In this document: piece by piece, positions 1 to 64,000 of the stretch
How positions within the stretch are numbered: position 1 is the first letter of the stretch
How the letters are laid out: every line of letters starts with the position of its first letter
Assembly: GCF_000284335.1 (NCBI RefSeq)
Contig: NC_017096.1
Span: forward strand, 1,240,001-1,304,000
Direction of reading: 5' to 3'
DNA: 64,000 nucleotides
Origin: Caldisericum exile AZM16c01
Lineage (GTDB): Bacteria; Caldisericota; Caldisericia; Caldisericales; Caldisericaceae
Program-made: the position numbers and the translations under genes
The notes under the pieces: generated by a model
Seen by the model: only the letters and a program-made list of their open reading frames with translations
Told to the model about the DNA's origin: nothing
The model's database searches: none

Positions 1-1957
1 CGATATCTTTTGCGTTTGTTTGTTCGTTTAATAAATTCCTTCTTCTGTTTTCAAGAACATTCAAGGCAACTCTCTCATCTTGAACAAGCGCTTTAAGAGT
101 CTGTAATTCCAAAAGCATTGCATTATACTGGTGTTCCTCTTCGACATTTATACCAGAACTTCTTTCAACCTCAAAAGGTGAAAGAACAACATATCCATCG
201 CCCGTTACAATTTTCCTTATAAAAGTTTTTCCTTGAAGTTCTTTAAATTTCTCAATTGCTTCATCAAGTGTTTCTGTATAAAAGATCCCCGTAAGGAATT
301 TGCTATTTACACCAATCACTTCACTAATAGGCTCAAGACCATGATTGTCCTCATTATTGTTTGCAAGTGGCAAATCCAAGAAATACTTTTTTGCATTTCC
401 CTTTTTAATTTCATTAACAGACCTTACCACCACACCTTCAAAATAATCCTTCAAACCAAAGAGATTTTTATTAATGTTAAGGAGTTTCCCAAGTGTTCCA
501 TCCTTAAATGATGGAATTGTTGCGCTATCGAGAATATTTTTCAGTGTTTTAATCCTAAACTCAAGGACTGCAATCTCCTTTTCCTTATCTTCAATTATCT
601 TCTTCTTTTCATCAATAGAAATATTTACTTTTTCGAGTTCTGAATCAATCAAACTTAAATCGATGGGCTTTAAATCTCTTAATGGAATAATTTTATGCTC
701 AAGTTCATCAGATTTTCTTTTGAGGAACTCTAATTCTTTTTCAAATGCGCTAATTTTTCTTTCTATTTGGACTCGTTCTGATTCCCTTTGCTCAAGGACT
801 CTGTTAAATTTGTTGTATTCCTCTTCGAGTGCATCTCTTTCGTTTTTTTTCATAGTAAATTGCGCTTTTAAGACATTTTCCTCATTTTCAATATTAAGTT
901 GTTCCTGTTTAAGTTTCTCTATATTTTGCTTATTCTTTTCGATATCAAATAAAATATACGACTTTGTCTTTTCAAGACGCTCTTTTCTCAAATTTAGTTC
1001 TGTAAGTTCTTTTTCTTTTATTTCAATGAGATTTTTAATTGAATCGATATTGTTTGATAACTTGTTCTTTTTTATGGTGAGTTCTTCTCTTTTTTGATTT
1101 TGAATCTCAAAAAGAGTTTGTGTTTCTTCAAGTTTTTTGCTTAACTCTTCGTACTTACCCTTTACTTCAAGCATATTCTTTTGAATATCACTTTCTTCTT
1201 TTTTCTTTTCTGCTAACCCAATTTTTAAAGTAGATAGTTCGTTTCTTAATTTTGCAAGTTTAAGACCATAGAACTTTTCTTCGAAAGATTTTAATTCAGA
1301 TGTAAGAGCATAATAAATATGGACCTTTTTTGCTTCTCTTAGGACTCTATCATATTCACTTTTTACAGAGGAAAGTGCAACTGATGCCTTTGCTAAGTTT
1401 TCTTCAGTTTCTTCAAGTTTCTTTTTTGCTTCCTCTTTCCGTTTTCTCAGATCTGTAATGCCTGCAACTCTATCAATGATGTTTTTCTTTTCCTCTGGTT
1501 TTGCAATGAGAATTTCTTCAATTCGACCTTGCCCAACTATTGCATGCGTAAGCCCAAAAATATTTGAAGATTTGAAAATTTCTTGCACGCTTTGAAGGCT
1601 TGAGTCATTTCCATTAACGATATATTTTGTTTCCTTTCCCCTTATAATACGCCTTTCAATAATAACTCTCGGTGTTTTTATTGGAAGGATTTTATCTTCA
1701 TTATTAATAACAATTTTTACAGAGGCAACATTCATAGGCTCCTTACTTGTGGAACCTGCAAAGATGAGGTCAGAGGATTCGCCCGCCCTTAAAAGTGATA
1801 GCCTATTTTCCCCAAAAAGGAATCTAATTGCGTCAACGATATTACTCTTTCCTGAGCCATTAGGACCTACAATACATGTTATCCCTTTGGAGAGGATAAA
1901 TTTCGTATTGTTTACAAAAGTTTTGAAACCATAGATTTCAATGCTTTCTATATACAT
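1..1957 (-). CDS. smc: Chromosome segregation ATPase SMC (3' end outside window)
   Basis: The reverse strand is open from an ATG at 1957 to the window edge, about 652 codons. Seen: an N-terminal ABC-type head with Walker A GPNGSGKSN at residues 31-39, a long Lys/Glu-rich coiled coil (about residues 170-480), and a globular hinge-like stretch (about 480-610) containing GTLGKLLN and FEGVVVRS, then the start of the returning coiled coil. SMC dimers with ScpA/ScpB compact and segregate the chromosome. The C-terminal head with the signature motif and Walker B lies outside the window. The start codon overlaps the stop of the upstream fhs gene (TAATG), so the two are probably translationally coupled. 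Confidence 0.93.
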   Translation of the reverse strand, partial: MYIESIEIYGFKTFVNNTKFILSKGITCIVGPNGSGKSNIVDAIRFLFGENRLSLLRAGESSDLIFAGSTSKEPMNVASVKIVINNEDKILPIKTPRVIIERRIIRGKETKYIVNGNDSSLQSVQEIFKSSNIFGLTHAIVGQGRIEEILIAKPEEKKNIIDRVAGITDLRKRKEEAKKKLEETEENLAKASVALSSVKSEYDRVLREAKKVHIYYALTSELKSFEEKFYGLKLAKLRNELSTLKIGLAEKKKEESDIQKNMLEVKGKYEELSKKLEETQTLFEIQNQKREELTIKKNKLSNNIDSIKNLIEIKEKELTELNLRKERLEKTKSYILFDIEKNKQNIEKLKQEQLNIENEENVLKAQFTMKKNERDALEEEYNKFNRVLEQRESERVQIERKISAFEKELEFLKRKSDELEHKIIPLRDLKPIDLSLIDSELEKVNISIDEKKKIIEDKEKEIAVLEFRIKTLKNILDSATIPSFKDGTLGKLLNINKNLFGLKDYFEGVVVRSVNEIKKGNAKKYFLDLPLANNNEDNHGLEPISEVIGVNSKFLTGIFYTETLDEAIEKFKELQGKTFIRKIVTGDGYVVLSPFEVERSSGINVEEEHQYNAMLLELQTLKALVQDERVALNVLENRRRNLLNEQTNAKDI

Positions 1958-3606
1958 TACAATCCTTTTATAAATCCGTTTTCATCTATATCAAGTTTTG
2001 TTGCAAGAGGCTCCTTTGGAAGTCCCGGCATCGTATTAATTTTTCCAAGTATAGGAACAATGAAGTTTGCACCTCTAAGGGCGTGGACTTCTTTGACTGT
2101 AACAACAAAATTTTCTGGGCGGCCAATTAGTTTTGGATTATCAGATAGGGATGCTTGTGTTTTTGCCATGCACACAAAGGCATTATCCATCCCAAGTTTT
2201 GAAATCTCTTTGAGATTTGCCTCTGCTTCATCTGTATAGACAACGTCTCCTGCACCATACATACTCGTTGCAATTTTTCTGATCTTATCCTTGATAGGCT
2301 CATCCAAGTCATAGAGGAATTTAGGGTTTGTTTCTAAAGCATTTTCTACAACTACCTTAGCAAGGTTTTCGCCTCCAATACCACCATTCTCATATACTTC
2401 TGAGAGTGCAAAAGGAACATTGACACTTTCAAGAAGTTTTGAAACTGCTTCTATTTCTTTTTCTGTATCAGTTGAAAATTTATTCAACGCAACAATTACA
2501 GGAATTCCAAAGGTTCTCATATTTTCAATGTGCTTTTGAAGATTTGCGAAACCTTTTTTAAGTGCTTCAATATCCTCAATGTTCTCATCCTTTTGTCCTC
2601 CGTGATACTTCATGGCTCTTATAGATGCAACAATAACAGAAGCAGAAATCTTAAAGTTGCCAAGCCTTGAAACAATATCTACGAACTTTTCGCCACCAAG
2701 GTCTGTTGCAAAACCTCCCTCAGCAAAAACATAATCGGCAAATTGAAGCGCGAGTTTGATTGAAATTATAGATGGACTTCCATGCGCAATATTTGCAAAA
2801 GGTCCTGTATGGATAAAAACAGGATTATTTTCAAGTGTTTGCACCAAATTCGGGTTGATTGCGTTTCGCAAGATCACGGCCATTGCACCTTCTGCCTTGA
2901 GGTCTTTTGCATACACCGGTGTCCTATCGTAAGTAAGGCCAACATAGATATTTGAAAGGCGTTCTTTAAGGTCATTTAAATCCTTTGAAATGCCTAAAAT
3001 CGCCATAACCTCTGATGCAACCGTTATATTAAAACCTTCTTCACGGGGTATTCCACCGTCAATACCCCCAAGTCCAATTAGGATATGTCTTAAGGCTCTG
3101 TCGTTCATATCCATAACCCTTTTAAATCGTATTCTTCTCGGGTCAAGATTAAGAGGATTACCTTGGTAGATGGAATTATCAATCATTGCAGATAAAAGAT
3201 TATTTGCATATTCTACTGCAGGAAAATCACCTGTAAAAAGAAAGTTAATTTCTTCCATTGGCACAACTTGTGCGCGTCCTCCGCCTGTTGCACCGCCCTT
3301 AACACCAAAAATTGGTCCCAATGATGGCTGCCTTATTACGCCTATTGCCTTGTATCCCAAAAGATTTACTGCATCTGTCAAACCTATGGTTGTTGTAGTC
3401 TTCCCTTCACCATGAGGAGTTGGAGTCATTCCCGTTATAAGGACAAGTTTACCATCACCTCTATCAATTGATTTTAGTAACCTATGGTCAATTTTTGCAA
3501 TGTAATCACCACAAAATTTTAAAGCATCCAGCGGTATATCAAAGTTTTTTGCAATCCTATCAATCTTCATAAGTATTGCATTTCTTGAAATTTCATAATC
3601 ACTCAT
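1957..3606 (-). CDS. fhs: Formate--tetrahydrofolate ligase
   Basis: This 549-residue protein makes 10-formyl-THF from formate, THF and ATP and is the entry point of the methyl branch of one-carbon metabolism. Seen: the family P-loop PHGEGKTTTTIG at about residues 64-75, GVKGGATGGGRAQV near 103-116, and HTGPFANIAHG in the middle. The length matches the usual 550-560. The start is ATG at 3606 behind an AGGAGG Shine-Dalgarno site. It is followed without a gap by smc. Together with gcvT and ftcD at 57-61 kb it suggests active folate one-carbon traffic. Function follows from the family; the motifs are visible. Confidence 0.97.
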   Translation of the reverse strand: MSDYEISRNAILMKIDRIAKNFDIPLDALKFCGDYIAKIDHRLLKSIDRGDGKLVLITGMTPTPHGEGKTTTTIGLTDAVNLLGYKAIGVIRQPSLGPIFGVKGGATGGGRAQVVPMEEINFLFTGDFPAVEYANNLLSAMIDNSIYQGNPLNLDPRRIRFKRVMDMNDRALRHILIGLGGIDGGIPREEGFNITVASEVMAILGISKDLNDLKERLSNIYVGLTYDRTPVYAKDLKAEGAMAVILRNAINPNLVQTLENNPVFIHTGPFANIAHGSPSIISIKLALQFADYVFAEGGFATDLGGEKFVDIVSRLGNFKISASVIVASIRAMKYHGGQKDENIEDIEALKKGFANLQKHIENMRTFGIPVIVALNKFSTDTEKEIEAVSKLLESVNVPFALSEVYENGGIGGENLAKVVVENALETNPKFLYDLDEPIKDKIRKIATSMYGAGDVVYTDEAEANLKEISKLGMDNAFVCMAKTQASLSDNPKLIGRPENFVVTVKEVHALRGANFIVPILGKINTMPGLPKEPLATKLDIDENGFIKGL

Positions 3607-3615
3607 ATCTGCCTC

Positions 3616-4503
3616 CTAAATAAATTTTTCTAAAATATACACAAAATGATCATAACTTGCAACAAATCTCTTAAAACTATTTATGCATCTTCGCCTTGTC
3701 TCAGACAAAAAAGAATTTCGGAGTAGTGCATCTTTTGAAACTCGCTCAAATTCTCTAAAAAACATTATTGCATCGCTAAGTGCATCAATTCCTTCAAATA
3801 AAACTTTCTGTTCGTCTTTTTTAAGGAAGTGATAAACACCTAGCAAATACACCTTAAGTCCATAAAGAGCAGTCAATTGGTCGGGGATTGTCCTTGTTAA
3901 AATGTGATTGTTTTCCAAAACGAAACTCTTTGACTCATCTTCAAGGTCTGAAATAAACATTTGGAATGCGTTTTTTCCAAGGTAGTAGTTGGTAAGTTTC
4001 TGTGGTCTTTCGTAGTAGTTCTTATGAATTTCATAAACGATATCTTTAAATTTAGATCGCTCGTACAAAATAAATCTCTCTATCCTAAAAGGGTTGAGTT
4101 TTGCAATTCTATTTTCGCTTTGTAATTCGTGAAGAGGAAATTCATATCTATCAAATACATGCTCACATAATAAAGTACCATTCATACGCTCAATTGCAAG
4201 GCAATTTTGTGGAATTAAAATAAAAGGAGGTTCAACATCTTCGATTGTGCCAATATCAAAAAAATTTAATTCAAAATTGAGGTACTTCTTTAAATTGAAT
4301 GCAAAATAAGGCAAGTCCTCATAAATTAATGGATTTTCGTAACTATATATAAATCTTAGAGAAAGTCCAGAAAAAACTGCAAGTTCATGAATGAGAATCT
4401 CGACATCTTCTTTCAAGATTGACTTCTCAAGAGCAAAAAGCAAATCATAGGTAGGCAAATTCTCAGTATTCTTCAATTTTTCTAAAATTTTATCGTAGTC
4501 CAT
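3616..4503 (-). CDS. Uncharacterised protein, no recognised domain
   Basis: A 295-residue, mostly soluble protein rich in Phe, Tyr, Glu and Lys, with no signal peptide or membrane helix and no motif I recognise. The reading frame also runs back to a TTG at 4524. I prefer the ATG at 4503 because a perfect TATAAT (minus strand, 4518-4513) lies nine bases upstream of it and inside the longer frame, which suggests a leaderless mRNA. It ends 9 bp before fhs and so probably heads an orphan-fhs-smc operon. The N-terminal half mentions short helices; the C-terminal third looks all-helical. No function is proposed. Confidence 0.75.
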   Translation of the reverse strand: MDYDKILEKLKNTENLPTYDLLFALEKSILKEDVEILIHELAVFSGLSLRFIYSYENPLIYEDLPYFAFNLKKYLNFELNFFDIGTIEDVEPPFILIPQNCLAIERMNGTLLCEHVFDRYEFPLHELQSENRIAKLNPFRIERFILYERSKFKDIVYEIHKNYYERPQKLTNYYLGKNAFQMFISDLEDESKSFVLENNHILTRTIPDQLTALYGLKVYLLGVYHFLKKDEQKVLFEGIDALSDAIMFFREFERVSKDALLRNSFLSETRRRCINSFKRFVASYDHFVYILEKFI

Positions 4504-4512
4504 CTCAATTAC

Positions 4513-4518
4513 ATTATA
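4513..4518 (-). promoter_or_regulatory. -10 box, leaderless start of the orphan gene
   Basis: TATAAT on the minus strand, nine bases before the ATG at 4503. An approximate -35 (TCGAAA) lies 17 bp further upstream. No Shine-Dalgarno site is present. Confidence 0.5.
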
Positions 4519-4651
4519 AGACAATTCCCATGAAATTTCGATATTTGCGTTTTTCTTATAGAATTGTTTTATTTGTAATGGGCCATAAAATTACTCTTTA
4601 CTTAATAGGATTTTTGGGGATTATCTATACAATAATACTAAGGAGGCGATT

Positions 4652-5620
4652 ATGATTAAAAATCAGTGGTACATCGTGTTATCTTCTAAAGAACTGAAGG
4701 ACAAGCCCATTGGACTTAAAAGATTTGGTGAAAAACTCGTCATGTGGAGAACAAAAGATGGCATTGCATGTATCGCTGATAAGTGTGCTCACAGAGGCGC
4801 AAGTCTTTCAAAGGGAAAAATTGTAAATAACCATATTCAGTGTCCATTTCACGGATTTGAATACGATTCAAGTGGAAGAGTTGTCCTCATACCTGCAAAC
4901 GGAAAAGCCTCAAAAGTACCTGACAATTTCAAAGTAAAGAGTTACAAAGTGAAAGAAAAAAATGGCTTCATATTTTTGTTTTATGGTGACGAAAGTAAAG
5001 CACCAGGCGAAATACCGTTTTTTGATTGGATTGACGGCAGTTTCACATACGATGAACTAAATGAACCTTGGAATACACACTATTCAAGGTGCATAGAAAA
5101 TCAACTTGACCCGATACACCTTCCCTTCGTGCACCATAATACGATTGGCATTGGCGGAAGAACAGTTGCAGATGGACCTGTTGTTGAATGGTTTGATTCA
5201 GAAAAAATGCGTTTTTATGTGTTTAATAGAAAAGATGATGGAACTCCACCCAAAAAACCAGAAGAATTGAAAGGACAGAAAAGCAAAGTTTATCTTGAAT
5301 TTATCTTCCCAAACTTTTGGCAAAACCATATAAGTGATAAATTCTTTATAGTTGCGGCATTTGTTCCAGTTGATGAAGAGCATTCGCTTGTTTATGTAAG
5401 ACAGTATGTGAAAATTACAGGTATTAAATTTATTGACAAACTCATCGCAACTCTTTCTATTCCATTCGATAGAATTGTGCTTCACCAGGATAGAAGGGTC
5501 GTCGAAACGCAAATTCCAAAGAAAAGCGCACTTCAAATGGATGAAAACCTTGTCCAAGGAGACTTACCAATAATTGAATATAGAAAACGAAGGGAAGAAC
5601 TTTTAAAGCAAAATAACTAA
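4652..5620 (+). CDS. Rieske [2Fe-2S] non-haem iron oxygenase-like protein
   Basis: A 322-residue protein with an N-terminal Rieske domain: C45-x-H47 and C64-x2-H67 bind the 2Fe-2S cluster. The C-terminal domain carries N150-x2-D153-x2-H156-x4-H161, the mononuclear-iron motif of ring-hydroxylating oxygenases of the VanA / pheophorbide-a-oxygenase type. Such enzymes use O2 and electrons to hydroxylate or demethylate an organic substrate; the substrate here is unknown. The start is ATG with an AAGGAGG site. The nth gene follows one base after the stop, so they probably share a transcript. An O2-using enzyme in a genome that otherwise looks anaerobic is unexpected. Confidence 0.88.
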
Positions 5621-5621
5621 T

Positions 5622-6278
5622 ATGAAAAATTACAATTTTGATAAAATACTTCCAAAACTCGAAAAATTTGTGCAAAATTTAGGTGTTCCTGTTGTTACTC
5701 GCATTAAAGATAGAGACTTTGACCCTTTTAAAATTCTCATAGGAACAATTCTCAGTTTGCGCACTAAAGATGAGACAACAGAAGAAGCTGCAAACAGGTT
5801 ATTTGAGGTAGTAAAAACACCTGAGGATCTTATTAAATTAAGTGAAAAAGATATAGAAAAACTCATCTATCCTGTAGGCTTCTACAAAAGAAAAGCAAAG
5901 CAAATTAAGGAAGTTGCAAAAACGCTTATTGAAAAATACGATGGTCGTGTCCCAAATGACCTTGAAGAACTTTTAAAACTGAAAGGGGTTGGAAGAAAAA
6001 CTGCAAATCTTGTTATAACTGAGGCATTTGATGACTACGGCATTTGCGTTGATACCCACGTCCACCGCATTTCAAACAGACTTGGCTGGGTAAAAACTAA
6101 AAACCCTGAGCAAACAGAAATGGAATTGCGAAAAATCCTTCCAAAGAAATATTGGAAGACCATTAACCCAATCCTTGTAACCTTCGGTCAAAATATCTGT
6201 AAGCCTATAAGCCCGCTTTGTTCAAAATGCCCCATTGAGCCTCTCTGTCCAAAAATAGGAGTAACGAAGTCCCGATAA
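5622..6278 (+). CDS. nth: Endonuclease III (DNA glycosylase/AP lyase)
   Basis: A 218-residue base-excision repair enzyme that removes oxidised pyrimidines and cuts at abasic sites. Seen: the helix-hairpin-helix [10 protein letters not shown] with its catalytic Lys, the catalytic Asp in [14 protein letters not shown], and the C-terminal 4Fe-4S ligand pattern C-x6-C-x2-C-x5-C (residues about 195-211). The length is standard. It begins one base after the Rieske gene stop and is probably translated from the same message. Confidence 0.96.
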
Positions 6279-6319
6279 AAATTTTGAAAGATTTCCCCTT
6301 TGGTGTAAAATTAAACGCT

Positions 6320-7276
6320 ATGAAAAAGATAATTTTATTTTTAACGATATTCTCTTTGATTTATTTTGTTGGTTGCAGTGCTTCTTACAAGGTAAATTTC
6401 TTTGATGAAATTACAGGCAAGCCTATAAACCCTGTTATTATTAATGGAAAAATTGCCCAGGGAGAAATTAAACTACCTCCAAATACTTATAAAGTTTCCG
6501 CAAATAATTACGAGGAAAAATCAATTTCGGTAAATAAGGATAATACTAATTTTTTCCTAAAGCCAAGTGCTTACCTTGTGCTTGAAGCGAATGCAAAAGT
6601 TAATTCAATAAAAATTGACGATAAGTACTACAAACCAACAAGCATAATTACAAATGGACACGAAGTTTTCACCGTATCTCCAGTTGAGATAGGAACACAC
6701 ACCATAATTGTTGAAAGTAAATTTTTCGTTCCATTTTCAAAAGAAGTAGAGTTTAAATATGGAGAAAACCATATAGTAATCAATCTTACAGTAGATAAAG
6801 GTGCATTTTCACAATTTCTTGATACTCTTGAATTTCCGCTTCAAGGCACTTCAAACAAAAAGATTATAGTAAAGATAAATGGTATTGCTAATAAAAACCC
6901 TATAAGTAAAGAGTTTAAGATTGAAAAATCGAGCGATACGCTTGCTATAATTGATGGTAATTTAACTTACTCCTTTAAAAATGGCACCTTTGAAATTGAA
7001 GGACGCACACCAACTGAAGAGGAAAAAGCAATTCTTTCCTATGCAAAGTCTGTAATTGAAGAGTTTTTAAATTTAAAAAATGTTTTAAAATCAATGGAAT
7101 TAAAGGAAGCTAAAGACAACGAATTTTTACTCTCAAAGACAGGAGCCTTTGAAGGGAGAGAAATTACAGAATCATTGTCTTTCAAGGTTGATAATTCGAA
7201 AATAACAAGCATCGTTTTAAACATTGTGCAAGAGCAAATAAACACGAATTTAAGGATAGAAGTGGAGGTTGAATAA
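6320..7276 (+). CDS. Predicted lipoprotein with PEGA-like repeats
   Basis: From the ATG at 6320 (318 residues) the protein starts with a lipoprotein signal: MKK, a hydrophobic stretch and the lipobox FVGC, predicting a lipid-anchored Cys near residue 19. The mature part is beta-rich with repeated segments of the form KLPPNTYKVSANNYEEKS and VSPVEIGTHTIIVESKFF, similar in style to PEGA-type surface domains (weak call). A longer frame starts at a TTG at 6284, but this would destroy the signal peptide. TAAAAT at 6306-6311 lies eight bases before the ATG with no Shine-Dalgarno site. dnaE follows after 2 bp. Confidence 0.75.
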   Translation: MKKIILFLTIFSLIYFVGCSASYKVNFFDEITGKPINPVIINGKIAQGEIKLPPNTYKVSANNYEEKSISVNKDNTNFFLKPSAYLVLEANAKVNSIKIDDKYYKPTSIITNGHEVFTVSPVEIGTHTIIVESKFFVPFSKEVEFKYGENHIVINLTVDKGAFSQFLDTLEFPLQGTSNKKIIVKINGIANKNPISKEFKIEKSSDTLAIIDGNLTYSFKNGTFEIEGRTPTEEEKAILSYAKSVIEEFLNLKNVLKSMELKEAKDNEFLLSKTGAFEGREITESLSFKVDNSKITSIVLNIVQEQINTNLRIEVEVE

Positions 7277-7278
7277 TT

Positions 7279-10200
7279 ATGGGATTTACACACCTACATC
7301 TTCACACTGAATATAGCCTTCTTGATGGCATGAACAAGATTTCAGAGCTTTCCTCCCGAGTTAAAGAACTTGGAATGGATGCAGTTTCCATTACTGATCA
7401 CGGAAATATGTACGGAGTTATAGAGTTTTATGAGGAAATGAAAAAGGCAGGTATAAAGCCAATTATAGGTGTTGAAGTTTATATTGCTCCAAACGGAGTT
7501 GAAAAGAAGGAAAAAGATGAAGAGCGTTATCACCTCATACTCCTTGCAAAAAGCCTCAAAGGATACAAAAATCTTACAAAAATTGTTACTGAAAGTTATG
7601 TAAGAGGTTTTTATTATAAACCAAGGATTGATTTTGAAATTCTCAAAAAATATAATGAAGATATTATCGCAATGACTGCATGCCTTCAGGGAGAAATTTC
7701 TTCAAAGGCTCTAAAAGGAGATATAAAGGAAGTTAGAAAAGCCCTCTATAAATATCTTGATATATTTGGTAAAGAAAATTTCTTTATTGAAGTCCAAAAC
7801 CATGGGCTTGACGAGGAAAAGGCAGTTATAGAAGTAGCAAAAACTCTTCGTGATACTGAAGGCGTAAAACTTGTAGCAACAAATGATGCACATTACTTAC
7901 GAAAAGAGGATGCACACGCACACGATATACTTCTCTGCGTTCAAACTTTAAGGCCAGTTGATGACCCTGAAAGAATGCGTTTTCCAAATGACGAGTTCTA
8001 CATAAAGAGTGAATCTGAAATGCTTAAAGCATTTAATGGTCTTGAAGATGCAGTTTATAATACAGAACTTATTAAAGAAATGTGCAATGTCGAATTCGAT
8101 TTCTCATCGTATCACCTGCCTGTCTATAAGAAAGACGAAAATTGGGATCCATCAAAAAATAAAGAGTACCTCGAAGAGCTGACATTCAAAGGCATCCGGG
8201 AAAAATACGGAGACAAAGCAGACGAAGTTATGGAACGTGCACGTTACGAACTTGATGTAATTGAAAAAATGGGATTTACCGATTACTTCCTCATTGTGCA
8301 GGACTTCATAAACTATGCAAGGTCTAACGATATTCCTGTGGGTCCAGGACGTGGTTCTGCCGCTGGATCAGTTGTTTCATATGCATTAGGGATAACAGAA
8401 ATTGACCCGATCAAATACAACCTCTTCTTTGAGCGATTCCTAAATCCAGAAAGAATAAGCATGCCTGATATTGATGTTGACTTTGGCGATCGCGGAAGAG
8501 ATGCAGTTATAGAATATGTAAGAAAGAAATACGGAGAATCTCATGTTGCTCAGATTGCGACATTCGGTAAAATGGAAGCACGCCAAGTGATCCGTGATGT
8601 TGGTCGAGCACTAAAATTCACATATCAAGAAACTGATAAAATCTCTAAACTCATACCTCCTGGACTTAAACTTAAAGAGGCACTTGATTCACTCCCAGAT
8701 TTAAGAAAACTCTACGAAGACCCCCGCTATAGAGAGCTCTTTGATGTTGCACTGAAACTTGAAGGTGTTGTAAGAAACTTTGGCACACATGCAGCAGGAG
8801 TAGTCATTGGTGATGCCCCATTAACTGAATATCTACCACTTCAAGTTGATAAGGATAACTCCATTATAACTCAATATGATAAGGACGTAGTTGAGCACAT
8901 CGGCCTTCTTAAGATGGACTTCCTTGGAATTAAGAATCTCACAATAATTCAGGACACAATTGATATGCTCAAATCCAGAGGAATTGATATTGACATAAAT
9001 AAAATCCCTGAGGACGATAATGAAACTTTTAATATGCTTAAACGCGGAGATTCAGTTGGAGTTTTCCAATTAGAAAGTGCAGGCATGAGAAGAGTTTTGA
9101 AGGGTGTTCAACCTGATAGCATTGAAGATTTAACTGCAGTTGTTGCGCTTTACAGACCTGGCACAATAAAGGCAGGCGGAATTGAAGAGTACATTAACAG
9201 AAAATCCGGAAAAACAAAGGTAACATACCCACATCCAAAACTTGAACCAATTCTAAAAAATACCTATGGAATTATCGTTTACCAGGAACAGGTCATGCAA
9301 ATTGCAAATACCCTTGCAGGATATACCATGGCAGAAGCTGACACCTTGAGAAAGGCAATCGGTAAAAAAATTCCAGAAATAATGAAGGCTCAAAGAGATG
9401 TTTTTGTACAAAGAGCAGTTGCAAATGGTGTTGAAAAAAACGTTGCGGAGAAAATCTTTGACCTCATCGAATTTTTTGCTGGATATGGCTTTAACAAATC
9501 GCATGCAGTAAGTTATGCAACTCTTGCCTATAGAACCGCCTATTTAAAGGCTCACTATCCAAAGGAATATTTCACCGCTATACTCAATTCATACATTGGG
9601 AACGAAGACAAAACAAGAGAGACTCTACTCGAGGCAATAAGCAAAGGTATACATATACATCTTCCTGATATAAATAAGTCAGATGCGCTTTTTAAAGTAG
9701 AAAATGATGGTATCAGATTTGGTTTTCTTGGTATAAAGAATGTTGGCGAGGCTTCGATTAACGAAATCATAAAAGAGCGAATATCAAATGGTCCTTTCTC
9801 TTCATTTAAAGATTTCGAAAGAAGGACAACATCCTTTAAAGTAAATAAAAAAGTCGTGGAAAGCCTTATCAAAGCGGGTTGTTTTGATTCTTTGGGTGAA
9901 GATAGGAAGGCACTCCTTGAAGGAGAAACTGTTTCAGAGCCAACCGTTTCTCTGTTCGGGGGATTGCCACAATCAACAAAACCAAAAATTCATGCAACAA
10001 GAGCAGATATCCTGAAATATGAAAAAGAGGCTTTTGGGTTTTATCTTTCAGATAACCCGATAAATGCATATCTTGGAATCCTTGAAGACGAAGGTTTTGA
10101 AACTGTATCTCAAGTTATTTCAAAATTCAAAAAAGAAAACGAAATTGAAAACGAAGAGCAGGATGACATTTTACAAATCGAAGAAACCACAATAAATAAG

Positions 10201-10725
10201 GTAAAAATTGCTGGTGTTATAAACAACGCAAAGAAATCTAAAACAAAAAATGGTAATTTCATATTAAGGTTCGACCTTGAAGATGGTGCAAATAAAGTTG
10301 GGTGTCTTGTTATGCCTCAAAATCTCGAAAAATTCACCGAATATCTCGATAGAGATGGCGTTGCAGTTGTTGAGGGAGAAATAAGGCAAGAGGAAGATTC
10401 GATTACATTTTTTGCAATGGATGTTGTGAGGTTTTTTACAGAAAAGGACATCAAGAAAAACGAAACAAACAATGCACTCCACATAAAAATTTCAATGGAC
10501 GATGAAGACCCAAAATTAATATTAGAGAAACTTGCAAAATTAAGAGAACTTGCAACTAATTTTAAAGGGGATTTACCGATTATCCTGCATGTGAGAACCG
10601 ATGGAATGATTGTTAGAATTCATCCTTCACCAAAATTTTCGGTTATTCCAACAAAGGCTTTTATCTCAAAAGTTGAGGAAATCCTCGGAAATGGCTCTTA
10701 CGAAATCAAGGGCTTTCTTGAATAG
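7279..10725 (+). CDS. dnaE: DNA polymerase III alpha subunit
   Basis: This 1148-residue protein is the replicative polymerase catalytic subunit. Domains in order: PHP (HLHTEYS at 5-13, then SITDHGNMYG), polymerase palm and fingers (GPGRGSAAGS near 353-362; catalytic Asp397 and Asp399 in PDIDVDF; third Asp547 in KMDFLG), a helix-hairpin-helix region, a likely clamp-binding VSLFGG near 892-897, and an OB fold in the last about 170 residues. The length is typical of DnaE1. It follows the lipoprotein gene by 2 bp. A tRNA-Leu with its own promoter begins 38 bp downstream. Confidence 0.97.
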   Translation: MGFTHLHLHTEYSLLDGMNKISELSSRVKELGMDAVSITDHGNMYGVIEFYEEMKKAGIKPIIGVEVYIAPNGVEKKEKDEERYHLILLAKSLKGYKNLTKIVTESYVRGFYYKPRIDFEILKKYNEDIIAMTACLQGEISSKALKGDIKEVRKALYKYLDIFGKENFFIEVQNHGLDEEKAVIEVAKTLRDTEGVKLVATNDAHYLRKEDAHAHDILLCVQTLRPVDDPERMRFPNDEFYIKSESEMLKAFNGLEDAVYNTELIKEMCNVEFDFSSYHLPVYKKDENWDPSKNKEYLEELTFKGIREKYGDKADEVMERARYELDVIEKMGFTDYFLIVQDFINYARSNDIPVGPGRGSAAGSVVSYALGITEIDPIKYNLFFERFLNPERISMPDIDVDFGDRGRDAVIEYVRKKYGESHVAQIATFGKMEARQVIRDVGRALKFTYQETDKISKLIPPGLKLKEALDSLPDLRKLYEDPRYRELFDVALKLEGVVRNFGTHAAGVVIGDAPLTEYLPLQVDKDNSIITQYDKDVVEHIGLLKMDFLGIKNLTIIQDTIDMLKSRGIDIDINKIPEDDNETFNMLKRGDSVGVFQLESAGMRRVLKGVQPDSIEDLTAVVALYRPGTIKAGGIEEYINRKSGKTKVTYPHPKLEPILKNTYGIIVYQEQVMQIANTLAGYTMAEADTLRKAIGKKIPEIMKAQRDVFVQRAVANGVEKNVAEKIFDLIEFFAGYGFNKSHAVSYATLAYRTAYLKAHYPKEYFTAILNSYIGNEDKTRETLLEAISKGIHIHLPDINKSDALFKVENDGIRFGFLGIKNVGEASINEIIKERISNGPFSSFKDFERRTTSFKVNKKVVESLIKAGCFDSLGEDRKALLEGETVSEPTVSLFGGLPQSTKPKIHATRADILKYEKEAFGFYLSDNPINAYLGILEDEGFETVSQVISKFKKENEIENEEQDDILQIEETTINKVKIAGVINNAKKSKTKNGNFILRFDLEDGANKVGCLVMPQNLEKFTEYLDRDGVAVVEGEIRQEEDSITFFAMDVVRFFTEKDIKKNETNNALHIKISMDDEDPKLILEKLAKLRELATNFKGDLPIILHVRTDGMIVRIHPSPKFSVIPTKAFISKVEEILGNGSYEIKGFLE

Positions 10726-10754
10726 TTGAAAAAATCCTGTAATAAATGTATAAT
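10726..10754 (+). promoter_or_regulatory. Sigma-A promoter of tRNA-Leu
   Basis: TTGAAA (10726-10731), 17-bp spacer, TATAAT (10749-10754). The -35 starts at the end of dnaE. The mature tRNA 5' end lies nine bases past the -10, leaving almost no leader. Confidence 0.85.
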
Positions 10755-10763
10755 TCATTAAGT

Positions 10764-10853
10764 GCCGGAGTGGCGGAACTGGCAGACGCGGCGGACTCAA
10801 AATCCGCAGGGGTTCAGAGCTCCGTGTGGGTTCGACTCCCACCCCCGGCACCA
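10764..10853 (+). tRNA. tRNA-Leu (anticodon CAA)
   Basis: A 90-nt class II tRNA with a long variable arm. The anticodon stem GCGGA/TCCGC encloses the loop CTCAAAA, giving anticodon CAA for UUG. The T arm is GTGGG-TTCGACT-CCCAC. The acceptor GCCGGAG pairs with CCCCGGC except for A6 opposite C67. Discriminator A73 and an encoded CCA follow at 10850-10853. Confidence 0.95.
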
Positions 10854-10932
10854 TTTTTATTACAGATTCATAGATAAATCCCAATTTTGATATATAATAT
10901 TTCTGTAAATATCATTCAAGGAGGTCGATTAT

Positions 10933-11721
10933 ATGGATTTAGGTCTCAAAGGGAAAGTTGCATTTGTCATGGCAGGAAGTAAAGGGCTTGGAAAAGGCGT
11001 AGCCATGAAGCTTGCAGAAGAAGGTGCTCTTGTATCAATAATGTCACGATCCTTGGAAAATCTCAAAAAAGCACAGGAAGAAATTAAAGAAAAGACTGGT
11101 GTTGAACCTCTCATTTGTGTAGGAGACGCAACAAAAGAAGAAGATGTAATAAAAGCAATCGATGAGACCACAAAAGCATTCGGTACAATTCACATTCTCT
11201 TCGCAAATGCAGGTGGGCCACCATCAGGTGGATTTTTTGATGTAAAACCAGAAGATTACCTTAAAGCAGTTCAACTCAATCTTATGAGTACAATCTATGC
11301 AGTGTATGGCGTAAAAGATCTTATGATAAAACAAAATTGGGGAAGAATTATTGCATCAACTTCTATCTCAGTCAAACAACCTCTTGACAATCTTATCCTC
11401 TCGAATGTTTCAAGAACAGGTGTCGTTGCTTTTATAAAATCTGTTTCAAACGCTCTTGCTCCGTATAGAATTACAGCAAATGTGGTTGCACCTGGATATA
11501 CAATGACAGAAAGAGTAGAAAATCTTCTTAAAGCACGAGTTGAAAAAGAAGGAATAACCTTTGAAGAAGCACAAACGGCAATGGTTGCAAGTATCCCGAT
11601 GAAACGCATCGGAACTGTTGAGGAATTTGCATCAACCGTTGCATTCCTTGCCTCCGACAAGGCTTCATACATTACAGGCGTTGTTTTACCAATCGACGGT
11701 GGATTCATAAAGGGGGTATAA
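10933..11721 (+). CDS. Atypical short-chain dehydrogenase/reductase
   Basis: A 262-residue SDR-fold protein. The NAD(P)-binding GSKGLGKG (15-22), the NAG of the central strand (92-94) and a C-terminal ITGVVLPIDGG are present. The catalytic Ser region (142-144) is kept, but the Tyr-x3-Lys pair is replaced: the aligned residues are Ser157 and Arg161 (SNVSR). Members of this FabG-like branch are commonly called 3-oxoacyl reductases, but without Tyr/Lys standard SDR chemistry is doubtful. The start has an AAGGAGG site. It is the first gene of an operon with a DUF2148 protein (2-bp gap) and an aminotransferase. Confidence 0.85.
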   Translation: MDLGLKGKVAFVMAGSKGLGKGVAMKLAEEGALVSIMSRSLENLKKAQEEIKEKTGVEPLICVGDATKEEDVIKAIDETTKAFGTIHILFANAGGPPSGGFFDVKPEDYLKAVQLNLMSTIYAVYGVKDLMIKQNWGRIIASTSISVKQPLDNLILSNVSRTGVVAFIKSVSNALAPYRITANVVAPGYTMTERVENLLKARVEKEGITFEEAQTAMVASIPMKRIGTVEEFASTVAFLASDKASYITGVVLPIDGGFIKGV

Positions 11722-11723
11722 GA

Positions 11724-12227
11724 ATGCTAAAGATAAATCCAGAAAAAGAATTCGAAGTCGTATTAGACATTGCAACAAAGATGTGCGTTGCGGCACGCAC
11801 GGCACCAAAAGCAAACGGCCTTGACTCAATTGTAACAGCAATAGTGTACGGTGAAGAACTCAATAAGATTAGGGAAGAAATGATAAGATTTGGAACGGAA
11901 CGAAATCTTCAATACTTCATAAGGGATGCAAGGAATATTGAAGGAAAAGTCGTTGTCATCATTGGCTCTAAACCAAAAGAGAGGGCCCATGGCTTTGAAG
12001 ATGGCGAATCCGAAGAAACAGTGTTAAAAGAAAGCACAGCAATAGACTTAGGGATTGCAATCGGAAGTGCAGTGTCAATTGCAAAAGATCTTTGCGTTGA
12101 TAATAGAGTTATGTATTCCATCGGTAGAGCTTGTATCAATTTAAAAATCCTCGGTGATGATGTAATTATTGCCTATGGCATACCTTTAAGTATTTCAGGT
12201 AAAAATCCATTCTTTGATAGAAAATAA
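11724..12227 (+). CDS. DUF2148 ferredoxin-domain protein
   Basis: A 167-residue protein resembling the DUF2148 family, often annotated as 'ferredoxin domain-containing'. Seen: an N-terminal KMCVAARTAPKANGLD segment and scattered cysteines (CVAAR, DLCVDNR, RACINL) that could bind a metal or cluster, although no classical CxxCxxC run is present. The family occurs mainly in anaerobes. Biochemical role unknown. A GGGGG site precedes the ATG. It is co-oriented and near-abutting with the SDR and aminotransferase genes. Confidence 0.78.
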   Translation: MLKINPEKEFEVVLDIATKMCVAARTAPKANGLDSIVTAIVYGEELNKIREEMIRFGTERNLQYFIRDARNIEGKVVVIIGSKPKERAHGFEDGESEETVLKESTAIDLGIAIGSAVSIAKDLCVDNRVMYSIGRACINLKILGDDVIIAYGIPLSISGKNPFFDRK

Positions 12228-12243
12228 AAGGGAGGCGAAAGTC

Positions 12244-13371
12244 ATGATGAAAGAATTACTTTTAATTCCAGGACCAACACCTGTAAGCGACGATGTACTC
12301 TATGCACTATCACAACCTGTAATCTCGCATACAAGTGTTGAATTTGCAAATTTGCTTAAAGAGATTTTGGTTTACGTAAAAGAACTCTTTGGTGTAAAAA
12401 ACGGTTTCCCTTTTGTAATAACAGGATCCGGAACTTTGGGCATGGAAATAGCATTAACGAACATCCTTAAAGATAATGATAATCTTCTTGTATTGTCTCA
12501 TGGATATTTTGGCGATCGCTTTGAAGAACTTGCAAAACACCTTGGAATAGAAGTAAATAAAATAAAGCCAAACCCAGGCGAACATGTAGATTTAGAGCTA
12601 TTTAGAAAAACACTCAAAGAAAAACACTATACTGCAGTTACTCTGACACATGTTGATACATCAACAGGGGTACTTGCAGACGTTGAAAGCATCTCAAAAA
12701 TAATTCAAGAAGTAAGTCCTGAAACTCTTTTTGTTGTTGATGGCGTGTGTGCAACAGGAGGGGTAAAAGAAGAGTTTGATAACTGGAAAATTGATGTAAT
12801 TCTAACAGGCTCTCAAAAGGCACTTGCAACACCACCGGGATTGACACTTCTTGCATTCTCAGAAAGGGCGATTGAAAAAAGAAAGTCAATAAAGCCAAGA
12901 ACTTACTATGGAGATATCCTCAAGTGGATGGTAGTTATGGAAGATGGAACAAAATACTTTGCAACTCCATCGGTAAACCTCTTCTTTGCGCTCCATCAAT
13001 CACTCAAAGGTATCTTTGATATTGGACTTGAAAACTATTTCAAAAAGCATGAAGACCTTGCAAGAAGGGTAAGAAATGCAATGAGCGAAATAGGATTAAC
13101 CCTCGTTGCAAAAAGACCTGCCCCAACACTGTCCGTATTCCTTTACCCTGATGGAGTTGAAGATAAAACATTCAGAGGCAAACTGAAAGAAAAAGGTGTT
13201 ATTGTTGCAAATACGCTTGCAGAACTTTACGGAAAAGGGTTTAGAATAGGACATATGGGAAGCGTTACAAAAGACGAATTGATTGTTGCTGTTTCAAAAA
13301 TTGCAGAAACATTTGAAGAATTAGGTGTAAAGGTTAATAAAGGGAATGTGCTTAATGCCTTTCTAAGTTAA
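12244..13371 (+). CDS. Class-V aminotransferase, alanine/serine--glyoxylate type
   Basis: A 375-residue PLP enzyme of the AGXT/SgaA group. Seen: LIPGPTPVS near the N-terminus, FVVDGVCATGG containing the cofactor Asp, and the PLP Lys192 in TGSQKALATPPG. The likely reaction is transamination between glyoxylate and alanine or serine; the substrate is not resolved from sequence. I place the start at the ATG at 12244, behind GGGAGGCG; an upstream in-frame start at 12214 would overlap the DUF2148 gene. It is last in the SDR-DUF2148 operon. Its stop overlaps the convergent MFS stop in the palindrome TTAA. Confidence 0.92.
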   Translation: MMKELLLIPGPTPVSDDVLYALSQPVISHTSVEFANLLKEILVYVKELFGVKNGFPFVITGSGTLGMEIALTNILKDNDNLLVLSHGYFGDRFEELAKHLGIEVNKIKPNPGEHVDLELFRKTLKEKHYTAVTLTHVDTSTGVLADVESISKIIQEVSPETLFVVDGVCATGGVKEEFDNWKIDVILTGSQKALATPPGLTLLAFSERAIEKRKSIKPRTYYGDILKWMVVMEDGTKYFATPSVNLFFALHQSLKGIFDIGLENYFKKHEDLARRVRNAMSEIGLTLVAKRPAPTLSVFLYPDGVEDKTFRGKLKEKGVIVANTLAELYGKGFRIGHMGSVTKDELIVAVSKIAETFEELGVKVNKGNVLNAFLS

Positions 13372-14588
13372 GAGAAAGTTTTTGTGAAGAGGCGCTCTCC
13401 CAAAATAAGGAGAGTGCCTCCTATAATAAATGTTGCAAAGTATCCAAGGTGAAGTGCAATAAAACCAGCAACAAACGAAGCAAGTATTACAGCAAAATTA
13501 ATAGACATGTTAAAGATACCTAACGCCTTGCCACGTTCTTTGTGAGGTGCAAGATTTGTAATTTCAAGTGTAAGGGGAATATAAAAGAAAGGCCAGGTAA
13601 AACCAAAGAAGACAAAACTTGCATATATAAATGCTCTCATAAAGTCTAATTTAAACACAACAAAAACTCCAATCAAAATAAAAAGAATACCTCTTAAAAA
13701 TAAAACAACTCGTATAAATAGCCGATCATATTTTGTCATGAGCAATCTCCCTGTAAGAAAAAACGCAATATTTCCAGCAAAACTATTTGCAGAATAAAGC
13801 AAGAATATAAATTGCGAAGAAACTCTAAACGCTTCCTTTAAAAAAACCGTAAATACCGAAAACACAAGATTTGCACCAAAAAACGCCATAAAAACAGAGG
13901 CTGTTATAAGGCGCATATTCTTAGGGAGATTTCTTATGTCAACAACTTTAAAAAATTCGTTTGCAAAATTTACAACTTTAAGGAAAAGAATTTTTGTAGC
14001 ACGAAGATGTGGAGAAACACTAACTTTCAGTGTTCCCCGCTCTATTGTCAAAACAGAACTAGTAAGTAAAAGGATGGAAGAAATAAAAAATATCATCTTG
14101 AGTTTGAAAATATCATTTAAATTTTTAATGAGAGTAAGTATAAAACTCCCAAAAAGCATTCCTAAGGTTGAACCAATGCTATTAAAAAGATTTAAATTGT
14201 TAATCTGTCTTCTTACAAAGCCTTCGTCTTCAATTTTAGAAAGGTGCAAAGTCATCGCAGGACCGGTAAAAGAGATAACGTTTCCAAGAAGGACTGAAAG
14301 AAGATAATAAATATAGATAGATTTAACAAACACCATAAGTACCATTATGAAAGATGCAACAAAGAAACTTGTGTAAATTAAAATTGACACTCGTTTAACT
14401 CTATCCAATACGATGCTTGCAGAAATTGACCCCAAAAGGTTTCCAAACGAAAACAATGCAACCGCAATTGATGCATTCTGCACGTTGCCATGTAGAGCAA
14501 GCACAACATACAAACTTATAACTATGTTAAAAAGAGAAATTGACGCACCTTGTAGTGCAAACGAAATAAACCACTTTTTAAATCCCAT
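13368..14588 (-). CDS. MFS transporter
   Basis: A protein of about 406 residues with 11-12 hydrophobic segments and the MFS-style loop between helices 2 and 3 (SASIVLDRVKRV). It belongs to the major facilitator superfamily; the substrate cannot be read from sequence. The start is taken as ATG at 14588, with AAGG six bases upstream; a TTG at 14594 is in frame. Convergent with the aminotransferase gene, sharing the four bases 13368-13371 for both stops. The partial transporter at the right window edge also looks MFS-like but is a different gene. Confidence 0.9.
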   Translation of the reverse strand: MGFKKWFISFALQGASISLFNIVISLYVVLALHGNVQNASIAVALFSFGNLLGSISASIVLDRVKRVSILIYTSFFVASFIMVLMVFVKSIYIYYLLSVLLGNVISFTGPAMTLHLSKIEDEGFVRRQINNLNLFNSIGSTLGMLFGSFILTLIKNLNDIFKLKMIFFISSILLLTSSVLTIERGTLKVSVSPHLRATKILFLKVVNFANEFFKVVDIRNLPKNMRLITASVFMAFFGANLVFSVFTVFLKEAFRVSSQFIFLLYSANSFAGNIAFFLTGRLLMTKYDRLFIRVVLFLRGILFILIGVFVVFKLDFMRAFIYASFVFFGFTWPFFYIPLTLEITNLAPHKERGKALGIFNMSINFAVILASFVAGFIALHLGYFATFIIGGTLLILGERLFTKTFS

Positions 14589-14645
14589 TTTCAACCTTCA
14601 AGGATATTTTATAAGAAACTTCTATTTTAACCAATCTATATTGAA

Positions 14646-15560
14646 TTAAAAATTCCGCGTTGCCTCATATAATTTTCTTAATCCTTTGTAATCTGTAATT
14701 CGTTCAGCAGATTTTACGAAATGTTATCTAGTTATCTTATCTAAATTGTATACTAACTTATTCGGAGTCAAAGGAAAGTCTTTGAGTGATGTTTTTAGCT
14801 CCTTGTTTTGTTTTCTTCACTTTTTTCATCTCTTTATCATATGCCTTTCAAAGCCCTTGAGTGATTCTATCAATTTGCCTTTCAACTAAAAGAGGATTCA
14901 ATTCCTCTTATGTTTTTCTAAGTTGCTCTTTTACTTCTTCAGACACACCATTTGATTTAATTATTCTTCTGTTTGATGTTTAAGTTTGTCGCACTTCTTT
15001 AATACCTTGCTCCAAATGTTTGTTTTTCAATTAGTTTCATTCTTTCCCTAAAGCAATTATCCTTCTTTCTATAAGGTCTTGCCCTTGTAAATGTAATAGA
15101 ATGTCTATATCTGTGCTTTGTTTTTTAATCTTTTGTAACCTGTGCTCTTTTTAACAGGTTATTGCTTTTGTTTCTATCCATCCAGTATGTATGCAAGTCG
15201 CATAAAGGGAATAGAGAAATCCTCCTTTTAGATTATCTCCAAAATCAACAACAACTTTCTTTCCATATGTTCGTAGCAGATATGATGCACAACATCTTGA
15301 ATATCCTGTGAGTTTCACAAATTCATCTAACATCTTATTTTTCTCTTTCTTTGTTTGGTTATTGTATATCGCTATACCTCTACTCCTATTACTGCCTTTG
15401 TTTCTTGCTGAATTTACACATAAAGTCTCCTTCCATTTTCTTAAGAACTTCTTCTAACTTTTCCATCATTTTATTCCATTTTCATTTTTGAATAGATTTG
15501 TATATGAGGTAATGATTTAATTTCGCATATATCTTTGACGAGGTAATTCGGATTTTTGAC
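14646..15560 (-). mobile_element. Decayed insertion sequence with imperfect terminal repeats
   Basis: A region of about 915 bp whose ends are related. Read inward from the right end it begins GTCAAAAATCCGAATTACCTC. The left end (about 14646-14666, read as given) is TTAAAAATTCCGCGTTGCCTC. Between them lies a transposase broken by stops, frameshifts and an internal deletion (see pseudogene). No target-site duplication is obvious. The right end, with about 70 bp of subterminal sequence, is repeated at 16785-16855. Confidence 0.75.
14762..15467 (-). pseudogene. Transposase relic, integrase (rve/DDE) core family
   Basis: Fragments in several frames match the layout of rve-type transposases. A 60-codon piece (15333-15151) joins a helix-turn-helix segment, MLDEFVKLTGYSR, directly to the catalytic-core start FLYSLYATCIHTGWIETKA, so the sequence between them is deleted. 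Further on come RHSITFTRARPYRKKDNCF (about 15110-15050, the region after the second catalytic Asp) and the family's C-terminal helical segment ending near 14762. Internal stops and frameshifts make it non-functional. Family assignment is from remembered motif order only. Confidence 0.75.
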
Positions 15561-15584
15561 GTTTGAACAAAAAGCTTATATTAT
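15556..15584 (+). promoter_or_regulatory. IS-end hybrid promoter for the EamA transporter
   Basis: TTGACG (15556-15561), whose TTGAC is the last five bases of the IS end, then a 17-bp spacer and TATTAT (15579-15584) outside the IS. The start codon at 15601 follows with AGGAG. The geometry of a mobile-element -35 joined to a resident -10 is explicit in the sequence. Confidence 0.6.
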
Positions 15585-15600
15585 ATATGTAGGAGAATTA

Positions 15601-16686
15601 ATGTTTATGGACAAATTTATGCGATATCAAATGGTAGCAATACTATCTGCCATATTATTTGGAGTAAGTACTCCTCTTTCAAAAATTCTTTTGGGGCAGA
15701 TAGCCCCAATTCCACTTGCTGCCTTCTTATATATAGGTAGCAGTATAGGTTTACTGGTTTTTCAACAAATAGACCATCTTATAAGAAGACAGAGTAAAGC
15801 CGAGGCATCTCTGGAGAAAAAAGACACGCCTTGGCTTATTGGCGCGATATTCTCTGGAGGCATTATAGCTCCTATTTTACTAATGTCGGGTTTACGAATA
15901 ACCCCCGCCTCTACTGCATCTTTACTGCTGAACTTTGAAGGAGTAGCTACAGCATTGGTTGCAGCATTATTTTTTAGCGAGCATATAGGCAAAAGAGTTT
16001 GGGTAGCTTTAGTATTGATTACTTTGGCAAGTATTTTTCTGTCGTGGGATTTTACCAACCAATGGGGATTCTCTATTGGAGCAATAGAAATTCTTTGTGC
16101 CTGTTTTTTTTGGGGCCTTGATAATAATTTTACAAGAAATATCTCATTAAAAAATCCTTTTTCTATTGTTGTTATTAAAGGATTTTCTGCAGGGCTCTTT
16201 TCTTTATTTCTGGCATTCTTGTTGAAAAACCCTATCCCGAGCTTAAAAATAATTTTATTCGCAATGTTACTTGGTTGTTTTAGTTACGGCTTCAGTCTTG
16301 TACTGTTTGTAGTTGCTTTGAGAAATTTGGGCAGTGCTAGGGCAAGTGCCTTTTTTGGGACTGCACCTTTTATTGGAGCAACATTATCTTTAATACTGTT
16401 TAAAAGTGTTCCGAACATTATGTTTATTATCTCTCTACCTGTAATGATCGTTGGAACCATTTTGTTATTCAGGGAAGAACATAGCCATAAACATTTTCAT
16501 GAATACATTGCTCATGAGCACAGGCATTCTCATACAGATGATCATCATAACCATCCTCATATGCCACAAGAGGTGCCAAAAAGTGGTTATCACTCCCACT
16601 TCCATATTCACGAGCCAATAGAACACGAACACCCACATGTGCCTGATATACATCACAGACATAGCCATTTACCTAAAAAGAAATAA
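15601..16686 (+). CDS. EamA/DMT-family transporter with His-rich C-terminal tail
   Basis: A 361-residue membrane protein with about ten hydrophobic helices in two EamA repeats (FGVSTPLSKILLG in the first; LGSARASAFFGTAPFIGA in the second). After the last helix, about 65 residues are packed with His (HSHKHFHEY, HEHRHSHTDDHHNHPH, HIHEP, HEHPHVPDIHHRHSH), a probable metal-binding cytoplasmic tail. The start is ATG at 15601 behind AGGAG; an upstream TTG in the IS end is ignored. The gene sits alone between an IS relic and a solo IS end and uses more ATA/AGT codons than its neighbours, which suggests acquisition. Likely role: export or uptake of a metal-linked metabolite or metal (inference). Confidence 0.85.
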   Translation: MFMDKFMRYQMVAILSAILFGVSTPLSKILLGQIAPIPLAAFLYIGSSIGLLVFQQIDHLIRRQSKAEASLEKKDTPWLIGAIFSGGIIAPILLMSGLRITPASTASLLLNFEGVATALVAALFFSEHIGKRVWVALVLITLASIFLSWDFTNQWGFSIGAIEILCACFFWGLDNNFTRNISLKNPFSIVVIKGFSAGLFSLFLAFLLKNPIPSLKIILFAMLLGCFSYGFSLVLFVVALRNLGSARASAFFGTAPFIGATLSLILFKSVPNIMFIISLPVMIVGTILLFREEHSHKHFHEYIAHEHRHSHTDDHHNHPHMPQEVPKSGYHSHFHIHEPIEHEHPHVPDIHHRHSHLPKKK

Positions 16687-16784
16687 TTACGGTATTAGAA
16701 AATAATTCCCAACTTTATCACTTGTTGCAAATTTTGGGATAATTTAGTTTAAATAATATAGTCTAAAGGATCACAGGTTACGGA

Positions 16785-16855
16785 ATATTAAGATTTTTAT
16801 CTGAGGCAATTATTCGATTCCGTATATTTTGACGAGGTAATTTGGATTCTTGACT
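16785..16855 (-). repeat. Solo copy of the IS end
   Basis: About 70 bp aligning with the right end of the IS relic at 15490-15560 in the same orientation. The shared core is GACGAGGTAATT(C/T)GGATT(T/C)TTGAC, and the similarity extends through TACCTCATATACAAATC-like subterminal sequence. No transposase remains beside it. The homology stops exactly at the TTGAC that serves as -35 for the subtilisin gene. Confidence 0.7.
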
Positions 16856-16877
16856 TAAAGAAAAATCTTTATATAAT
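16850..16877 (+). promoter_or_regulatory. Strong promoter of the subtilisin gene, -35 in the IS end
   Basis: TTGACT (16850-16855), 16-bp spacer, TATAAT (16872-16877). The -35 is the outer tip of the solo IS end. An AGGAGGAG ribosome site precedes the ATG at 16906. Confidence 0.75.
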
Positions 16878-16905
16878 AACGGAAAATACTTTAGAGGAGG
16901 AGAGT

Positions 16906-18246
16906 ATGAAGAAAGTATTAGTAAGTGTAGTTTTAGTTGCACTCTTGCTTTCTGTCTTTGCAGGTGTAAAGAGCGCAGAACCACTTTTTGTAGGAAGCAC
17001 TACCAATCCTCATGGATCTTATGAGGTTCCTAACGAATTTATCGTTGGATTCAGGGACGGTGTTAATGTTACTCTTAAGGCAAAGGCTCTTGAAAATGCA
17101 AATTCAATAAAGGTGAAAAAGGTTGGGCTTAAGAATTTTGCAGTGTTCACACTTCCTCAATCAAAAACTCTTGATGCCGTAAAGGGACTTTTGCTTAGCG
17201 ATCCCGATATCGCGTATGTTGAACCAAACTATGTCGCTCATGCATTTTCACTCCCAAACGACCCATATTTTTCTCCATATCAGTGGGATCTCTACGATTA
17301 CGGAATGCTCTCAAATGGTTATGCATCTAATTTTGGAGTCCAAGCAGTTTCTGCATGGAATATCACAAGAGGAGCAGGTGTAAAAGTTGCAATAATTGAC
17401 ACAGGCGTTGCATATGAAAATTACACCGATCCTGTTACAGGCACCCAATATGCCCTTGCACCAGACCTTGCAAATACTAAATTTGATACAGCAAATGCCT
17501 ACGACTTCGTTAATAATGACACCCACGCAAATGACGATAACGGACATGGAACTCATGTGTGTGGTACAATTGCACAATCCACAAATAACAGTATTGGTTG
17601 TGCAGGTATTGCATACGAAGCAACAATTCTTCCTATAAAGGTACTTGATAGTTCTGGCTCCGGCACCTATGATGCGATTGCAAATGGAATTATTTGGGCT
17701 GCAGATCACGGTGCAAGAGTCATTAATATGAGCTTAGGAGGAAGCCAAGGCTCAACAACTCTATATAATGCAATTAAATATGCTTATAACAAAGGCGTTG
17801 TTATCGTTTGTGCTGCAGGAAATGATGGAAGACCTTTAGTGAGTTACCCAGCAGCCTACACAGAGTGTATTGCCGTTGGTGCAACTCGTTTCGATGGAAG
17901 AAGAGCAAAATATTCAAACTACGGAAGTGCACTTGATATCGTTGCACCAGGCGGAGATACTTCAGTTGATCAAAACAAGGACGGCTATGGAGATGGAATT
18001 TTACAACAGACATTTTCAGGAAGCCCAACAAACTTTGGATACTACTTCTTCCAGGGAACTTCTATGGCAACCCCGCATGTTGCGGCTGTTGCAGCATTAG
18101 TTCTGTCTTTACATCCTGAGTTTACAAACGTGCAGGTAAGAACAGCGCTTCAATCAACTGCAAAAGACCTTGGCACAAAGGGCTGGGATAAGTATTACGG
18201 ATATGGACTTGTGAATGCATACGGTGCAATAAATTGGAAACCATAG
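16906..18246 (+). CDS. Secreted subtilisin-like serine protease
   Basis: A 446-residue secreted protease. Sec signal peptide at residues 1-23 (MKK, hydrophobic core, VKSA). An I9-type inhibitory propeptide lies at about 42-112. The S8 catalytic domain follows: Asp165 in VAIIDTGVAY, His214 in NGHGTHVCG, oxyanion Asn306 in AAGNDG and Ser386 in GTSMATPHVAA. The frame ends soon after the domain, with no C-terminal anchor. It probably degrades extracellular protein to feed amino-acid fermentation (inference). Monocistronic: strong promoter upstream, hairpin terminator directly downstream. Confidence 0.97.
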   Translation: MKKVLVSVVLVALLLSVFAGVKSAEPLFVGSTTNPHGSYEVPNEFIVGFRDGVNVTLKAKALENANSIKVKKVGLKNFAVFTLPQSKTLDAVKGLLLSDPDIAYVEPNYVAHAFSLPNDPYFSPYQWDLYDYGMLSNGYASNFGVQAVSAWNITRGAGVKVAIIDTGVAYENYTDPVTGTQYALAPDLANTKFDTANAYDFVNNDTHANDDNGHGTHVCGTIAQSTNNSIGCAGIAYEATILPIKVLDSSGSGTYDAIANGIIWAADHGARVINMSLGGSQGSTTLYNAIKYAYNKGVVIVCAAGNDGRPLVSYPAAYTECIAVGATRFDGRRAKYSNYGSALDIVAPGGDTSVDQNKDGYGDGILQQTFSGSPTNFGYYFFQGTSMATPHVAAVAALVLSLHPEFTNVQVRTALQSTAKDLGTKGWDKYYGYGLVNAYGAINWKP

Positions 18247-18270
18247 TATATTAGGATTGATAAATTTTTA

Positions 18271-18297
18271 AAAGGGGGAAATATTCCCCCTTTTTAT
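18271..18297. terminator. Bidirectional intrinsic terminator
   Basis: Stem AAGGGGGAA / TTCCCCCTT around an ATA loop, with T-runs on both sides. It serves the subtilisin gene (+) and overlaps the last codons of rsmI (-). Confidence 0.85.
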
Positions 18298-18974
18298 ATT
18301 TTCATTTCATTCCCACCAAGGACGATTACAATCTCGCCTTTTGGAGGATTCTTTGTAAAGTAATCTAAAACTTCTTGGACGGTTCCCCTTACTACACTTT
18401 CATGTATTTTTGAGATTTCTCTTACAACTGCAACATGACGGTTTGCATCAAAAACTTCATTCATTATTGAAAGCACTTTTAAAAGTCTATAAGGAGATTC
18501 GTAAAAAATAACAGGATATTCAAAATCTTTAAAGTATTCAAATGTCTTTTTTATTTTGCCTCCGGTTCTCTTCAAAAATCCATAGAAAAAAAATCTATCA
18601 GGTGGAAAACCAGATAGAATCAGTGCAGGAAGCACTGCATTCGGTCCTGGTAAAACCTCAAAATGAATACCTTCTTCAACACATCTTTTAACAAGTTCAT
18701 AGCCTGGGTCTGAAATACATGGAGTACCTGCATCGGAAACAAGCGCAATTGAAAGACCTTTTTTAAGATCTTCAATAATACTATCCAAAACATGCCTGTT
18801 TGAGTAAGAATGAAAACTCTTTAAAGGTGTTTTTATTTCGTATTTATTAAGTAGATTTTTTGTAACTCTTGTATCTTCTGCAACTATATAGTCAACGCTT
18901 TTAAGTGTTTCGAGCACTCTTAGCGTTATATCTTTGAGATTTCCGATTGGTGTTGGACAAATAAACAGTGGCAT
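18294..18974 (-). CDS. rsmI: 16S rRNA 2'-O-ribose C1402 methyltransferase RsmI
   Basis: A 226-residue SAM-dependent enzyme that 2'-O-methylates C1402 in the decoding centre. Seen: PTPIGNLKDITLR at the N-terminus, VAEDTR and the signature SDAGTPCISDPG. It lacks the longer C-terminal tail of some RsmI proteins. It is 3 bp downstream of infB and is the last gene of the rimP-nusA-infB-rsmI run, which is an unusual but sensible partner for translation genes. Confidence 0.96.
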   Translation of the reverse strand: MPLFICPTPIGNLKDITLRVLETLKSVDYIVAEDTRVTKNLLNKYEIKTPLKSFHSYSNRHVLDSIIEDLKKGLSIALVSDAGTPCISDPGYELVKRCVEEGIHFEVLPGPNAVLPALILSGFPPDRFFFYGFLKRTGGKIKKTFEYFKDFEYPVIFYESPYRLLKVLSIMNEVFDANRHVAVVREISKIHESVVRGTVQEVLDYFTKNPPKGEIVIVLGGNEMKI

Positions 18975-18977
18975 TTA

Positions 18978-20882
18978 CTAAACTTCTTGCACCTCAACTA
19001 CTTCAAACTCATCTCCAACTTTTATGTCATTGAAGTTTTTTAATCCAACGCCACATTCATATCCCTTAACAACCTCTCTTACATCTTCTTTGAATCTCTT
19101 TAGTGATGAAACCTCCGTTGTGTAAATAACGGCATTATTTCTAATAACCTTAACCTTTGCGCCTCTGTAAATTTTACCATCGGCAACAAGACACCCTGCA
19201 ACAGTTCCAACATTTGGCACCTTAAATGTTTGCTTAACAGTAACTCTTCCAATGACAACTTCCTTTGTTTCTTTGGTCTGTGCACCTTTCAAAAGTCTTT
19301 CAATCTCATCAATAAGTTCAAATATTATATCGTAAGTTCTTATCTCGATTCCTCTTGATTTTGCTTCATTTACGGCTTCTTGAACTGGCCTTACATTAAA
19401 GCCAAGAATAAATCCCTTAGAGGCAGATGCAAGAAGAACATCGCTTTTTACAATACCTCCCACGCCTTCATGCACAATCTCAATAGGAATAGGCGACTTA
19501 ATCTCACTTATTGCTCTTTTAACTGCTTCAAGTGAACCTTGAGTGTCTGCCTTGAGGATAACATAAAGCCTTTTTTCTTCACGCTCTTCCATTTCCTTCA
19601 AAAGATCTTCAAGAGTTTTTGGGACACGCCCTTCCTCTTTTGCTTTCTTTTTTGCCTCTTCTATTTTTTCTTTCTCTTCACGCATCTCCTCAATACCAGA
19701 AAGTTCATAGAATATCTCTCCTGCTTCAGGGATTTCTTCCAATCCTGCAATCTCAACCGCAGAAACAGCTGGGCTTAAACTCACATTTTTACCAAAGGTA
19801 TCTTTCAAAAATCTAATTTTTCCAACCGTATTTCCTGCTCTTAAATATGTGCCAACTTTCAAGGTTCCAGTTTGAACAATAACTGTTGCAAGTGGTCCAA
19901 CGTTTTTATCAATCTTCGATTCAATAACTGTTCCAGATGCGATTGTATTTGGATTAGTTTTTAGATCAAGTAAATCTGCTTGAAGTCTTATTATTTCAAG
20001 AAGATCCTGAATGCCTTGCCCAGTTTTTGCTGATACAAGCACATAAACAGTTTGTCCACCCCACTCTTCTGGTAAAAGTCCTCTATCTGCAAGTTGGTGC
20101 TTAACCATTTCTGGATCTGCGCCTGGTTTATCTACTTTATTAACTGCAACTATGATTGGCACTCTTGCAGCCTTTGCGTGGTTTAGAGATTCGATTGTTT
20201 GTTCTTTCACTCCTTCGTCTGCCGCAACAACCAAAATAACTATATCCGTTACAAGCGAACCCCTAAGCCTCATCTCGGTGAATGCTTCGTGCCCAGGTGT
20301 ATCAATGAAAATAATGTCTTCTCCATGGATCCTTACAGTTGAAGCACCAATCGCTTGAGTGATCTGTCCCTTTTCTCTTGCTGCAACATTTGTTTTACGA
20401 ATGGTGTCAAGAAGTGTTGTCTTTCCATGGTCAACATGACCCATAACTGTTACAACTGGTGCACGCTTTACAAAACGTTTTTTAAATTCTTCATCAAGAA
20501 ATGGTGGAACTTTAAGCCCTAATTCCTGTGCAAGGTAATGGACTTCCTGCCTTGAATATCTGTAAGACGGTTTATATGGAAGCCCAAACTTCATTATTTT
20601 TTCTCTAACTTCCTCAATTGGCACACCAAAGTGAGCACAAAATTCAACAAGAGTTATATTATCCGGAATGCTCTCGAGTTCCTCCTTCTGTTCCTTTGCC
20701 TTGTGCTTCAATTCATTTACATAGTCAGAAATCAAAGACGCCGATTCAGCATCAACTACAGAAAGGGTGCTTTTTGCAGGAATTCCTAATTCCTGCATGA
20801 TATCCATGAGATTTTGGGATTTTAATCCCAATTCTTTTGCGAGTTCATAAACCCTTTTTCCTTGCTTACTTTCTTTCTTCAT
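18978..20882 (-). CDS. infB: Translation initiation factor IF-2
   Basis: A 634-residue GTPase that places initiator tRNA on the 30S subunit. Two short IF2_N-type helical domains (about 1-50 and 75-125) replace the long N-terminal extension of enterobacterial IF-2. The G domain has GHVDHGKT (G1), DTPGHEAF (G3) and NKVD (G4), followed by the beta-barrel and C-terminal domains. This short form is usual in thermophiles. Its start lies 17 bp inside the end of nusA. Confidence 0.97.
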   Translation of the reverse strand: MKKESKQGKRVYELAKELGLKSQNLMDIMQELGIPAKSTLSVVDAESASLISDYVNELKHKAKEQKEELESIPDNITLVEFCAHFGVPIEEVREKIMKFGLPYKPSYRYSRQEVHYLAQELGLKVPPFLDEEFKKRFVKRAPVVTVMGHVDHGKTTLLDTIRKTNVAAREKGQITQAIGASTVRIHGEDIIFIDTPGHEAFTEMRLRGSLVTDIVILVVAADEGVKEQTIESLNHAKAARVPIIVAVNKVDKPGADPEMVKHQLADRGLLPEEWGGQTVYVLVSAKTGQGIQDLLEIIRLQADLLDLKTNPNTIASGTVIESKIDKNVGPLATVIVQTGTLKVGTYLRAGNTVGKIRFLKDTFGKNVSLSPAVSAVEIAGLEEIPEAGEIFYELSGIEEMREEKEKIEEAKKKAKEEGRVPKTLEDLLKEMEEREEKRLYVILKADTQGSLEAVKRAISEIKSPIPIEIVHEGVGGIVKSDVLLASASKGFILGFNVRPVQEAVNEAKSRGIEIRTYDIIFELIDEIERLLKGAQTKETKEVVIGRVTVKQTFKVPNVGTVAGCLVADGKIYRGAKVKVIRNNAVIYTTEVSSLKRFKEDVREVVKGYECGVGLKNFNDIKVGDEFEVVEVQEV

Positions 20883-21924
20883 TTACTTCACCTTCTTCCA
20901 ACTCGACAAGATGAATGTTGTATCCAGTTAATTTTGAAGCCAGAGCAACATTTATCCCATCCTTCCCCATCGCAATGGGGGCTTCCTTCTTCTCAACATA
21001 AACATTTGCTTCTTTTGTGTTTGGAATGATTTCTACTCTCTTAACTTCAGCAGGACTTAGAGAGTTTGCAATAAACACTTCTGGATTTGGACTATATCTT
21101 ATAATATCAATTTTCTCAAAGTTAATCGCTTTGGAAACAGCATTTATCCTCGTGCCCTTTGGCCCAATACATGCACCGACGGGGTCAACATGTAAGTCCT
21201 TACTCAAAACTGCAACTTTTGCCCTATCACCGGGTGCACGTACTATTCCCTTTATCTCAACAATCTTTTGTGCAACCTCAGGTACTTCTCTTTCAAGAAG
21301 TTTTGCAAGAAAATTTGGCTCTGCTCTCGAAAGGATTATTAAAGGATTTCTGTCACCGATTCTCACTTCTTTAACATAAACGTCATACTCTTTTCCTCTT
21401 ATAAGATGCTCATTGGGGATCTGCTCTTCGAAAGGAAGAATTCCTTCAACTGTTTGCATTCCCTCTTCAAGGCTTATACCAATTGAGCCTCTTCCCTTTA
21501 TTCTTGTAACTCTACCTTTTACAATGGTTCCTTGCTTATTTGCAAAGAGATTTACAAGATGTTCCTTCTTTCTTTCTGCAATTCTTTGCATGAAAACTTG
21601 CCTTGCAGCCATAACTGCAGATGATGAAAGCGTTCTTATGGGAATCTCTATAAGCACCTTCTCGCCAATTTTTGGATTATCGGTAAAGTTAAGCGCTTCC
21701 TTTGGAGAAATTTCCGTTATGGGATTCATTACACGTTCAACAATAATCTTCTCTGCGTAGAGTCTTATCTCACCCTTTGCAAGATTCACCTTAACTATAG
21801 AATTCTCTTCACCAAAATGCTTTTTATAGGCTTCCTTTATAGATTCAATTATTATCTCAATAATCTCTTCCTTGGGAATGCCTTCTTCTTTTTCAATGTT
21901 TCTTAAGGTTTCAATGTCTATCAC
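20866..21924 (-). CDS. nusA: Transcription factor NusA
   Basis: A 352-residue protein with the NusA N-terminal RNA-polymerase-binding domain (1-125), an S1 domain (about 130-200, GTIVKGRVTRIKGRGSIGISL) and two KH domains (VGACIGPKGTRINAV and MGKDGINVALASKLTG). It lacks the acidic repeats of E. coli NusA, so its length matches that of many thermophiles. It overlaps rimP by 4 bp and infB by 17 bp, indicating coupled translation. NusA modulates pausing and termination, relevant to the terminator found in front of rimP. Confidence 0.96.
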   Translation of the reverse strand: MIDIETLRNIEKEEGIPKEEIIEIIIESIKEAYKKHFGEENSIVKVNLAKGEIRLYAEKIIVERVMNPITEISPKEALNFTDNPKIGEKVLIEIPIRTLSSSAVMAARQVFMQRIAERKKEHLVNLFANKQGTIVKGRVTRIKGRGSIGISLEEGMQTVEGILPFEEQIPNEHLIRGKEYDVYVKEVRIGDRNPLIILSRAEPNFLAKLLEREVPEVAQKIVEIKGIVRAPGDRAKVAVLSKDLHVDPVGACIGPKGTRINAVSKAINFEKIDIIRYSPNPEVFIANSLSPAEVKRVEIIPNTKEANVYVEKKEAPIAMGKDGINVALASKLTGYNIHLVELEEGEVNEERK

Positions 21925-22379
21925 TTTTTACCCCCTTTTCTTTTTTCAAACATTCTTTCAAACAATGCAACCCTTACAATTTTTGAAAAGGGAACTGAAA
22001 GCATTACACCATCAACTTCAAAATTTACCTCATCTCCTGCATTACCTCTCAGAATGCCTTCTTTGGTTACAGTCTGTCCTTTCTCATCCTCATAAGTAAA
22101 ACGCACTTCTCTTCCTTCAAAAATATCAAGTTCGGCTCTATCCTTCAAAACCCTATCAAGTCCTGGGGTTGAAAGGTTAATGTCGTAAACACCTTCAACA
22201 CCAATTGCCTTCAAATCACGCTGTATCTCCCTTGTAAGTTCTTCAAGATCACCAACGGTAATACCTTTTGTCCGCCTGTATACTATTGCTTCAATTGTAT
22301 CAGCGGTGATAGATAACTCTATCACCATCATGTTAAACCTTTCTGCATTTTTTCTTACAATACTTTCTATTCGTTCCAT
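21921..22379 (-). CDS. rimP: Ribosome maturation factor RimP
   Basis: A 152-residue 30S assembly factor. Seen: the family segment DINLSTPGLDRVLKDRAELDIFEGREV in two parts (STPGLDR, then GREVRFTY). Gene order rimP-nusA-infB is conserved widely across bacteria. The ATG at 22379 has no Shine-Dalgarno site and sits eight to ten bases after a complete intrinsic-terminator structure. Confidence 0.92.
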   Translation of the reverse strand: MERIESIVRKNAERFNMMVIELSITADTIEAIVYRRTKGITVGDLEELTREIQRDLKAIGVEGVYDINLSTPGLDRVLKDRAELDIFEGREVRFTYEDEKGQTVTKEGILRGNAGDEVNFEVDGVMLSVPFSKIVRVALFERMFEKRKGGKK

Positions 22380-22382
22380 AAT

Positions 22383-22418
22383 TTTTTAAAATAAAAAGTG
22401 GGCACAAATTACCCACTT
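22383..22418 (-). terminator. Terminator-like hairpin directly before rimP
   Basis: On the minus strand AAGTGGG (loop of nine) CCCACTT, then TTTATTTT, ends about ten bases before the rimP ATG. It has the form of an intrinsic terminator placed in the 5' leader of the nusA operon; it may be an attenuator. Confidence 0.65.
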
Positions 22419-22499
22419 ATACAAAAAATTCACCTTTATATTGTAAAAGAATTCCTTAAATTTTCCAAATTATAATTTTAATCAATTCTGTAAAAATAA

Positions 22500-22525
22500 G
22501 AAGAACGAACAAAAAATCGTACTTC
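22500..22525 (-). terminator. Terminator of the HExxH protein gene
   Basis: On the minus strand GAAGTACGA pairs with TCGTTCTTC (one mismatch), followed by TTATTTTT. It lies about 100 bp after the stop of the gene at 22621-23469. Confidence 0.6.
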
Positions 22526-22620
22526 TTTTAATTTAAGCAAGTTTTTGACTATTTCTCCTTTATTTTTAATCTTTGGTAATTCTTAAAGGTTTTAATATAT
22601 TACATCTTATTTCTGTCATG

Positions 22621-23469
22621 CTATTCTTTAAAGTATGGTTCTACATAGTTTCTGAATTCCTCGTACTCCAAAAATAGAATTCTCAATCCTTCCTTTTCAG
22701 CAACTTTCCTAACTATTTCAGTTCCATAGTAGTATCCAAAACGACCTTTTACTAAATCCTCTTGTCTTGCACCAGGTACAGCAAACAAAGTATTAATTAA
22801 TGACACATCAAAATTATTACTTGCTATTGCATTTTTTATTAATTCCCACATGCTGCGCTTCATTACTGTGCAATTTTTAACCCATTCCGTAAAGTGTTCT
22901 CTATCAATAAGTCCAAGCCATAAAGCGCTATCAAAACTGGCTTTTTTGAAATCTTTCGAAAGATATGTCGCAACTCCTTCTGCAAGCATCCTTTTCAGAT
23001 AATGATGCTCTGTAGATTTATAGTTTCTTAAATAAAAAGACGGTGAATGGTAATAATGAATAGCATGGAAAGTCTCGTGAAGCAAATGTAAGTCAATAAT
23101 AAATGACTTATTCTCTAACATCTCATTCATCCTTGTCATATTTAAAAATATGTATGGCTTTCCATTTAAAATAAGACCGTGGCCGTCAAAATTATTTAAT
23201 CCTACAAAGAAAATAACATCAGGAATTACTATTTTTTTCACTGATCTTTTAAGTAAACGCATAAGTGATGACAGCCTTTTTGTTAATAAACCTATATTAA
23301 TCTTTGTTAAATCTATATTAGTGTCTCTAAGAATGACTTCTATATTTTCGTGGAATTGTTTTTTGTCTTCAAGTGTAGAAAAGTACTCTTTAAAAAAATC
23401 CTCATGGTTTTTAAACGCTTTTTCTATGCCATTACTTAACTGTTCTTCTGCTATATTAATAAATTTCAT
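22621..23469 (-). CDS. Putative zinc metallopeptidase (HExxH), uncharacterised
   Basis: A 282-residue soluble protein of no named family that I can assign. A zinc-protease motif HETFH (in LLHETFHAIHYY) is followed about 35 residues later by LAEGVATYLS, where the Glu could be the third zinc ligand as in gluzincins. The layout resembles predicted DUF2268-type Zn peptidases. No signal peptide. Start ATG at 23469 with a weak upstream AGGAAA. It is a single-gene unit with its own terminator. The peptidase role is inferred from the two motifs only. Confidence 0.65.
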   Translation of the reverse strand: MKFINIAEEQLSNGIEKAFKNHEDFFKEYFSTLEDKKQFHENIEVILRDTNIDLTKINIGLLTKRLSSLMRLLKRSVKKIVIPDVIFFVGLNNFDGHGLILNGKPYIFLNMTRMNEMLENKSFIIDLHLLHETFHAIHYYHSPSFYLRNYKSTEHHYLKRMLAEGVATYLSKDFKKASFDSALWLGLIDREHFTEWVKNCTVMKRSMWELIKNAIASNNFDVSLINTLFAVPGARQEDLVKGRFGYYYGTEIVRKVAEKEGLRILFLEYEEFRNYVEPYFKE

Positions 23470-23811
23470 ATAACCCTATGGTATTTCCTTTCTAAAATAA
23501 AAACCATCGACTTTGCACTCTAACATCTAATCAAGTATACAAAATCGGTACAAATTCCTCAAGGGTTTACCAGAAGCTTCAAATTTAACATCTTCACGAT
23601 CAAGACGGTAATCTTCGATAATGTTAATTAAGTCTCTTAACCTTGTGTATCACTCATGCATTAATAGCACTTATAAATTTAATATAATTCAAGCATGTTA
23701 AATTTTATACAAAAATATAAAAGAAAAACAAGTTTTAAATTGTCCAGTTTTTTGGAAATTTTGAATAAAAAATTACTTTTACTATAATATGGCAAACATA
23801 AAGGAGAAAAC
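23470..23811. other. Gene-free stretch with a small coding relic and dcd promoter
   Basis: 342 bp between divergent genes. The minus strand 23649-23527 is open for 40 codons with protein-like content (RDLINIIEDYRLDRED, then VKFEASGKPLRN) but has no start codon and is bounded by an upstream stop, so it looks like the tail of a lost gene. The right part carries the dcd promoter. Nothing else was recognised. Confidence 0.45.
23761..23788 (+). promoter_or_regulatory. Promoter of the dcd operon
   Basis: TTGAAT (23761-23766), 16-bp spacer, TATAAT (23783-23788). The dcd ATG follows 23 bp later with AAGGAG. Confidence 0.75.
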
Positions 23812-24387
23812 ATGGGATTAAAAAGCGACAAGTGGATTAAAGAAAAGGCTTTAAAAGAAAAAATGATTGAACCATTCGTGGACCATCTTGTCTCCAATGG
23901 TGTAATTTCTTACGGCCTTTCTTCATATGGCTATGATATGCGTATTGCAAATGAATTCAAGGTTTTTACGGGTGCAATCGGAAAAGAAGTTGCAATTGTT
24001 GATCCAAAAAAGTTCGATAAAGACCTTTTGCAGGACTACACTGGTGATTTTGTTATTATACCCCCAAATTCATATGTACTTGGAAGAAGTGTTGAATATT
24101 TTAGAATCCCAAGAAATGTTCATTGCATTGTTCTTGGGAAAAGCACATACGCTCGAAGCGGAATCATCGTTAACATTACTCCACTTGAATCAGGATGGTG
24201 CGGCTTTGTAACAATCGAAATTTCTAATGCTACACCACTTCCTGTAAAGGTTTACGCAAATGAAGGTATTGCGCAGGTACTTTTCTTTGAAGGCGATGAA
24301 CCATGCGAAGTTTCATATGAAGATAGGCATGGAAAATATCAAAATCAACAGGGAATAATTCTCCCAAAGGTAAATAAAGATGGATAA
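23812..24387 (+). CDS. dcd: dCTP deaminase
   Basis: A 191-residue trimeric enzyme that converts dCTP to dUTP to feed dTMP synthesis. Seen: [20 protein letters not shown] and [15 protein letters not shown], whose Glu is the catalytic residue in the family, and EGIAQVLFF. It could be the bifunctional dCTP deaminase/dUTPase; sequence inspection alone does not separate the two. It is first in a run of six same-strand genes and overlaps the next by 8 bp. Confidence 0.95.
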
Positions 24388-24943
24388 TAATAAATTGAAA
24401 AGGATTTTAACATTTCTTATTTCTGAGCAACCGATTGCGCTATTTACGATAACACTTATAAGGCTTTCAAATCTCATTAGTATTTTAGAGTATTTTATAT
24501 TGCTTCTTTTCTTTTCCGTAATTCCGAGTTTTTCATTTTTCACATTCATTAAATACCCCTGGGATTTTAAGAAAGAAAGACACGTTTCTTTCATAATTAA
24601 CACAGTAAGTTTCTTTTTAGGATTAATTGTTATTTTGCTCATTAAAGCAACACGAACAGCCATTTTCATTGCACTTGCCTATAATATTACAGGAATAGTA
24701 CTCAGCGCTATAAACCTTAAAGGATATAAAGCTTCTGGACATGCATCATCAATTGCAGGACCTTCAACAACTTTAACTCTAATCTTTGGACCAAAAGGAG
24801 GTTTACTTTATCTTTTTCTTTTGCCTGCAGCATATTTAAAAATTACACTTAAAGACCATACTTTAATGCAATTTATTACCGGAGTATTTATTGCTGTGAT
24901 TTCGACATTGTTTGCATATTATATTGTAGGAGGGATTGGATGA
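24380..24943 (+). CDS. Membrane protein, PAP2-like
   Basis: A 187-residue protein with five or six hydrophobic segments. The segment [12 protein letters not shown] resembles the SGH motif of PAP2 lipid phosphatases, but the N-terminal KX6RP motif is not evident, so catalysis is uncertain. It overlaps dcd by 8 bp and the first degV gene by 4 bp, indicating translational coupling. Possible role in lipid-phosphate turnover. Confidence 0.6.
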
Positions 24944-25791
24944 TAAAAATAGTAACAGATACGACTGCGTATTTTAATGAAGATGAATTGAGTAAATACG
25001 ACATAAAAATTGTTCCACTTTATGTAAAAAACGAAAAGGGGCAGTGGAAAGAGAGATTTGAGATTACAGACGATGAATTTTATAAGAGACTTAAAAGCGG
25101 CGAAAAATTTGAGACTTCTCAACCTTCTCCGCAGGATTTTGTAGACGTTTATAAGCCATTACTCGAAGAAGGACACGAAATTGTTTCGATACATATCTCG
25201 ACGGGACTTTCTGGAACTGTGAATTCTGCAAATGCAGCAAAAACACTCCTTCAAACTGATAAAATTACTGTAATTGATTCAAAATCATCTTCTGCAAACC
25301 TTTTAAGAAAGGTACTTCTTGCATATGACCTTGCAAACAAAGGCTACACAAGAGAACAAATTGCAGAAGAAATAGAAAAGTCTTATTCAAGAATCTTTGG
25401 GTTTTTCCTACCTATGGATATTCAATACCTTGAAAGAGGCGGACGCATAAGCCATTTTCAAAGCAAAATATCCACTGCTTTAAAACTATACTTTATCGTT
25501 CATCTGAATGAGGGTCGTATTGACTTTTACAAATTTGGAAGAACAAGAAAAGGCTCAACAGAAGAACTTATTAATATTATAAAAGGATTAAAAAATAAGT
25601 TCAGAGAATTTGAATATATTGATACAATATATGGGGAAAATGTGGAAGAAGGAGAGGAATTTAGACAAAGAGTTGAAGATACTTTTGGCCAAAAGGTAAC
25701 AAAATATAGAATCGGGCCTGTTTTAGGTGCTCACCTTGGTCCTGAGTTTTTGGGAATAGGAGTAGTTTGCAAAAATAAGGAGGTGAAATAA
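24940..25791 (+). CDS. DegV family fatty-acid-binding protein (copy 1)
   Basis: A 283-residue two-domain DegV protein. Seen: VTDTTAYF at the N-terminus, SQPSPQDF and the acyl-head-binding IHISTGLSGTVNSA. Family members bind fatty acids and in Firmicutes hand them to fatty-acid kinase FakA; no FakA is in this window. It overlaps the PAP2-like gene by 4 bp and the next degV by one base (TAATG). Confidence 0.9.
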   Translation: MIKIVTDTTAYFNEDELSKYDIKIVPLYVKNEKGQWKERFEITDDEFYKRLKSGEKFETSQPSPQDFVDVYKPLLEEGHEIVSIHISTGLSGTVNSANAAKTLLQTDKITVIDSKSSSANLLRKVLLAYDLANKGYTREQIAEEIEKSYSRIFGFFLPMDIQYLERGGRISHFQSKISTALKLYFIVHLNEGRIDFYKFGRTRKGSTEELINIIKGLKNKFREFEYIDTIYGENVEEGEEFRQRVEDTFGQKVTKYRIGPVLGAHLGPEFLGIGVVCKNKEVK

Positions 25792-26642
25792 TGCAAAAAG
25801 TAAAAATTGTAACTGACTCAACCTGTTACATGCCAAAGGCATACTTAGAAAAGTATGATATAAAAGTTGTCCCTCTTTATGTAAGATTTGGTGATGAAGT
25901 TTACCGTGAAGGCGTGGACATGTCTCACGATGAGTTCTATAGAAAATTGCATGAGACAAACATCCTTCCAGAAACAACACAACCTGCACCTGAAGATTTT
26001 GAGAGTGTCTATCGGGACCTTCTTAAAGATGGATACGAAATAATTTCTATTCATATTTCAGCAGGATTATCGGGCACTATAAACTCTGCAAATGCAGCAA
26101 AGGAAGCACTTCAAAGCGACAAAATCCATATCTTTGATTCAAAGTTTACATCGATGGGACTGGGATATCAAATTCTTGAAATTGCTAAGATGCTCTTCGA
26201 AGATAATATGCCCTTAAGCGATGTCTTGAATATTATCCCCACTCTATACAAGCACATGAATATATATTTTCTTGTCCCAGATTTGTTTTGGCTTGCTCGT
26301 CTTGGAAGAATCGGAAAAGCAAAAGCACTTCTTGGAACAGTTGTAAAAATTAAGCCAATCCTATTCTTTGATGAAGGTATAGTAAATGTCCTCGAACAAC
26401 CTCGAACTCTTGAAAGAGGGAAAGAAAGAATGATCGAACTTACAAAAGAGAAAGTTACAAAATTTGGACTTAAATACATTACTGTTGCATACGGAGAAAA
26501 TCTTGAAGAGGCTGAACAATACAAAGATTTTCTTGAAAGAGAATTTAATAAATCCGTTTCACTTACACAACTTGGACCAGTTATAGGAACCCATACTGGT
26601 CCTCAAGTCCTTTCAATACATTTCTACACAGAAAGGATTTAG
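25791..26642 (+). CDS. DegV family fatty-acid-binding protein (copy 2)
   Basis: Also 283 residues, colinear with copy 1 (VTDSTCYMPKA, TTQPAPEDF, IHISAGLSGTINSA). The pair is a tandem duplication that has diverged widely. Binding-pocket lining may differ, so the copies might prefer different acyl chains (inference). The start overlaps the stop of copy 1; a membrane protein gene with its own AGGAGG site follows. Confidence 0.9.
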   Translation: MQKVKIVTDSTCYMPKAYLEKYDIKVVPLYVRFGDEVYREGVDMSHDEFYRKLHETNILPETTQPAPEDFESVYRDLLKDGYEIISIHISAGLSGTINSANAAKEALQSDKIHIFDSKFTSMGLGYQILEIAKMLFEDNMPLSDVLNIIPTLYKHMNIYFLVPDLFWLARLGRIGKAKALLGTVVKIKPILFFDEGIVNVLEQPRTLERGKERMIELTKEKVTKFGLKYITVAYGENLEEAEQYKDFLEREFNKSVSLTQLGPVIGTHTGPQVLSIHFYTERI

Positions 26643-26652
26643 GAGGTAAATT

Positions 26653-27156
26653 ATGGGACTTACCGAAAGTAAGGCTTTCTCTGGAATCCTTGTGATTTCT
26701 CTGGGTTTAACACTTCTTTTGAAAGAATTTGCAACAATTCACGATTCCTTTGGACTATTTGTTGCACTATTCTTTACCCTCCTTAGTATCGCTTTCCTTG
26801 CACTTAGAGGTCATACCCACAAAAATGAGACCATCTCCTATCTTGTAATTCTTTTCTTTGGGTTAGCTCTACTTGCCCTGGAATTTTATCTTCTACCCTT
26901 TACCACATTCAATGTAATTTTCCTTATTGCTCTTTCAATAGGACTTGCCTACCTTATCTATGGAAGCATTATAAGAAACTCAATGCGATCAATTTGGACA
27001 GGTATTATATTTGTTGCAATCGCACTCCTAATGTTTCTTCCAAAAGCACTTGCAATTGAAGATATCTTTTGGTTAAACGTTCGAAGATACATTATACCAA
27101 TTCTCCTAATCGTAGGAGGTTTATTTATCTTAATTCCTTGGAGGAAACATGAGTGA
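26653..27156 (+). CDS. Integral membrane protein, uncharacterised
   Basis: A 167-residue protein with six hydrophobic helices in three hairpin-like pairs, ending in a basic WRKHE. The pattern resembles LiaF/DUF5668-type transmembrane domains, but no catalytic or ligand motif is visible. Good TAGGAGG site. It overlaps the esterase gene by 8 bp. Confidence 0.65.
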   Translation: MGLTESKAFSGILVISLGLTLLLKEFATIHDSFGLFVALFFTLLSIAFLALRGHTHKNETISYLVILFFGLALLALEFYLLPFTTFNVIFLIALSIGLAYLIYGSIIRNSMRSIWTGIIFVAIALLMFLPKALAIEDIFWLNVRRYIIPILLIVGGLFILIPWRKHE

Positions 27157-27895
27157 AATTTGGGAGGAAGGAAAGCCTTTTAGTAGTATTGGAAATAAAG
27201 ATATTGGCGTGCTCGTTTTGCAGGGATTCACGGGGACTGTTGGAAGCATAATTTATCTTGCTAAGTTTCTTGCAGTGCAGGGTTACCACGTTGAGGCACC
27301 ACGTTTAAGCGGACATGCAACCAAATGGGAAGACCTCAACAAAGTAAAATACAGTGATTGGCTTAACGATGTTGAAATTGCCTACAAAAAACTTCAAGAA
27401 AGAACTAAGAACATTTTTGTTGCTGGACTTTCAATGGGTGGTGCGCTAACTCTTTACATGCTTGAGCGTCACCCTGAAATAAAGGGAGGTGCCCTTATTA
27501 ACCATATTGTTGTTCTAAATGACCCAAAGGTAAAGCTTCTCCCAATTTTAAGTATCTTTGTAAAGTCAATGCCTGCAATTAGCTCAGATATAAAAGATCC
27601 AACCGTTAAAGAACCTGCATACGACAGGACACCAACACGTGGAGCATATGAAATGGTAAAACTTCTAAATATTGTGCAAAAAGACCTTAAAAAAATAACA
27701 CAACCACTACTTATTTTGAAGTCAAGAGAGGACCACGTTGTGCCACTTGAAAATGTAGATTATACGCTTAACAATGTTTCCTCTAAGGATGTAAAAGTTA
27801 TCTATCTTGAAAACTCATACCACGTTGCAACAATGGACTACGACAAAGACCTTATTAATAATTATGTAAAGGAGTTTATTGAAACATATCTATAG
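27149..27895 (+). CDS. Alpha/beta-hydrolase, Est30-like carboxylesterase
   Basis: A 248-residue hydrolase. The nucleophile Ser95 sits in GLSMGG, Asp195 in SREDHVVP and His225 in SYHVATMD. Length and spacing match Geobacillus Est30 (about 247 residues), a thermostable carboxylesterase. The oxyanion segment is QGFTGT (25-30). Likely hydrolyses short to medium acyl esters or monoacylglycerols. It ends the dcd-degV operon, whose other members also touch lipids. Its stop overlaps convergent rsmG by 6 bp. Confidence 0.9.
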   Translation: MSEIWEEGKPFSSIGNKDIGVLVLQGFTGTVGSIIYLAKFLAVQGYHVEAPRLSGHATKWEDLNKVKYSDWLNDVEIAYKKLQERTKNIFVAGLSMGGALTLYMLERHPEIKGGALINHIVVLNDPKVKLLPILSIFVKSMPAISSDIKDPTVKEPAYDRTPTRGAYEMVKLLNIVQKDLKKITQPLLILKSREDHVVPLENVDYTLNNVSSKDVKVIYLENSYHVATMDYDKDLINNYVKEFIETYL

Positions 27896-28453
27896 CTTTT
27901 TTATTACGACAAGATAACCAAAAGAAGTTTCTATAAGTTCTTTTAAATGAAAAGGCGACTTTATTGTTTTTAATTCGTTCTCTATATCCTTTTTCTTCCC
28001 AAGTACAACAGTGCCGTTTGATTTAAGGTTGTCTTTGATCCACGAAAGAATTACATCAATCCTATTAACTGCCCTTGCAACAACCACCTCAAAAGTAAGA
28101 TTTTTTCTTTTAAGAAGTTCTGCATCAAGGTTAATTACTTTTACGTTTGTAAGGTTAAGTATGGTGATAACATTTCTCAAAAAATCCGTATGAGTTTTTC
28201 TTTTATCAAGAAGATAGAATTGACTTTGCGGCTTCATTATAGCAAGTGGAATTCCAGGAAATCCTGCTCCACTTCCTAAGTCAAGAACTTCCATACTATC
28301 ACCAATATATGGCAAATAAAGTTTTGCTTCATCAATGTGCTTTTTATAGAGAACATCTAAGTTGTCTTTCGGGCTCATAAGGACAACCCTTTTGGGAGCA
28401 TTACTCAGTAATTTTAAATACTGGTAAAACCCATATGAAGGGATTATTTCCAT
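27890..28453 (-). CDS. rsmG: 16S rRNA m7G527 methyltransferase RsmG
   Basis: A 187-residue methyltransferase (the family is about 200-240). Seen: the SAM motif VLDLGSGAGFPGIPLAI, followed by LLDKRKTHTDFLRNV and VVARAVN. I place the start at ATG 28453; the TTG immediately before it is in frame. TAAAAT on the minus strand (28465-28460) lies six bases upstream and no Shine-Dalgarno site is seen, so the mRNA may be leaderless. Upstream is the first repeat island. Confidence 0.93.
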   Translation of the reverse strand: MEIIPSYGFYQYLKLLSNAPKRVVLMSPKDNLDVLYKKHIDEAKLYLPYIGDSMEVLDLGSGAGFPGIPLAIMKPQSQFYLLDKRKTHTDFLRNVITILNLTNVKVINLDAELLKRKNLTFEVVVARAVNRIDVILSWIKDNLKSNGTVVLGKKKDIENELKTIKSPFHLKELIETSFGYLVVIKKL

Positions 28454-28456
28454 CAA

Positions 28457-29504
28457 AATATTTTACTTACACCTGAAAAATATAAAAGTCCTCTTACTAC
28501 TTTTTAAAAAGCAAAAAATCCCTCCAACATTCAATGACGGACACTTAGTCATGTCGAGCGAATTTTGGTGTTTCATTAGTTGAGATTGGGGGTCTTTTTC
28601 CATCAGATTTTAAGTCATACCGAGCGAAGCGAGGTATCTCCTCATTTAATTAGAGGGAGACTTACAATTTCCCCCTCTAACTCCCCTTGAAAAAGAATGT
28701 TCTTTTGTTTTTATTAGTCATTCCGAAGTGGCGAAGCCACGAGGAATCTCCTCCTTTAATAGAGAGGGATTAAAAAGGCTCCCACTTTAACTCCCCCTGA
28801 AAAGCGGAGATTTCTCCTCACATTCGTTCGTCGAAATGACAAATTACCGAATCATTCCGAAGGAGCGTGAGCGACTGAGGAATCTCCTCCTTTAATTAAT
28901 TAGAGGGGGACTTGCGATTCTCCCCCTCTAACTCCCCCATTAAACCGAAGGGGATATTTCAACCCCTTCAAACTACCCATAAAAAACAAAAAAGTATTCT
29001 TGCTTGTTTTTAGAAGGAGTTGGAGGAGGGTGTCCTAATTTAGAGGCGGATTAAAAAGGCTCCCCCCCTCTAACTCCCCCTGAAAAGGCGGAGATCCCTC
29101 ACTTCCGTTCGGGATGACTTTTTGGGGGGGAGTATTGAGGGGGTTAGTTTCCCCCTCAAATTTGAGAGATCCCTCACTTTGTTCGGAATGACAAACGACG
29201 GTCATTCCGAAGTGGCGAAGCCACGAGGAATCTCCTCCTTTAATAGAGGGGGACTTGCGATTCTCCCCCTCTAACTCCCCCTAAACGGCAAAGGATTTTT
29301 ATTTTTTTGGGTGGAGTTAGAGGAGGGCATTGCCCTCCTCTATTAAAAGGAGATGCCTCAGAAAGTCATTTCGGCATGACACTTAATAGAAAGTGATGCA
29401 TCCATCTTCAACCATTTGAGGGGGTTAATAAGGCTCCTTTACTCTAACTTCCCTTGGAAAATTAAAAATGTTTGAAGGGTTTTGGGGATAGAGATAAAAT
29501 TCAT
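28457..29504. repeat. Repeat island 1: nested-GA palindromes and G/C-run hairpins
   Basis: About 1 kb without genes. Two modules alternate. Module A palindromes lie at 28617-28637, 28720-28747, 28810-28837 (minus), 28854-28883, 29094-29115 (minus), 29169-29189 (minus), 29204-29231 and probably 29353-29377 (minus). Module B hairpins of the form TTAGAGGGGGA-loop-TCCCCCTCTAA lie at 28650-28680, 28900-28931 and 29244-29273, with variants near 28760 and 29040. A further GGAGGGCATTGCCCTCC palindrome lies near 29325. Module A typically continues into CTCC and then module B. Composition is richer in G+C than flanking genes. No protein-coding frame is credible. Confidence 0.85.
28546..28838 (+). repeat. 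Long dispersed repeat, copy 1 (inverted partner at 54637-54922)
   Basis: About 290 bp that aligns, reverse-complemented, along its whole length with 54637-54922. Shared landmarks in order: TCATGTCGAGCGAATTTTGG, GATTGGGGGTCTTTTTCCA, CCGAGCGAAGCGAGGTATCT, the AGAGGGAGACTTACAATT hairpin and AAAGCGGAGATTTCTCCTC. Differences are scattered substitutions and short indels. Confidence 0.85.
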
Positions 29505-29510
29505 TATAAT
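29505..29510 (+). promoter_or_regulatory. -10 box of the amidotransferase gene, leaderless start
   Basis: TATAAT five bases before the ATG at 29516, with TTGGGG about 17 bp further up. There is no room for a Shine-Dalgarno site. Confidence 0.6.
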
Positions 29511-29515
29511 GGAAC

Positions 29516-30334
29516 ATGTGCCGAATACTTTTTGTAGAAAGCAACAAGGAAAATATTGAAACAGTATATTCGCTTATTGACGCTCTGGTTAAAGCATCTC
29601 AATCTGACAATACCTATGGAGAAACCCCTACAAGCCATCAGGATGGTTTTGGATATGTCCTTTTTGGAAAAAATGGTGAAAAATTATCACAAATTTACAC
29701 AAGGTCAACAAGTCCTATTTTTGAAAGTCCTTTAGAAATCAGAATATTCAAAGACACGTTAGCACGTTTTGAGAAATTTGCATTTGGATTTCATGTAAGA
29801 AAAAAATCCGCAGGTGAAGTAAATTTAATCAACACACATCCCTATATGTTTTCGCTTCCAAATGGGATTAACCTCTTCTTCATGCACAATGGAACTCTTG
29901 ACAAACCTCGAATTATGAAAGAATTTCTGATAGAGCTACCAAACGTTCTTTCAGATTCATTTACATTTTCATACATACTCTCAAGAAATTTTGAGAATCT
30001 ACTCAGCTTAAAGGAGCTCCTTAAAAACGGTGTAAAGTTTGTGATGAAAGATAGCGGCTTTAACACGATAACGCTCATTTTAAACGGATCAAAACTTGAT
30101 GCAATAATCACAGCCTACTATACAGGCAAAAAGGAATATTACAAAGCCTACTTAATTGAAGAAAAAGGTCTTACTTCATTTATGTCAAGCACATTAAAGC
30201 AGTATCTTGATGACACCATCAAAAGAAAACTTAAAGTTATTGGCGAAGAACCTTTTCTCGGCACGCTTATCACAGTTGAAAATCTTCTCTCCGATAATAC
30301 TTCGATAACAAAAGAGCAATTTCTATTTAAATAA
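29516..30334 (+). CDS. Class II glutamine amidotransferase (YafJ/EgtC-like)
   Basis: A 272-residue N-terminal-nucleophile amidotransferase. Cys2 directly after Met is the predicted nucleophile. GFHVRKKSAG, NTHPY and FFMHNGTL match the substrate and oxyanion positions of the YafJ/EgtC type. It has no synthase domain, so the ammonia acceptor or hydrolysed gamma-glutamyl substrate is unknown. Stands alone between repeat island 1 and the convergent pilus operon. Confidence 0.9.
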   Translation: MCRILFVESNKENIETVYSLIDALVKASQSDNTYGETPTSHQDGFGYVLFGKNGEKLSQIYTRSTSPIFESPLEIRIFKDTLARFEKFAFGFHVRKKSAGEVNLINTHPYMFSLPNGINLFFMHNGTLDKPRIMKEFLIELPNVLSDSFTFSYILSRNFENLLSLKELLKNGVKFVMKDSGFNTITLILNGSKLDAIITAYYTGKKEYYKAYLIEEKGLTSFMSSTLKQYLDDTIKRKLKVIGEEPFLGTLITVENLLSDNTSITKEQFLFK

Positions 30335-30352
30335 AATTGATAGAGGTTAATT

Positions 30353-31567
30353 CTACTTGTTTATAAGACTTGGCAAAGTAAACATTGGAAGATACATTGC
30401 AAGTGCAATAAATCCAACGATTACACCGAGGATAACAATTAGTGCAGGCTCAATCTTTGAGGCAAGATTTCTAAGCGTGTAATCAAGGGATCTATCCCAC
30501 AAATCTGCAAGGCGCTCTAAGGATGAATCGAGAAGCCCTGATCTTTCGCCAACTGATACCATCTGCACCATAACCCTTGGGAAAAAACTTCTGTGTGTAA
30601 GAGATTCTGAGAAACTTTCTCCTGATCGTATATCTTTAGCAACTTCTTCAATTTCTTTTATTATATAGGCGTTATTTGCAACAGAAGACGCAATCATAAG
30701 ACCATCTAAAATGTTATAACCACTTCCACTAATAAGAGCAAGGGAACGCACAAACCTTGAAAGGCTTCCAAATTTATTTATCCGCCCAAAAAGTGGTATT
30801 TTCAATTTTAGTAAATCAATTGCAAGGCGCCCCTTTTTTGTAGAATAAATGATTCTGTAAATAGCGTAAAACATCACAATTACAGCAACAATTATATACC
30901 ACTTAAAGCGTATAAAGTTGCTCACAGAAAGCAAAATTCTTGTTGGAGTTGGCAAATTTGCACCAGCCGCAGTAAACATTGCAGTGAATCTCGGTAAAAC
31001 AACCGAAAGCATAAATATTACAACACCTGTAACAACAATTACCACAAATTTTGGATATGCGAAGGCACTCGAAATCTTCCTTCGAATGTCTAAATCTCTT
31101 TCAAGATATTGATAAATTCCAAACAAGACTTTGTCCAGACGCCCTGTTGCCTCTCCCACAGTAAGCAAACTTGTATAAATTGAAGAAAACACACTTGGAT
31201 ATTTCTTAAAGGCGTTACTTATGGAAGTTCCTCCCTCGATATTTTCCTTTATATCCATAATTATCTTTTTTAAAGTTGGATTTTCTTCCTGGTCGTAAAG
31301 TCCTTGAAGTGCATCAACTATTGTTAAGCCAGACTGGATAAGCGTTGCAAGTTCGCTTGTAAAAAGGATTAATGCTTCATCATTAACCTTTGACACACCG
31401 AAACTTAGATTTAATTTTATTTTTGAAGCCCTAAACTCCTTTATTTCGAGAGGATACAGTCCCTTTCTTTCAAGAATTGCATGAACTTCGTTTTTTGAAG
31501 AGGCATTAATTTGACCTTTTACGGTTTTCCCATTTTTATCAACGGCAATGTATCTAAATTCGCTCAT
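30353..31567 (-). CDS. pilC: Type IV pilus / type II secretion inner-membrane platform protein PilC/GspF
   Basis: A 404-residue protein with two T2SSF domains (about 65-190 and 265-390), each followed by hydrophobic helices, and the signature FTSELATLIQSGLTIVDAL. It anchors the assembly motor in the inner membrane. Start ATG overlaps the pilB stop by 4 bp (ATGA). It is the last gene of the pilus operon. Confidence 0.94.
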   Translation of the reverse strand: MSEFRYIAVDKNGKTVKGQINASSKNEVHAILERKGLYPLEIKEFRASKIKLNLSFGVSKVNDEALILFTSELATLIQSGLTIVDALQGLYDQEENPTLKKIIMDIKENIEGGTSISNAFKKYPSVFSSIYTSLLTVGEATGRLDKVLFGIYQYLERDLDIRRKISSAFAYPKFVVIVVTGVVIFMLSVVLPRFTAMFTAAGANLPTPTRILLSVSNFIRFKWYIIVAVIVMFYAIYRIIYSTKKGRLAIDLLKLKIPLFGRINKFGSLSRFVRSLALISGSGYNILDGLMIASSVANNAYIIKEIEEVAKDIRSGESFSESLTHRSFFPRVMVQMVSVGERSGLLDSSLERLADLWDRSLDYTLRNLASKIEPALIVILGVIVGFIALAMYLPMFTLPSLINK

Positions 31568-33240
31568 AAGCCTGCAACTCTTTCAACTTCTTTAAGTGTA
31601 GTAATGCCTGCTCTTGCCTTGATTAAGCCTGCCTGTCTCATCGAAATCATGTTAGACCTAATTGCCTCTTCTTTTATTTTATTGTAAGGAGCAGATTTTT
31701 CTATAAGTTCCCTAATACTCTCGTTTACTTCCATTATCTCAAAAATGCCAGTCCTTCCTTTGTATCCTGTCTCGCCACAGATAGGGCACCCTTCACCTGT
31801 AAAAAGTTTATCAACATCAACCTTTAGTTCATGTAAAAAAACCTCTTTTTCAGATTGATCTGCCGTATATTCCCTTTTACAATTTGGACAAATGACACGC
31901 ACAAGCCTTTGAGCGATAACTCCTGCAAGTGATGAAGCAAGTAAGTAGGGCTCAACCCCAAGATTAAGAAGCCTTATAGGAGTTGATGCTGCATCGTTTG
32001 TATGAATGGAGGCAAATACAAGATGTCCAGTTAGAGATGCCTCAACCGCAATTTTTGCTGTTTCAAGGTCTCTAATTTCTCCAACCATCACGATATCTGG
32101 GTCAAGTCTTAAGATCGACCTTAGGCCAGATGCAAATGTGATACCTGCCTCTTCGTTAATTTGGATTTGGACAATACCACTAATGTTATATTCAACAGGA
32201 TCTTCGAGAGTTATTATTTCTTTCTCTCCTGTATTAAGCGTTGAAATTGCAGAATAAAGAGTGGTAGTTTTTCCAGACCCTGTTGGGCCTGTTACAAGAA
32301 TAATACCATATGGGCGCTTTATAAGATTCAAAAATACATCAAACTGTTCTTTGAGCATCCCGAGTCGCTCAAGGGGCATCAGTAATTTTTGCTTACTTAG
32401 AATTCTTATATTTAATTTTTCCCCAAAAGATGTTCCCATTGAGGATACCCTAAAATCGTAGAATTCATCTTCGTGTTTTGCAGAAAAATGACCATCCTGA
32501 GGACGACGTCTTTCTGCAATATCCATACCGGAATTCACTTTTATAAGAGACACAATTGACTCTGCAATCTCTTTAGGAATACTCAAAATATCATACATAA
32601 TGCCATCAATTCTATAACGCACCTTTGCAATATTTTGTTGCGGGTCGATATGAATATCAGAGGCATTTCTTCCGATAGCATCCGATATAATTGAATTTGC
32701 AAGATTTACTGTTGTTGGTTCTGCACCTGTAGGCACCTCTGAAATTACACGAATTTGTGCCTCTTCTCTTTTTCTTCCAATTGTTGAGATCACTTTATCA
32801 ACTTTTGTTTCAATGGAGTATATTTTGTTAAGCGCCCTGTCAAATTCACTATCACTTATAATGTAAGGTTTTACCTTAAGACCGGTAAGCAACTTCACAT
32901 TCTCAAGAACTTCAGGATTTATTGGTGGAACAACTGCTACTTCAAGAGCATCATTTATCCTTCTTAATGGCAAAACCTTATTTACTCTTACAAAAAGTTC
33001 GGGAAGCACACTTGAAATATTCGGATCAGGTTGTATTTCTTCAAGCGAAATAGAAGGAATACTTGATTGTCTTTCGAGAAGCTTTGATAATTCCGTTGGT
33101 GTTATAAGTCCTCTTTCGATTAAAATCTCACCCAATTTTCTTCCTGTTTTAGCCTGTTCAAGAAGTGCACTCTCAAGTTGTTCTTTTGATATTTTTCCCT
33201 CATTAAGAAGGATTTCTCCGAGTTTAAGATTTCCGGTCAT
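31564..33240 (-). CDS. pilB: Pilus assembly ATPase PilB/GspE
   Basis: A 558-residue AAA+-like motor. The N-terminal MshEN/GspII_E domain starts LGEILLNEGKIS and repeats as LGEILIERGLIT. Walker A is GPTGSGKTTT, an Asp box IITLEDPVEY follows, Walker B is DPDIVMVGEIRD, and a zinc tetra-Cys is formed by CPNC and CPICGETG. The start is ATG at 33240, overlapping the pilO stop as ATGA; an in-frame start at 33267 would run far into pilO. It powers polymerisation of pilins. Confidence 0.95.
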   Translation of the reverse strand: MTGNLKLGEILLNEGKISKEQLESALLEQAKTGRKLGEILIERGLITPTELSKLLERQSSIPSISLEEIQPDPNISSVLPELFVRVNKVLPLRRINDALEVAVVPPINPEVLENVKLLTGLKVKPYIISDSEFDRALNKIYSIETKVDKVISTIGRKREEAQIRVISEVPTGAEPTTVNLANSIISDAIGRNASDIHIDPQQNIAKVRYRIDGIMYDILSIPKEIAESIVSLIKVNSGMDIAERRRPQDGHFSAKHEDEFYDFRVSSMGTSFGEKLNIRILSKQKLLMPLERLGMLKEQFDVFLNLIKRPYGIILVTGPTGSGKTTTLYSAISTLNTGEKEIITLEDPVEYNISGIVQIQINEEAGITFASGLRSILRLDPDIVMVGEIRDLETAKIAVEASLTGHLVFASIHTNDAASTPIRLLNLGVEPYLLASSLAGVIAQRLVRVICPNCKREYTADQSEKEVFLHELKVDVDKLFTGEGCPICGETGYKGRTGIFEIMEVNESIRELIEKSAPYNKIKEEAIRSNMISMRQAGLIKARAGITTLKEVERVAGL

Positions 33241-33797
33241 GGTTGAGCCATCCTTTCGTAGACCCACCTATCAGAGGAGTTAGTAAATACGTAAAATACT
33301 ATGTCTAAGGATGAATCAATGCCATGAAATGAAAAATTAACCTCTTTTATGTGCATCTTGTAATTCTCAAGATATTCAAAAATCTTTATAACACTATTAT
33401 AGTTTGCTTTAAACTCTATGCTTACAGGTAAAGTTTTTAGTGGTGGACTTGTGTCAAGAACAGTTGAAAGTGTTGAAAATGTTATGTGCTGCAGATCAGC
33501 ACCGTTACTTGCACAGATATCATAAAAATTCTTAAAAAAACTAAGAAGTGAGTCATCATTAAAGAAATTTGATTTAATTTCCGAAATACTTGCTTTACTT
33601 TTTTCTATTTGGCTCTTTAAAGTTTCAATTGTGCCAGATTGTGCAACAAGTTCTTGAAGTTCCGCAGTTTTAAGCGAAAGTGCTCTTGATGTAGAATAGA
33701 GACTAAACGTAAGAAAGCCTGCATAAAAAAGCACAAGTGCGATTTCAATTAACGCAATGATAATAAAAATGTTTGTAAGTCGCCCATTCTTTTTCAT
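33237..33797 (-). CDS. pilO: PilO-like pilus assembly protein
   Basis: A 186-residue bitopic protein: one transmembrane helix (about 10-32), a short coiled coil (about 38-72) and an alpha/beta ferredoxin-like periplasmic domain. This layout and position after PilM-N identify it as PilO, although sequence identity to known PilO is not obvious by eye. It overlaps its neighbours by 4 bp on both sides. Confidence 0.8.
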   Translation of the reverse strand: MKKNGRLTNIFIIIALIEIALVLFYAGFLTFSLYSTSRALSLKTAELQELVAQSGTIETLKSQIEKSKASISEIKSNFFNDDSLLSFFKNFYDICASNGADLQHITFSTLSTVLDTSPPLKTLPVSIEFKANYNSVIKIFEYLENYKMHIKEVNFSFHGIDSSLDIVFYVFTNSSDRWVYERMAQP

Positions 33798-35251
33798 TTT
33801 GCCTTCCTCATTTGCATCTCCATGCTAAAGATATTTGAACCTTCCTTATCTTTAATTATCTCAAGAACAGTTGCATTTTTCAGGTATTTTGCACCTGAAA
33901 GATTCTCCTCAAAGTTAAACACATTTTTGAATGTATTTGATGTGCCTCTTAACGAAACTGAACCATCTTCTTTAAGCGCAAGTTCGATTAAAGATACACC
34001 CTGCGGCGATAAACTCTGTAATTCCTTTAAAACAAGAGAATATTTAGGAAGTGTATAAATTGACACCTCCAGATTTTTTAAAGAATTCAAAGTTCCATTT
34101 ACTGCCTGCAACTCTAATTGCAATTTATTTACATCCAAAACAGGCTTTGAAATCTCACTTATGGACTTCTTAACACTATTTAACTTTTCTGTTGTCGATT
34201 TTAAACTACCAGAAAGATATGGGTATGCTAAAGCAAATGCACCATTTACGACAACAAGAACAAGAACCATTGTAAGAACTTTTAGGCGCTCTGACAATTT
34301 TTCTCTTAGAAAGTGCTCTGTAAGAGATAAATAATACGCTTCACCTCTTTTAATAAGTGAAGATAACGCAAGGCCAACTGCAACAACAAACTCATTTCCA
34401 CCAGTTTTCTGATACTTTATAAAGTCACTTTCATCTTCAAATGACACATTTTCAGGAAGTGTCAATAACAACACTGGTATGGGAACCCTTCCTGTTAGAT
34501 ATGGCAACATATCAAAACTTTCACTGTTATTAATTACAAGATAAATCTTCTTAATGGCAATATTCAAATTTCTTGACACATAATTGAGAGATGAAACAAT
34601 ATTCCCAACCCAAGTGCCTTTCAAAGAAACATCGTTTTCCTTAAACGCTTGGAAACCAACATCCTGAGTATAATTGAAGATGATTCTCTTTCCTTTAGAA
34701 ACCGTAAGAGTTGTTGTAGCCCTATCAACATTTACAACTGCATAGGAATCATCTTTGTATAGTTCGTCTATAAACTCAGCAATTGCAAGTTGAGGAATCG
34801 TTATCCTCCTTGTTTTTATGCCTACCTTATGAAGAAAATTTAAAGTTGAAAGAAGTGTTGACTCTTTTGTTGCAGCCCAAATAACCTCAACACCTTCCTC
34901 AGTTTTCTCCAATTCAGCAAATCCGAGAGAAACATTTTCACCTTCAAAAATTGCATAATCTCTTATCTCTGTTTGAATGAGTTTTACAATTTTTTCTTGC
35001 GGAAGTTTTGGAACGGTTTTAAGCCTTGTAAGGACTGCACTTGCGGGAAGAGAAATTGCACAACTATCGTATCGATTTTTTCTTAGGAATGCCTTCAAAG
35101 AATCTATAACTTCTTTATTCTGCGAAACATTGTTAAAATCATCAAAACTTATTTCAAAGAGCGATTTAATGGTAATTTCTTCGCCTCTTTCAACAAGTGC
35201 ACACCTTATCGCATTTTCACTAATTGAAACACCTAAAAGTTTCTCACCCAT
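33794..35251 (-). CDS. pilM: PilM-PilN fusion protein
   Basis: A 485-residue protein joining two usually separate pilus proteins. Residues 1 to about 310 form a PilM actin-like ATPase: LLGVSISENAIRCALVE, SLPASAVLTRLKTVP, VNVDRATTTLTVSKG. Then a transmembrane helix (about 328-346), coiled coil and a PilN-like periplasmic domain (about 395-480: SPQGVSLIELALKEDGSVSLRG). Normally PilM docks on the cytoplasmic tail of PilN; here they are one chain. pilO follows with a 4-bp overlap. No frameshift is visible. Confidence 0.85.
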   Translation of the reverse strand: MGEKLLGVSISENAIRCALVERGEEITIKSLFEISFDDFNNVSQNKEVIDSLKAFLRKNRYDSCAISLPASAVLTRLKTVPKLPQEKIVKLIQTEIRDYAIFEGENVSLGFAELEKTEEGVEVIWAATKESTLLSTLNFLHKVGIKTRRITIPQLAIAEFIDELYKDDSYAVVNVDRATTTLTVSKGKRIIFNYTQDVGFQAFKENDVSLKGTWVGNIVSSLNYVSRNLNIAIKKIYLVINNSESFDMLPYLTGRVPIPVLLLTLPENVSFEDESDFIKYQKTGGNEFVVAVGLALSSLIKRGEAYYLSLTEHFLREKLSERLKVLTMVLVLVVVNGAFALAYPYLSGSLKSTTEKLNSVKKSISEISKPVLDVNKLQLELQAVNGTLNSLKNLEVSIYTLPKYSLVLKELQSLSPQGVSLIELALKEDGSVSLRGTSNTFKNVFNFEENLSGAKYLKNATVLEIIKDKEGSNIFSMEMQMRKAK

Positions 35252-35257
35252 ACGGAC

Positions 35258-35806
35258 CTACCTTCCATAGTTTAACAAATATACTTTATTTGCCAAAGTA
35301 AAGTTTGATTTTGTAAGAATTTTTATTTCTACATAATACGGGGCAGAAGTTCCAATAGAAACATTAAAATCTTGGATAATACCTGCCTCAAGTCCCGTTG
35401 GAAAAATGGTCGTTGTAGGATTTGAAGATGTACTTATCCCTCTTTTAAAAATAGCACTCGTAGTATTTGCATTTTCCAGCGCATATACACAATAAAGAGT
35501 TTCTTTCTTACTTCCATCAGTATTTGCATCAGTATAAGTAAAAGAGAGCGTATAATTTGAAAAAGTTATACTTCCCATATCTCCTCGCCTTATCCTTTGC
35601 TCAATATCCTGCATAATCACATTAGCATAATATTGCTCTTTTATGTAAGAACTACTAAAAATGTTTCCCTGTGTATAATTCATAAGGAGCACCCCAATTG
35701 GAATTGCAAGGACTAAAATTAGCGTAATAACGATTGCAATTTCAACAAGAGTAAAACCTTTTCTTTTCAATGTCTTACTTGAATTACAAACCGATATTTG
35801 CACCAT
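35258..35806 (-). CDS. Type IV prepilin-like protein
   Basis: A 182-residue pseudopilin. A 16-residue leader ends in the prepilin peptidase site KG^FTLVEIAIV, with Glu5 of the mature chain, followed by one hydrophobic helix and a Ser/Thr/Asn-rich globular domain. Probably a minor pilin. It lies 7 bp upstream of the PilM-N start and overlaps the previous pilin gene by 23 bp. Confidence 0.87.
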   Translation of the reverse strand: MVQISVCNSSKTLKRKGFTLVEIAIVITLILVLAIPIGVLLMNYTQGNIFSSSYIKEQYYANVIMQDIEQRIRRGDMGSITFSNYTLSFTYTDANTDGSKKETLYCVYALENANTTSAIFKRGISTSSNPTTTIFPTGLEAGIIQDFNVSIGTSAPYYVEIKILTKSNFTLANKVYLLNYGR

Positions 35807-36188
35807 CAGAAATTTTCCTCAGGAAATTTGCATCCATTTTAATCAAAGGAGTTGTGCTATTTCCTTTAAAAATTGAAATTGTTGCACGCCTAATATAGTA
35901 ATTTGAAGAGGAACTTGAAGATGTAAAATCAATTCTATAAGAAAAGGCATCGTAAGGCGGAGGGAATGTGCCAGTTTGCGGTGTTGAAAGAGACGAAAGT
36001 TCACTATATGAATAGCCTTTTATCTCTTCAACCTTTAAAGATGCAAGCGTTGTTGCAATCTCAAGGTCGGAACTTGTAGATTCATTCTTGCCAAGGTTAG
36101 TAAAAATGTTAATACTCCACAGCACCACTATTGAAATAAGCGCAATGGATACGGCAAGTTCAATGAGAGTAAACCCTTTTCTCTTCAT
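35784..36188 (-). CDS. Type IV prepilin-like protein (PilV/GspI-like)
   Basis: A 134-residue pseudopilin with a short leader, MKRKG^FTLIELAVSIALI. The segment 'SLKVEEIKGYSYSEL' is common in PilV/GspI-type minor pilins. Start overlaps the upstream stop (TAATG). Confidence 0.87.
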   Translation of the reverse strand: MKRKGFTLIELAVSIALISIVVLWSINIFTNLGKNESTSSDLEIATTLASLKVEEIKGYSYSELSSLSTPQTGTFPPPYDAFSYRIDFTSSSSSSNYYIRRATISIFKGNSTTPLIKMDANFLRKISDGANIGL

Positions 36189-37360
36189 TAATACTCCTCC
36201 CTATAAGAGCCAACAAGGTAAGAATAGCCAGAGGTACCCATAAAGTACGGCGGCGGATATTTAAACGTATCAAGAGTATAATCAAATATAGTCTCTGTTG
36301 TTAGTCTGCTATCGTTATTCAGGTCAATTAATACCTCCAAATAATCCCAATCAGTCGAAAGACTCTTTGCAAAAAGAGGTGCCTTAAAATTAACAAACCC
36401 CCAGTAAAAGCCTCCATACTCGATAGATACATTAGAATTTGAATAGAAGAGTCCGTTTATAGTAAATGTGTTGCCATCATTTCCCAAATAGTCAAGATTC
36501 AAATTAACACTACTATTAGAAGTTAAGGTTGGATAGTGTATAAAAACCGGATACTTAGTTGTTTGATTATAACTTATTGGATTCCAAGAAAAGTCTCTTC
36601 CTTCAATTTCATTAGCCTTTGTTCCAAGGTGAATAAATTTTACAGCTGGAAAATTAGTAATAATTGTTATATTAACACTCGTTGCAGAATTATGGGCAAA
36701 ATCAATCGTAAGAGTTGCAGAAGGAGAACTTCCTGTATAGTTAAGAAACACAACTTTATTGGCATCAATGAATACTCTATATGTTACATTATCACTTGAG
36801 TAATTACGTTTTTTAAATGTATTTGCAGGATAATTATTTGGATTCGTATATGAAGCAAAGTCAGGTATAGGAACTGACGCTGGTTCAAGATTATAAGTTA
36901 AATTATATATAGGGTTATTCATAGTAATTATATTAGAATTTGAATTTGTTTTTGTATATTTTCCCGTTTGAGTATAAAGACAATATTTGAATGCTTCCGA
37001 AGAAGATCCACCTATTATTGAACCATATACTGTCCTTGTAAAATTCCCAACAGTTCCTACCCCTTTAATATATCCAATTCCACCAAAAGTATCACCTGTG
37101 TAGTATGTAGCAGTGTAAGAATATCCGCTTGGAGTCGTTCCACTTATTGATTGTCCATTTGAGTATGAACTTCCTGCATTTAAGTTGTAAATCATTTCAT
37201 TTATACCATATTGAGCAACGTAAAGTGCAATCTCACGCTGTGAAATTTCAGAAAGTTCCATTGCATGTGTTCTCAACCAAACACTGGTTGCATACAAGAG
37301 TCCTGTAAGAATCAAAGCTATAACAACAGTTGTAACTATAAGAATATACCCTTTCTTCAT
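36188..37360 (-). CDS. PilX-like large pilus component
   Basis: A 390-residue protein with one N-terminal hydrophobic helix (MKKGYILIVTTVVIALILT) that lacks the usual KG^F-T-L-x-E signature, followed by EISQREIALYVAQYGINEMIY, the style of PilX/GspK-type proteins, and a long Asn/Ser/Thr/Tyr-rich beta domain. Probably a pilus-tip or surface component. It is the first gene of the operon, with a GGGGAGG site. Confidence 0.65.
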   Translation of the reverse strand: MKKGYILIVTTVVIALILTGLLYATSVWLRTHAMELSEISQREIALYVAQYGINEMIYNLNAGSSYSNGQSISGTTPSGYSYTATYYTGDTFGGIGYIKGVGTVGNFTRTVYGSIIGGSSSEAFKYCLYTQTGKYTKTNSNSNIITMNNPIYNLTYNLEPASVPIPDFASYTNPNNYPANTFKKRNYSSDNVTYRVFIDANKVVFLNYTGSSPSATLTIDFAHNSATSVNITIITNFPAVKFIHLGTKANEIEGRDFSWNPISYNQTTKYPVFIHYPTLTSNSSVNLNLDYLGNDGNTFTINGLFYSNSNVSIEYGGFYWGFVNFKAPLFAKSLSTDWDYLEVLIDLNNDSRLTTETIFDYTLDTFKYPPPYFMGTSGYSYLVGSYREEY

Positions 37361-37456
37361 AACCTCCCCTTAGTAAAATTATACATAATTAAAATAAAAG
37401 TCAAGTAATATGCCTTCATTATTAGCCACATTTTTTAATAAAATTCCCCTATAGAA

Positions 37457-37462
37457 TATAAT
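37457..37462 (+). promoter_or_regulatory. -10 box of the pth-mfd operon, leaderless start
   Basis: TATAAT eight bases before the pth ATG at 37471. No Shine-Dalgarno site in the gap. Confidence 0.55.
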
Positions 37463-37470
37463 AAATTGAT

Positions 37471-38040
37471 ATGCATTTAATAATTGGACTTGGAAATATT
37501 GGAAAAGAATACGAAAATACACGCCACAATGTTGGCTTTATGGTAATTGATGAGCTTTCAAAGGCATGGAAAATTAAAGTAAATTTTGCAAAGTTTAACG
37601 CCCTCTATGGAAAGGGAACCGTTAATATTAGTGGGAATGAATACAACATTATTCTTGCAAAGCCTTTAACGTATATGAACCTCTCAGGAAGAGCTGTTAA
37701 GCAGCTTATGGATGGTTTTTTGGTGCCATCAACACATATAATAGTTATTCACGACGATCTTGATTTGCCACTTGGGACGCTTAGGATAAAGGTAGGTGGA
37801 TCCGATGCAGGGCACAAAGGTGTAAGATCCATCAAAGAACTTGTAGAGGACCCAATTATAAGGGTGCGCATTGGCATTGGAAGGCCAATCAATAAAGAAG
37901 AAGTTGTTAATTATGTCCTTGAAGAATTTGGGAAAGACGAAAAATTTGCTATTTTAGATGTCATTAAAAGATCAGTAAAAGCAATCGAAACAATCATCTC
38001 AAAAGGCGTTGAAGTAGCGCAAAGAGAATTTAACCAATGA
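37471..38040 (+). CDS. pth: Peptidyl-tRNA hydrolase
   Basis: A 189-residue enzyme that recycles peptidyl-tRNA. Seen: GLGNIGKEYENTRHNVGF with the catalytic His, KPLTYMNLSGRAV, IHDDLDLPLG with the catalytic Asp, and GHKGVRSI. Full length. First gene of pth-mfd-mazG-flippase; the stop overlaps mfd by 4 bp. pth-mfd linkage resembles the spoVC-mfd order of Bacillus. Confidence 0.97.
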   Translation: MHLIIGLGNIGKEYENTRHNVGFMVIDELSKAWKIKVNFAKFNALYGKGTVNISGNEYNIILAKPLTYMNLSGRAVKQLMDGFLVPSTHIIVIHDDLDLPLGTLRIKVGGSDAGHKGVRSIKELVEDPIIRVRIGIGRPINKEEVVNYVLEEFGKDEKFAILDVIKRSVKAIETIISKGVEVAQREFNQ

Positions 38041-41000
38041 GACTTAAAAATATCGTAGAAAATCCAAATTTCTACTTAAACTTCCTTAAAAACGAGCGCC
38101 ATGTAAGAATAAACACATCCTTAACAGGTGTTCTCTATGCCGTCTTAAACGAACTTGATACACCCACCCTTCTAATAACTAACGAAGACAACCTTGATAA
38201 ACTTGCAAAGGTTTTTAAAAATAACATTGTTTTTAACGAATTTGGCCTTTTTCCATACGAAGTTGGATTTTCAAGCAAAGAGATCATCTTTAAAAAGAAA
38301 AAGGCAATCAAATCCATAAAGAACACGAAAATCTTAATAACAACACTCAAAGGCATTTTTGACTATGCACCTTCGGAAAATACCATTAAAGAACTCACGA
38401 TTAAACTTAACAACACAGTTACGCTAACTAATCTTACAACCACCCTTGTAGATTTTGGCTTTGAAAGAAGTGCCGAGGTTGAGCACCCAGGCGAATTTTC
38501 AGTAAAAGGTGCAATAATTGATATATTCCCGTTTGATTACGAAAAGCCTGTAAGAATTCAACTTGATTTCGACCGTGTTGAAAAAATTGCAATCCTAAAC
38601 GAACTTTTGCTTGCAGAGGAAAATGTAGATAGCATAACAATCTCATCGATTAAATACATTGAGGAAAGTGAGATCGAAAAAATCGAAAAAACAATCCGAA
38701 AAAAACTAAAAAACGTAAACGAGTTTACGGAAGATATTGTCCTTAAAGATATTGAAGAGTTAAAAAAATCAAGAAACTTCGGCCTCAATTTTTACCCAAA
38801 GTTTCTTGAAAACGGTATACACTTTAAATACAGAACTATTCTTGACTATATCTCCGATAGCACAGTTGTCCTTTTTGATGTTAATATCGATAAATTCCTT
38901 GAAAGCGTTAAAGAATTCATAGCCACACAAAAAGAAAATTACGGCAATCTCGTCGAATATGAACCAATTGAAGAAACAATCAAAAAATTGCTTTTAAACA
39001 GAAAGGTTATTGAATTTGGCTCTATGCTCGAAAACGCGCTCGACTTTCATGTAAAAGAACTTTCAGAAAGCCTTATTATGCTTGGAAATCTCAAGGATAT
39101 CCTCATAAACGAAAAAAATAGACGCACAATTCTCATAAAAACCGAAAATTTCGACAGGGTTAAAGAAATTTTAAATGCATATGAACTTCCATACACAACA
39201 ATCCTTGAGGAAAAAACAGGCATTTATGTCCAGGAAGGCTTTTTCGATAGAGGTTTTGAAGGAGATAAAATCATTGTCCTTACAGATAGGGAACTTTTCT
39301 TTCATCTTGAACCCACAAAAAGACCAAAGAAAATCATCTTCTCAAGGGAGATCGTTTCCCTTGAAGAACTAAAAGTTGGAGATCTTGTTGTCCACAGGGA
39401 CTTTGGTATTGGTATTTTTAGAGGACTTGTAAAATTAGGCGAAACACCAAAGGAATTTCTCCTTATCGAATATAGAGATGGTGAAAAACTATACGTCCCA
39501 TTAGAGCGTATTGGGTTTGTCGAAAAATACATTGGCGACAGAAGAATCGTAACCCTCAATTCCCTCAAAGGAAATGATTGGGCAAAGACAAAAGAAAAGG
39601 CAAAAGAATCAGCAAAAGAACTTGCAAAAAAATTGCTTCTCATCCAAGCAAAAAGAAAAATATATAAGCGCCCTCCTTTTAAGCCTCACCCACAGGAAGA
39701 GCGTATTCTTGACTTATCATTCCCATATGAACTTACAGAAGACCAGATGAAAGCAATAGAGGAAGTTTACGCAGATCTTGAGGACACGGAGCCGATGGAT
39801 AGACTCATTGTAGGAGATGTAGGCTACGGAAAAACGGAAGTTGCAATAAGAGCCTCTCTTAGAGTTGTCCTTAACGGAAAAAAGGTGATGGTGCTTGCAC
39901 CGACAACAATCCTTGCAATGCAACACGAACGCACATTTAAGGAGCGCTTACGACTTTTCCCTGTGCGTATTGAAATGCTTTCGCGTTTAACTAACACAAA
40001 GAAAGAGAAGGAGATTCTAAAAGACCTCAAGGATGGAAAAATTGATATCGTAATTGGCACCCATAGACTTCTTTCAAAGGACGTAGAAATAAAAGACCTT
40101 GGACTTCTTATTATTGATGAGGAGCAAAAGTTTGGTGTAAAGCACAAAGAAATTATAAAAGAGTTGAGAGCAACTGTCGATGTTTTGACACTTTCTGCAA
40201 CACCAATCCCTCGAACACTCTACGCCTCCCTTATAAAACTTCGCCCCGTTTCTTTAATTCTCACCGCACCAACAGGGAGAATCCCTGTAAAGACATTTGC
40301 GATGCCTTTCAATGTTGATGTAATGAAAAACGCAATAAACTACGAAATAAAAAGAGGCGGACAGGTATTTGTCGTCTACAACAACATTGAAAAGATTTAT
40401 AGCATGGGAGAATTTATACGGAATCTTACAAACACAAAAGTGGCTGTTGCACATGGAAAGATGCGAAAGGAAGTTATCGAAGACGTGATGCTTGACTTTT
40501 ATGAAGGGAAAACCGATGTCCTCGTTGCAACAACAATCATTGAAAATGGGCTTGATATACCAACGGTAAATACACTCATTGTAATTGAAGCAGAAAATTT
40601 TGGCCTTTCTCAAATGTATCAACTTAGAGGGCGTATCGGAAGGTCTTCAATCCAAGCATATGCATACTTTTTCTACACTGAGAAAAGTTTAAACGCCATT
40701 GCAGAAGAACGTCTTGAAGCAATAAGAGAATTTTCAGATGAAGGCGCAGGACTCAAAATCGCAATGAAAGACCTTGAAATTCGAGGTGCAGGGAATATTC
40801 TTGGAAAAGAACAACACGGGCATATCATTTCTGTTGGATACAACATGTATTTGTCACTTCTGGACCAGGCGATTAAAGAACTTGAAGGCGTTAGTGTAAG
40901 TGAAGTAAAAGAAGTATCAGTGCGCTTAAATGAAAGTTATTACATAAAGGAAACCTACATTCCACTCAATGCAGAACGTATAAACTACTATCGAAGGATA

Positions 41001-41339
41001 ACCCTTGCAGAATCAATTGATGAACTTCGGAAAATCGAGGGAGAACTTTGGGACAAGTTTGGCTATCCACCAATTGAAGTAAGAAATCTTTTAACCGTTG
41101 GGGAAATAATGGTGCATGCAAGAGAAATCCAGGCAAGGGAAATCTACCAAGAAGGGAAACGAGTATTTATCATAATTGAACGCACAAGCAAAATTACCGT
41201 TGATGACCTTATGAGCCTGTCAAAGGTTGCAAAGAACGTCCAATTTGGCGAAGACTACATTTCATTTGAGGCAAACTTCCCCTTGCAAGATACCCTAAAA
41301 GTATTACACTTATTAAGTGGCTATGAAAAAGTTAAATAA
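38037..41339 (+). CDS. mfd: Transcription-repair coupling factor Mfd
   Basis: A 1100-residue ATPase that removes stalled RNA polymerase and recruits UvrA. Domains in order: UvrB-homology region (about 1-350), RNA-polymerase-interacting domain (GDLVVHRDFGIGIFRG near 445-460), RecG-like motor with Walker A GDVGYGKTE and DEEQ box, TRG region (RGRIGRSS) and C-terminal regulatory domain. Length is normal. Overlaps pth by 4 bp and mazG by 17 bp. Confidence 0.96.
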   Translation: MRLKNIVENPNFYLNFLKNERHVRINTSLTGVLYAVLNELDTPTLLITNEDNLDKLAKVFKNNIVFNEFGLFPYEVGFSSKEIIFKKKKAIKSIKNTKILITTLKGIFDYAPSENTIKELTIKLNNTVTLTNLTTTLVDFGFERSAEVEHPGEFSVKGAIIDIFPFDYEKPVRIQLDFDRVEKIAILNELLLAEENVDSITISSIKYIEESEIEKIEKTIRKKLKNVNEFTEDIVLKDIEELKKSRNFGLNFYPKFLENGIHFKYRTILDYISDSTVVLFDVNIDKFLESVKEFIATQKENYGNLVEYEPIEETIKKLLLNRKVIEFGSMLENALDFHVKELSESLIMLGNLKDILINEKNRRTILIKTENFDRVKEILNAYELPYTTILEEKTGIYVQEGFFDRGFEGDKIIVLTDRELFFHLEPTKRPKKIIFSREIVSLEELKVGDLVVHRDFGIGIFRGLVKLGETPKEFLLIEYRDGEKLYVPLERIGFVEKYIGDRRIVTLNSLKGNDWAKTKEKAKESAKELAKKLLLIQAKRKIYKRPPFKPHPQEERILDLSFPYELTEDQMKAIEEVYADLEDTEPMDRLIVGDVGYGKTEVAIRASLRVVLNGKKVMVLAPTTILAMQHERTFKERLRLFPVRIEMLSRLTNTKKEKEILKDLKDGKIDIVIGTHRLLSKDVEIKDLGLLIIDEEQKFGVKHKEIIKELRATVDVLTLSATPIPRTLYASLIKLRPVSLILTAPTGRIPVKTFAMPFNVDVMKNAINYEIKRGGQVFVVYNNIEKIYSMGEFIRNLTNTKVAVAHGKMRKEVIEDVMLDFYEGKTDVLVATTIIENGLDIPTVNTLIVIEAENFGLSQMYQLRGRIGRSSIQAYAYFFYTEKSLNAIAEERLEAIREFSDEGAGLKIAMKDLEIRGAGNILGKEQHGHIISVGYNMYLSLLDQAIKELEGVSVSEVKEVSVRLNESYYIKETYIPLNAERINYYRRITLAESIDELRKIEGELWDKFGYPPIEVRNLLTVGEIMVHAREIQAREIYQEGKRVFIIIERTSKITVDDLMSLSKVAKNVQFGEDYISFEANFPLQDTLKVLHLLSGYEKVK

Positions 41340-42375
41340 TTTCATTTTTGACGAAAAATTGAATGAGTTTGCAAAGTGCTTTGTTGTTCTCAATAGCACC
41401 CGTATCGAAAAGGATTTACTCGTATTCTATTTTGAGAAATCTTCACAAATCTTTGATATTCTTATAACTCTTTCTTACCTTGAGATTGTTAACCTTCCAA
41501 CGCAAATTATCGCAAACACCCTCGATGAATTTTACGAAATTCTTGCAAAATTCTACATCTATAAAGGAGAACAAATCCCAAAAGAAATTTCCCTTGGAGA
41601 AAAGGCCGTATCCAATGTCAAACAATTTAAAGAAATCGTGCCATATCTAAAAATCAATAAAGATATTGAAAAATTCTATTACACATATCTTTTGATAAAA
41701 TCGCTTCGAAAACTCTGCCCGTGGGATTCAAAGCAAACCCACGAAAGCCTCATTCCAGAGCTTGTTGAAGAGCCTCTTGAGTGTGTTGAGGAAATAAAAA
41801 AGCAAAACCCAAAGGGAGTAGAAGAAGAATTAGGCGATGTGCTTCTTCAAATTCTTTTACATGCAGAAATTGGAAGCGAAACTAATGAATTTACACTTGG
41901 AAGTATCTCCGATGCTCTTTTCAATAAAATGTACGAAAGGCACCCGCATGTTTTTAAAGAGACAAAAGAAAAATCTCCGGAAGCAGTCCTGAACGATTGG
42001 GAAAATAACAAGAAGAAAAAGAAGCACCTCAATATCTCGAAAATTTTATCAAGTTTCATAACGACAGTTGACCTTCAAGAAGAAGCAAAATACATCGGCC
42101 TTGAATTTAGAAATAAAGAAGAAATCTACGATAAAATCCTCGAAGAATTAAACGAGGCAAAAAAAGCAACACCCGATAAAATTAAAGAGGAAATTGGCGA
42201 TTTGCTTTTCTCTGTTATAAACCTTGCTCGCTATCTTCAAATTGATCCTGCACATGCACTTTTTATTTCTTACCAAAAATTTATGGAAAGAGTTAAAAAA
42301 TTTAAAGCATTAAGCAAAGAGGAGCAACAAGATATAGATAAAGCCTGGGAAAAAATTAAGAAAGATGAGCAATGA
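41323..42375 (+). CDS. mazG: MazG-type NTP pyrophosphohydrolase with N-terminal extension
   Basis: A 350-residue protein with two MazG domains: LRKLCPWDSKQTHES with EEPLECVEE and EEELGDVL (about 130-190), and ILEELNEAKKA with EEIGDLL (about 255-300). Both carry the ExxE...ExxD Mg-binding pattern. MazG clears aberrant NTPs. The first about 120 residues are an unrecognised helical extension, in the place where Bacillus YabN carries a methylase domain, but not that domain. The start is ATG at 41323 (GTG at 41317 is possible), inside the end of mfd. Confidence 0.9.
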   Translation: MKKLNNFIFDEKLNEFAKCFVVLNSTRIEKDLLVFYFEKSSQIFDILITLSYLEIVNLPTQIIANTLDEFYEILAKFYIYKGEQIPKEISLGEKAVSNVKQFKEIVPYLKINKDIEKFYYTYLLIKSLRKLCPWDSKQTHESLIPELVEEPLECVEEIKKQNPKGVEEELGDVLLQILLHAEIGSETNEFTLGSISDALFNKMYERHPHVFKETKEKSPEAVLNDWENNKKKKKHLNISKILSSFITTVDLQEEAKYIGLEFRNKEEIYDKILEELNEAKKATPDKIKEEIGDLLFSVINLARYLQIDPAHALFISYQKFMERVKKFKALSKEEQQDIDKAWEKIKKDEQ

Positions 42376-43432
42376 AATCATAAGCAAAAAGACAATCGTA
42401 AGAGATACAATTTTAGCAATCCTTGCAGGAGTTATAGGGATAATTTTCATCTCCCTTTTTACCCACAATTGGAATTTTGCTGACCTCGTTAAATCATTTA
42501 TGCTTTCATATATCATCTGGGCGTTTGTGTTTATGTTTTTAAGTTGGTTTATAGAAGCATACACTATAAAACTCGTTTCAGATGTTCTTGGCTATTCAAT
42601 AACAATGAGAGAAGCCTTAAAAGTTTTTCTAATTGGTGGCTTTATATCAAGAATTACTCCTTTCGGAGGCGGTGGTGGTGAGCCAATGCAAATGGTAATC
42701 CTCTCAAAAGAAAAGGCAATACCACCGGGAGATTCTGCTGCAATTATCTCTATAAAAATGTTTATAGGAACATTTGTAAGGGTAAGTGTATTCCTCTTTG
42801 TGCCTGTATGGATCTTGGTTGCAAAACCAACTTGGGGCATATCAGAAGCAGTAAATATACTTATTAATACAGGAGTTATTATTACGCTTGCGCTTTTCTC
42901 CGCATTACTCCTTATAATTTTAAAGCCTGACCTTGCACTGCTTTTAACAGAAAAGGTACTTAATACAAGGTTTTTCAAAAAAATCATAAAAGATAGCGCT
43001 CGACAAAAAACAATCGAATGGGTCAATAAAACTGTAAATGAATATAGAACCGCAAAAGACAAAATATTTTCTCTTAAAAGGAATACGTTGTATTTTGTCT
43101 TCTTTTTGAGTTTTCTCTCATGGGGGATGATTCTTCTTACACCAGTTGTGCTTATGAGAGGGCTTGGCATTATGTCACCATGGCCTGAAATTGTGATTAC
43201 CGCAATCATCTTTTACATTTCATCTGCGTATATTCCAACACCAGGAGGAAGCGGTACCGCAGAAATTGAACTTCTTGCCCTTTTTGCACGCCTTATACCA
43301 AACCCACTTATAGGGACGTTTATTATAGCATGGAGATTTTTTACCCACTATTTCTTACTTATTGCAGGAGGGATTACGACATTTTTGGATACACTACGGA
43401 AGAAAAAGAAATCTTCAAAACCCAGTGAATAG
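42365..43432 (+). CDS. Flippase-like membrane protein (LPG synthase TM family)
   Basis: A 355-residue protein with about eight hydrophobic helices. GGFISRITPFGGGGGEPMQ and STPGGSG-type AYIPTPGGSGTAEI are hallmarks of the lysylphosphatidylglycerol-synthase transmembrane / TIGR00374 family of probable lipid flippases. Basic C-terminus KKKKSSK. Overlaps mazG by 11 bp and the convergent phosphoesterase gene by 18 bp. Confidence 0.88.
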   Translation: MSNEIISKKTIVRDTILAILAGVIGIIFISLFTHNWNFADLVKSFMLSYIIWAFVFMFLSWFIEAYTIKLVSDVLGYSITMREALKVFLIGGFISRITPFGGGGGEPMQMVILSKEKAIPPGDSAAIISIKMFIGTFVRVSVFLFVPVWILVAKPTWGISEAVNILINTGVIITLALFSALLLIILKPDLALLLTEKVLNTRFFKKIIKDSARQKTIEWVNKTVNEYRTAKDKIFSLKRNTLYFVFFLSFLSWGMILLTPVVLMRGLGIMSPWPEIVITAIIFYISSAYIPTPGGSGTAEIELLALFARLIPNPLIGTFIIAWRFFTHYFLLIAGGITTFLDTLRKKKKSSKPSE

Positions 43433-44152
43433 TCTTTCGCCAAGATACGCAGGAAGATTTCTTTCAATAATCTTATTGTAAACTTTTTCGATGTTATACT
43501 CAAACCTAACAAATTCAACTGAACATTCATCGCTATCAAAAATAACAAATGTACCTTTTGGATTGCCATCTCTTGGTTGTCCAACACTTCCAACATTTAT
43601 AAGATATTTATAATTTTTATCCAATTTATATTTCATTTGCTCTTGTATATTGATTACTTCGAGCACATTTTCATTGGAAATTCTACAAACACACGGCACA
43701 TGTGTATGTCCGTAAAATCCAATAGGAGTTTTAAGATAAGAAAATGCTTCAACAACATCCAATTCACTTAGGATATATTTGAAGGGATTTTTTGGATTTG
43801 GAAACCCGTGAAATATGGTATAATCATTTTCTTCAATTTTTATCGGCAAACTCTTCAGGAAATTTTCGCTTGCTTTTGATATATTTCTCTTCGTATAAAG
43901 AAGTGCAAGCCTTGCATATTCGTTAAATTCATAAAGAATTGAATCTCCCACGGCTCCTGCATCGTGATTTCCTCTAACACCTACGATACTATTTTCCTTA
44001 AAAAGATTTATTGTTTCCTCTGGGTCAGGTCCATACCCAACAATATCACCACAACTCATAATTTTGTCGATATTTTTCATCTTAATTAAATCAAGTGCAA
44101 CAGAAAACGCCTCGATATTCGAATGTATATCAGAAACAAACGTAATCCTCAT
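43415..44152 (-). CDS. Calcineurin-like metallophosphoesterase
   Basis: A 245-residue phosphoesterase with the ordered metal motifs SDIHSN, GDIVGYGPDP, GNHD, HGF and GHTHVP, as in the YfcE/MJ0936-type and UDP-sugar or cNMP phosphodiesterase-like subgroup. The substrate is not resolved. TATAAT on the minus strand (44164-44159) is six bases before the ATG, with no Shine-Dalgarno site, so a leaderless mRNA is likely. Confidence 0.92.
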   Translation of the reverse strand: MRITFVSDIHSNIEAFSVALDLIKMKNIDKIMSCGDIVGYGPDPEETINLFKENSIVGVRGNHDAGAVGDSILYEFNEYARLALLYTKRNISKASENFLKSLPIKIEENDYTIFHGFPNPKNPFKYILSELDVVEAFSYLKTPIGFYGHTHVPCVCRISNENVLEVINIQEQMKYKLDKNYKYLINVGSVGQPRDGNPKGTFVIFDSDECSVEFVRFEYNIEKVYNKIIERNLPAYLGERLFTGF

Positions 44153-44720
44153 ATCTTAATTATACAAGAGTTTAAAGATATTTAAGTAAGTTATACAATC
44201 AACATGGTTTATTATTTTGGTTCTATCAAATATATTCTCAAATCCTTTCACTTTTTTTCTTCCAAGTTATTAACTCATATACTAAGGCTTTAACTTCCCA
44301 TGAACTTCGGAGGTCCCTCACATTCGTTCGGGATGACTTTTTTGGGGGAGTACTGAGGGGGATTGTTTCCCCCTCAAGTTTGAGAGATTTCTCAGTCGCT
44401 TTTGCTCCTTCGAAAAGGCCAATTACTATTTTTGGGTGGAGTCGGAGGAGGGATACCCTCCTCCATAATATAGGTATTTCTCCTCACAACGTTTGTCAAA
44501 ATGACACTTAATAGAAATAAGCATTACATTTTCAACAATTTAGAAGAGAGTCAGTTTTCCTTCTAAGATAATGGATATTGATAGAGTCAAATCACTTCTT
44601 AAAATTAACAAAGAGGCTTATGTTTACACGAGAGCCATCTCAACCAAGAGGTAAATTTGAAGAACATTTATGCTTTTCAAGAAACCATTACTAAAAACCT
44701 AAAATTCATGCTTTACATTC
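44153..44720. repeat. Repeat island 2
   Basis: A gene-free stretch. The core 44303-44520 holds module A palindromes at 44313-44334, 44387-44416 and 44476-44502 (all minus orientation) and the palindrome GGAGGAGGGATACCCTCCTCC near 44451. The part 44308-44394 aligns directly with 29088-29176 of island 1, and 44410-44507 aligns inverted with 54550-54643 of island 3. The remainder (44153-44300 and 44520-44720) is AT-rich with no feature that I recognise apart from the phosphoesterase -10 box. Confidence 0.8.
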
Positions 44721-44723
44721 TGC

Positions 44724-44752
44724 TTGCAAAAAATTATAAACTAGAGTATAAT
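44724..44752 (+). promoter_or_regulatory. Promoter of tRNA-Ser
   Basis: TTGCAA (44724-44729), 17-bp spacer, TATAAT (44747-44752); tRNA begins 12 bp later. Confidence 0.8.
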
Positions 44753-44763
44753 AATTGCGGTTT

Positions 44764-44857
44764 GGAGAGATGGCCGAGTAGGCTGAAGGCACTCGCCTGC
44801 TAAGCGAGTGAGGGGCTTAAAACCCCTCCGCGGGTTCGAATCCCGCTCTCTCCGCCA
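44764..44857 (+). tRNA. tRNA-Ser (anticodon GCT)
   Basis: A 94-nt class II tRNA. Acceptor GGAGAGA/TCTCTCC, anticodon stem ACTCGC/GCGAGT with loop CTGCTAA giving GCU (Ser AGY codons), long variable arm GAGGGGCTTAAAACCCCTC, T arm GCGGG-TTCGAAT-CCCGC, discriminator G and an encoded CCA. Confidence 0.96.
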
Positions 44858-44865
44858 GACTCCCT

Positions 44866-45004
44866 CCAAAAATCCTTTTTGGTCAACGGAGGAGCTTCCC
44901 CCTCTCCTCCGTAATAAAAAATCAAAGGCAGGCTTCCCCCCTTGCCTGTCTTTAAGAAGCACACCTCCTCGGGTCAGGTATCCCTCCGCCTGGCCCGTTT
45001 TTTA
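44866..45004 (+). ncRNA. Candidate RNA: hairpin series with C-rich loops, ending in a terminator
   Basis: Just after tRNA-Ser come four stem-loops. The first is weak: CCAAAAA/TTTTTGG with loop TCC (44866-44882). H1 44886-44912 is a perfect 9-bp stem ACGGAGGAG/CTCCTCCGT with loop CTTCCCCCT. H2 44924-44953 has stem AAAGGCAGGC/GCCTGTCTTT (one G-T wobble) and loop TTCCCCCCTT. H3 44970-44997 has stem CGGGTCAGG/CCTGGCCCG and loop TATCCCTCCG, followed by six T, so it also serves as terminator. The loops share a CCCC(C/T)CC-like face that could pair with Shine-Dalgarno sequences. Whether this is a separate RNA or a tRNA trailer is unknown. Confidence 0.5.
44970..45003 (+). terminator. Intrinsic terminator after tRNA-Ser and the hairpin series
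   Basis: 9-bp G+C-rich stem (one G-T pair), 10-nt loop and T6 tract. It isolates tRNA-Ser from rdgB. Confidence 0.85.
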
Positions 45005-45021
45005 TTTCAATAACTTTTCAC

Positions 45022-45027
45022 TATAAT
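45022..45027 (+). promoter_or_regulatory. -10 box of rdgB, leaderless start
   Basis: TATAAT six bases before the rdgB ATG at 45034. No Shine-Dalgarno site. Confidence 0.6.
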
Positions 45028-45033
45028 TAATCG

Positions 45034-45786
45034 ATGGTAAAAATTCTTGTTGCAACAAAAAACAAAGGCAAACTCAAAGAGATTCAAGAAATTCTTGGTG
45101 ATTTACCTATTAAATTAATGCCGCTTCCCGAAAGCGCCTCTGATGTAGAAGAAAATGGCTCGACTTATCTTGAAAACGCTCTCATTAAGGCAAAAACATA
45201 CGGGCAAAAATACAAACTCATAACTCTTGCTGATGACTCAGGCCTTGAAATAGATGCTTTAAACGGGCTCCCAGGCATTTATTCGTCACGATATCTGGGT
45301 AAGGACACACCATTCGAAGAAAAGATGAAAAACATCCTTGAACTAATGAAGAACAAAGATAACCGAAAGGCACGCTTTAGATGTATAAGTGTGCTCTACT
45401 TCCCAAATGAGGATAAATTTGTGAGTTTTGAAGGTGTTGTTGAAGGAGAAATTTTAAAAGAGATTTGTTACGGAAACTCTGGTTTTGGATACGATCCAAT
45501 CTTTAAGCCCGATGGATTTGATAAAAGTTTTTCAGAGTTAGGCACTGAGATAAAAAATAAGATAAGCCATAGGTCAAAAGCCTTAGCACAGGTAAGAGAC
45601 TATATCGAGAATAATCTTTTAGGAGGAGAAATGATCGAAATAAAAATTAACGGTAAGCGTCTTCCTGCAAATAAATATGTTTATTCGGTTTTCGAAAAAG
45701 TCATTTATGCCATTCTTTCAACACTTAAAGACCTTCCCGAAATCGAAACTGTTGAGATAAAAATCGAAAAAAAAGAAGAAAAATAA
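45034..45786 (+). CDS. rdgB: RdgB/HAM1 non-canonical purine NTP pyrophosphatase with C-terminal extension
   Basis: A 250-residue protein. Residues 1-199 are a complete RdgB, which hydrolyses dITP, XTP and similar: TKNKGKLKEI, DDSGLEIDALNGLPGIYSSRY, GFGYDPIF, ISHRSKAL. The usual family length is about 195-205. The last 51 residues (MIEIKINGKRLPANKYVY...) are extra. They begin at an in-frame ATG (45631) with a perfect AGGAGGAG six bases upstream, so the tail may also be made alone as a small protein. Confidence 0.93.
   Translation: MVKILVATKNKGKLKEIQEILGDLPIKLMPLPESASDVEENGSTYLENALIKAKTYGQKYKLITLADDSGLEIDALNGLPGIYSSRYLGKDTPFEEKMKNILELMKNKDNRKARFRCISVLYFPNEDKFVSFEGVVEGEILKEICYGNSGFGYDPIFKPDGFDKSFSELGTEIKNKISHRSKALAQVRDYIENNLLGGEMIEIKINGKRLPANKYVYSVFEKVIYAILSTLKDLPEIETVEIKIEKKEEK
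45621..45786 (+). CDS. Possible nested 51-residue protein at the end of rdgB
   Basis: AGGAGGAG (45621-45628) precedes ATG 45631, in frame with rdgB. The product (MIEIKINGKRL...) would be a small alpha/beta protein with a charged end. It is unrelated to the RdgB fold and is easiest to read as an originally separate gene fused to rdgB. Coding coordinates from the ATG are 45631-45786. The independent product is an inference. Confidence 0.4.
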
Positions 45787-46347
45787 TTACTTACTCCCGC
45801 TCATTCTTATTCGCCCTACAATATCTACTATAACATAAAAGGTTTTCGTCCCTGTTGAATTTGTTATTTCAATTGTGTCAAAAGAATTAGGTTGGCCCCT
45901 GAAATGATCATCTTTTCCACAATAAAATTGGAGATAATAGTATTCTTTACCATTTATCCATCCTAACTCTTTAAATGGTTTATGTGCAGTAAATTTGAAA
46001 TTGTACTTCAAATCTCTTCTCACAAAATGAATTCCATCTGGAATATCATTTGGATTGTAATGCACTCCATTAAGTGGGTCTTTAAGAAAGGTTTCAAACA
46101 TATAGAAATTCCTTGATGAGGAAGGATTAGTGCAAAAATAAACTCTTAGATCCTGTTGGTATAAAATAGCTGATTCCCTAACCAACTTCAAATCCTGCAC
46201 TAATTGCCATGAAACTTCTTCAAGTTCTCTACTTACTATGAAACTATTTAAGTAAGGAATGGAGATTCCAAGCAAAATTAGTACTATCACTATAACAACA
46301 GATAATTCTATAAAAGTAAAACCTCTTTTCTCTATATTGCCTTTCAT
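45787..46347 (-). CDS. Type IV prepilin-like protein (GspH/FimT-like)
   Basis: A 186-residue pseudopilin. Leader MKGNIEKRG^FTFIELSVVIVIVLILLGISIPYLNSF, then a segment RELEEVSWQLVQDLKLVRESAILYQQDLRVYF, typical of GspH/FimT minor pilins. Start ATG 46347 with GAGGAAG; an in-frame GTG at 46353 is less likely. Last gene of the eight-gene minor-pilin run; tail-to-tail with rdgB with no gap. Confidence 0.87.
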   Translation of the reverse strand: MKGNIEKRGFTFIELSVVIVIVLILLGISIPYLNSFIVSRELEEVSWQLVQDLKLVRESAILYQQDLRVYFCTNPSSSRNFYMFETFLKDPLNGVHYNPNDIPDGIHFVRRDLKYNFKFTAHKPFKELGWINGKEYYYLQFYCGKDDHFRGQPNSFDTIEITNSTGTKTFYVIVDIVGRIRMSGSK

Positions 46348-46374
46348 TCTCACTTCCTCAAATGTTTTTTCTCA

Positions 46375-48342
46375 TTAAGGTTTAACTTTTTGCGCTATGT
46401 TTTCCTTCCAAATTATCCTATATAGCGGACTTTTATTAATTTCTCCTTTAGCACTATATTTTACCGACACATCAAACACAGTCCCATAATAATAGGTAAC
46501 ACCTTGATACACATATTTGTAAGGATAATTCGGGTCATAGTCTGGATCACTTGGATTAATCTGTATTAGATTGCTTTTTTCCAATTTTCTCAAATTGCTA
46601 AGTATATTGGCATCTGTAACAACTTCGTATCTCGTGTTCCAGTGAACTTCACTTCTTGAATTTGTTGTAGGATAAAACGGAGGAGCACCGAAATCGAAAA
46701 GATTATAATCATAAAAGGTCTGCTGAATTTCATAGCCTTTTACATAATTCCCATTTACAATACATGGTGCATTATCTGTACTCCATTCGGCTTGGGCACC
46801 ATACCATTTAGCAAAATATTTACCTGATGTATCCATAGGACGCCAAGGATAGTCGTTAGTTACACCAAAAGAGCCGTGCACTGCCATCATTGCTGCATCT
46901 ACTTCAAGATGTGGATAATTTTTAAATGTAGAGTAAGGTATATAAATATTGTTATATGCAACAAGACCTAAAGCATCTGGAGTACCATTTATAGGAATAT
47001 CTTTTTCAATTCTTGGTGGTGTATCGTATAAAATATTTCCACCAATATTAATATTGTTACCTGCTCCAACAGTTACCCTACCTTTTATTGTACCTGATAC
47101 TGTGGCAGTGCCTTCAACATAAATTGCACCATTCGGTGGTAAATCCTTTTTAACCCCGTTTATAACGACTTTCCCTACTCCGTTCTCCACTACAAACACT
47201 ATCGTAGCATTACCACTTATATAATAGTCGGGAGAAGCTTTATCTTGCAATCCCCCATTTGGGTCTGACGGATTCCTAACCGGAGTTGACCCCTTCAACG
47301 CTAAATCACCATTTGGCCATTGTGCCTGAGGATACTCATCTTTAGCATAACCATTGTTCTTTGCCCATGATAAATTGTTTTGGTTTGGTCCAAATCTCCC
47401 TGTATGAGCCCAACCTGCATCTATTGCCTGATCATATACTCTTCCCGACGCAAATACAGGATCTTGAGCCCATCCACCCATGTAAAGATTGTTATCAGAC
47501 CTTATAATTCCTTTCGTAACCTCGAATTGCCCAAAATATACTTTGGTATGGTATAAGCCAGAAAAATCACTATAATAAACAGTAGTCGAATCTGAGTCGG
47601 TTGATCTTACGTACCAGTTTCCATTTGCTAATTGTGAAATTGTAGAAGTAGGCGTGACGGATAATTGCCCTCTTGAAGCATGAGTTTCAATACTTCTATA
47701 AATCTCTGGCTTTGAAATATTATATGAAGTTGCTCTAATGACCCATTTATCTGGATTGCCTGGCCAATATTGAGTGTTCGTATCAATTTCAAACCACAAA
47801 TTATCACTTTTATAATTGGGATCTACCTCGCTTATCCCTCCGTTGTAAATATCACCTGTAGTTAAATTCTTTATAGGTCTTACTGCAATATCTCCATCAG
47901 GGCCGACAGAAGAAACTGATGCTATTTTATTGTTTGTTACATCCCATACAGCAAACCAAAGACTTTCATCACTTTTAAAAATGTAAGTAGAAATATTATT
48001 AATAATTCTATTATATGATCCGATTGGGTCGTTTATATCTGCAACTCCACCATTTAATTCGGAAAGTCGATCAGCTATAGCGTAGTCCCTTGCTTTTACT
48101 AATGCTTCTTGTTGATTTTCATCTTCAAATTGAGGGGAACTGTATGGAAAACCAAAAGTATTTATGGTGTTTAGAATATTCTCAATTGCAGCATCTGCAA
48201 CTACAAGTGCCCTGTCTGATATTATCTCCCCTTTGCTTGTAAAATTACGCGTAGTGGCTGAAGAAAAAAGCATTAATACTGGTATCATCATCATCGCAGC
48301 AATAAGAATTGTAAAAATCATACTAAACCCTTTCCTTTTCAT
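46375..48342 (-). CDS. Large PilX-like pilus-tip candidate with beta-helix segment
   Basis: A 655-residue protein. N-terminal MKRKG^FSMIFTILIAAMMMIPVLML resembles a pilin leader and helix. ALVVADAAIENILNTI follows, as in PilX-type proteins. Residues about 405-445 (IYVEGTATVSGTIKGRV, then GGNILYD) are repeating short beta strands, suggesting a beta-helix like the DUF4900 group. Rich in Asn, Tyr, Trp and Pro. Start is ATG 48342: the GTG at 48351 lies inside the Shine-Dalgarno AGGAGGTGA. Likely tip adhesin or core minor pilin. Confidence 0.7.
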   Translation of the reverse strand: MKRKGFSMIFTILIAAMMMIPVLMLFSSATTRNFTSKGEIISDRALVVADAAIENILNTINTFGFPYSSPQFEDENQQEALVKARDYAIADRLSELNGGVADINDPIGSYNRIINNISTYIFKSDESLWFAVWDVTNNKIASVSSVGPDGDIAVRPIKNLTTGDIYNGGISEVDPNYKSDNLWFEIDTNTQYWPGNPDKWVIRATSYNISKPEIYRSIETHASRGQLSVTPTSTISQLANGNWYVRSTDSDSTTVYYSDFSGLYHTKVYFGQFEVTKGIIRSDNNLYMGGWAQDPVFASGRVYDQAIDAGWAHTGRFGPNQNNLSWAKNNGYAKDEYPQAQWPNGDLALKGSTPVRNPSDPNGGLQDKASPDYYISGNATIVFVVENGVGKVVINGVKKDLPPNGAIYVEGTATVSGTIKGRVTVGAGNNINIGGNILYDTPPRIEKDIPINGTPDALGLVAYNNIYIPYSTFKNYPHLEVDAAMMAVHGSFGVTNDYPWRPMDTSGKYFAKWYGAQAEWSTDNAPCIVNGNYVKGYEIQQTFYDYNLFDFGAPPFYPTTNSRSEVHWNTRYEVVTDANILSNLRKLEKSNLIQINPSDPDYDPNYPYKYVYQGVTYYYGTVFDVSVKYSAKGEINKSPLYRIIWKENIAQKVKP

Positions 48343-48354
48343 CTTGCTCACCTC

Positions 48355-49044
48355 CTATTGTTTTAAAGTTATTTGCATAATTCGAACAAACTTTTTTCCT
48401 TCCTTTGAAAATGGAGCTTTCAAATATGTCTCCACTATTATTTGAAAAACCTTCGGTGAATAACTCGGCCTTATCACGGTAAAATTTGTAATTACTTGTT
48501 CTGTGATCGGTTGGTTTGTTATTCCAGTCCAGGTTGTTCCATTCCATGTTTCATTTGAATATAAAACTTCACACGGTTCGTATAGTTTATTAAGCCAATA
48601 TTCTCTTGGGATTCCTGAATAACTGCCGTTATTTTGAGGTACGCCTAATGAATAAGTTATGCGGTGCGTGGTCCCATTATTATCCTTGATATAAAATTGA
48701 AGAATTGGGTCTGAATTAATAAAAGAATAATAGTCGTGACTAGAATCAAGGGGGTAAGGATTTACTAAGTCTTGCAAACTTCTCTTAGAATCATTGGATG
48801 GATTATACGATGGAAAGGTGACACCTGAGAATCCACTACTATCATTGTATATCGAGGCTTGCATTAATTCTTTCTTTATTTGAGAAAGCAATGTATCTAT
48901 GTTATCCTGTATATTCTGATTTACTTGTATATACCTTGCAAAAGAGCTAATATAAGAAAATGACGAAAGGCCAATATACAGAAGTATCAGCATAATAACC
49001 ATTGCAACCATAAGTTCAATTAGAGTAAAGCCTTTTCTCTTCAT
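48355..49044 (-). CDS. Type IV prepilin-like protein (PilW/GspJ-like)
   Basis: A 229-residue pseudopilin with leader MKRKG^FTLIELMVAMVIMLILLYIGL. The next part (IDTLLSQIKKELMQASIY) is the PilW/GspJ arrangement. TAATG start overlap with the upstream gene. Confidence 0.87.
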   Translation of the reverse strand: MKRKGFTLIELMVAMVIMLILLYIGLSSFSYISSFARYIQVNQNIQDNIDTLLSQIKKELMQASIYNDSSGFSGVTFPSYNPSNDSKRSLQDLVNPYPLDSSHDYYSFINSDPILQFYIKDNNGTTHRITYSLGVPQNNGSYSGIPREYWLNKLYEPCEVLYSNETWNGTTWTGITNQPITEQVITNFTVIRPSYSPKVFQIIVETYLKAPFSKEGKKFVRIMQITLKQ

Positions 49045-49874
49045 TAACTTCCTCCATATGAAGTAAGCTTTATCTTTACGGAATATGACTTTTCTTCAAG
49101 TCCCTCAATCCAATATACTGTCACTTCAACATCAAACCACTGTACGTGGTCAGGATCCGTAATCCTTTGCTTCCTTGCAACAATCTTTGTTAGTACTCTA
49201 TAACCTTTATATTCTTTCGTTTTCGAAGCAATAGCACCATCGTTTGTATAATACGGAGTAAAGTTAGGATTGTTAGAATTCGTAAGACCAGCACCTTTCA
49301 CGTAAATCTTGGGGACATAATTTTCACCAGATTTAAAGAAATCTATTCTTTCTGGGTTTAGCATCCCGTTTATTGTTCTAGTTAAAGGAAACCTTACAAC
49401 CAAAACATTATTAGTTACTCGGTCATAATATTTTCCTTGCGATACATATAGATTTGCATCTTCCAAAGCAGGATTAGTATCCGAAACATATCCATTTTCA
49501 CCTAAGGAAACGAAACCCTGTAATGAAAAGTAAAAGGCAGAAGGTTTATCGTTGAATTTTTCGCTTGGCAAGGCAGGACTTACATTTAAGGAAAGGGGAG
49601 TGCCGTAAATGTCAACAAGACCAGGCAAAGGATGCGTATTATCATTTCCAAAGAGGCTTATATCGTAACCTAAAGTATTATCATAAGTGACATTCTTAGA
49701 TCTTATGTAATCGATAACATAGTTTGCCAAGTCTTTCGCAATTTGCCTTGACTCAGCTCTTTTTTCGGCAACGTTAATAGACATCGCAGCACTTGTCACA
49801 GAGACAACTATAAAAGTGACTACTATGATTGACACCATTGTCTCAATTAAAGTAAAACCCCTTCGCTTTTTCAC
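49044..49874 (-). CDS. Type IV prepilin-like protein (PilV/GspI-like)
   Basis: A 276-residue pseudopilin: MKKRRG^FTLIETMVSIIVVTFIVVSV. GTG start behind GGAGGAG. The mature domain is large for a minor pilin and rich in Tyr/Asn. Overlaps the next gene by one base. Confidence 0.87.
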   Translation of the reverse strand: MKKRRGFTLIETMVSIIVVTFIVVSVTSAAMSINVAEKRAESRQIAKDLANYVIDYIRSKNVTYDNTLGYDISLFGNDNTHPLPGLVDIYGTPLSLNVSPALPSEKFNDKPSAFYFSLQGFVSLGENGYVSDTNPALEDANLYVSQGKYYDRVTNNVLVVRFPLTRTINGMLNPERIDFFKSGENYVPKIYVKGAGLTNSNNPNFTPYYTNDGAIASKTKEYKGYRVLTKIVARKQRITDPDHVQWFDVEVTVYWIEGLEEKSYSVKIKLTSYGGS

Positions 49875-49883
49875 TTCTCCTCC

Positions 49884-50462
49884 TTACCTTTTAACCCATT
49901 CTATTGATATGTTGCCTAATTTAGAAATAGTTATTCGTATAACTTTATTTTTGTTTGTTGTTGAAATAAAAATTCCATAAGTATTATCGTTTGTTTCTTT
50001 GCAATAGTAATTTGGATTGCCAAAGTTATCAAAATTTAATTTCACGTATGCAAGCGGTGGAGACAGAATATTAGAAAGATTATCAAAAGTTGCAAGATAT
50101 ATTTTTTGTATTTTTATACCATCTCCTAAAACAATTTTCTCAACGGCACCAGACATCGTCTTGGTTACAGGATCAAAGGAAGCATTCAAATCCTTTTCTA
50201 CATATATAGTATTATCGGCAGGGAAGAAATATACCTCAAATTTTCCTGAATCTTTTGTGGTACTATATGTGACCGCCTTGTTTTGTGCATATAACAGAGT
50301 TTGTTGAATTTGAATAGCCGCATTATACAAACTTCTTTCGACAAAAGTACCAGGCAAAATGCCAAAGCCAATCCCAATAATTACAATGACTACAAGTATT
50401 ACTACCAACAACTCTAATAATGTGAACCCTCTTTTAGAACGGTGTAACATTGTTAAAGTCAT
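49884..50462 (-). CDS. Type IV prepilin-like protein (GspH/FimT-like)
   Basis: A 192-residue pseudopilin with MLHRSKRG^FTLLELLVVILVVIVIIGIGFG and AAIQIQQTLLYAQNKAVTYST, the GspH/FimT hallmark. Two in-frame ATGs (50462, 50450); GGAGAG lies 12 bases before the first. Overlaps the upstream gene by 29 bp. Confidence 0.85.
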   Translation of the reverse strand: MTLTMLHRSKRGFTLLELLVVILVVIVIIGIGFGILPGTFVERSLYNAAIQIQQTLLYAQNKAVTYSTTKDSGKFEVYFFPADNTIYVEKDLNASFDPVTKTMSGAVEKIVLGDGIKIQKIYLATFDNLSNILSPPLAYVKLNFDNFGNPNYYCKETNDNTYGIFISTTNKNKVIRITISKLGNISIEWVKR

Positions 50463-51915
50463 CTATTGAAATTTCTCTCCATGCATTAGGTGATTGTTCC
50501 GCAGCAGTAATTACATTCTTTACGCTTGCAGTCCCACCAGGAGTCCCCACAATGCTTAGATTAGACATCGAAACTGGTCTATAGAAGATATTATATGTAC
50601 CATTCAAGTTCACTGCACCTTTCGATACTATGGCACCATAGCAATCAAATGTTCCACCACCAGAAAATGAACCGGTGCTGTAAAAAATTCCTTTCAATAG
50701 CGCATTACCATTTGCAATCTCCACGTTGCCATTAACAAGCATTGCCAATGCTCCATCGTTATCAACGGTTGAATTGCCATTTATCATAAGATTGCCATTA
50801 ACTACAATTGTACCTTGTAATTTTACAGTCCCGTTTATATGAGCATCTCCCTCAATAAAGTAAACAATGTTTTTAGCATTATCTTTTAACTGCTGCCATT
50901 TCAAAACATCAAGCCCTACAAATAATCCACTTTTTGATGATAGGTCTTTGTAGAAGGTAACAATTTGCGAAAGTGAGGAATTATATGATGTCCCAAGATA
51001 CGAAGTGATAATCGTGTGAAGTATTGGATCAGTAGTATTTGGATAATCTGATCTGCTTCCATCATAAGGTTTTCCTCCGGTCTTAAATGCAAGTGCAAGA
51101 TTCTTATAATAATCTACATTGAGCATCGGGAATTCAATTGGATTTTGTCCTGAGTATGCTCCAATTTGTGCTACTCCTTTTCCAGTAATTGCACCTACTG
51201 CGTATGCAGTTCCACCACCATATTGTGGATCATAAGCAATTCTTATCTTTCCTTTTGCTGGACCCAAGTCAATATTGCCATTCGCAAAAACATTTCCTGC
51301 AACCTCTTGAGCATTACCGTTGAAGGCTATATCCGAACCGGAGAAAATACCATAATTAAAGACCTCCGAATTAGGAGGAATGTCTGTTGGAGTTATGGTA
51401 CTTTTGTGATAAGTTACAGCCATTTCAGTGTATACTGCTTTTTGGGCAACAATATTATTATTTTGTTTTACAAACCCAAGGGCATAAACCCCAATGAAAA
51501 TTGTTTTATCTCCATCCAATCCAATGTCTGGGTCCCAACTGGCAACATCACCTTTGTTAAGCCTCTTTATTTTTGCCTTATAGTAGGTATCTGGGCTCGA
51601 TGAAAGTGATGCAGCATCTTTAGACAAAACATAACCAGGGGGATTTTTTACGATTGCTTTTACATCTGAAACAGTAAGATAGTGAAATGCGGAAGGTGGA
51701 TTGATTACATTGTTGCCTAGATCCGAATTTCTTAAGTCAAAGGCGATTTGGCTTATACAAGCCTCAGCAGCCGTTAATGCCCGCTCAGAAGTTGATTGTG
51801 CATTCGAAATAGCCTTTTCCGGCACTATTTTTAAAACGATACCGACAATAGAGGCAAAAACCAATGCGCTTATCAAAACTACAGTAATTAAAGCAACTCC
51901 TTTTCTTTTACTCAT
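50434..51915 (-). CDS. PilX-like protein with polymer-forming beta-helix segment
   Basis: A 493-residue protein. N-terminus MSKRKGVALITVVLISALVFASIVG, then ALTAAEACISQIAFDLRN as in PilX. The C-terminal half has serial short strands with NGN/NG turns (IEGDAHINGTVKLQG, VVNGNLMINGN, VNGNVEIANGN), a bactofilin-like beta-helix. Start ATG 51915 behind AAGGAGGTGAG; an in-frame start at 51999 would overlap the upstream pilin. Second candidate tip protein of the cluster. Confidence 0.75.
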   Translation of the reverse strand: MSKRKGVALITVVLISALVFASIVGIVLKIVPEKAISNAQSTSERALTAAEACISQIAFDLRNSDLGNNVINPPSAFHYLTVSDVKAIVKNPPGYVLSKDAASLSSSPDTYYKAKIKRLNKGDVASWDPDIGLDGDKTIFIGVYALGFVKQNNNIVAQKAVYTEMAVTYHKSTITPTDIPPNSEVFNYGIFSGSDIAFNGNAQEVAGNVFANGNIDLGPAKGKIRIAYDPQYGGGTAYAVGAITGKGVAQIGAYSGQNPIEFPMLNVDYYKNLALAFKTGGKPYDGSRSDYPNTTDPILHTIITSYLGTSYNSSLSQIVTFYKDLSSKSGLFVGLDVLKWQQLKDNAKNIVYFIEGDAHINGTVKLQGTIVVNGNLMINGNSTVDNDGALAMLVNGNVEIANGNALLKGIFYSTGSFSGGGTFDCYGAIVSKGAVNLNGTYNIFYRPVSMSNLSIVGTPGGTASVKNVITAAEQSPNAWREISIDDFNNVTPF

Positions 51916-51928
51916 AAATCTCACCTCC

Positions 51929-52510
51929 TTATGGTGATTGTTCATTCGAATTTCTTGAATAAATAAGTGAAGTATAAGATATTGTCTGTTCTTTTCCAAA
52001 ATAATTAAGATTCCCCACCATCATAACAACAACCTTCCCACCTTGCCTTGCAAAGTAAAGTTTAACAAGTTGCTTCATATTTTCAGTGACTGGCTCACCT
52101 ATGGAAGTGGGCGAAGTTCCATGTAAATATTTTACTCTATAAACAGCGTTGCCATTCGTGGTGTTCTTCATTCGATATCTTATATCCCATGTATCAATTC
52201 CATCATAATAAGTAAAAATAAGTTCTTCACCCATAGCGTTTCCCGAATGTATGGAATCGTCAGGGGCCAAGATGAGACTAAAGTTACTTCCTTCAGGTTT
52301 GCTTGCTTGCATTAAGTCAGAGCTAATTCTTGACAGAGCGTATCTAAAATTTTGTTGAAGTATCATCTCTTGGTCATAATAAGTCCTTAATCTCATCCAA
52401 CTCGAAATTCCTGAAAAAGCAATGGTAAAAATTAAAATAAGAATAGCTAGAGAAACAACCAATTCGATTAATGTAAACGCTTTCCTTCCACTATGATTGG
52501 CTTCTAACAT
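51929..52510 (-). CDS. Type IV prepilin-like protein (PilW/GspJ-like)
   Basis: A 193-residue pseudopilin, leader MLEANHSGRKA^FTLIELVVSLAIL. Ala replaces the usual Gly at the -1 cleavage position, which some prepilin peptidases process less well. Then QNFRYALSRISSDLMQASKPEG, the PilW/GspJ pattern. Overlaps the upstream gene by 20 bp. Confidence 0.85.
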   Translation of the reverse strand: MLEANHSGRKAFTLIELVVSLAILILIFTIAFSGISSWMRLRTYYDQEMILQQNFRYALSRISSDLMQASKPEGSNFSLILAPDDSIHSGNAMGEELIFTYYDGIDTWDIRYRMKNTTNGNAVYRVKYLHGTSPTSIGEPVTENMKQLVKLYFARQGGKVVVMMVGNLNYFGKEQTISYTSLIYSRNSNEQSP

Positions 52511-53237
52511 AGCTTTTTTCTCCTGTTACGACTACACTCTTTTGTGTATTACCAACTATCCAATACACGATAACTCTTATTTCATAGATTTTGTTATTTA
52601 GGTTAGTAATTGTTGGGGTTTTATCAATAATGATGATTCGCTTTGTGTAGTGAGGATAAACCTCCTTATGAAGCACCAATGTAAAGTCATAATAAGACTC
52701 ATTTTGGGTTTCGTCGATTCTTAATCGAGGAATTATTTCAATATTAGGAGGAAGCATTACATTACTCACATCAGGCACTGGAGGAGGATTTGAAACGGTG
52801 CCAGTTGCTGACTCTATACCACAGATATTAAGAATATGCTCCATTCTAAAGGAACCATCCATAGGATAATAACTGTTTGTGGTAGGATCATACCTTATAG
52901 AATCGTAGACATTCTCATACGTTGTCCCATAATCCAAAAAATATGGAGAGCCGGGCGGCGGAGGATTTGATGGTTTTGCTGGATAATTAGGTTCATCATA
53001 CGTTATATTTGTTGGAAACTGTCCACCTCTTATTAAAGAATCTATAATAGATACAGAAAGCCCTTTAACATCTTCCAATTGAAGTTGCGCTAAATTTTGA
53101 CCAATAGATTTGTATCGTAAATCCTTCACTGAAGAATAGTAAGAATAATAACCTGACAAGAGTACTACCACAGCAACCATGAATATTGCTAATGCAACGA
53201 TTACTTCAATTAAAGTGAAGCCCCTCTTCTTTTCCAT
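52491..53237 (-). CDS. Type IV prepilin-like protein (PilV/GspI-like), first gene of the run
   Basis: A 248-residue pseudopilin: MEKKRG^FTLIEVIVALAIFMVAVVVLLSG. AQLQLEDVKGLSVSIID follows, as in PilV. Start taken as ATG 53237 with GAGGAA six bases upstream; the ATG at 53243 is too close to that site. The Pro-rich loop NYPAKPSNPPPPGSP is unusual. Confidence 0.86.
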   Translation of the reverse strand: MEKKRGFTLIEVIVALAIFMVAVVVLLSGYYSYYSSVKDLRYKSIGQNLAQLQLEDVKGLSVSIIDSLIRGGQFPTNITYDEPNYPAKPSNPPPPGSPYFLDYGTTYENVYDSIRYDPTTNSYYPMDGSFRMEHILNICGIESATGTVSNPPPVPDVSNVMLPPNIEIIPRLRIDETQNESYYDFTLVLHKEVYPHYTKRIIIIDKTPTITNLNNKIYEIRVIVYWIVGNTQKSVVVTGEKSYVRSQS

Positions 53238-53368
53238 ATTCATTTCCTCAAAATATTATATGTTTATTTAAAAAAATTACAACAAAATTTTTTGTCAAGG
53301 GAGTAAAATATAACTATTAGGAGTATAATTTTAATAGAAGTTTAAAATTTTTCTTTAGGGAGGTTTAT

Positions 53369-54352
53369 ATGAAAGTTGTCGTGATGGGAAATTATCCAAA
53401 AAACTTGTTAGAGATGTTTGAGAAGTACAAAAAAGAATTTGGTGCTGAAGATATTGAGGTAGTTATTCCAAAGGATGATTCAGAAAAGATTGATGCCTTA
53501 AAGAACGCAGTTGCAGTTATTTCAGGATCATTGACTGAGAACGATTTAAACAATGCCCCAAATTTGAAATTCATTCAAGTGCCTTTTGCAGGAGTTGATA
53601 CCTACGATATTCCTGATCTTATAAGGCGTGGGATAAAGATCGCAAATGTGCATTCAAATGCAACTGCTGTTGCAGAATTTGCAATGGCACTGGTGCTTGC
53701 GCTTGCAAAAAATGTAGTTGAAGGCGACAGAGATTTGAGAATTGGATATTGGCACGGATGGATGTCAAGAGAACCAACCATTAGTCTTGAAGGAAAAACG
53801 ATGACAATCCTTGGGCTTGGAAGCATTGGAAAAGAAATTGCACGATTTGCAAAGTCATTTGGGATGTATGTTATTGGGGTAAAAAGAGAAAAGGTTGATG
53901 GAACCATTCCTAATGTTGACGAAGTTTACACTCATGCAGAAATTGAACAGGCAATTGAAAAGGCTCATTTTGTTGTATGCGCATTGCCACTTACACCAGA
54001 AACAAAAGGAATGATTAATAGAAGACTGTTTGAAAAAATGGCAGGAAAGTTTTTTGTAAATGTTGGGCGTGGTGCAGTCGTGAACGAAGAGGATCTTTTC
54101 GTTGCACTCAAAAATGGAATTTTAAAAGGTGCAGGTATTGATACATGGTGGGTATATCCACAGGCACCAATGCAAACCGCAATGCCCTCAAAATATCCAT
54201 TTCACGGCTTAAAGAATATAATAATGACACCGCATGCAGCAGGTTTTACCGATGTAACCCCACAAAGAATGTGGGAAGATTCAGTTAAAAATGTTTTACG
54301 TTTCCTTAAAGGATTACCTATTGAAAATGAAGTAAAAGAGGTGGGATATTAA
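53369..54352 (+). CDS. D-2-hydroxyacid dehydrogenase
   Basis: A 327-residue NAD(P)H-dependent dehydrogenase. Seen: ILGLGSIGKEIA (Rossmann), NVGRGAVVNEEDL with catalytic Arg, and the catalytic His in TPHAAG. The family includes glyoxylate/hydroxypyruvate reductase and 3-phosphoglycerate dehydrogenase; no C-terminal ACT domain is present. It could work with the glyoxylate aminotransferase at 12-13 kb (inference). Start with GGGAGG. Divergent from the pilin run. Confidence 0.92.
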   Translation: MKVVVMGNYPKNLLEMFEKYKKEFGAEDIEVVIPKDDSEKIDALKNAVAVISGSLTENDLNNAPNLKFIQVPFAGVDTYDIPDLIRRGIKIANVHSNATAVAEFAMALVLALAKNVVEGDRDLRIGYWHGWMSREPTISLEGKTMTILGLGSIGKEIARFAKSFGMYVIGVKREKVDGTIPNVDEVYTHAEIEQAIEKAHFVVCALPLTPETKGMINRRLFEKMAGKFFVNVGRGAVVNEEDLFVALKNGILKGAGIDTWWVYPQAPMQTAMPSKYPFHGLKNIIMTPHAAGFTDVTPQRMWEDSVKNVLRFLKGLPIENEVKEVGY

Positions 54353-54636
54353 CTCAATTTGAGGGGGTGCAAGTCACCACAATATCTCCTAATCTTAGAA
54401 GGAAAACTGGCTACCTTTAAATGGTTAAAGAAGCATTTCCCTTTTAATAGAGGAGCGGCACCCTCCTCCAACTCCACCCAAAAAATAAAAATCCTTTTTA
54501 TCCTTAGGAGTAAGTTAGAAAGGGGGCACATCCCCTTTCTATTAAGGTTCATTTTGACAAACATTGTGAGGAGAAATACCTATATTATGGAGGAGGGATA
54601 CCCTCCTCCGACTCCACCCAAAAATAGTAATTGGTC

Positions 54637-54922
54637 TTTTCGACGAACGAATGTGAGGAGAAATCTCCGCTTTTCAGGAGGAGTTAGAGGGGGGCCTTTT
54701 TAATCTCCCTCTCTAATGTAAACTGAGGAGATTCCTCGCCTTCGGCTTCGGAATGACTAACAAAATAAAAGCATTCAGTTTCAAGGGGAGTTAGAGGGGG
54801 AATTGTAAGTCTCCCTCTAATTAAATGAGGAGATACCTCGCTTCGCTCGGTATGAGTTAAAATCTGGTGGAAAAAGACCCCCAATCTCAACTAATGAGAC
54901 ACCAAAATTCGCTCGACATGAC
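54637..54922 (-). repeat. Long dispersed repeat, copy 2
   Basis: Reverse complement of 28546-28838 with scattered substitutions and short indels; contains one G/C-run hairpin pair and three module A palindromes. Confidence 0.85.
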
Positions 54923-55142
54923 TCAGCGTGTGTCATTTCGAAGAAGCGTAAGCGACTGAGAAATCTCCTCATTTCAATCTGAGCGGGAAACAAACCCCCT
55001 CAGCACTCCCCAAAAATTACTAAGTCACTCCGAGGAATGAAATGACGAGGAGTCTCCCAAGTTTAAGGGGAGTTAGAAGGGGAGCACAAGTCCCTCTCTA
55101 CATTTTAGTTTAGCTTTGAATTGCTCGGTTTGACAGAAAACT

Positions 55143-55168
55143 AAAAAGGGCGAGATTGGCCGCCCTTT
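55143..55168 (-). terminator. Terminator of the proC/CYTH operon
   Basis: Perfect 8-bp stem AAAGGGCG/CGCCCTTT with an 8-nt loop, followed on the minus strand by TTTTTAG, 28 bp after the CYTH gene stop. Confidence 0.8.
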
Positions 55169-55195
55169 AACAACATTCGTTACTCCAAATAACTT

Positions 55196-55813
55196 TTAAA
55201 GCACAGGGATTGAGTTAAAACAGCGCAAGCCTAACTCATACTTCGAAGCAGATGCTTGTTTAAGGTCAAATCTTGTTTGAAGAAGTGACGCACATTCAAT
55301 GAGGTCTTCACTACACCCTTTCTTCAGTTCAATCTCAATTTCATAGTATTCGGCTTTCTTACGTCCTTTTACAAAGTATAAGTAATCAAGATCCAATTCA
55401 AGTTCTGAGTTATTCTTCTTTAGAATTATTGGATGTCTTTCATTTACAACTTCAAGCACCTCGCATAACTCATCGTCCTTAACAATGTTGTAAATTTCTG
55501 GAAAATTCCTCTTCAAAAAACTTTTAGACAAAAAATCCTCATGATCGAGTTCGAGTTCTTTCTCCTCTCGAACATAAACACCTGCTTTGAATGTCCCGTT
55601 TGATTTCAGTGTTAAAACTTTCCTTGACCCTTCCTCTCTCAACCTAAACGCAAGATTGTTAAAGAGCAATTTAAGGTCTTCTGTATCAAAATAATGACTT
55701 ACAAGTTTTTTGGGGGGAAGTCGTGTAACAGCCCAGCTCACAAAATCCATCTCAGCCTCAATCTTCTCCAGTGTTTTACGTGAGGCTGTAAGTTTTACTT
55801 CGTACTCAATCAT
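55196..55813 (-). CDS. CYTH-domain protein (triphosphate tunnel metalloenzyme)
   Basis: A 205-residue CYTH-fold protein. The ExExK signature appears as EYEVKL (residues 3-8), followed by SHYFDTEDLKL, FRLREEGSRKVLTLKSNG and late YYEIEIELK, the alternating Glu/Arg/Lys pattern of the tunnel. Members hydrolyse inorganic triphosphate or make cAMP (class IV cyclase-like); the activity cannot be decided here. 2 bp after proC. Confidence 0.9.
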   Translation of the reverse strand: MIEYEVKLTASRKTLEKIEAEMDFVSWAVTRLPPKKLVSHYFDTEDLKLLFNNLAFRLREEGSRKVLTLKSNGTFKAGVYVREEKELELDHEDFLSKSFLKRNFPEIYNIVKDDELCEVLEVVNERHPIILKKNNSELELDLDYLYFVKGRKKAEYYEIEIELKKGCSEDLIECASLLQTRFDLKQASASKYELGLRCFNSIPVL

Positions 55814-55815
55814 TT

Positions 55816-56637
55816 TTAACCCCCTTTCTTTTTGTTTAACTCTTTAAGATAAAGCGTCCTCTTATATGCCGAGTAAACCGCTTTTTCTAAGACGGTTCTA
55901 AAACCTCCCTTTTCAAGTTCGTAAAGTGCATCTGCAGTTGTCCCTCCAGGTGATGTAACCATGTCTCTTAACTCTGCCGTATGTTTCCCTGATTGCATCG
56001 CAAATAGCACAGACCCAAGGGTTGTTTTATACACAAGTTCCATTGCATCTCGCCTTGAAAATCCCAAGTGCACCCCTGCATTTACCAGGGACTCTAAAAA
56101 GAGGAAAACATAAGCAGGACCTGTTCCAGAGAGTGCTGTTGCCATATCCACGTAAACTTCATCTTCAACGTACATTTCACTTCCCATTGAAGAAAGAATT
56201 TGTTTAACGATATTTTTCTCAGTATCCTCAACTTCCTTGGTTGCAGTCCAAACAGTCATCCCCTGTCTAATCTGTGCTGGTGTATTCGGCATGCAACGAA
56301 CTACCTTTTTGTGAAGAAGATTTCTTTGAAGAGTTTCAACGTCAATACCTGCCATTATAGAAATGATGAGTTGACTATCTCTAATGTAATCCTTGATTTC
56401 ATTTGCAACAGACTCAAAAATCTGCGGCTTTACTGAAAGTACAACAATGTCTCCAAATTTGACGGCTTCTGAATTGGATATTGTTGTATTTATGTGAAGT
56501 GTATCTCTTACTTCCAAGGCTTTCTTTTCCCTGTGAAAACTTCCCATAATATCAGATGGAGCAAAAATTCCTGCATCGATAATCGATTTTATCATTGCAG
56601 TTGCCATTGTGCCTGTGCCAATAAAACTTATTTTCAC
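55816..56637 (-). CDS. proC: Pyrroline-5-carboxylate reductase
   Basis: A 273-residue enzyme for the last step of proline synthesis. Seen: FIGTGTMATAMI (NADPH binding), VVLSVKPQ, RCMPNTPAQIRQGMT, LSGTGPAYVFLFLESL and TSPGGTTADAL, the family signature. Full length. Overlaps the upstream orphan gene by 4 bp. Confidence 0.97.
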   Translation of the reverse strand: MKISFIGTGTMATAMIKSIIDAGIFAPSDIMGSFHREKKALEVRDTLHINTTISNSEAVKFGDIVVLSVKPQIFESVANEIKDYIRDSQLIISIMAGIDVETLQRNLLHKKVVRCMPNTPAQIRQGMTVWTATKEVEDTEKNIVKQILSSMGSEMYVEDEVYVDMATALSGTGPAYVFLFLESLVNAGVHLGFSRRDAMELVYKTTLGSVLFAMQSGKHTAELRDMVTSPGGTTADALYELEKGGFRTVLEKAVYSAYKRTLYLKELNKKKGG

Positions 56638-57332
56638 TTTCTAATTTCTCCTTTAAAGTTATCAAAAAAATCCTTTAAACTCAATTTTAACAATCCTAAT
56701 TCAAGCACCCTAAAAAGTGCAGCAAAATCAAGGAGGAAGAATTCTTCAAGGTCAACATCATTTGAGTTTTCAATTGCAAATTCTTTTAGTTCAAAAAGTC
56801 TATCTTTGATTGCCTTTAGAGACCTGACATTTCTAAAATATCTTTCCTTTATTTGGAGAATAGATTCAAGGGCACTAATTCTTTCAGCCTCTGGTATTTG
56901 AACAAAACTCTTGTACTCATTCAAGAAAAATTCCTTTGGTGACTGTTCGATGCTTTGCACAGGATATCTTGATAGATTTATGCTTCGGAAATATGTGTTG
57001 AGGTCATCAATTGCACTTACAAAGGTGTCATCAGCATATGGGTAAATATCAATTGTAAAAAGTGTCATACGTTCGATTCTTTTCTTTGAATATGTCACGT
57101 TTTTATAAGTCCAGCCAAGGCGATAGAGTATATTTGCAAGTTTTTTAATATCATCTTCTTCAAGTAGCGAAACCTTCACTGAGACAAAGTCATCAACCTG
57201 GACGATATTCATTTCCTCGCCAATGTTGTGGACAACAAACTGATTGAAACCATTTTCCTTGATTTTGTTATATTTTATTTTTCTTGATTTTAGCGTATCC
57301 TCGATTGCTTTTTCAATATTCCTTTTAGCCAA
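56634..57332 (-). CDS. Uncharacterised protein upstream of proC
   Basis: About 232 residues, soluble, alpha/beta in the first 120 residues and helical towards the end (a repeated Phe/Leu pattern near residues 195-230). No known motif. Start uncertain: TTG at 57332 has GGAGG eight bases upstream and TATAAT just before that; a longer frame begins at TTG 57389 without a ribosome site. Co-transcribed with proC and CYTH (4-bp overlap). Confidence 0.6.
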   Translation of the reverse strand: MAKRNIEKAIEDTLKSRKIKYNKIKENGFNQFVVHNIGEEMNIVQVDDFVSVKVSLLEEDDIKKLANILYRLGWTYKNVTYSKKRIERMTLFTIDIYPYADDTFVSAIDDLNTYFRSINLSRYPVQSIEQSPKEFFLNEYKSFVQIPEAERISALESILQIKERYFRNVRSLKAIKDRLFELKEFAIENSNDVDLEEFFLLDFAALFRVLELGLLKLSLKDFFDNFKGEIRK

Positions 57333-57451
57333 CTCTGTAAGCCTCCATGTATTATTATATTCATTATTGCTTAATTTACAAAAAGCCAATTAAAATGGCT
57401 ACTTTTTAACACAATTTACTAAATGTTGAATAAATATTCTCTTAAATTTAA

Positions 57452-57480
57452 TTGACTATTGAAGGTAAGAATAGTAAAAT
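57452..57480 (+). promoter_or_regulatory. Promoter of the ftcD-hutI-gcvT operon
   Basis: TTGACT (57452-57457), 17-bp spacer, TAAAAT (57475-57480); GAGGTG ribosome site and ATG at 57498 follow. Confidence 0.7.
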
Positions 57481-57497
57481 ATAAAATGAGGTGAAAT

Positions 57498-58391
57498 ATG
57501 AGCGAAATAATTGAATGTATTCCAAACGTAAGCGAAGGGAAAAATCAAGACGTCATAAATAAGATCATTGAAAATCTCAAACAAACAGGCGTAAAACTTC
57601 TGGATGTTTCATCAGATCCCGACCACAACCGGACTGTTATTACATTTGTGGGAGATAGAACAACTGTCTTAGAAGGCGCATTTACGGTTGCAAAAAGTGC
57701 AGTTGAACTCATTGACCTAAGAAACCACAAGGGAACTCACCCAAGAATGGGTGCAGTAGATGTAATTCCCTTTGTGCCAATTAAACGCATTACAATGGAA
57801 GAAACAGTTGAACTGAGTAAAACCCTTGCAAAGCGAATTGGAGAAGAACTCAAAATACCTGTATACTTATACGCAGAATCGGCAACAAAGGAAGAAAGAA
57901 AAGCTCTTCCAAACATAAGGCAAGGCGAGTTTGAGGGATTCTTTGAAAAGATTAAAGATCCAAACTGGGCGCCAGATTTTGGCCCAAATGAAGTACATCC
58001 AACAGCTGGTGTAGTTGCAGTTGGCGCAAGAGAATTTCTCATTGCATATAACATTTACCTGAATACAAAAGATGTAAGTATCGCAGAAAAAATAGCAAAA
58101 TCTATAAGAGAAAGTTCCGGTGGTTTACGCTTTATTCAAGCAAAAGGCATGTATATAGAAGAAAAGGGCTTGGCACAGGTTTCAATGAATGTACTTAATT
58201 ATAAAAAAGCCCCTTTATATCGAGTTTTTGAGATTGTAAAAATGGAAGCGGAACGGTACGGTGTAAATATTGTTGAAAGCGAACTTGTTGGGCTTATGCC
58301 ACTTAAAGCAATTTTAGATAGCCTTGCATTCTATTTAAGATTCCCAAAACTTACTTCCGAAAGCATTATAGAAATGAAAATTTACGAATAA
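57498..58391 (+). CDS. ftcD: Glutamate formimidoyltransferase
   Basis: A 297-residue transferase domain without the cyclodeaminase half. It moves the formimino group from formiminoglutamate to THF, the last step of histidine breakdown. Seen: IPNVSEGKNQDVI, DHNRTVITFVG, LRNHKGTHPRMGAVDVIPF and FGPNEVHPTAGVVAVGAR. Directly followed by hutI (10 bp). Confidence 0.95.
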   Translation: MSEIIECIPNVSEGKNQDVINKIIENLKQTGVKLLDVSSDPDHNRTVITFVGDRTTVLEGAFTVAKSAVELIDLRNHKGTHPRMGAVDVIPFVPIKRITMEETVELSKTLAKRIGEELKIPVYLYAESATKEERKALPNIRQGEFEGFFEKIKDPNWAPDFGPNEVHPTAGVVAVGAREFLIAYNIYLNTKDVSIAEKIAKSIRESSGGLRFIQAKGMYIEEKGLAQVSMNVLNYKKAPLYRVFEIVKMEAERYGVNIVESELVGLMPLKAILDSLAFYLRFPKLTSESIIEMKIYE

Positions 58392-58401
58392 GGAGGGCAA
58401 A

Positions 58402-59673
58402 TTGGAAAGCCAATTAGCAGACCTCATTGTTTTTAACGCAAAGGAGTTATTGACTCTCTTTGAAGGGGCAACGCCTGAAGGAACAGAGAAAGAGAAAAAA
58501 CTTGGCCTCATTCACGACGGTGCAGTTGCAGTTAAAGATGGAAGAATTATTGCTGTGGGAAAATCAGATGAGGTAATCAAAAGTGTTAGAATCGGAAAAC
58601 ACACCTACCAGATTGATGCATCAAATAAGGTTGTTATGCCAGGGTTTGTTGATCCCCACACACACCTAATATTTGCAGGCACAAGAGAAAAAGAATTTAT
58701 CCTTAGGCATCAGGGGGTTCCTGAAGCAAAAATTTTAAAAGAGGAAAATACAGGCATTATTTCAACCGTGCGCCACACACGAAAAGCGACATTTGAAGAA
58801 CTTCTTGAAGAAACAAAAAAACATCTTTCATATTTTGTGGACTGGGGAACAACAACAATCGAGGTAAAAAGTGGATACGGCCTTAACCTTGAGGAAGAGA
58901 TAAAGATGCTTAAAATTGCAAAATACCTCAAAGACCATACGCCAATTAATATCAAATCAACACTTCTTGCTGCACATATCATTCCACCTGAATACCACAT
59001 GAGAGACGAAAAATACGTTGAACTTGTCATTGAGGACATTATTCCAATCATTGCAAAAAATGGTCTTGCAGACTTTAACGACGTTTGGTGTGAAAAAGGG
59101 CAGTTTACAAGAGAGCAAGCAAAAAAAATTCTAACGCAAGGAAAAAAGATGGGACTAAAGCCAAAAATCCATGCAGATGAATATTCAGATTCGGGTGGTG
59201 CAGAAGTTGCAGCAGCAGTTCAGGCAATCTCTGCAGACCATCTTGTTCACTCAAACGAAGAGGCACTCAAAAAAATGAAAGATGCAGGAGTTACTGCAGT
59301 GTTACTTCCATGCACGATGTTCTTCCTGGGAAAAGATACATACCCAAACTATGAATTTATGAAAGATATTGGCATTACTGTTGCACTTGGTACAGATTTT
59401 AACCCTGGCACATCGTTCTGTCCATCAATGCCTTTTATTATATCCCTTGCCATTATGAAACTCAAGATGACCGTTGAAGATGCAATTATTGCTACAACTA
59501 AAAATGCCGCAAAGGCAATCGATATGGAAAAAGAAGTTGGGACACTTGAAGTTGGAAAGCGTGGGAATATCAACATTCTTGATATTGCACACTATGAAGA
59601 AATTCCCTATAGAATTGCACAAAATTATGTTGAAACGGTTATTTCAAATGGAGAAATTTTAAAAGGAGGTTAG
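58402..59673 (+). CDS. hutI: Imidazolonepropionase
   Basis: A 423-residue amidohydrolase-fold enzyme opening imidazolone propionate to formiminoglutamate, the substrate of FtcD. Metal site DPHTHLIFAG, plus VKSGYGLN, HADEYSDSGGA, DHLVHSNE and LGTDFNPG. TTG start at 58402 behind AGGAGGG. No hutH or hutU is present in the window. Confidence 0.96.
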   Translation: MESQLADLIVFNAKELLTLFEGATPEGTEKEKKLGLIHDGAVAVKDGRIIAVGKSDEVIKSVRIGKHTYQIDASNKVVMPGFVDPHTHLIFAGTREKEFILRHQGVPEAKILKEENTGIISTVRHTRKATFEELLEETKKHLSYFVDWGTTTIEVKSGYGLNLEEEIKMLKIAKYLKDHTPINIKSTLLAAHIIPPEYHMRDEKYVELVIEDIIPIIAKNGLADFNDVWCEKGQFTREQAKKILTQGKKMGLKPKIHADEYSDSGGAEVAAAVQAISADHLVHSNEEALKKMKDAGVTAVLLPCTMFFLGKDTYPNYEFMKDIGITVALGTDFNPGTSFCPSMPFIISLAIMKLKMTVEDAIIATTKNAAKAIDMEKEVGTLEVGKRGNINILDIAHYEEIPYRIAQNYVETVISNGEILKGG

Positions 59674-59676
59674 CTG

Positions 59677-60798
59677 ATGGAAAATCTTAAAAGAACACCT
59701 CTTTATGAAGAGCATCTTAAACTTGGTGCACAAATGATTCCCTTTGCAGGGTATGAAATGCCTTTAAAATATACAAGTATCAAAGAAGAGCACCTAAATG
59801 TAAGAATGCAAGTTGGTATTTTCGATGTATCACACATGGGTGAAATAGAAATTCATGGTCCCGATGCACTAAAATTTGCACACTACCTTGTCACAAATAG
59901 CGTGCTTGATATGAAAATAGGAAGGGTAAAATACACGCCTATGTGCTATGAGCATGGTGGTGAGGTTGACGACTTATTTGTCTATAACCTTGGAGAAAAT
60001 TTTGTTCTTCTTGTTGTAAACGCTTCAAACTACGAGAAAGACCTAAAATTTGTACTCGACCATAAAGAAAACTTTAATGTTGAAATTATTGGAAAAACTG
60101 ATGATTATGGCGAAGTTGCAATACAGGGACCAAAGGCAGAAGAATTTTTGAAAAATTACTTTGAAAGCACAACCCCTTTGGAAAAACTTGGATATTTTAA
60201 GGCAACATATGGAAAACTCTTTGGGTATGATGTAATTATTTCAAGAACAGGCTATACCGGTGAAGATGGTTTTGAGGTATATGCAAGCCCAAAGGACATT
60301 GTTTCAATTTGGAATGAAGCACTCAACAAAGGAAAACCCTTTGGTATTAAGCCCGCTGGCCTTGGTGCAAGAGATTCTTTGAGATTTGAAGTGTGCTATT
60401 GGCTCTATGGAAACGATATTGACGAAACAACAAACCCTTTTGAAGCAGGACAGGACTTTGCAGTGAAAATGGACAAGGAAGATTTTATTGGGAAATCCTC
60501 CTTAGAAAATATCCAAAAAGTTGGTATCAAAAGAAAATTAACAGGTTTTAAAGTGCTTTCAGGTGGAGTGCCCCGGCATGGAATGAAGATTTACAATAAA
60601 GATGGCGTTGAAATTGGATACATAACTTCGGGTAATATGTCGTTTATTAGAAATGAAATCCTTGCTCTTGGATATGTTAAATTGGAATATAGGGATTTAG
60701 GAACGCGATTAACTGTAAAGGATGGGAATAGAATCTTTGAAATCGAGATTATTGAAGCACCATTCATTGAACCCAAAGCAGGCAAGAAAAAAGTTTGA
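59677..60798 (+). CDS. gcvT: Aminomethyltransferase (glycine cleavage T protein)
   Basis: A 373-residue T protein that transfers the glycine-derived aminomethyl carbon to THF. Seen: VGIFDVSHMGEIEIHGPDAL, GEVDDLFVY, SRTGYTGEDGFE, GLGARDSLRFE and the C-terminal PRHGMKI. GGAGG start. Grouping with ftcD and hutI pools two sources of methylene/formimino-THF. gcvH and gcvP are not in the window. Confidence 0.96.
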   Translation: MENLKRTPLYEEHLKLGAQMIPFAGYEMPLKYTSIKEEHLNVRMQVGIFDVSHMGEIEIHGPDALKFAHYLVTNSVLDMKIGRVKYTPMCYEHGGEVDDLFVYNLGENFVLLVVNASNYEKDLKFVLDHKENFNVEIIGKTDDYGEVAIQGPKAEEFLKNYFESTTPLEKLGYFKATYGKLFGYDVIISRTGYTGEDGFEVYASPKDIVSIWNEALNKGKPFGIKPAGLGARDSLRFEVCYWLYGNDIDETTNPFEAGQDFAVKMDKEDFIGKSSLENIQKVGIKRKLTGFKVLSGGVPRHGMKIYNKDGVEIGYITSGNMSFIRNEILALGYVKLEYRDLGTRLTVKDGNRIFEIEIIEAPFIEPKAGKKKV

Positions 60799-60845
60799 AA
60801 TTTAGAAAATAATCTGTATAATACATTGTTAAAGAAATTTAACAA
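60795..60845 (+). promoter_or_regulatory. Promoter and 5' stem-loop of the aminotransferase gene
   Basis: TTGAAA (60795-60800, overlapping the gcvT stop), 16-bp spacer, TATAAT (60817-60822). The expected RNA 5' end falls at the foot of a perfect 8-bp hairpin TTGTTAAA-GAAA-TTTAACAA (60826-60845); GGAGG and ATG follow. Confidence 0.7.
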
Positions 60846-60864
60846 AAATTATGGAGGTTAAAGA

Positions 60865-62031
60865 ATGAAAATATCAAAGATGATTCAAAGAGCAGGCACT
60901 GAAACTGCCTTTGAAATGCTTGCAAAGGCAAAGGAACTTGAGCGCCAAGGAAAAAGCGTTATTCACTTTGAAATTGGTGAGCCTGATTTTAACACACCAG
61001 AAAATGTAAAAAAAGCGGGAATAAAGGCAATTGAAGAAAACTACACTCACTATTCGCCAACTCAAGGGATTCTTGAATTAAGAGAAGCAGTTGCAGAATA
61101 TATCTCAAAGACAAGAGATATTAAAGTTTCTCCAGATGAAGTTATTATTACTCCCGGTGGAAAAGACGTTATTTTTGGAACAATGCTATCACTTCTTGAT
61201 GAAGGCGATGAGGCAATCTATCCAAACCCTGGCTATCCCATTTATGAATCGGCAATAAGATTTGTTGGTGCAAAAGCAGTGCCAATGCCAATAAGAGAAG
61301 AAAACGACTTTGCCTTTGACAGGCATGAATTTGAAAAACTCGTAACCCCTAAAACAAGACTCATCGTTATCAATTCACCTGCAAACCCAACTGGTGGTAT
61401 TCTTTCCTATGAAGACCTTGAGTTTATCGCAGACATTGCAAAGAAGAATGACATTATGATACTTTCAGATGAAATTTATTCAAGAATTATTTACGAAGGA
61501 AAATTTGTAAGTATTGCATCTATCCCGGGCATGAAGGAAAGGACAATTATCCTTGATGGATTCTCAAAAACATACGCAATGACAGGCTGGAGGCTGGGCT
61601 ATGCTGTTGCAAACAAAGAGGTCATTGAAGCACTAAAGAGAGTTGCAGTAAATTCATTCTCATGTGTTGCAACATTCGTCCAGATGGCAGGTATAGAGGC
61701 ACTTCGTGGACCACAAGATGAACCTGAAAGAATGAGAAAGGAATACGAAGAAAGAAGAAACCTCATTGTTCAAGGCTTAAACGAAATTCCAGGATTCTCT
61801 GTTAAGATGCCAAAAGGTGCATTTTATGCATTCCCAAATGTTAAGAAAGTTGGAAAACCTTCAAAAGAACTTGCAGACTACTTGCTCTACGAAGCAGGCG
61901 TTTGCACTCTTTCAGGCACTGCTTTTGGTGAATATGGCGAAGGTTATTTGAGATTCTCCTATGCAACTTCAAAAGAAAATATCATTGAAGGTTTAAAGAG
62001 AGTAAAACAAGCAATTGAGAAAATTATATAG
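60865..62031 (+). CDS. Class I/II aminotransferase, aspartate-aminotransferase type
   Basis: A 388-residue PLP enzyme of the AspC/PatA (Ib) group. Seen: HFEIGEPDFNTP, YSPTQGILELREAVA, NSPANPTGG, SDEIYSRI and the PLP Lys in DGFSKTYAMTGWRLGY. Substrate may be aspartate, alanine or aromatic amino acids. Has its own promoter and 5' hairpin; followed by a terminator. Confidence 0.93.
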   Translation: MKISKMIQRAGTETAFEMLAKAKELERQGKSVIHFEIGEPDFNTPENVKKAGIKAIEENYTHYSPTQGILELREAVAEYISKTRDIKVSPDEVIITPGGKDVIFGTMLSLLDEGDEAIYPNPGYPIYESAIRFVGAKAVPMPIREENDFAFDRHEFEKLVTPKTRLIVINSPANPTGGILSYEDLEFIADIAKKNDIMILSDEIYSRIIYEGKFVSIASIPGMKERTIILDGFSKTYAMTGWRLGYAVANKEVIEALKRVAVNSFSCVATFVQMAGIEALRGPQDEPERMRKEYEERRNLIVQGLNEIPGFSVKMPKGAFYAFPNVKKVGKPSKELADYLLYEAGVCTLSGTAFGEYGEGYLRFSYATSKENIIEGLKRVKQAIEKII

Positions 62032-62039
62032 AAATCTTT

Positions 62040-62059
62040 GGGGGCTTAGGCCCCCTTTT
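62040..62059 (+). terminator. Terminator between aminotransferase and MBL genes
   Basis: Stem GGGGGC/GCCCCC with loop TTAG and T4. It ends five bases before the next start codon. Confidence 0.75.
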
Positions 62060-62064
62060 AACTT

Positions 62065-62823
62065 ATGGCACTTATAAAATTCTTAGGCACTGCTGGTGCA
62101 AGGTTTGTTGTCGCAAAGCAACTCCGCTACTCGGCAGGAACAGTCATAAAAAGTAAAAGCGCAACCCTTATTTTAGACCCAGGACCTGGCACTCTTTTAA
62201 GACTTTCATCTGCCCGCCCAAAAATTCCAATTGAGTCAGTTAATGGTATTATCCTTACACACATTCACCTTGACCACTCAACTGACGCAAACATCATACT
62301 TGATTCTATTACAGAGGGAGGTCTCAAAAAATTCGGTGTACTTTTTACAACTGATGAAGCCCTTAACTCAGAGAACCGCGTAATTCTCCCATTTTTAAAA
62401 CCCTATCTTGAAGGGATTTTCACATTAACGCATGGAGGAATTTTTGAATTCAAGGATATAAGGTTTACATCTTTCAAGCACAACCACGGTGCAGAAACCT
62501 ATGGAATAAAGCTTGAAATTGATGGAAAAATTGTTTCGTTTGTTGTAGACACACTATTTTTTGATGAACTTATTAGTTACTACAAGAATTCGGACTATCT
62601 CATATTAAATGTTGTGCGTCTTTCAGAGAAAGAAGGCGTTCAACACCTTTCAGTTCCTGATGTCGAAAAGTTTATTAAATACGCAAATCCGAAGAAAGTC
62701 ATAATGACACACTTTGGAATGACCATGCTCAAGGCAAGCCCTGAAAAAGTTGCAGAGACTCTTTCAGACAAATACGGAGTTGAAGTAATTGCAGCATATG
62801 ACGGATTGACTGTTGAATTTTAG
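62065..62823 (+). CDS. Metallo-beta-lactamase-fold hydrolase
   Basis: A 252-residue MBL-fold protein with the metal motif THIHLDHSTD, a second His in FKHNHGAETYG, Asp in VVDTLFFDE and final MTHFGMTM. Resembles RNase Z/PhnP-like small hydrolases; the substrate is unknown. ATG 62065 has no Shine-Dalgarno site and follows a terminator by five bases, so translation may depend on terminator read-through or an unseen promoter. Confidence 0.88.
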   Translation: MALIKFLGTAGARFVVAKQLRYSAGTVIKSKSATLILDPGPGTLLRLSSARPKIPIESVNGIILTHIHLDHSTDANIILDSITEGGLKKFGVLFTTDEALNSENRVILPFLKPYLEGIFTLTHGGIFEFKDIRFTSFKHNHGAETYGIKLEIDGKIVSFVVDTLFFDELISYYKNSDYLILNVVRLSEKEGVQHLSVPDVEKFIKYANPKKVIMTHFGMTMLKASPEKVAETLSDKYGVEVIAAYDGLTVEF

Positions 62824-62832
62824 GAGGTAAAT

Positions 62833-63672
62833 ATGAAATTGGGTTTGGTTTTATCAGGTGGTGGCGCAAGGGGGCTTGCGCATATTGGAGTTTTAAAAGC
62901 CTTTGAAGAAAACGGTATTCACCCAGATATTATTACAGGCGCTTCAATGGGTGGAATAATTGGTGCTTTGTATTCGCTTGGAATTAGCGCAAACAAACTT
63001 GCAGAGATGCTTTCAGGATTAAATTTCGATGAACTTCTCGAAGTAAGAAACTTTTTCTATTCGCAAAAAACAAATAAGATTTTAAATACAGTAATTCAGC
63101 AAACTGCCTTTATTCCACTTTTTACAAAATTAGGGTTTGACTCGGGAAGGAAAATAAGAAAAGCCTTTAAGGAAATTACGCACGACAAAGAATTTAAAGA
63201 CTTAAAGATACCTTTTGCTTGTGTTGCAGTTGACCTTATTACAGAACGCCTCATAACATTAAATTCGGGAAAACTATACGAAGCAATGTATGCAACGGGT
63301 GCAATACCTCCATATCTTGAGCCTCTTGAAAAAGAGGGGATGCTTCTTGCAGATGGTGGTATTTTAAGCAATGCTCCTGTCGATGTTGCAAAGGAAATGG
63401 GTGCAGATAAGGTAATTGTCGTTGATGTAAATCCCATGCAAACATTTAGGAAGAAGGAAAATTTCAAAAACGCATTTGATATCATTTTAAGGGTACTTGA
63501 TACAACACTTGATGCCCTATATATTGACGACCTTGCAAAGGCCGATTACCTTATTCAGATCCCTTTAAACTTCGATATATTTGAATTCGAAAAAAAGGAC
63601 GAAATAGTAAATATTGGCTATACAATTGGGCGTGAAAGTATTCTATCTAAGAACTTAAAGTCTTTGAAGTAG
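62833..63672 (+). CDS. Patatin-like phospholipase (RssA-type)
   Basis: A 279-residue hydrolase: oxyanion GGGARGLAHIGVL, nucleophile Ser in GASMGG, catalytic Asp in LADGGILSNAPVD. Cytoplasmic, no signal peptide. Good TAGGAGG start. Overlaps the convergent MFS gene by 26 bp. Confidence 0.94.
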   Translation: MKLGLVLSGGGARGLAHIGVLKAFEENGIHPDIITGASMGGIIGALYSLGISANKLAEMLSGLNFDELLEVRNFFYSQKTNKILNTVIQQTAFIPLFTKLGFDSGRKIRKAFKEITHDKEFKDLKIPFACVAVDLITERLITLNSGKLYEAMYATGAIPPYLEPLEKEGMLLADGGILSNAPVDVAKEMGADKVIVVDVNPMQTFRKKENFKNAFDIILRVLDTTLDALYIDDLAKADYLIQIPLNFDIFEFEKKDEIVNIGYTIGRESILSKNLKSLK

Positions 63673-64000
63673 TAAGTTTTGTTGTTAACAGTACACCTAA
63701 AAGCGACACAAGAAACCCAAGGATAAATACGCCATTTAGTTTTGCAAATCTATAGGCATAACTAAATATAAGTGGGCCAATAGTCTGTCCCAAATTCACC
63801 ATTGACCCGTTAACAGTCATTGTAAAGCCTCTTAATCTCTCATCTGTAAATTTGTTTATAAGTTGAGGTGTAAGGGTGATGTTAATACCCTGTGCTGCCC
63901 CAAATGAAATTGCACCAAGTGTAAGAAATGCATAATTTTTTGAAATCTCAAAAAGAATCATGGAAATCGCATAGAAAACAAAGCCAATTACATAAATAAT
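63647..64000 (-). CDS. MFS transporter, C-terminal part
   Basis: The frame is open to the window edge (118 codons seen), with three or four hydrophobic helices, GITLTPQ-like NITLTPQLINKF and LRGFTMTVNGSMVNLGQTIGPL, typical of the second half of an MFS permease. The N-terminal part lies outside the window. Confidence 0.8.
   Translation of the reverse strand: MIYVIGFVFYAISMILFEISKNYAFLTLGAISFGAAQGINITLTPQLINKFTDERLRGFTMTVNGSMVNLGQTIGPLIFSYAYRFAKLNGVFILGFLVSLLGVLLTTKLTTSKTLSS

What the first reader, a model, noticed from the sequence alone, without database searches (positions are those of the whole stretch)
28617..55053. A family of palindromes built from helices separated by tandem GA/GA mismatches, with compensatory changes
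About 17 copies in three gene-free islands share one design: a 5-bp outer helix, GA facing GA, one to five base pairs, often a second GA facing GA, two base pairs, then a GNRA, GAA or similar loop. Examples: 28854-28883 reads ATTCC GA AG GA GC GTGA GC GA CT GA GGAAT; 54935-54964 reads ATTTC GA AG AA GC GTAA GC GA CT GA GAAAT; 55027-55053 reads ACTCC GA G GA AT GAA AT GA C GA GGAGT; 28617-28637 reads ATACC GA GC GAA GC GA GGTAT. The outer helix varies between copies but keeps pairing (ATTCC/GGAAT, ATACC/GGTAT, ATTTC/GAAAT, ATCCC/GGGAT, ACTCC/GGAGT, ATGCC/GGCAT), and flanks GTC and CTCC are shared. Tandem sheared G-A pairs and GNRA loops are RNA building blocks, so the GA strand is probably the structured one. 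I recall similar intergenic repeats (ATTGC-GA-GC-GAA-GC) in unrelated bacterial genomes but no named RNA family.
Basis: partly seen in the sequence, partly recalled or inferred. Interest (0 to 1): 0.85.

Follow-up and report, generated by a model that had tools for sequence, protein, structure and literature searches.

The report
REP-like DNA hairpins targeted by IS110
The odd palindromes are real and form a large family of short repeated DNA hairpins of the "REP" type, found in many bacterial phyla; they look like DNA hairpins rather than RNA parts, and in this genome an RNA-guided jumping gene (IS110 family) uses them as landing sites.

Summary
The window has 17 copies in three intergenic islands and the genome has about 110, with helix and GA/GA design as described and outer pairs that covary strongly. 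The RNA reading is not supported.

Double compensations greatly outnumber G-U intermediates (64 vs 7 cells in this genome; 42 vs 1 elsewhere). Loops are mostly GNA triloops, the class that gives extraordinarily stable DNA mini-hairpins; GNRA is rare. Copies sit in alternating inverted pairs, with no preferred strand and no avoidance of divergent (promoter) gaps. Best reading: REP-like DNA hairpins close to the published CGTC/TGTC-tagged REPs, in REPIN/BIME-like arrays, with tandem-GA steps instead of a continuous stem.

The exact ATTCC type occurs in genomes labelled as more than ten phyla. Islands are absent at three orthologous gaps in congeners, so they are gained or lost quickly. No Y1/RAYT transposase gene was detected in this genome or six relatives, so the mobiliser is unknown.

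New here: all four copies of an IS110-family element sit in the tag of a repeat (GTCAT^..^CATTYCGA). A bridge-RNA-like leader carries matching guides, and one guide base differs exactly where its target's helix differs (TTCGAAATG/CATTTCGAA; TTCGGAATG/CATTCCGAA).

The parts
28614..28641 (+). repeat copy, outer helix ATACC/GGTAT, core GC-GAA-GC
28717..28751 (+). repeat copy ATTCC/GGAAT, core (A)GTGGC-GAA-GCCAC; this 35-mer recurs identically elsewhere in the genome
28806..28840 (-). repeat copy ATTTC/GAAAT; tail-to-tail partner of 28717-28751 (54-nt spacer)
28851..28887 (+). repeat copy ATTCC/GGAAT with second GA/GA and GTGA loop; head-to-head with 28806-28840 (10-nt spacer)
29090..29118 (-). 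repeat copy ATCCC/GGGAT
29165..29192 (-). repeat copy ATTCC/GGGAT (one G-T pair)
29201..29235 (+). repeat copy ATTCC/GGAAT, head-to-head with 29165-29192 (8-nt spacer AAACGACG)
29349..29380 (-). repeat copy ATGCC/GGCAT
44309..44337 (-). repeat copy ATCCC/GGGAC (one outer pair broken)
44383..44419 (-). degenerate repeat copy TTTTC/GAAAT with second GA/GA and AAAA loop
44472..44505 (-). repeat copy ATTTT/GAAAT
54548..54581 (+). degenerate repeat copy
   Evidence: E=0.003
54634..54668 (+). repeat copy TTTTC/GAAAT
54727..54757 (-). repeat copy ATTCC/GGAAT, core (A)GCC-GAA-GGC; tail-to-tail with 54634-54668 (58-nt spacer)
54829..54856 (-). repeat copy ATACC/GGTAT
54932..54968 (+). repeat copy ATTTC/GAAAT, GTAA loop
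55024..55057 (+). repeat copy ACTCC/GGAGT with GA-G-GA steps
28752..28805 (.). tail-to-tail spacer module (about 54 nt), itself a hairpin of GAGGGGG/CCCCCTC type; same module in 16 array joints of the genome
28457..29515 (.). island 1: whole intergenic gap between rsmG (-) and a class-II glutamine amidotransferase-like gene (+); 97 bp between aligned flanks and no repeat at the orthologous place in congener G002

Best explanation
The repeats are REP-like non-autonomous DNA elements. The unit is a GTC-tagged hairpin made for single-stranded DNA: a 5-bp outer helix, sheared tandem GA steps, and a short core closed by a d(GNA), d(GNNA) or d(GNAB) loop, ending in CTCC. Units are built into inverted pairs, tail-to-tail across about 54 nt and head-to-head across 8-10 nt, and so into REPIN/BIME-like arrays in intergenic gaps. 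Both arms must match, so a change in one arm is followed by the complementary change in the other. Shown: the anatomy, the covariation, the array grammar, intergenic gain or loss between congeners, and no Y1/RAYT gene detected. Shown from sequence: an IS110-family element with a bridge-RNA-like leader has inserted four times, always into the tag of a repeat, at a place its guides match. Inferred: the hairpin forms in single-stranded DNA during replication and is copied by a single-strand-acting enzyme in trans that this lineage no longer encodes or that is not of the Y1 type; any benefit to the cell is secondary.
For: Covariation with few G-U intermediates: 64 double-changed against 7 single-changed cells in this genome, 42 against 1 in other phyla. 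Loops of 188 distinct interiors from other genomes and viral contigs, selected without constraint on the interior: 52 of 88 triloops are GNA (7.6% expected from base composition), with all four bases at N and 48 closed c-g; GNRA 5 of 44 tetraloops, GNYA 5 and GNAB 9. Mini-hairpins with GNA or GNNA loops and two G-C pairs are extraordinarily stable in DNA, with Tm 78 C for GCGAAGC (PMC4686876). Array grammar: tail-to-tail gaps 46-58 nt (16 of 25) and head-to-head gaps 8-10 nt (21 of 26); inverted neighbours also in other phyla (40 TT, 26 HH, 10 same-direction). No strand preference (18 sense/27 antisense; 61/55 by replichore); islands in 14 tandem, 10 convergent and 10 divergent gaps. Island-free orthologous gaps in congeners. 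No Y1_Tnp match in this genome or in six relatives with repeats. Four IS110 copies at GTCAT^..^CATTYCGA with guides GGTCAT and TTCGAAATG, or TTCGGAATG where the target is CATTCCGAA; p about 3e-4 for this match of guide and target types.
Against: No enzyme that moves the repeats was found, and 29 of 30 Y1_Tnp loci from genomes carrying the exact repeat have no copy nearby. The model was trained on GA columns, and most foreign copies were chosen by a pattern with fixed ATTCC..GGAAT and GA, so part of their conservation is by construction. DNA folding energies alone are weak for several copies, perhaps because standard parameters do not credit sheared GA and GNA loops fully. No experiment shows single-stranded hairpins here.
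Confidence: 0.82

Rival explanations
1. A structured RNA family: the GA strand is transcribed and the tandem GA pairs and GNRA loop act as RNA (3'UTR element, attenuator or protein-binding RNA).
For: Covariation is real; RNA folding is stronger on the GA strand than on the complement for three of four copies folded on both strands; some loops are GNRA (7 of 26 tetraloops in this genome).
Against: Almost no G-U intermediates; GNA and GNAB loops dominate; mixed orientation in most arrays; no sense bias and 10 of 34 islands in divergent gaps; terminator-like sites no more common than in shuffles; no Rfam match at gathering scores and only sub-threshold, implausible matches below them.
Confidence: 0.08
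2. Repeats mobilised by a RAYT-type (Y1/HUH) transposase in the usual REPtron way.
For: Architecture (5' tag + hairpin, inverted pairs) mirrors REPINs; 39 of 47 other genomes with the exact repeat have a Y1_Tnp match.
Against: None detected in this complete genome or in six relatives, all of which carry repeats by the model; only 1 of 30 Y1_Tnp loci has a copy nearby, about 700 bp away; the tag is GTC with A or T before it, not GTAG.
Confidence: 0.2
3. The repeats belong to the IS110 element, as its remnants or its terminal repeats, rather than being pre-existing targets.
For: All four IS110 copies adjoin repeats.
Against: The element's ends carry no repeat; four copies split four different repeats at the same tag position; congeners G001-G004 carry repeats but had no match to this protein.
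Confidence: 0.03
4. Passive palindromes spread only by recombination, template switching and gene conversion, without any transposase.
For: No mobiliser found; perfect palindromes without wobble are expected from template-switch correction; modules are shuffled between islands.
Against: Presence in genomes labelled as more than ten phyla with the same tag, helix and tail and gains at unrelated gaps argue for an efficient spreading mechanism.
Confidence: 0.25

Closest known systems
CGTC-tagged REP super-family (Di Nocera et al. 2013, PMC3733652), including dRS3 of Neisseria and RPE-4/RPE-6 of Rickettsia
   Same: Short intergenic palindromes, unpaired 5' tag ending GTC (TGTC in 138 and CGTC in 29 of 178 foreign copies), stem starting A-T, inverted dimers, no dedicated transposase, several phyla
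   Different: Published stems are 8-9 bp with 4-5 base loops and a CCA tail; here a 5-bp helix, then tandem GA steps, then a short core, and a CTCC tail; in this genome the base before GTC is mostly A (38 of 61)
REPINs/BIMEs with RAYT (GTAG-tagged REPs; PMC3116915, PMC2817692)
   Same: Tagged hairpins in inverted pairs and mosaic arrays with a short and a long spacer; non-autonomous
   Different: No RAYT gene detected and no GTAG tag
IS110-family elements that insert in REPs (IS621, ISPpu9, ISPpu10; PMC11208160, PMC1525189)
   Same: DEDD recombinase, long upstream leader with two guide loops, fixed insertion point in a REP
   Different: Different target repeat and core; only four copies here; guide variation follows the helix variant of the repeat
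d(GCGAAGC)-type DNA mini-hairpins (PMC4686876 and references therein)
   Same: GC-GNA-GC and GC-GNNA-GC cores occur in many copies
   Different: Known as synthetic/aptamer motifs in the paper read; here inside a natural repeat family

Membership tests
CGTC-tagged REP super-family | 5' unpaired tag CGTC (or TGTC/CCTC) | tested here: inconclusive
   GTC kept; the base before it is mostly A in this genome, but T or C in 167 of 178 foreign copies
CGTC-tagged REP super-family | stem begins with complementary A, T | tested here: met
   A-U 70 and G-U 3 of 79; second pair U-A 70, C-G 8
CGTC-tagged REP super-family | continuous 8-9 bp stem with 4-5 base loop | tested here: not met
   5 bp, then GA facing GA, then a short core
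CGTC-tagged REP super-family | CCA tail | tested here: not met
   CTCC in most copies here and in 113 foreign copies
CGTC-tagged REP super-family | no associated transposase gene | tested here: met
   No Y1_Tnp match in the genome or six relatives
REPIN/RAYT system | cognate RAYT gene flanked by the repeat | tested here: not met
REPIN/BIME arrangement | inverted pairs in mosaic arrays with defined spacers | tested here: met
   TT 46-58 nt, HH 8-10 nt
IS110 family (for the element inserted in the repeats) | DEDD_Tnp_IS110 and Transposase_20 domains | tested here: met
   PF02371 79.4 bits, PF01548 33.8 bits, both over cut-off
IS110 family (for the element inserted in the repeats) | bridge RNA with target- and donor-binding loops matching insertion site and element ends | tested here: met
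   Predicted from sequence only: target loop GGTCAT / TTCGAAATG; donor loop GGTACAT / TACGATG matches the ends ..ACGGTACAT and CATCGTATA... Expression not testable; no Rfam match
Structured RNA family | sense-strand transcription and RNA-type covariation | tested here: not met
   No strand bias, few wobble changes; transcription itself not testable

The most novel reading that the evidence does not exclude
A trans-phylum class of single-stranded-DNA elements whose recognition signal is a sheared-GA/d(GNA) mini-hairpin, spread by an enzyme not yet known, and locked in a guide-versus-helix chase with IS110 bridge RNAs, in which compensatory drift of the repeat's helix changes which copies an element can enter.
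Probability: 0.3. Interest if true: 0.75.

Novelty: new variant of a known kind. Interest (0 to 1): 0.55.

Why it matters
REP elements are common and the CGTC-type ones have no known mobiliser. This family gives them a physical signature (DNA mini-hairpin loops plus tandem GA steps) that can be tested in vitro and searched for, shows it across many phyla, and offers a natural case where an IS110 guide base changes together with the base of its repeat target. It also warns that covarying, GA-rich palindromes can be mistaken for new RNA families; counting G-U intermediates and loop classes helps tell DNA from RNA.

Tried and rejected
Rfam at gathering and at permissive threshold over island 1: only sub-threshold matches to unrelated families. 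RAYT flanking test: 1 of 30 loci, rejected as the mobiliser with present data. IS110 in other phyla or relatives inserted in the same repeat: looked for, no clean case. Left target guide: GTCAT matches in all four copies, but its outer bases do not track the targets, so only the right guide is claimed to covary. Terminators and promoters: no clear excess. Papers holding the literal repeat letters: only primer-like or unrelated hits. Target-site duplications at island boundaries could not be defined because congeners are too diverged. Viral contigs hold many exact matches, but these may include host flanks; not interpreted.
Full report
What is there. The chromosome (1,558,103 bases, one contig; window = 1,240,001-1,304,000) has about 110 copies in some 34 intergenic islands. 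From the genome length and the small phylum (54 genomes held) I think the organism is Caldisericum exile; that rests on my memory of its genome size and was not tested beyond the taxonomy entry.

Chance and covariation. The exact ATTCC form occurs 21 times forward or reverse and never when the pattern is read backwards. On 79 distinct copies the outer helix pairs in 97.4% of cells against 83.3% in shuffles, four of five pairs have double changes, and sliding the partner destroys the signal. The alignment was made with a model of this helix, which favours it, but the double changes (U-A, C-G, G-C, A-U at pair three; C-G, U-A at pair four) are plain in the raw list. GA is kept on both sides in about 90% of copies here. 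In other genomes it is kept almost always, but most of those copies were picked by a pattern that requires it.

DNA or RNA. Three tests point to DNA. First, in RNA helices I would expect many G-U steps between Watson-Crick states; here single-sided standard changes are 7 cells against 64 double changes, and 1 against 42 in other phyla. Second, loops: 188 distinct interiors from foreign loci, unconstrained in the search, give GNA in 52 of 88 triloops, with C, A, T and G all found at N, and GNRA in only 5 of 44 tetraloops; GNAB loops such as GAAT, second commonest in this genome, are not an RNA class I know but are, from memory, a selected stable DNA tetraloop class. The paper I could read states that GNA or GNNA loops with two G-C pairs make extraordinarily stable DNA mini-hairpins, Tm 78 C for GCGAAGC (PMC4686876); GC-GAA-GC is literally the core of several copies. 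Third, orientation: copies are mixed in orientation within islands, the GA strand is sense in 18 and antisense in 27 cases between co-directional genes, and islands fill divergent, convergent and tandem gaps as 10, 10 and 14. Terminator-like sites are not in excess. Folding energies alone do not decide.

Array grammar. Neighbouring copies are joined tail-to-tail across 46-58 nt, a spacer that is itself a GAGGGGG/CCCCCTC hairpin, or head-to-head across 8-10 nt; same-direction neighbours also occur, mostly 44-75 nt apart. This is like the REPIN/BIME arrangement described for REPs (PMC3116915, PMC2817692). In other phyla inverted neighbours also prevail (40 TT, 26 HH, 10 same-direction).

Distribution. 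Within the own phylum the exact form is confined to the own genus (5 of 54 genomes); the covariance model reaches other genera of the family. This is patchy, as for other REPs.

Gain and loss. At island 1, congener G002 has the same two genes with 97 bp between the aligned flanks and no repeat; two further islands are absent at orthologous gaps (176 bp in G001 and G004, 103 bp in G002, against 836 and 642 bp here). G002 and G003 contigs often end at repeats.

Mobiliser. No Y1_Tnp gene was detected in this genome or in G001-G004, G008 and G013, all of which carry repeats. In 47 foreign genomes with the repeat, 39 have Y1_Tnp genes, but of 30 such loci only one has a copy nearby. So the RAYT model is not supported, in line with the statement of Di Nocera et al. 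that CGTC REPs lack a dedicated transposase (PMC3733652).

IS110 link, found while reading the flanks. Four copies of a 472-aa protein (CDS at 44649-46067, 53645-55063, 483738-485156 and 1476125-1477543 of the chromosome, outside the window; nine or ten CDS differences between copy D and the others) match PF02371 and PF01548. Every copy splits a repeat at the same place..GTCAT on the left and CATTTCGA.. or CATTCCGA.. on the right (core CAT). The 282 bp upstream fold into two hairpins whose internal loops carry GGTCAT and TTCGAAATG (target side) and GGTACAT and TACGATG (equal and complementary to the element's own ends), the layout of a bridge RNA (PMC11208160). Copies A-C have TTCGAAATG and sit in CATTTCGAA; copy D has TTCGGAATG and sits in CATTCCGAA. 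Of five upstream differences between D and A, four fall in 18 guide bases (p 7e-5); given 11 and 29 of 105 repeats of the two types, the match of guide and target types has p about 3e-4 if the four insertions are independent. The left guide matches GTCAT in all, but its outer bases do not track. REPs as IS110 targets are known (IS621, ISPpu9/10; PMC11208160, PMC1525189), so this is a new instance, not a new principle.

Membership. Features of the published CGTC families were tested one by one: A-T start and lack of transposase are met, the tag is partly met, continuous 8-9 bp stem and CCA tail are not met. I therefore call the family REP-like and closest to the CGTC super-family, not a member of families CGTC-1 to CGTC-4. 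I could not see the figure with their consensus sequences.

Mechanism and limits. Shown: anatomy, covariation, array grammar, gain or loss between congeners, IS110 insertion in the repeats. Inferred: hairpin extrusion in single-stranded DNA and copying by an enzyme in trans. Not explained: the mobiliser, and why all islands lie in the half of the chromosome around the likely origin (p about 1e-10 for uniform placement, less extreme if gap length is allowed for).

Noticed in passing
own genome C1:44649-46067, 53645-55063, 483738-485156, 1476125-1477543 (L195, L202, L209): Four IS110-family elements, all inserted in the tag of a repeat, with a bridge-RNA-like leader; one guide base differs together with the target helix.
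   Followed up: yes
own genome, 505-1268 kb: No repeat in this 763 kb arc, which surrounds the GC-skew switch (likely terminus); all islands lie in the origin half, where the intergenic gaps sampled were also longer.
   Followed up: partly
window 28752-28805 and 15 similar joints: Tail-to-tail spacers are a second hairpin family (GAGGGGG/CCCCCTC) with its own variants (GAGGGGGAAACAACCCCCTCAGTACTCCCCC).
   Followed up: no
window 28540-28800 and 54650-54930: An inverted duplicate of roughly 260-280 bp of composite array shared by islands 1 and 3, including a degenerate repeat GTCATGTCGAGCGAATTTT.
   Followed up: no
L338-L417 (IMG/VR contigs): Many viral contigs carry exact copies, some with five or six; whether viral or host flank was not examined.
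   Followed up: no
L113, L123, L126, L132, L147 (Flavobacterium): A strictly conserved inverted pair of 26-bp copies, 48 nt apart, in several Flavobacterium genomes.
   Followed up: no
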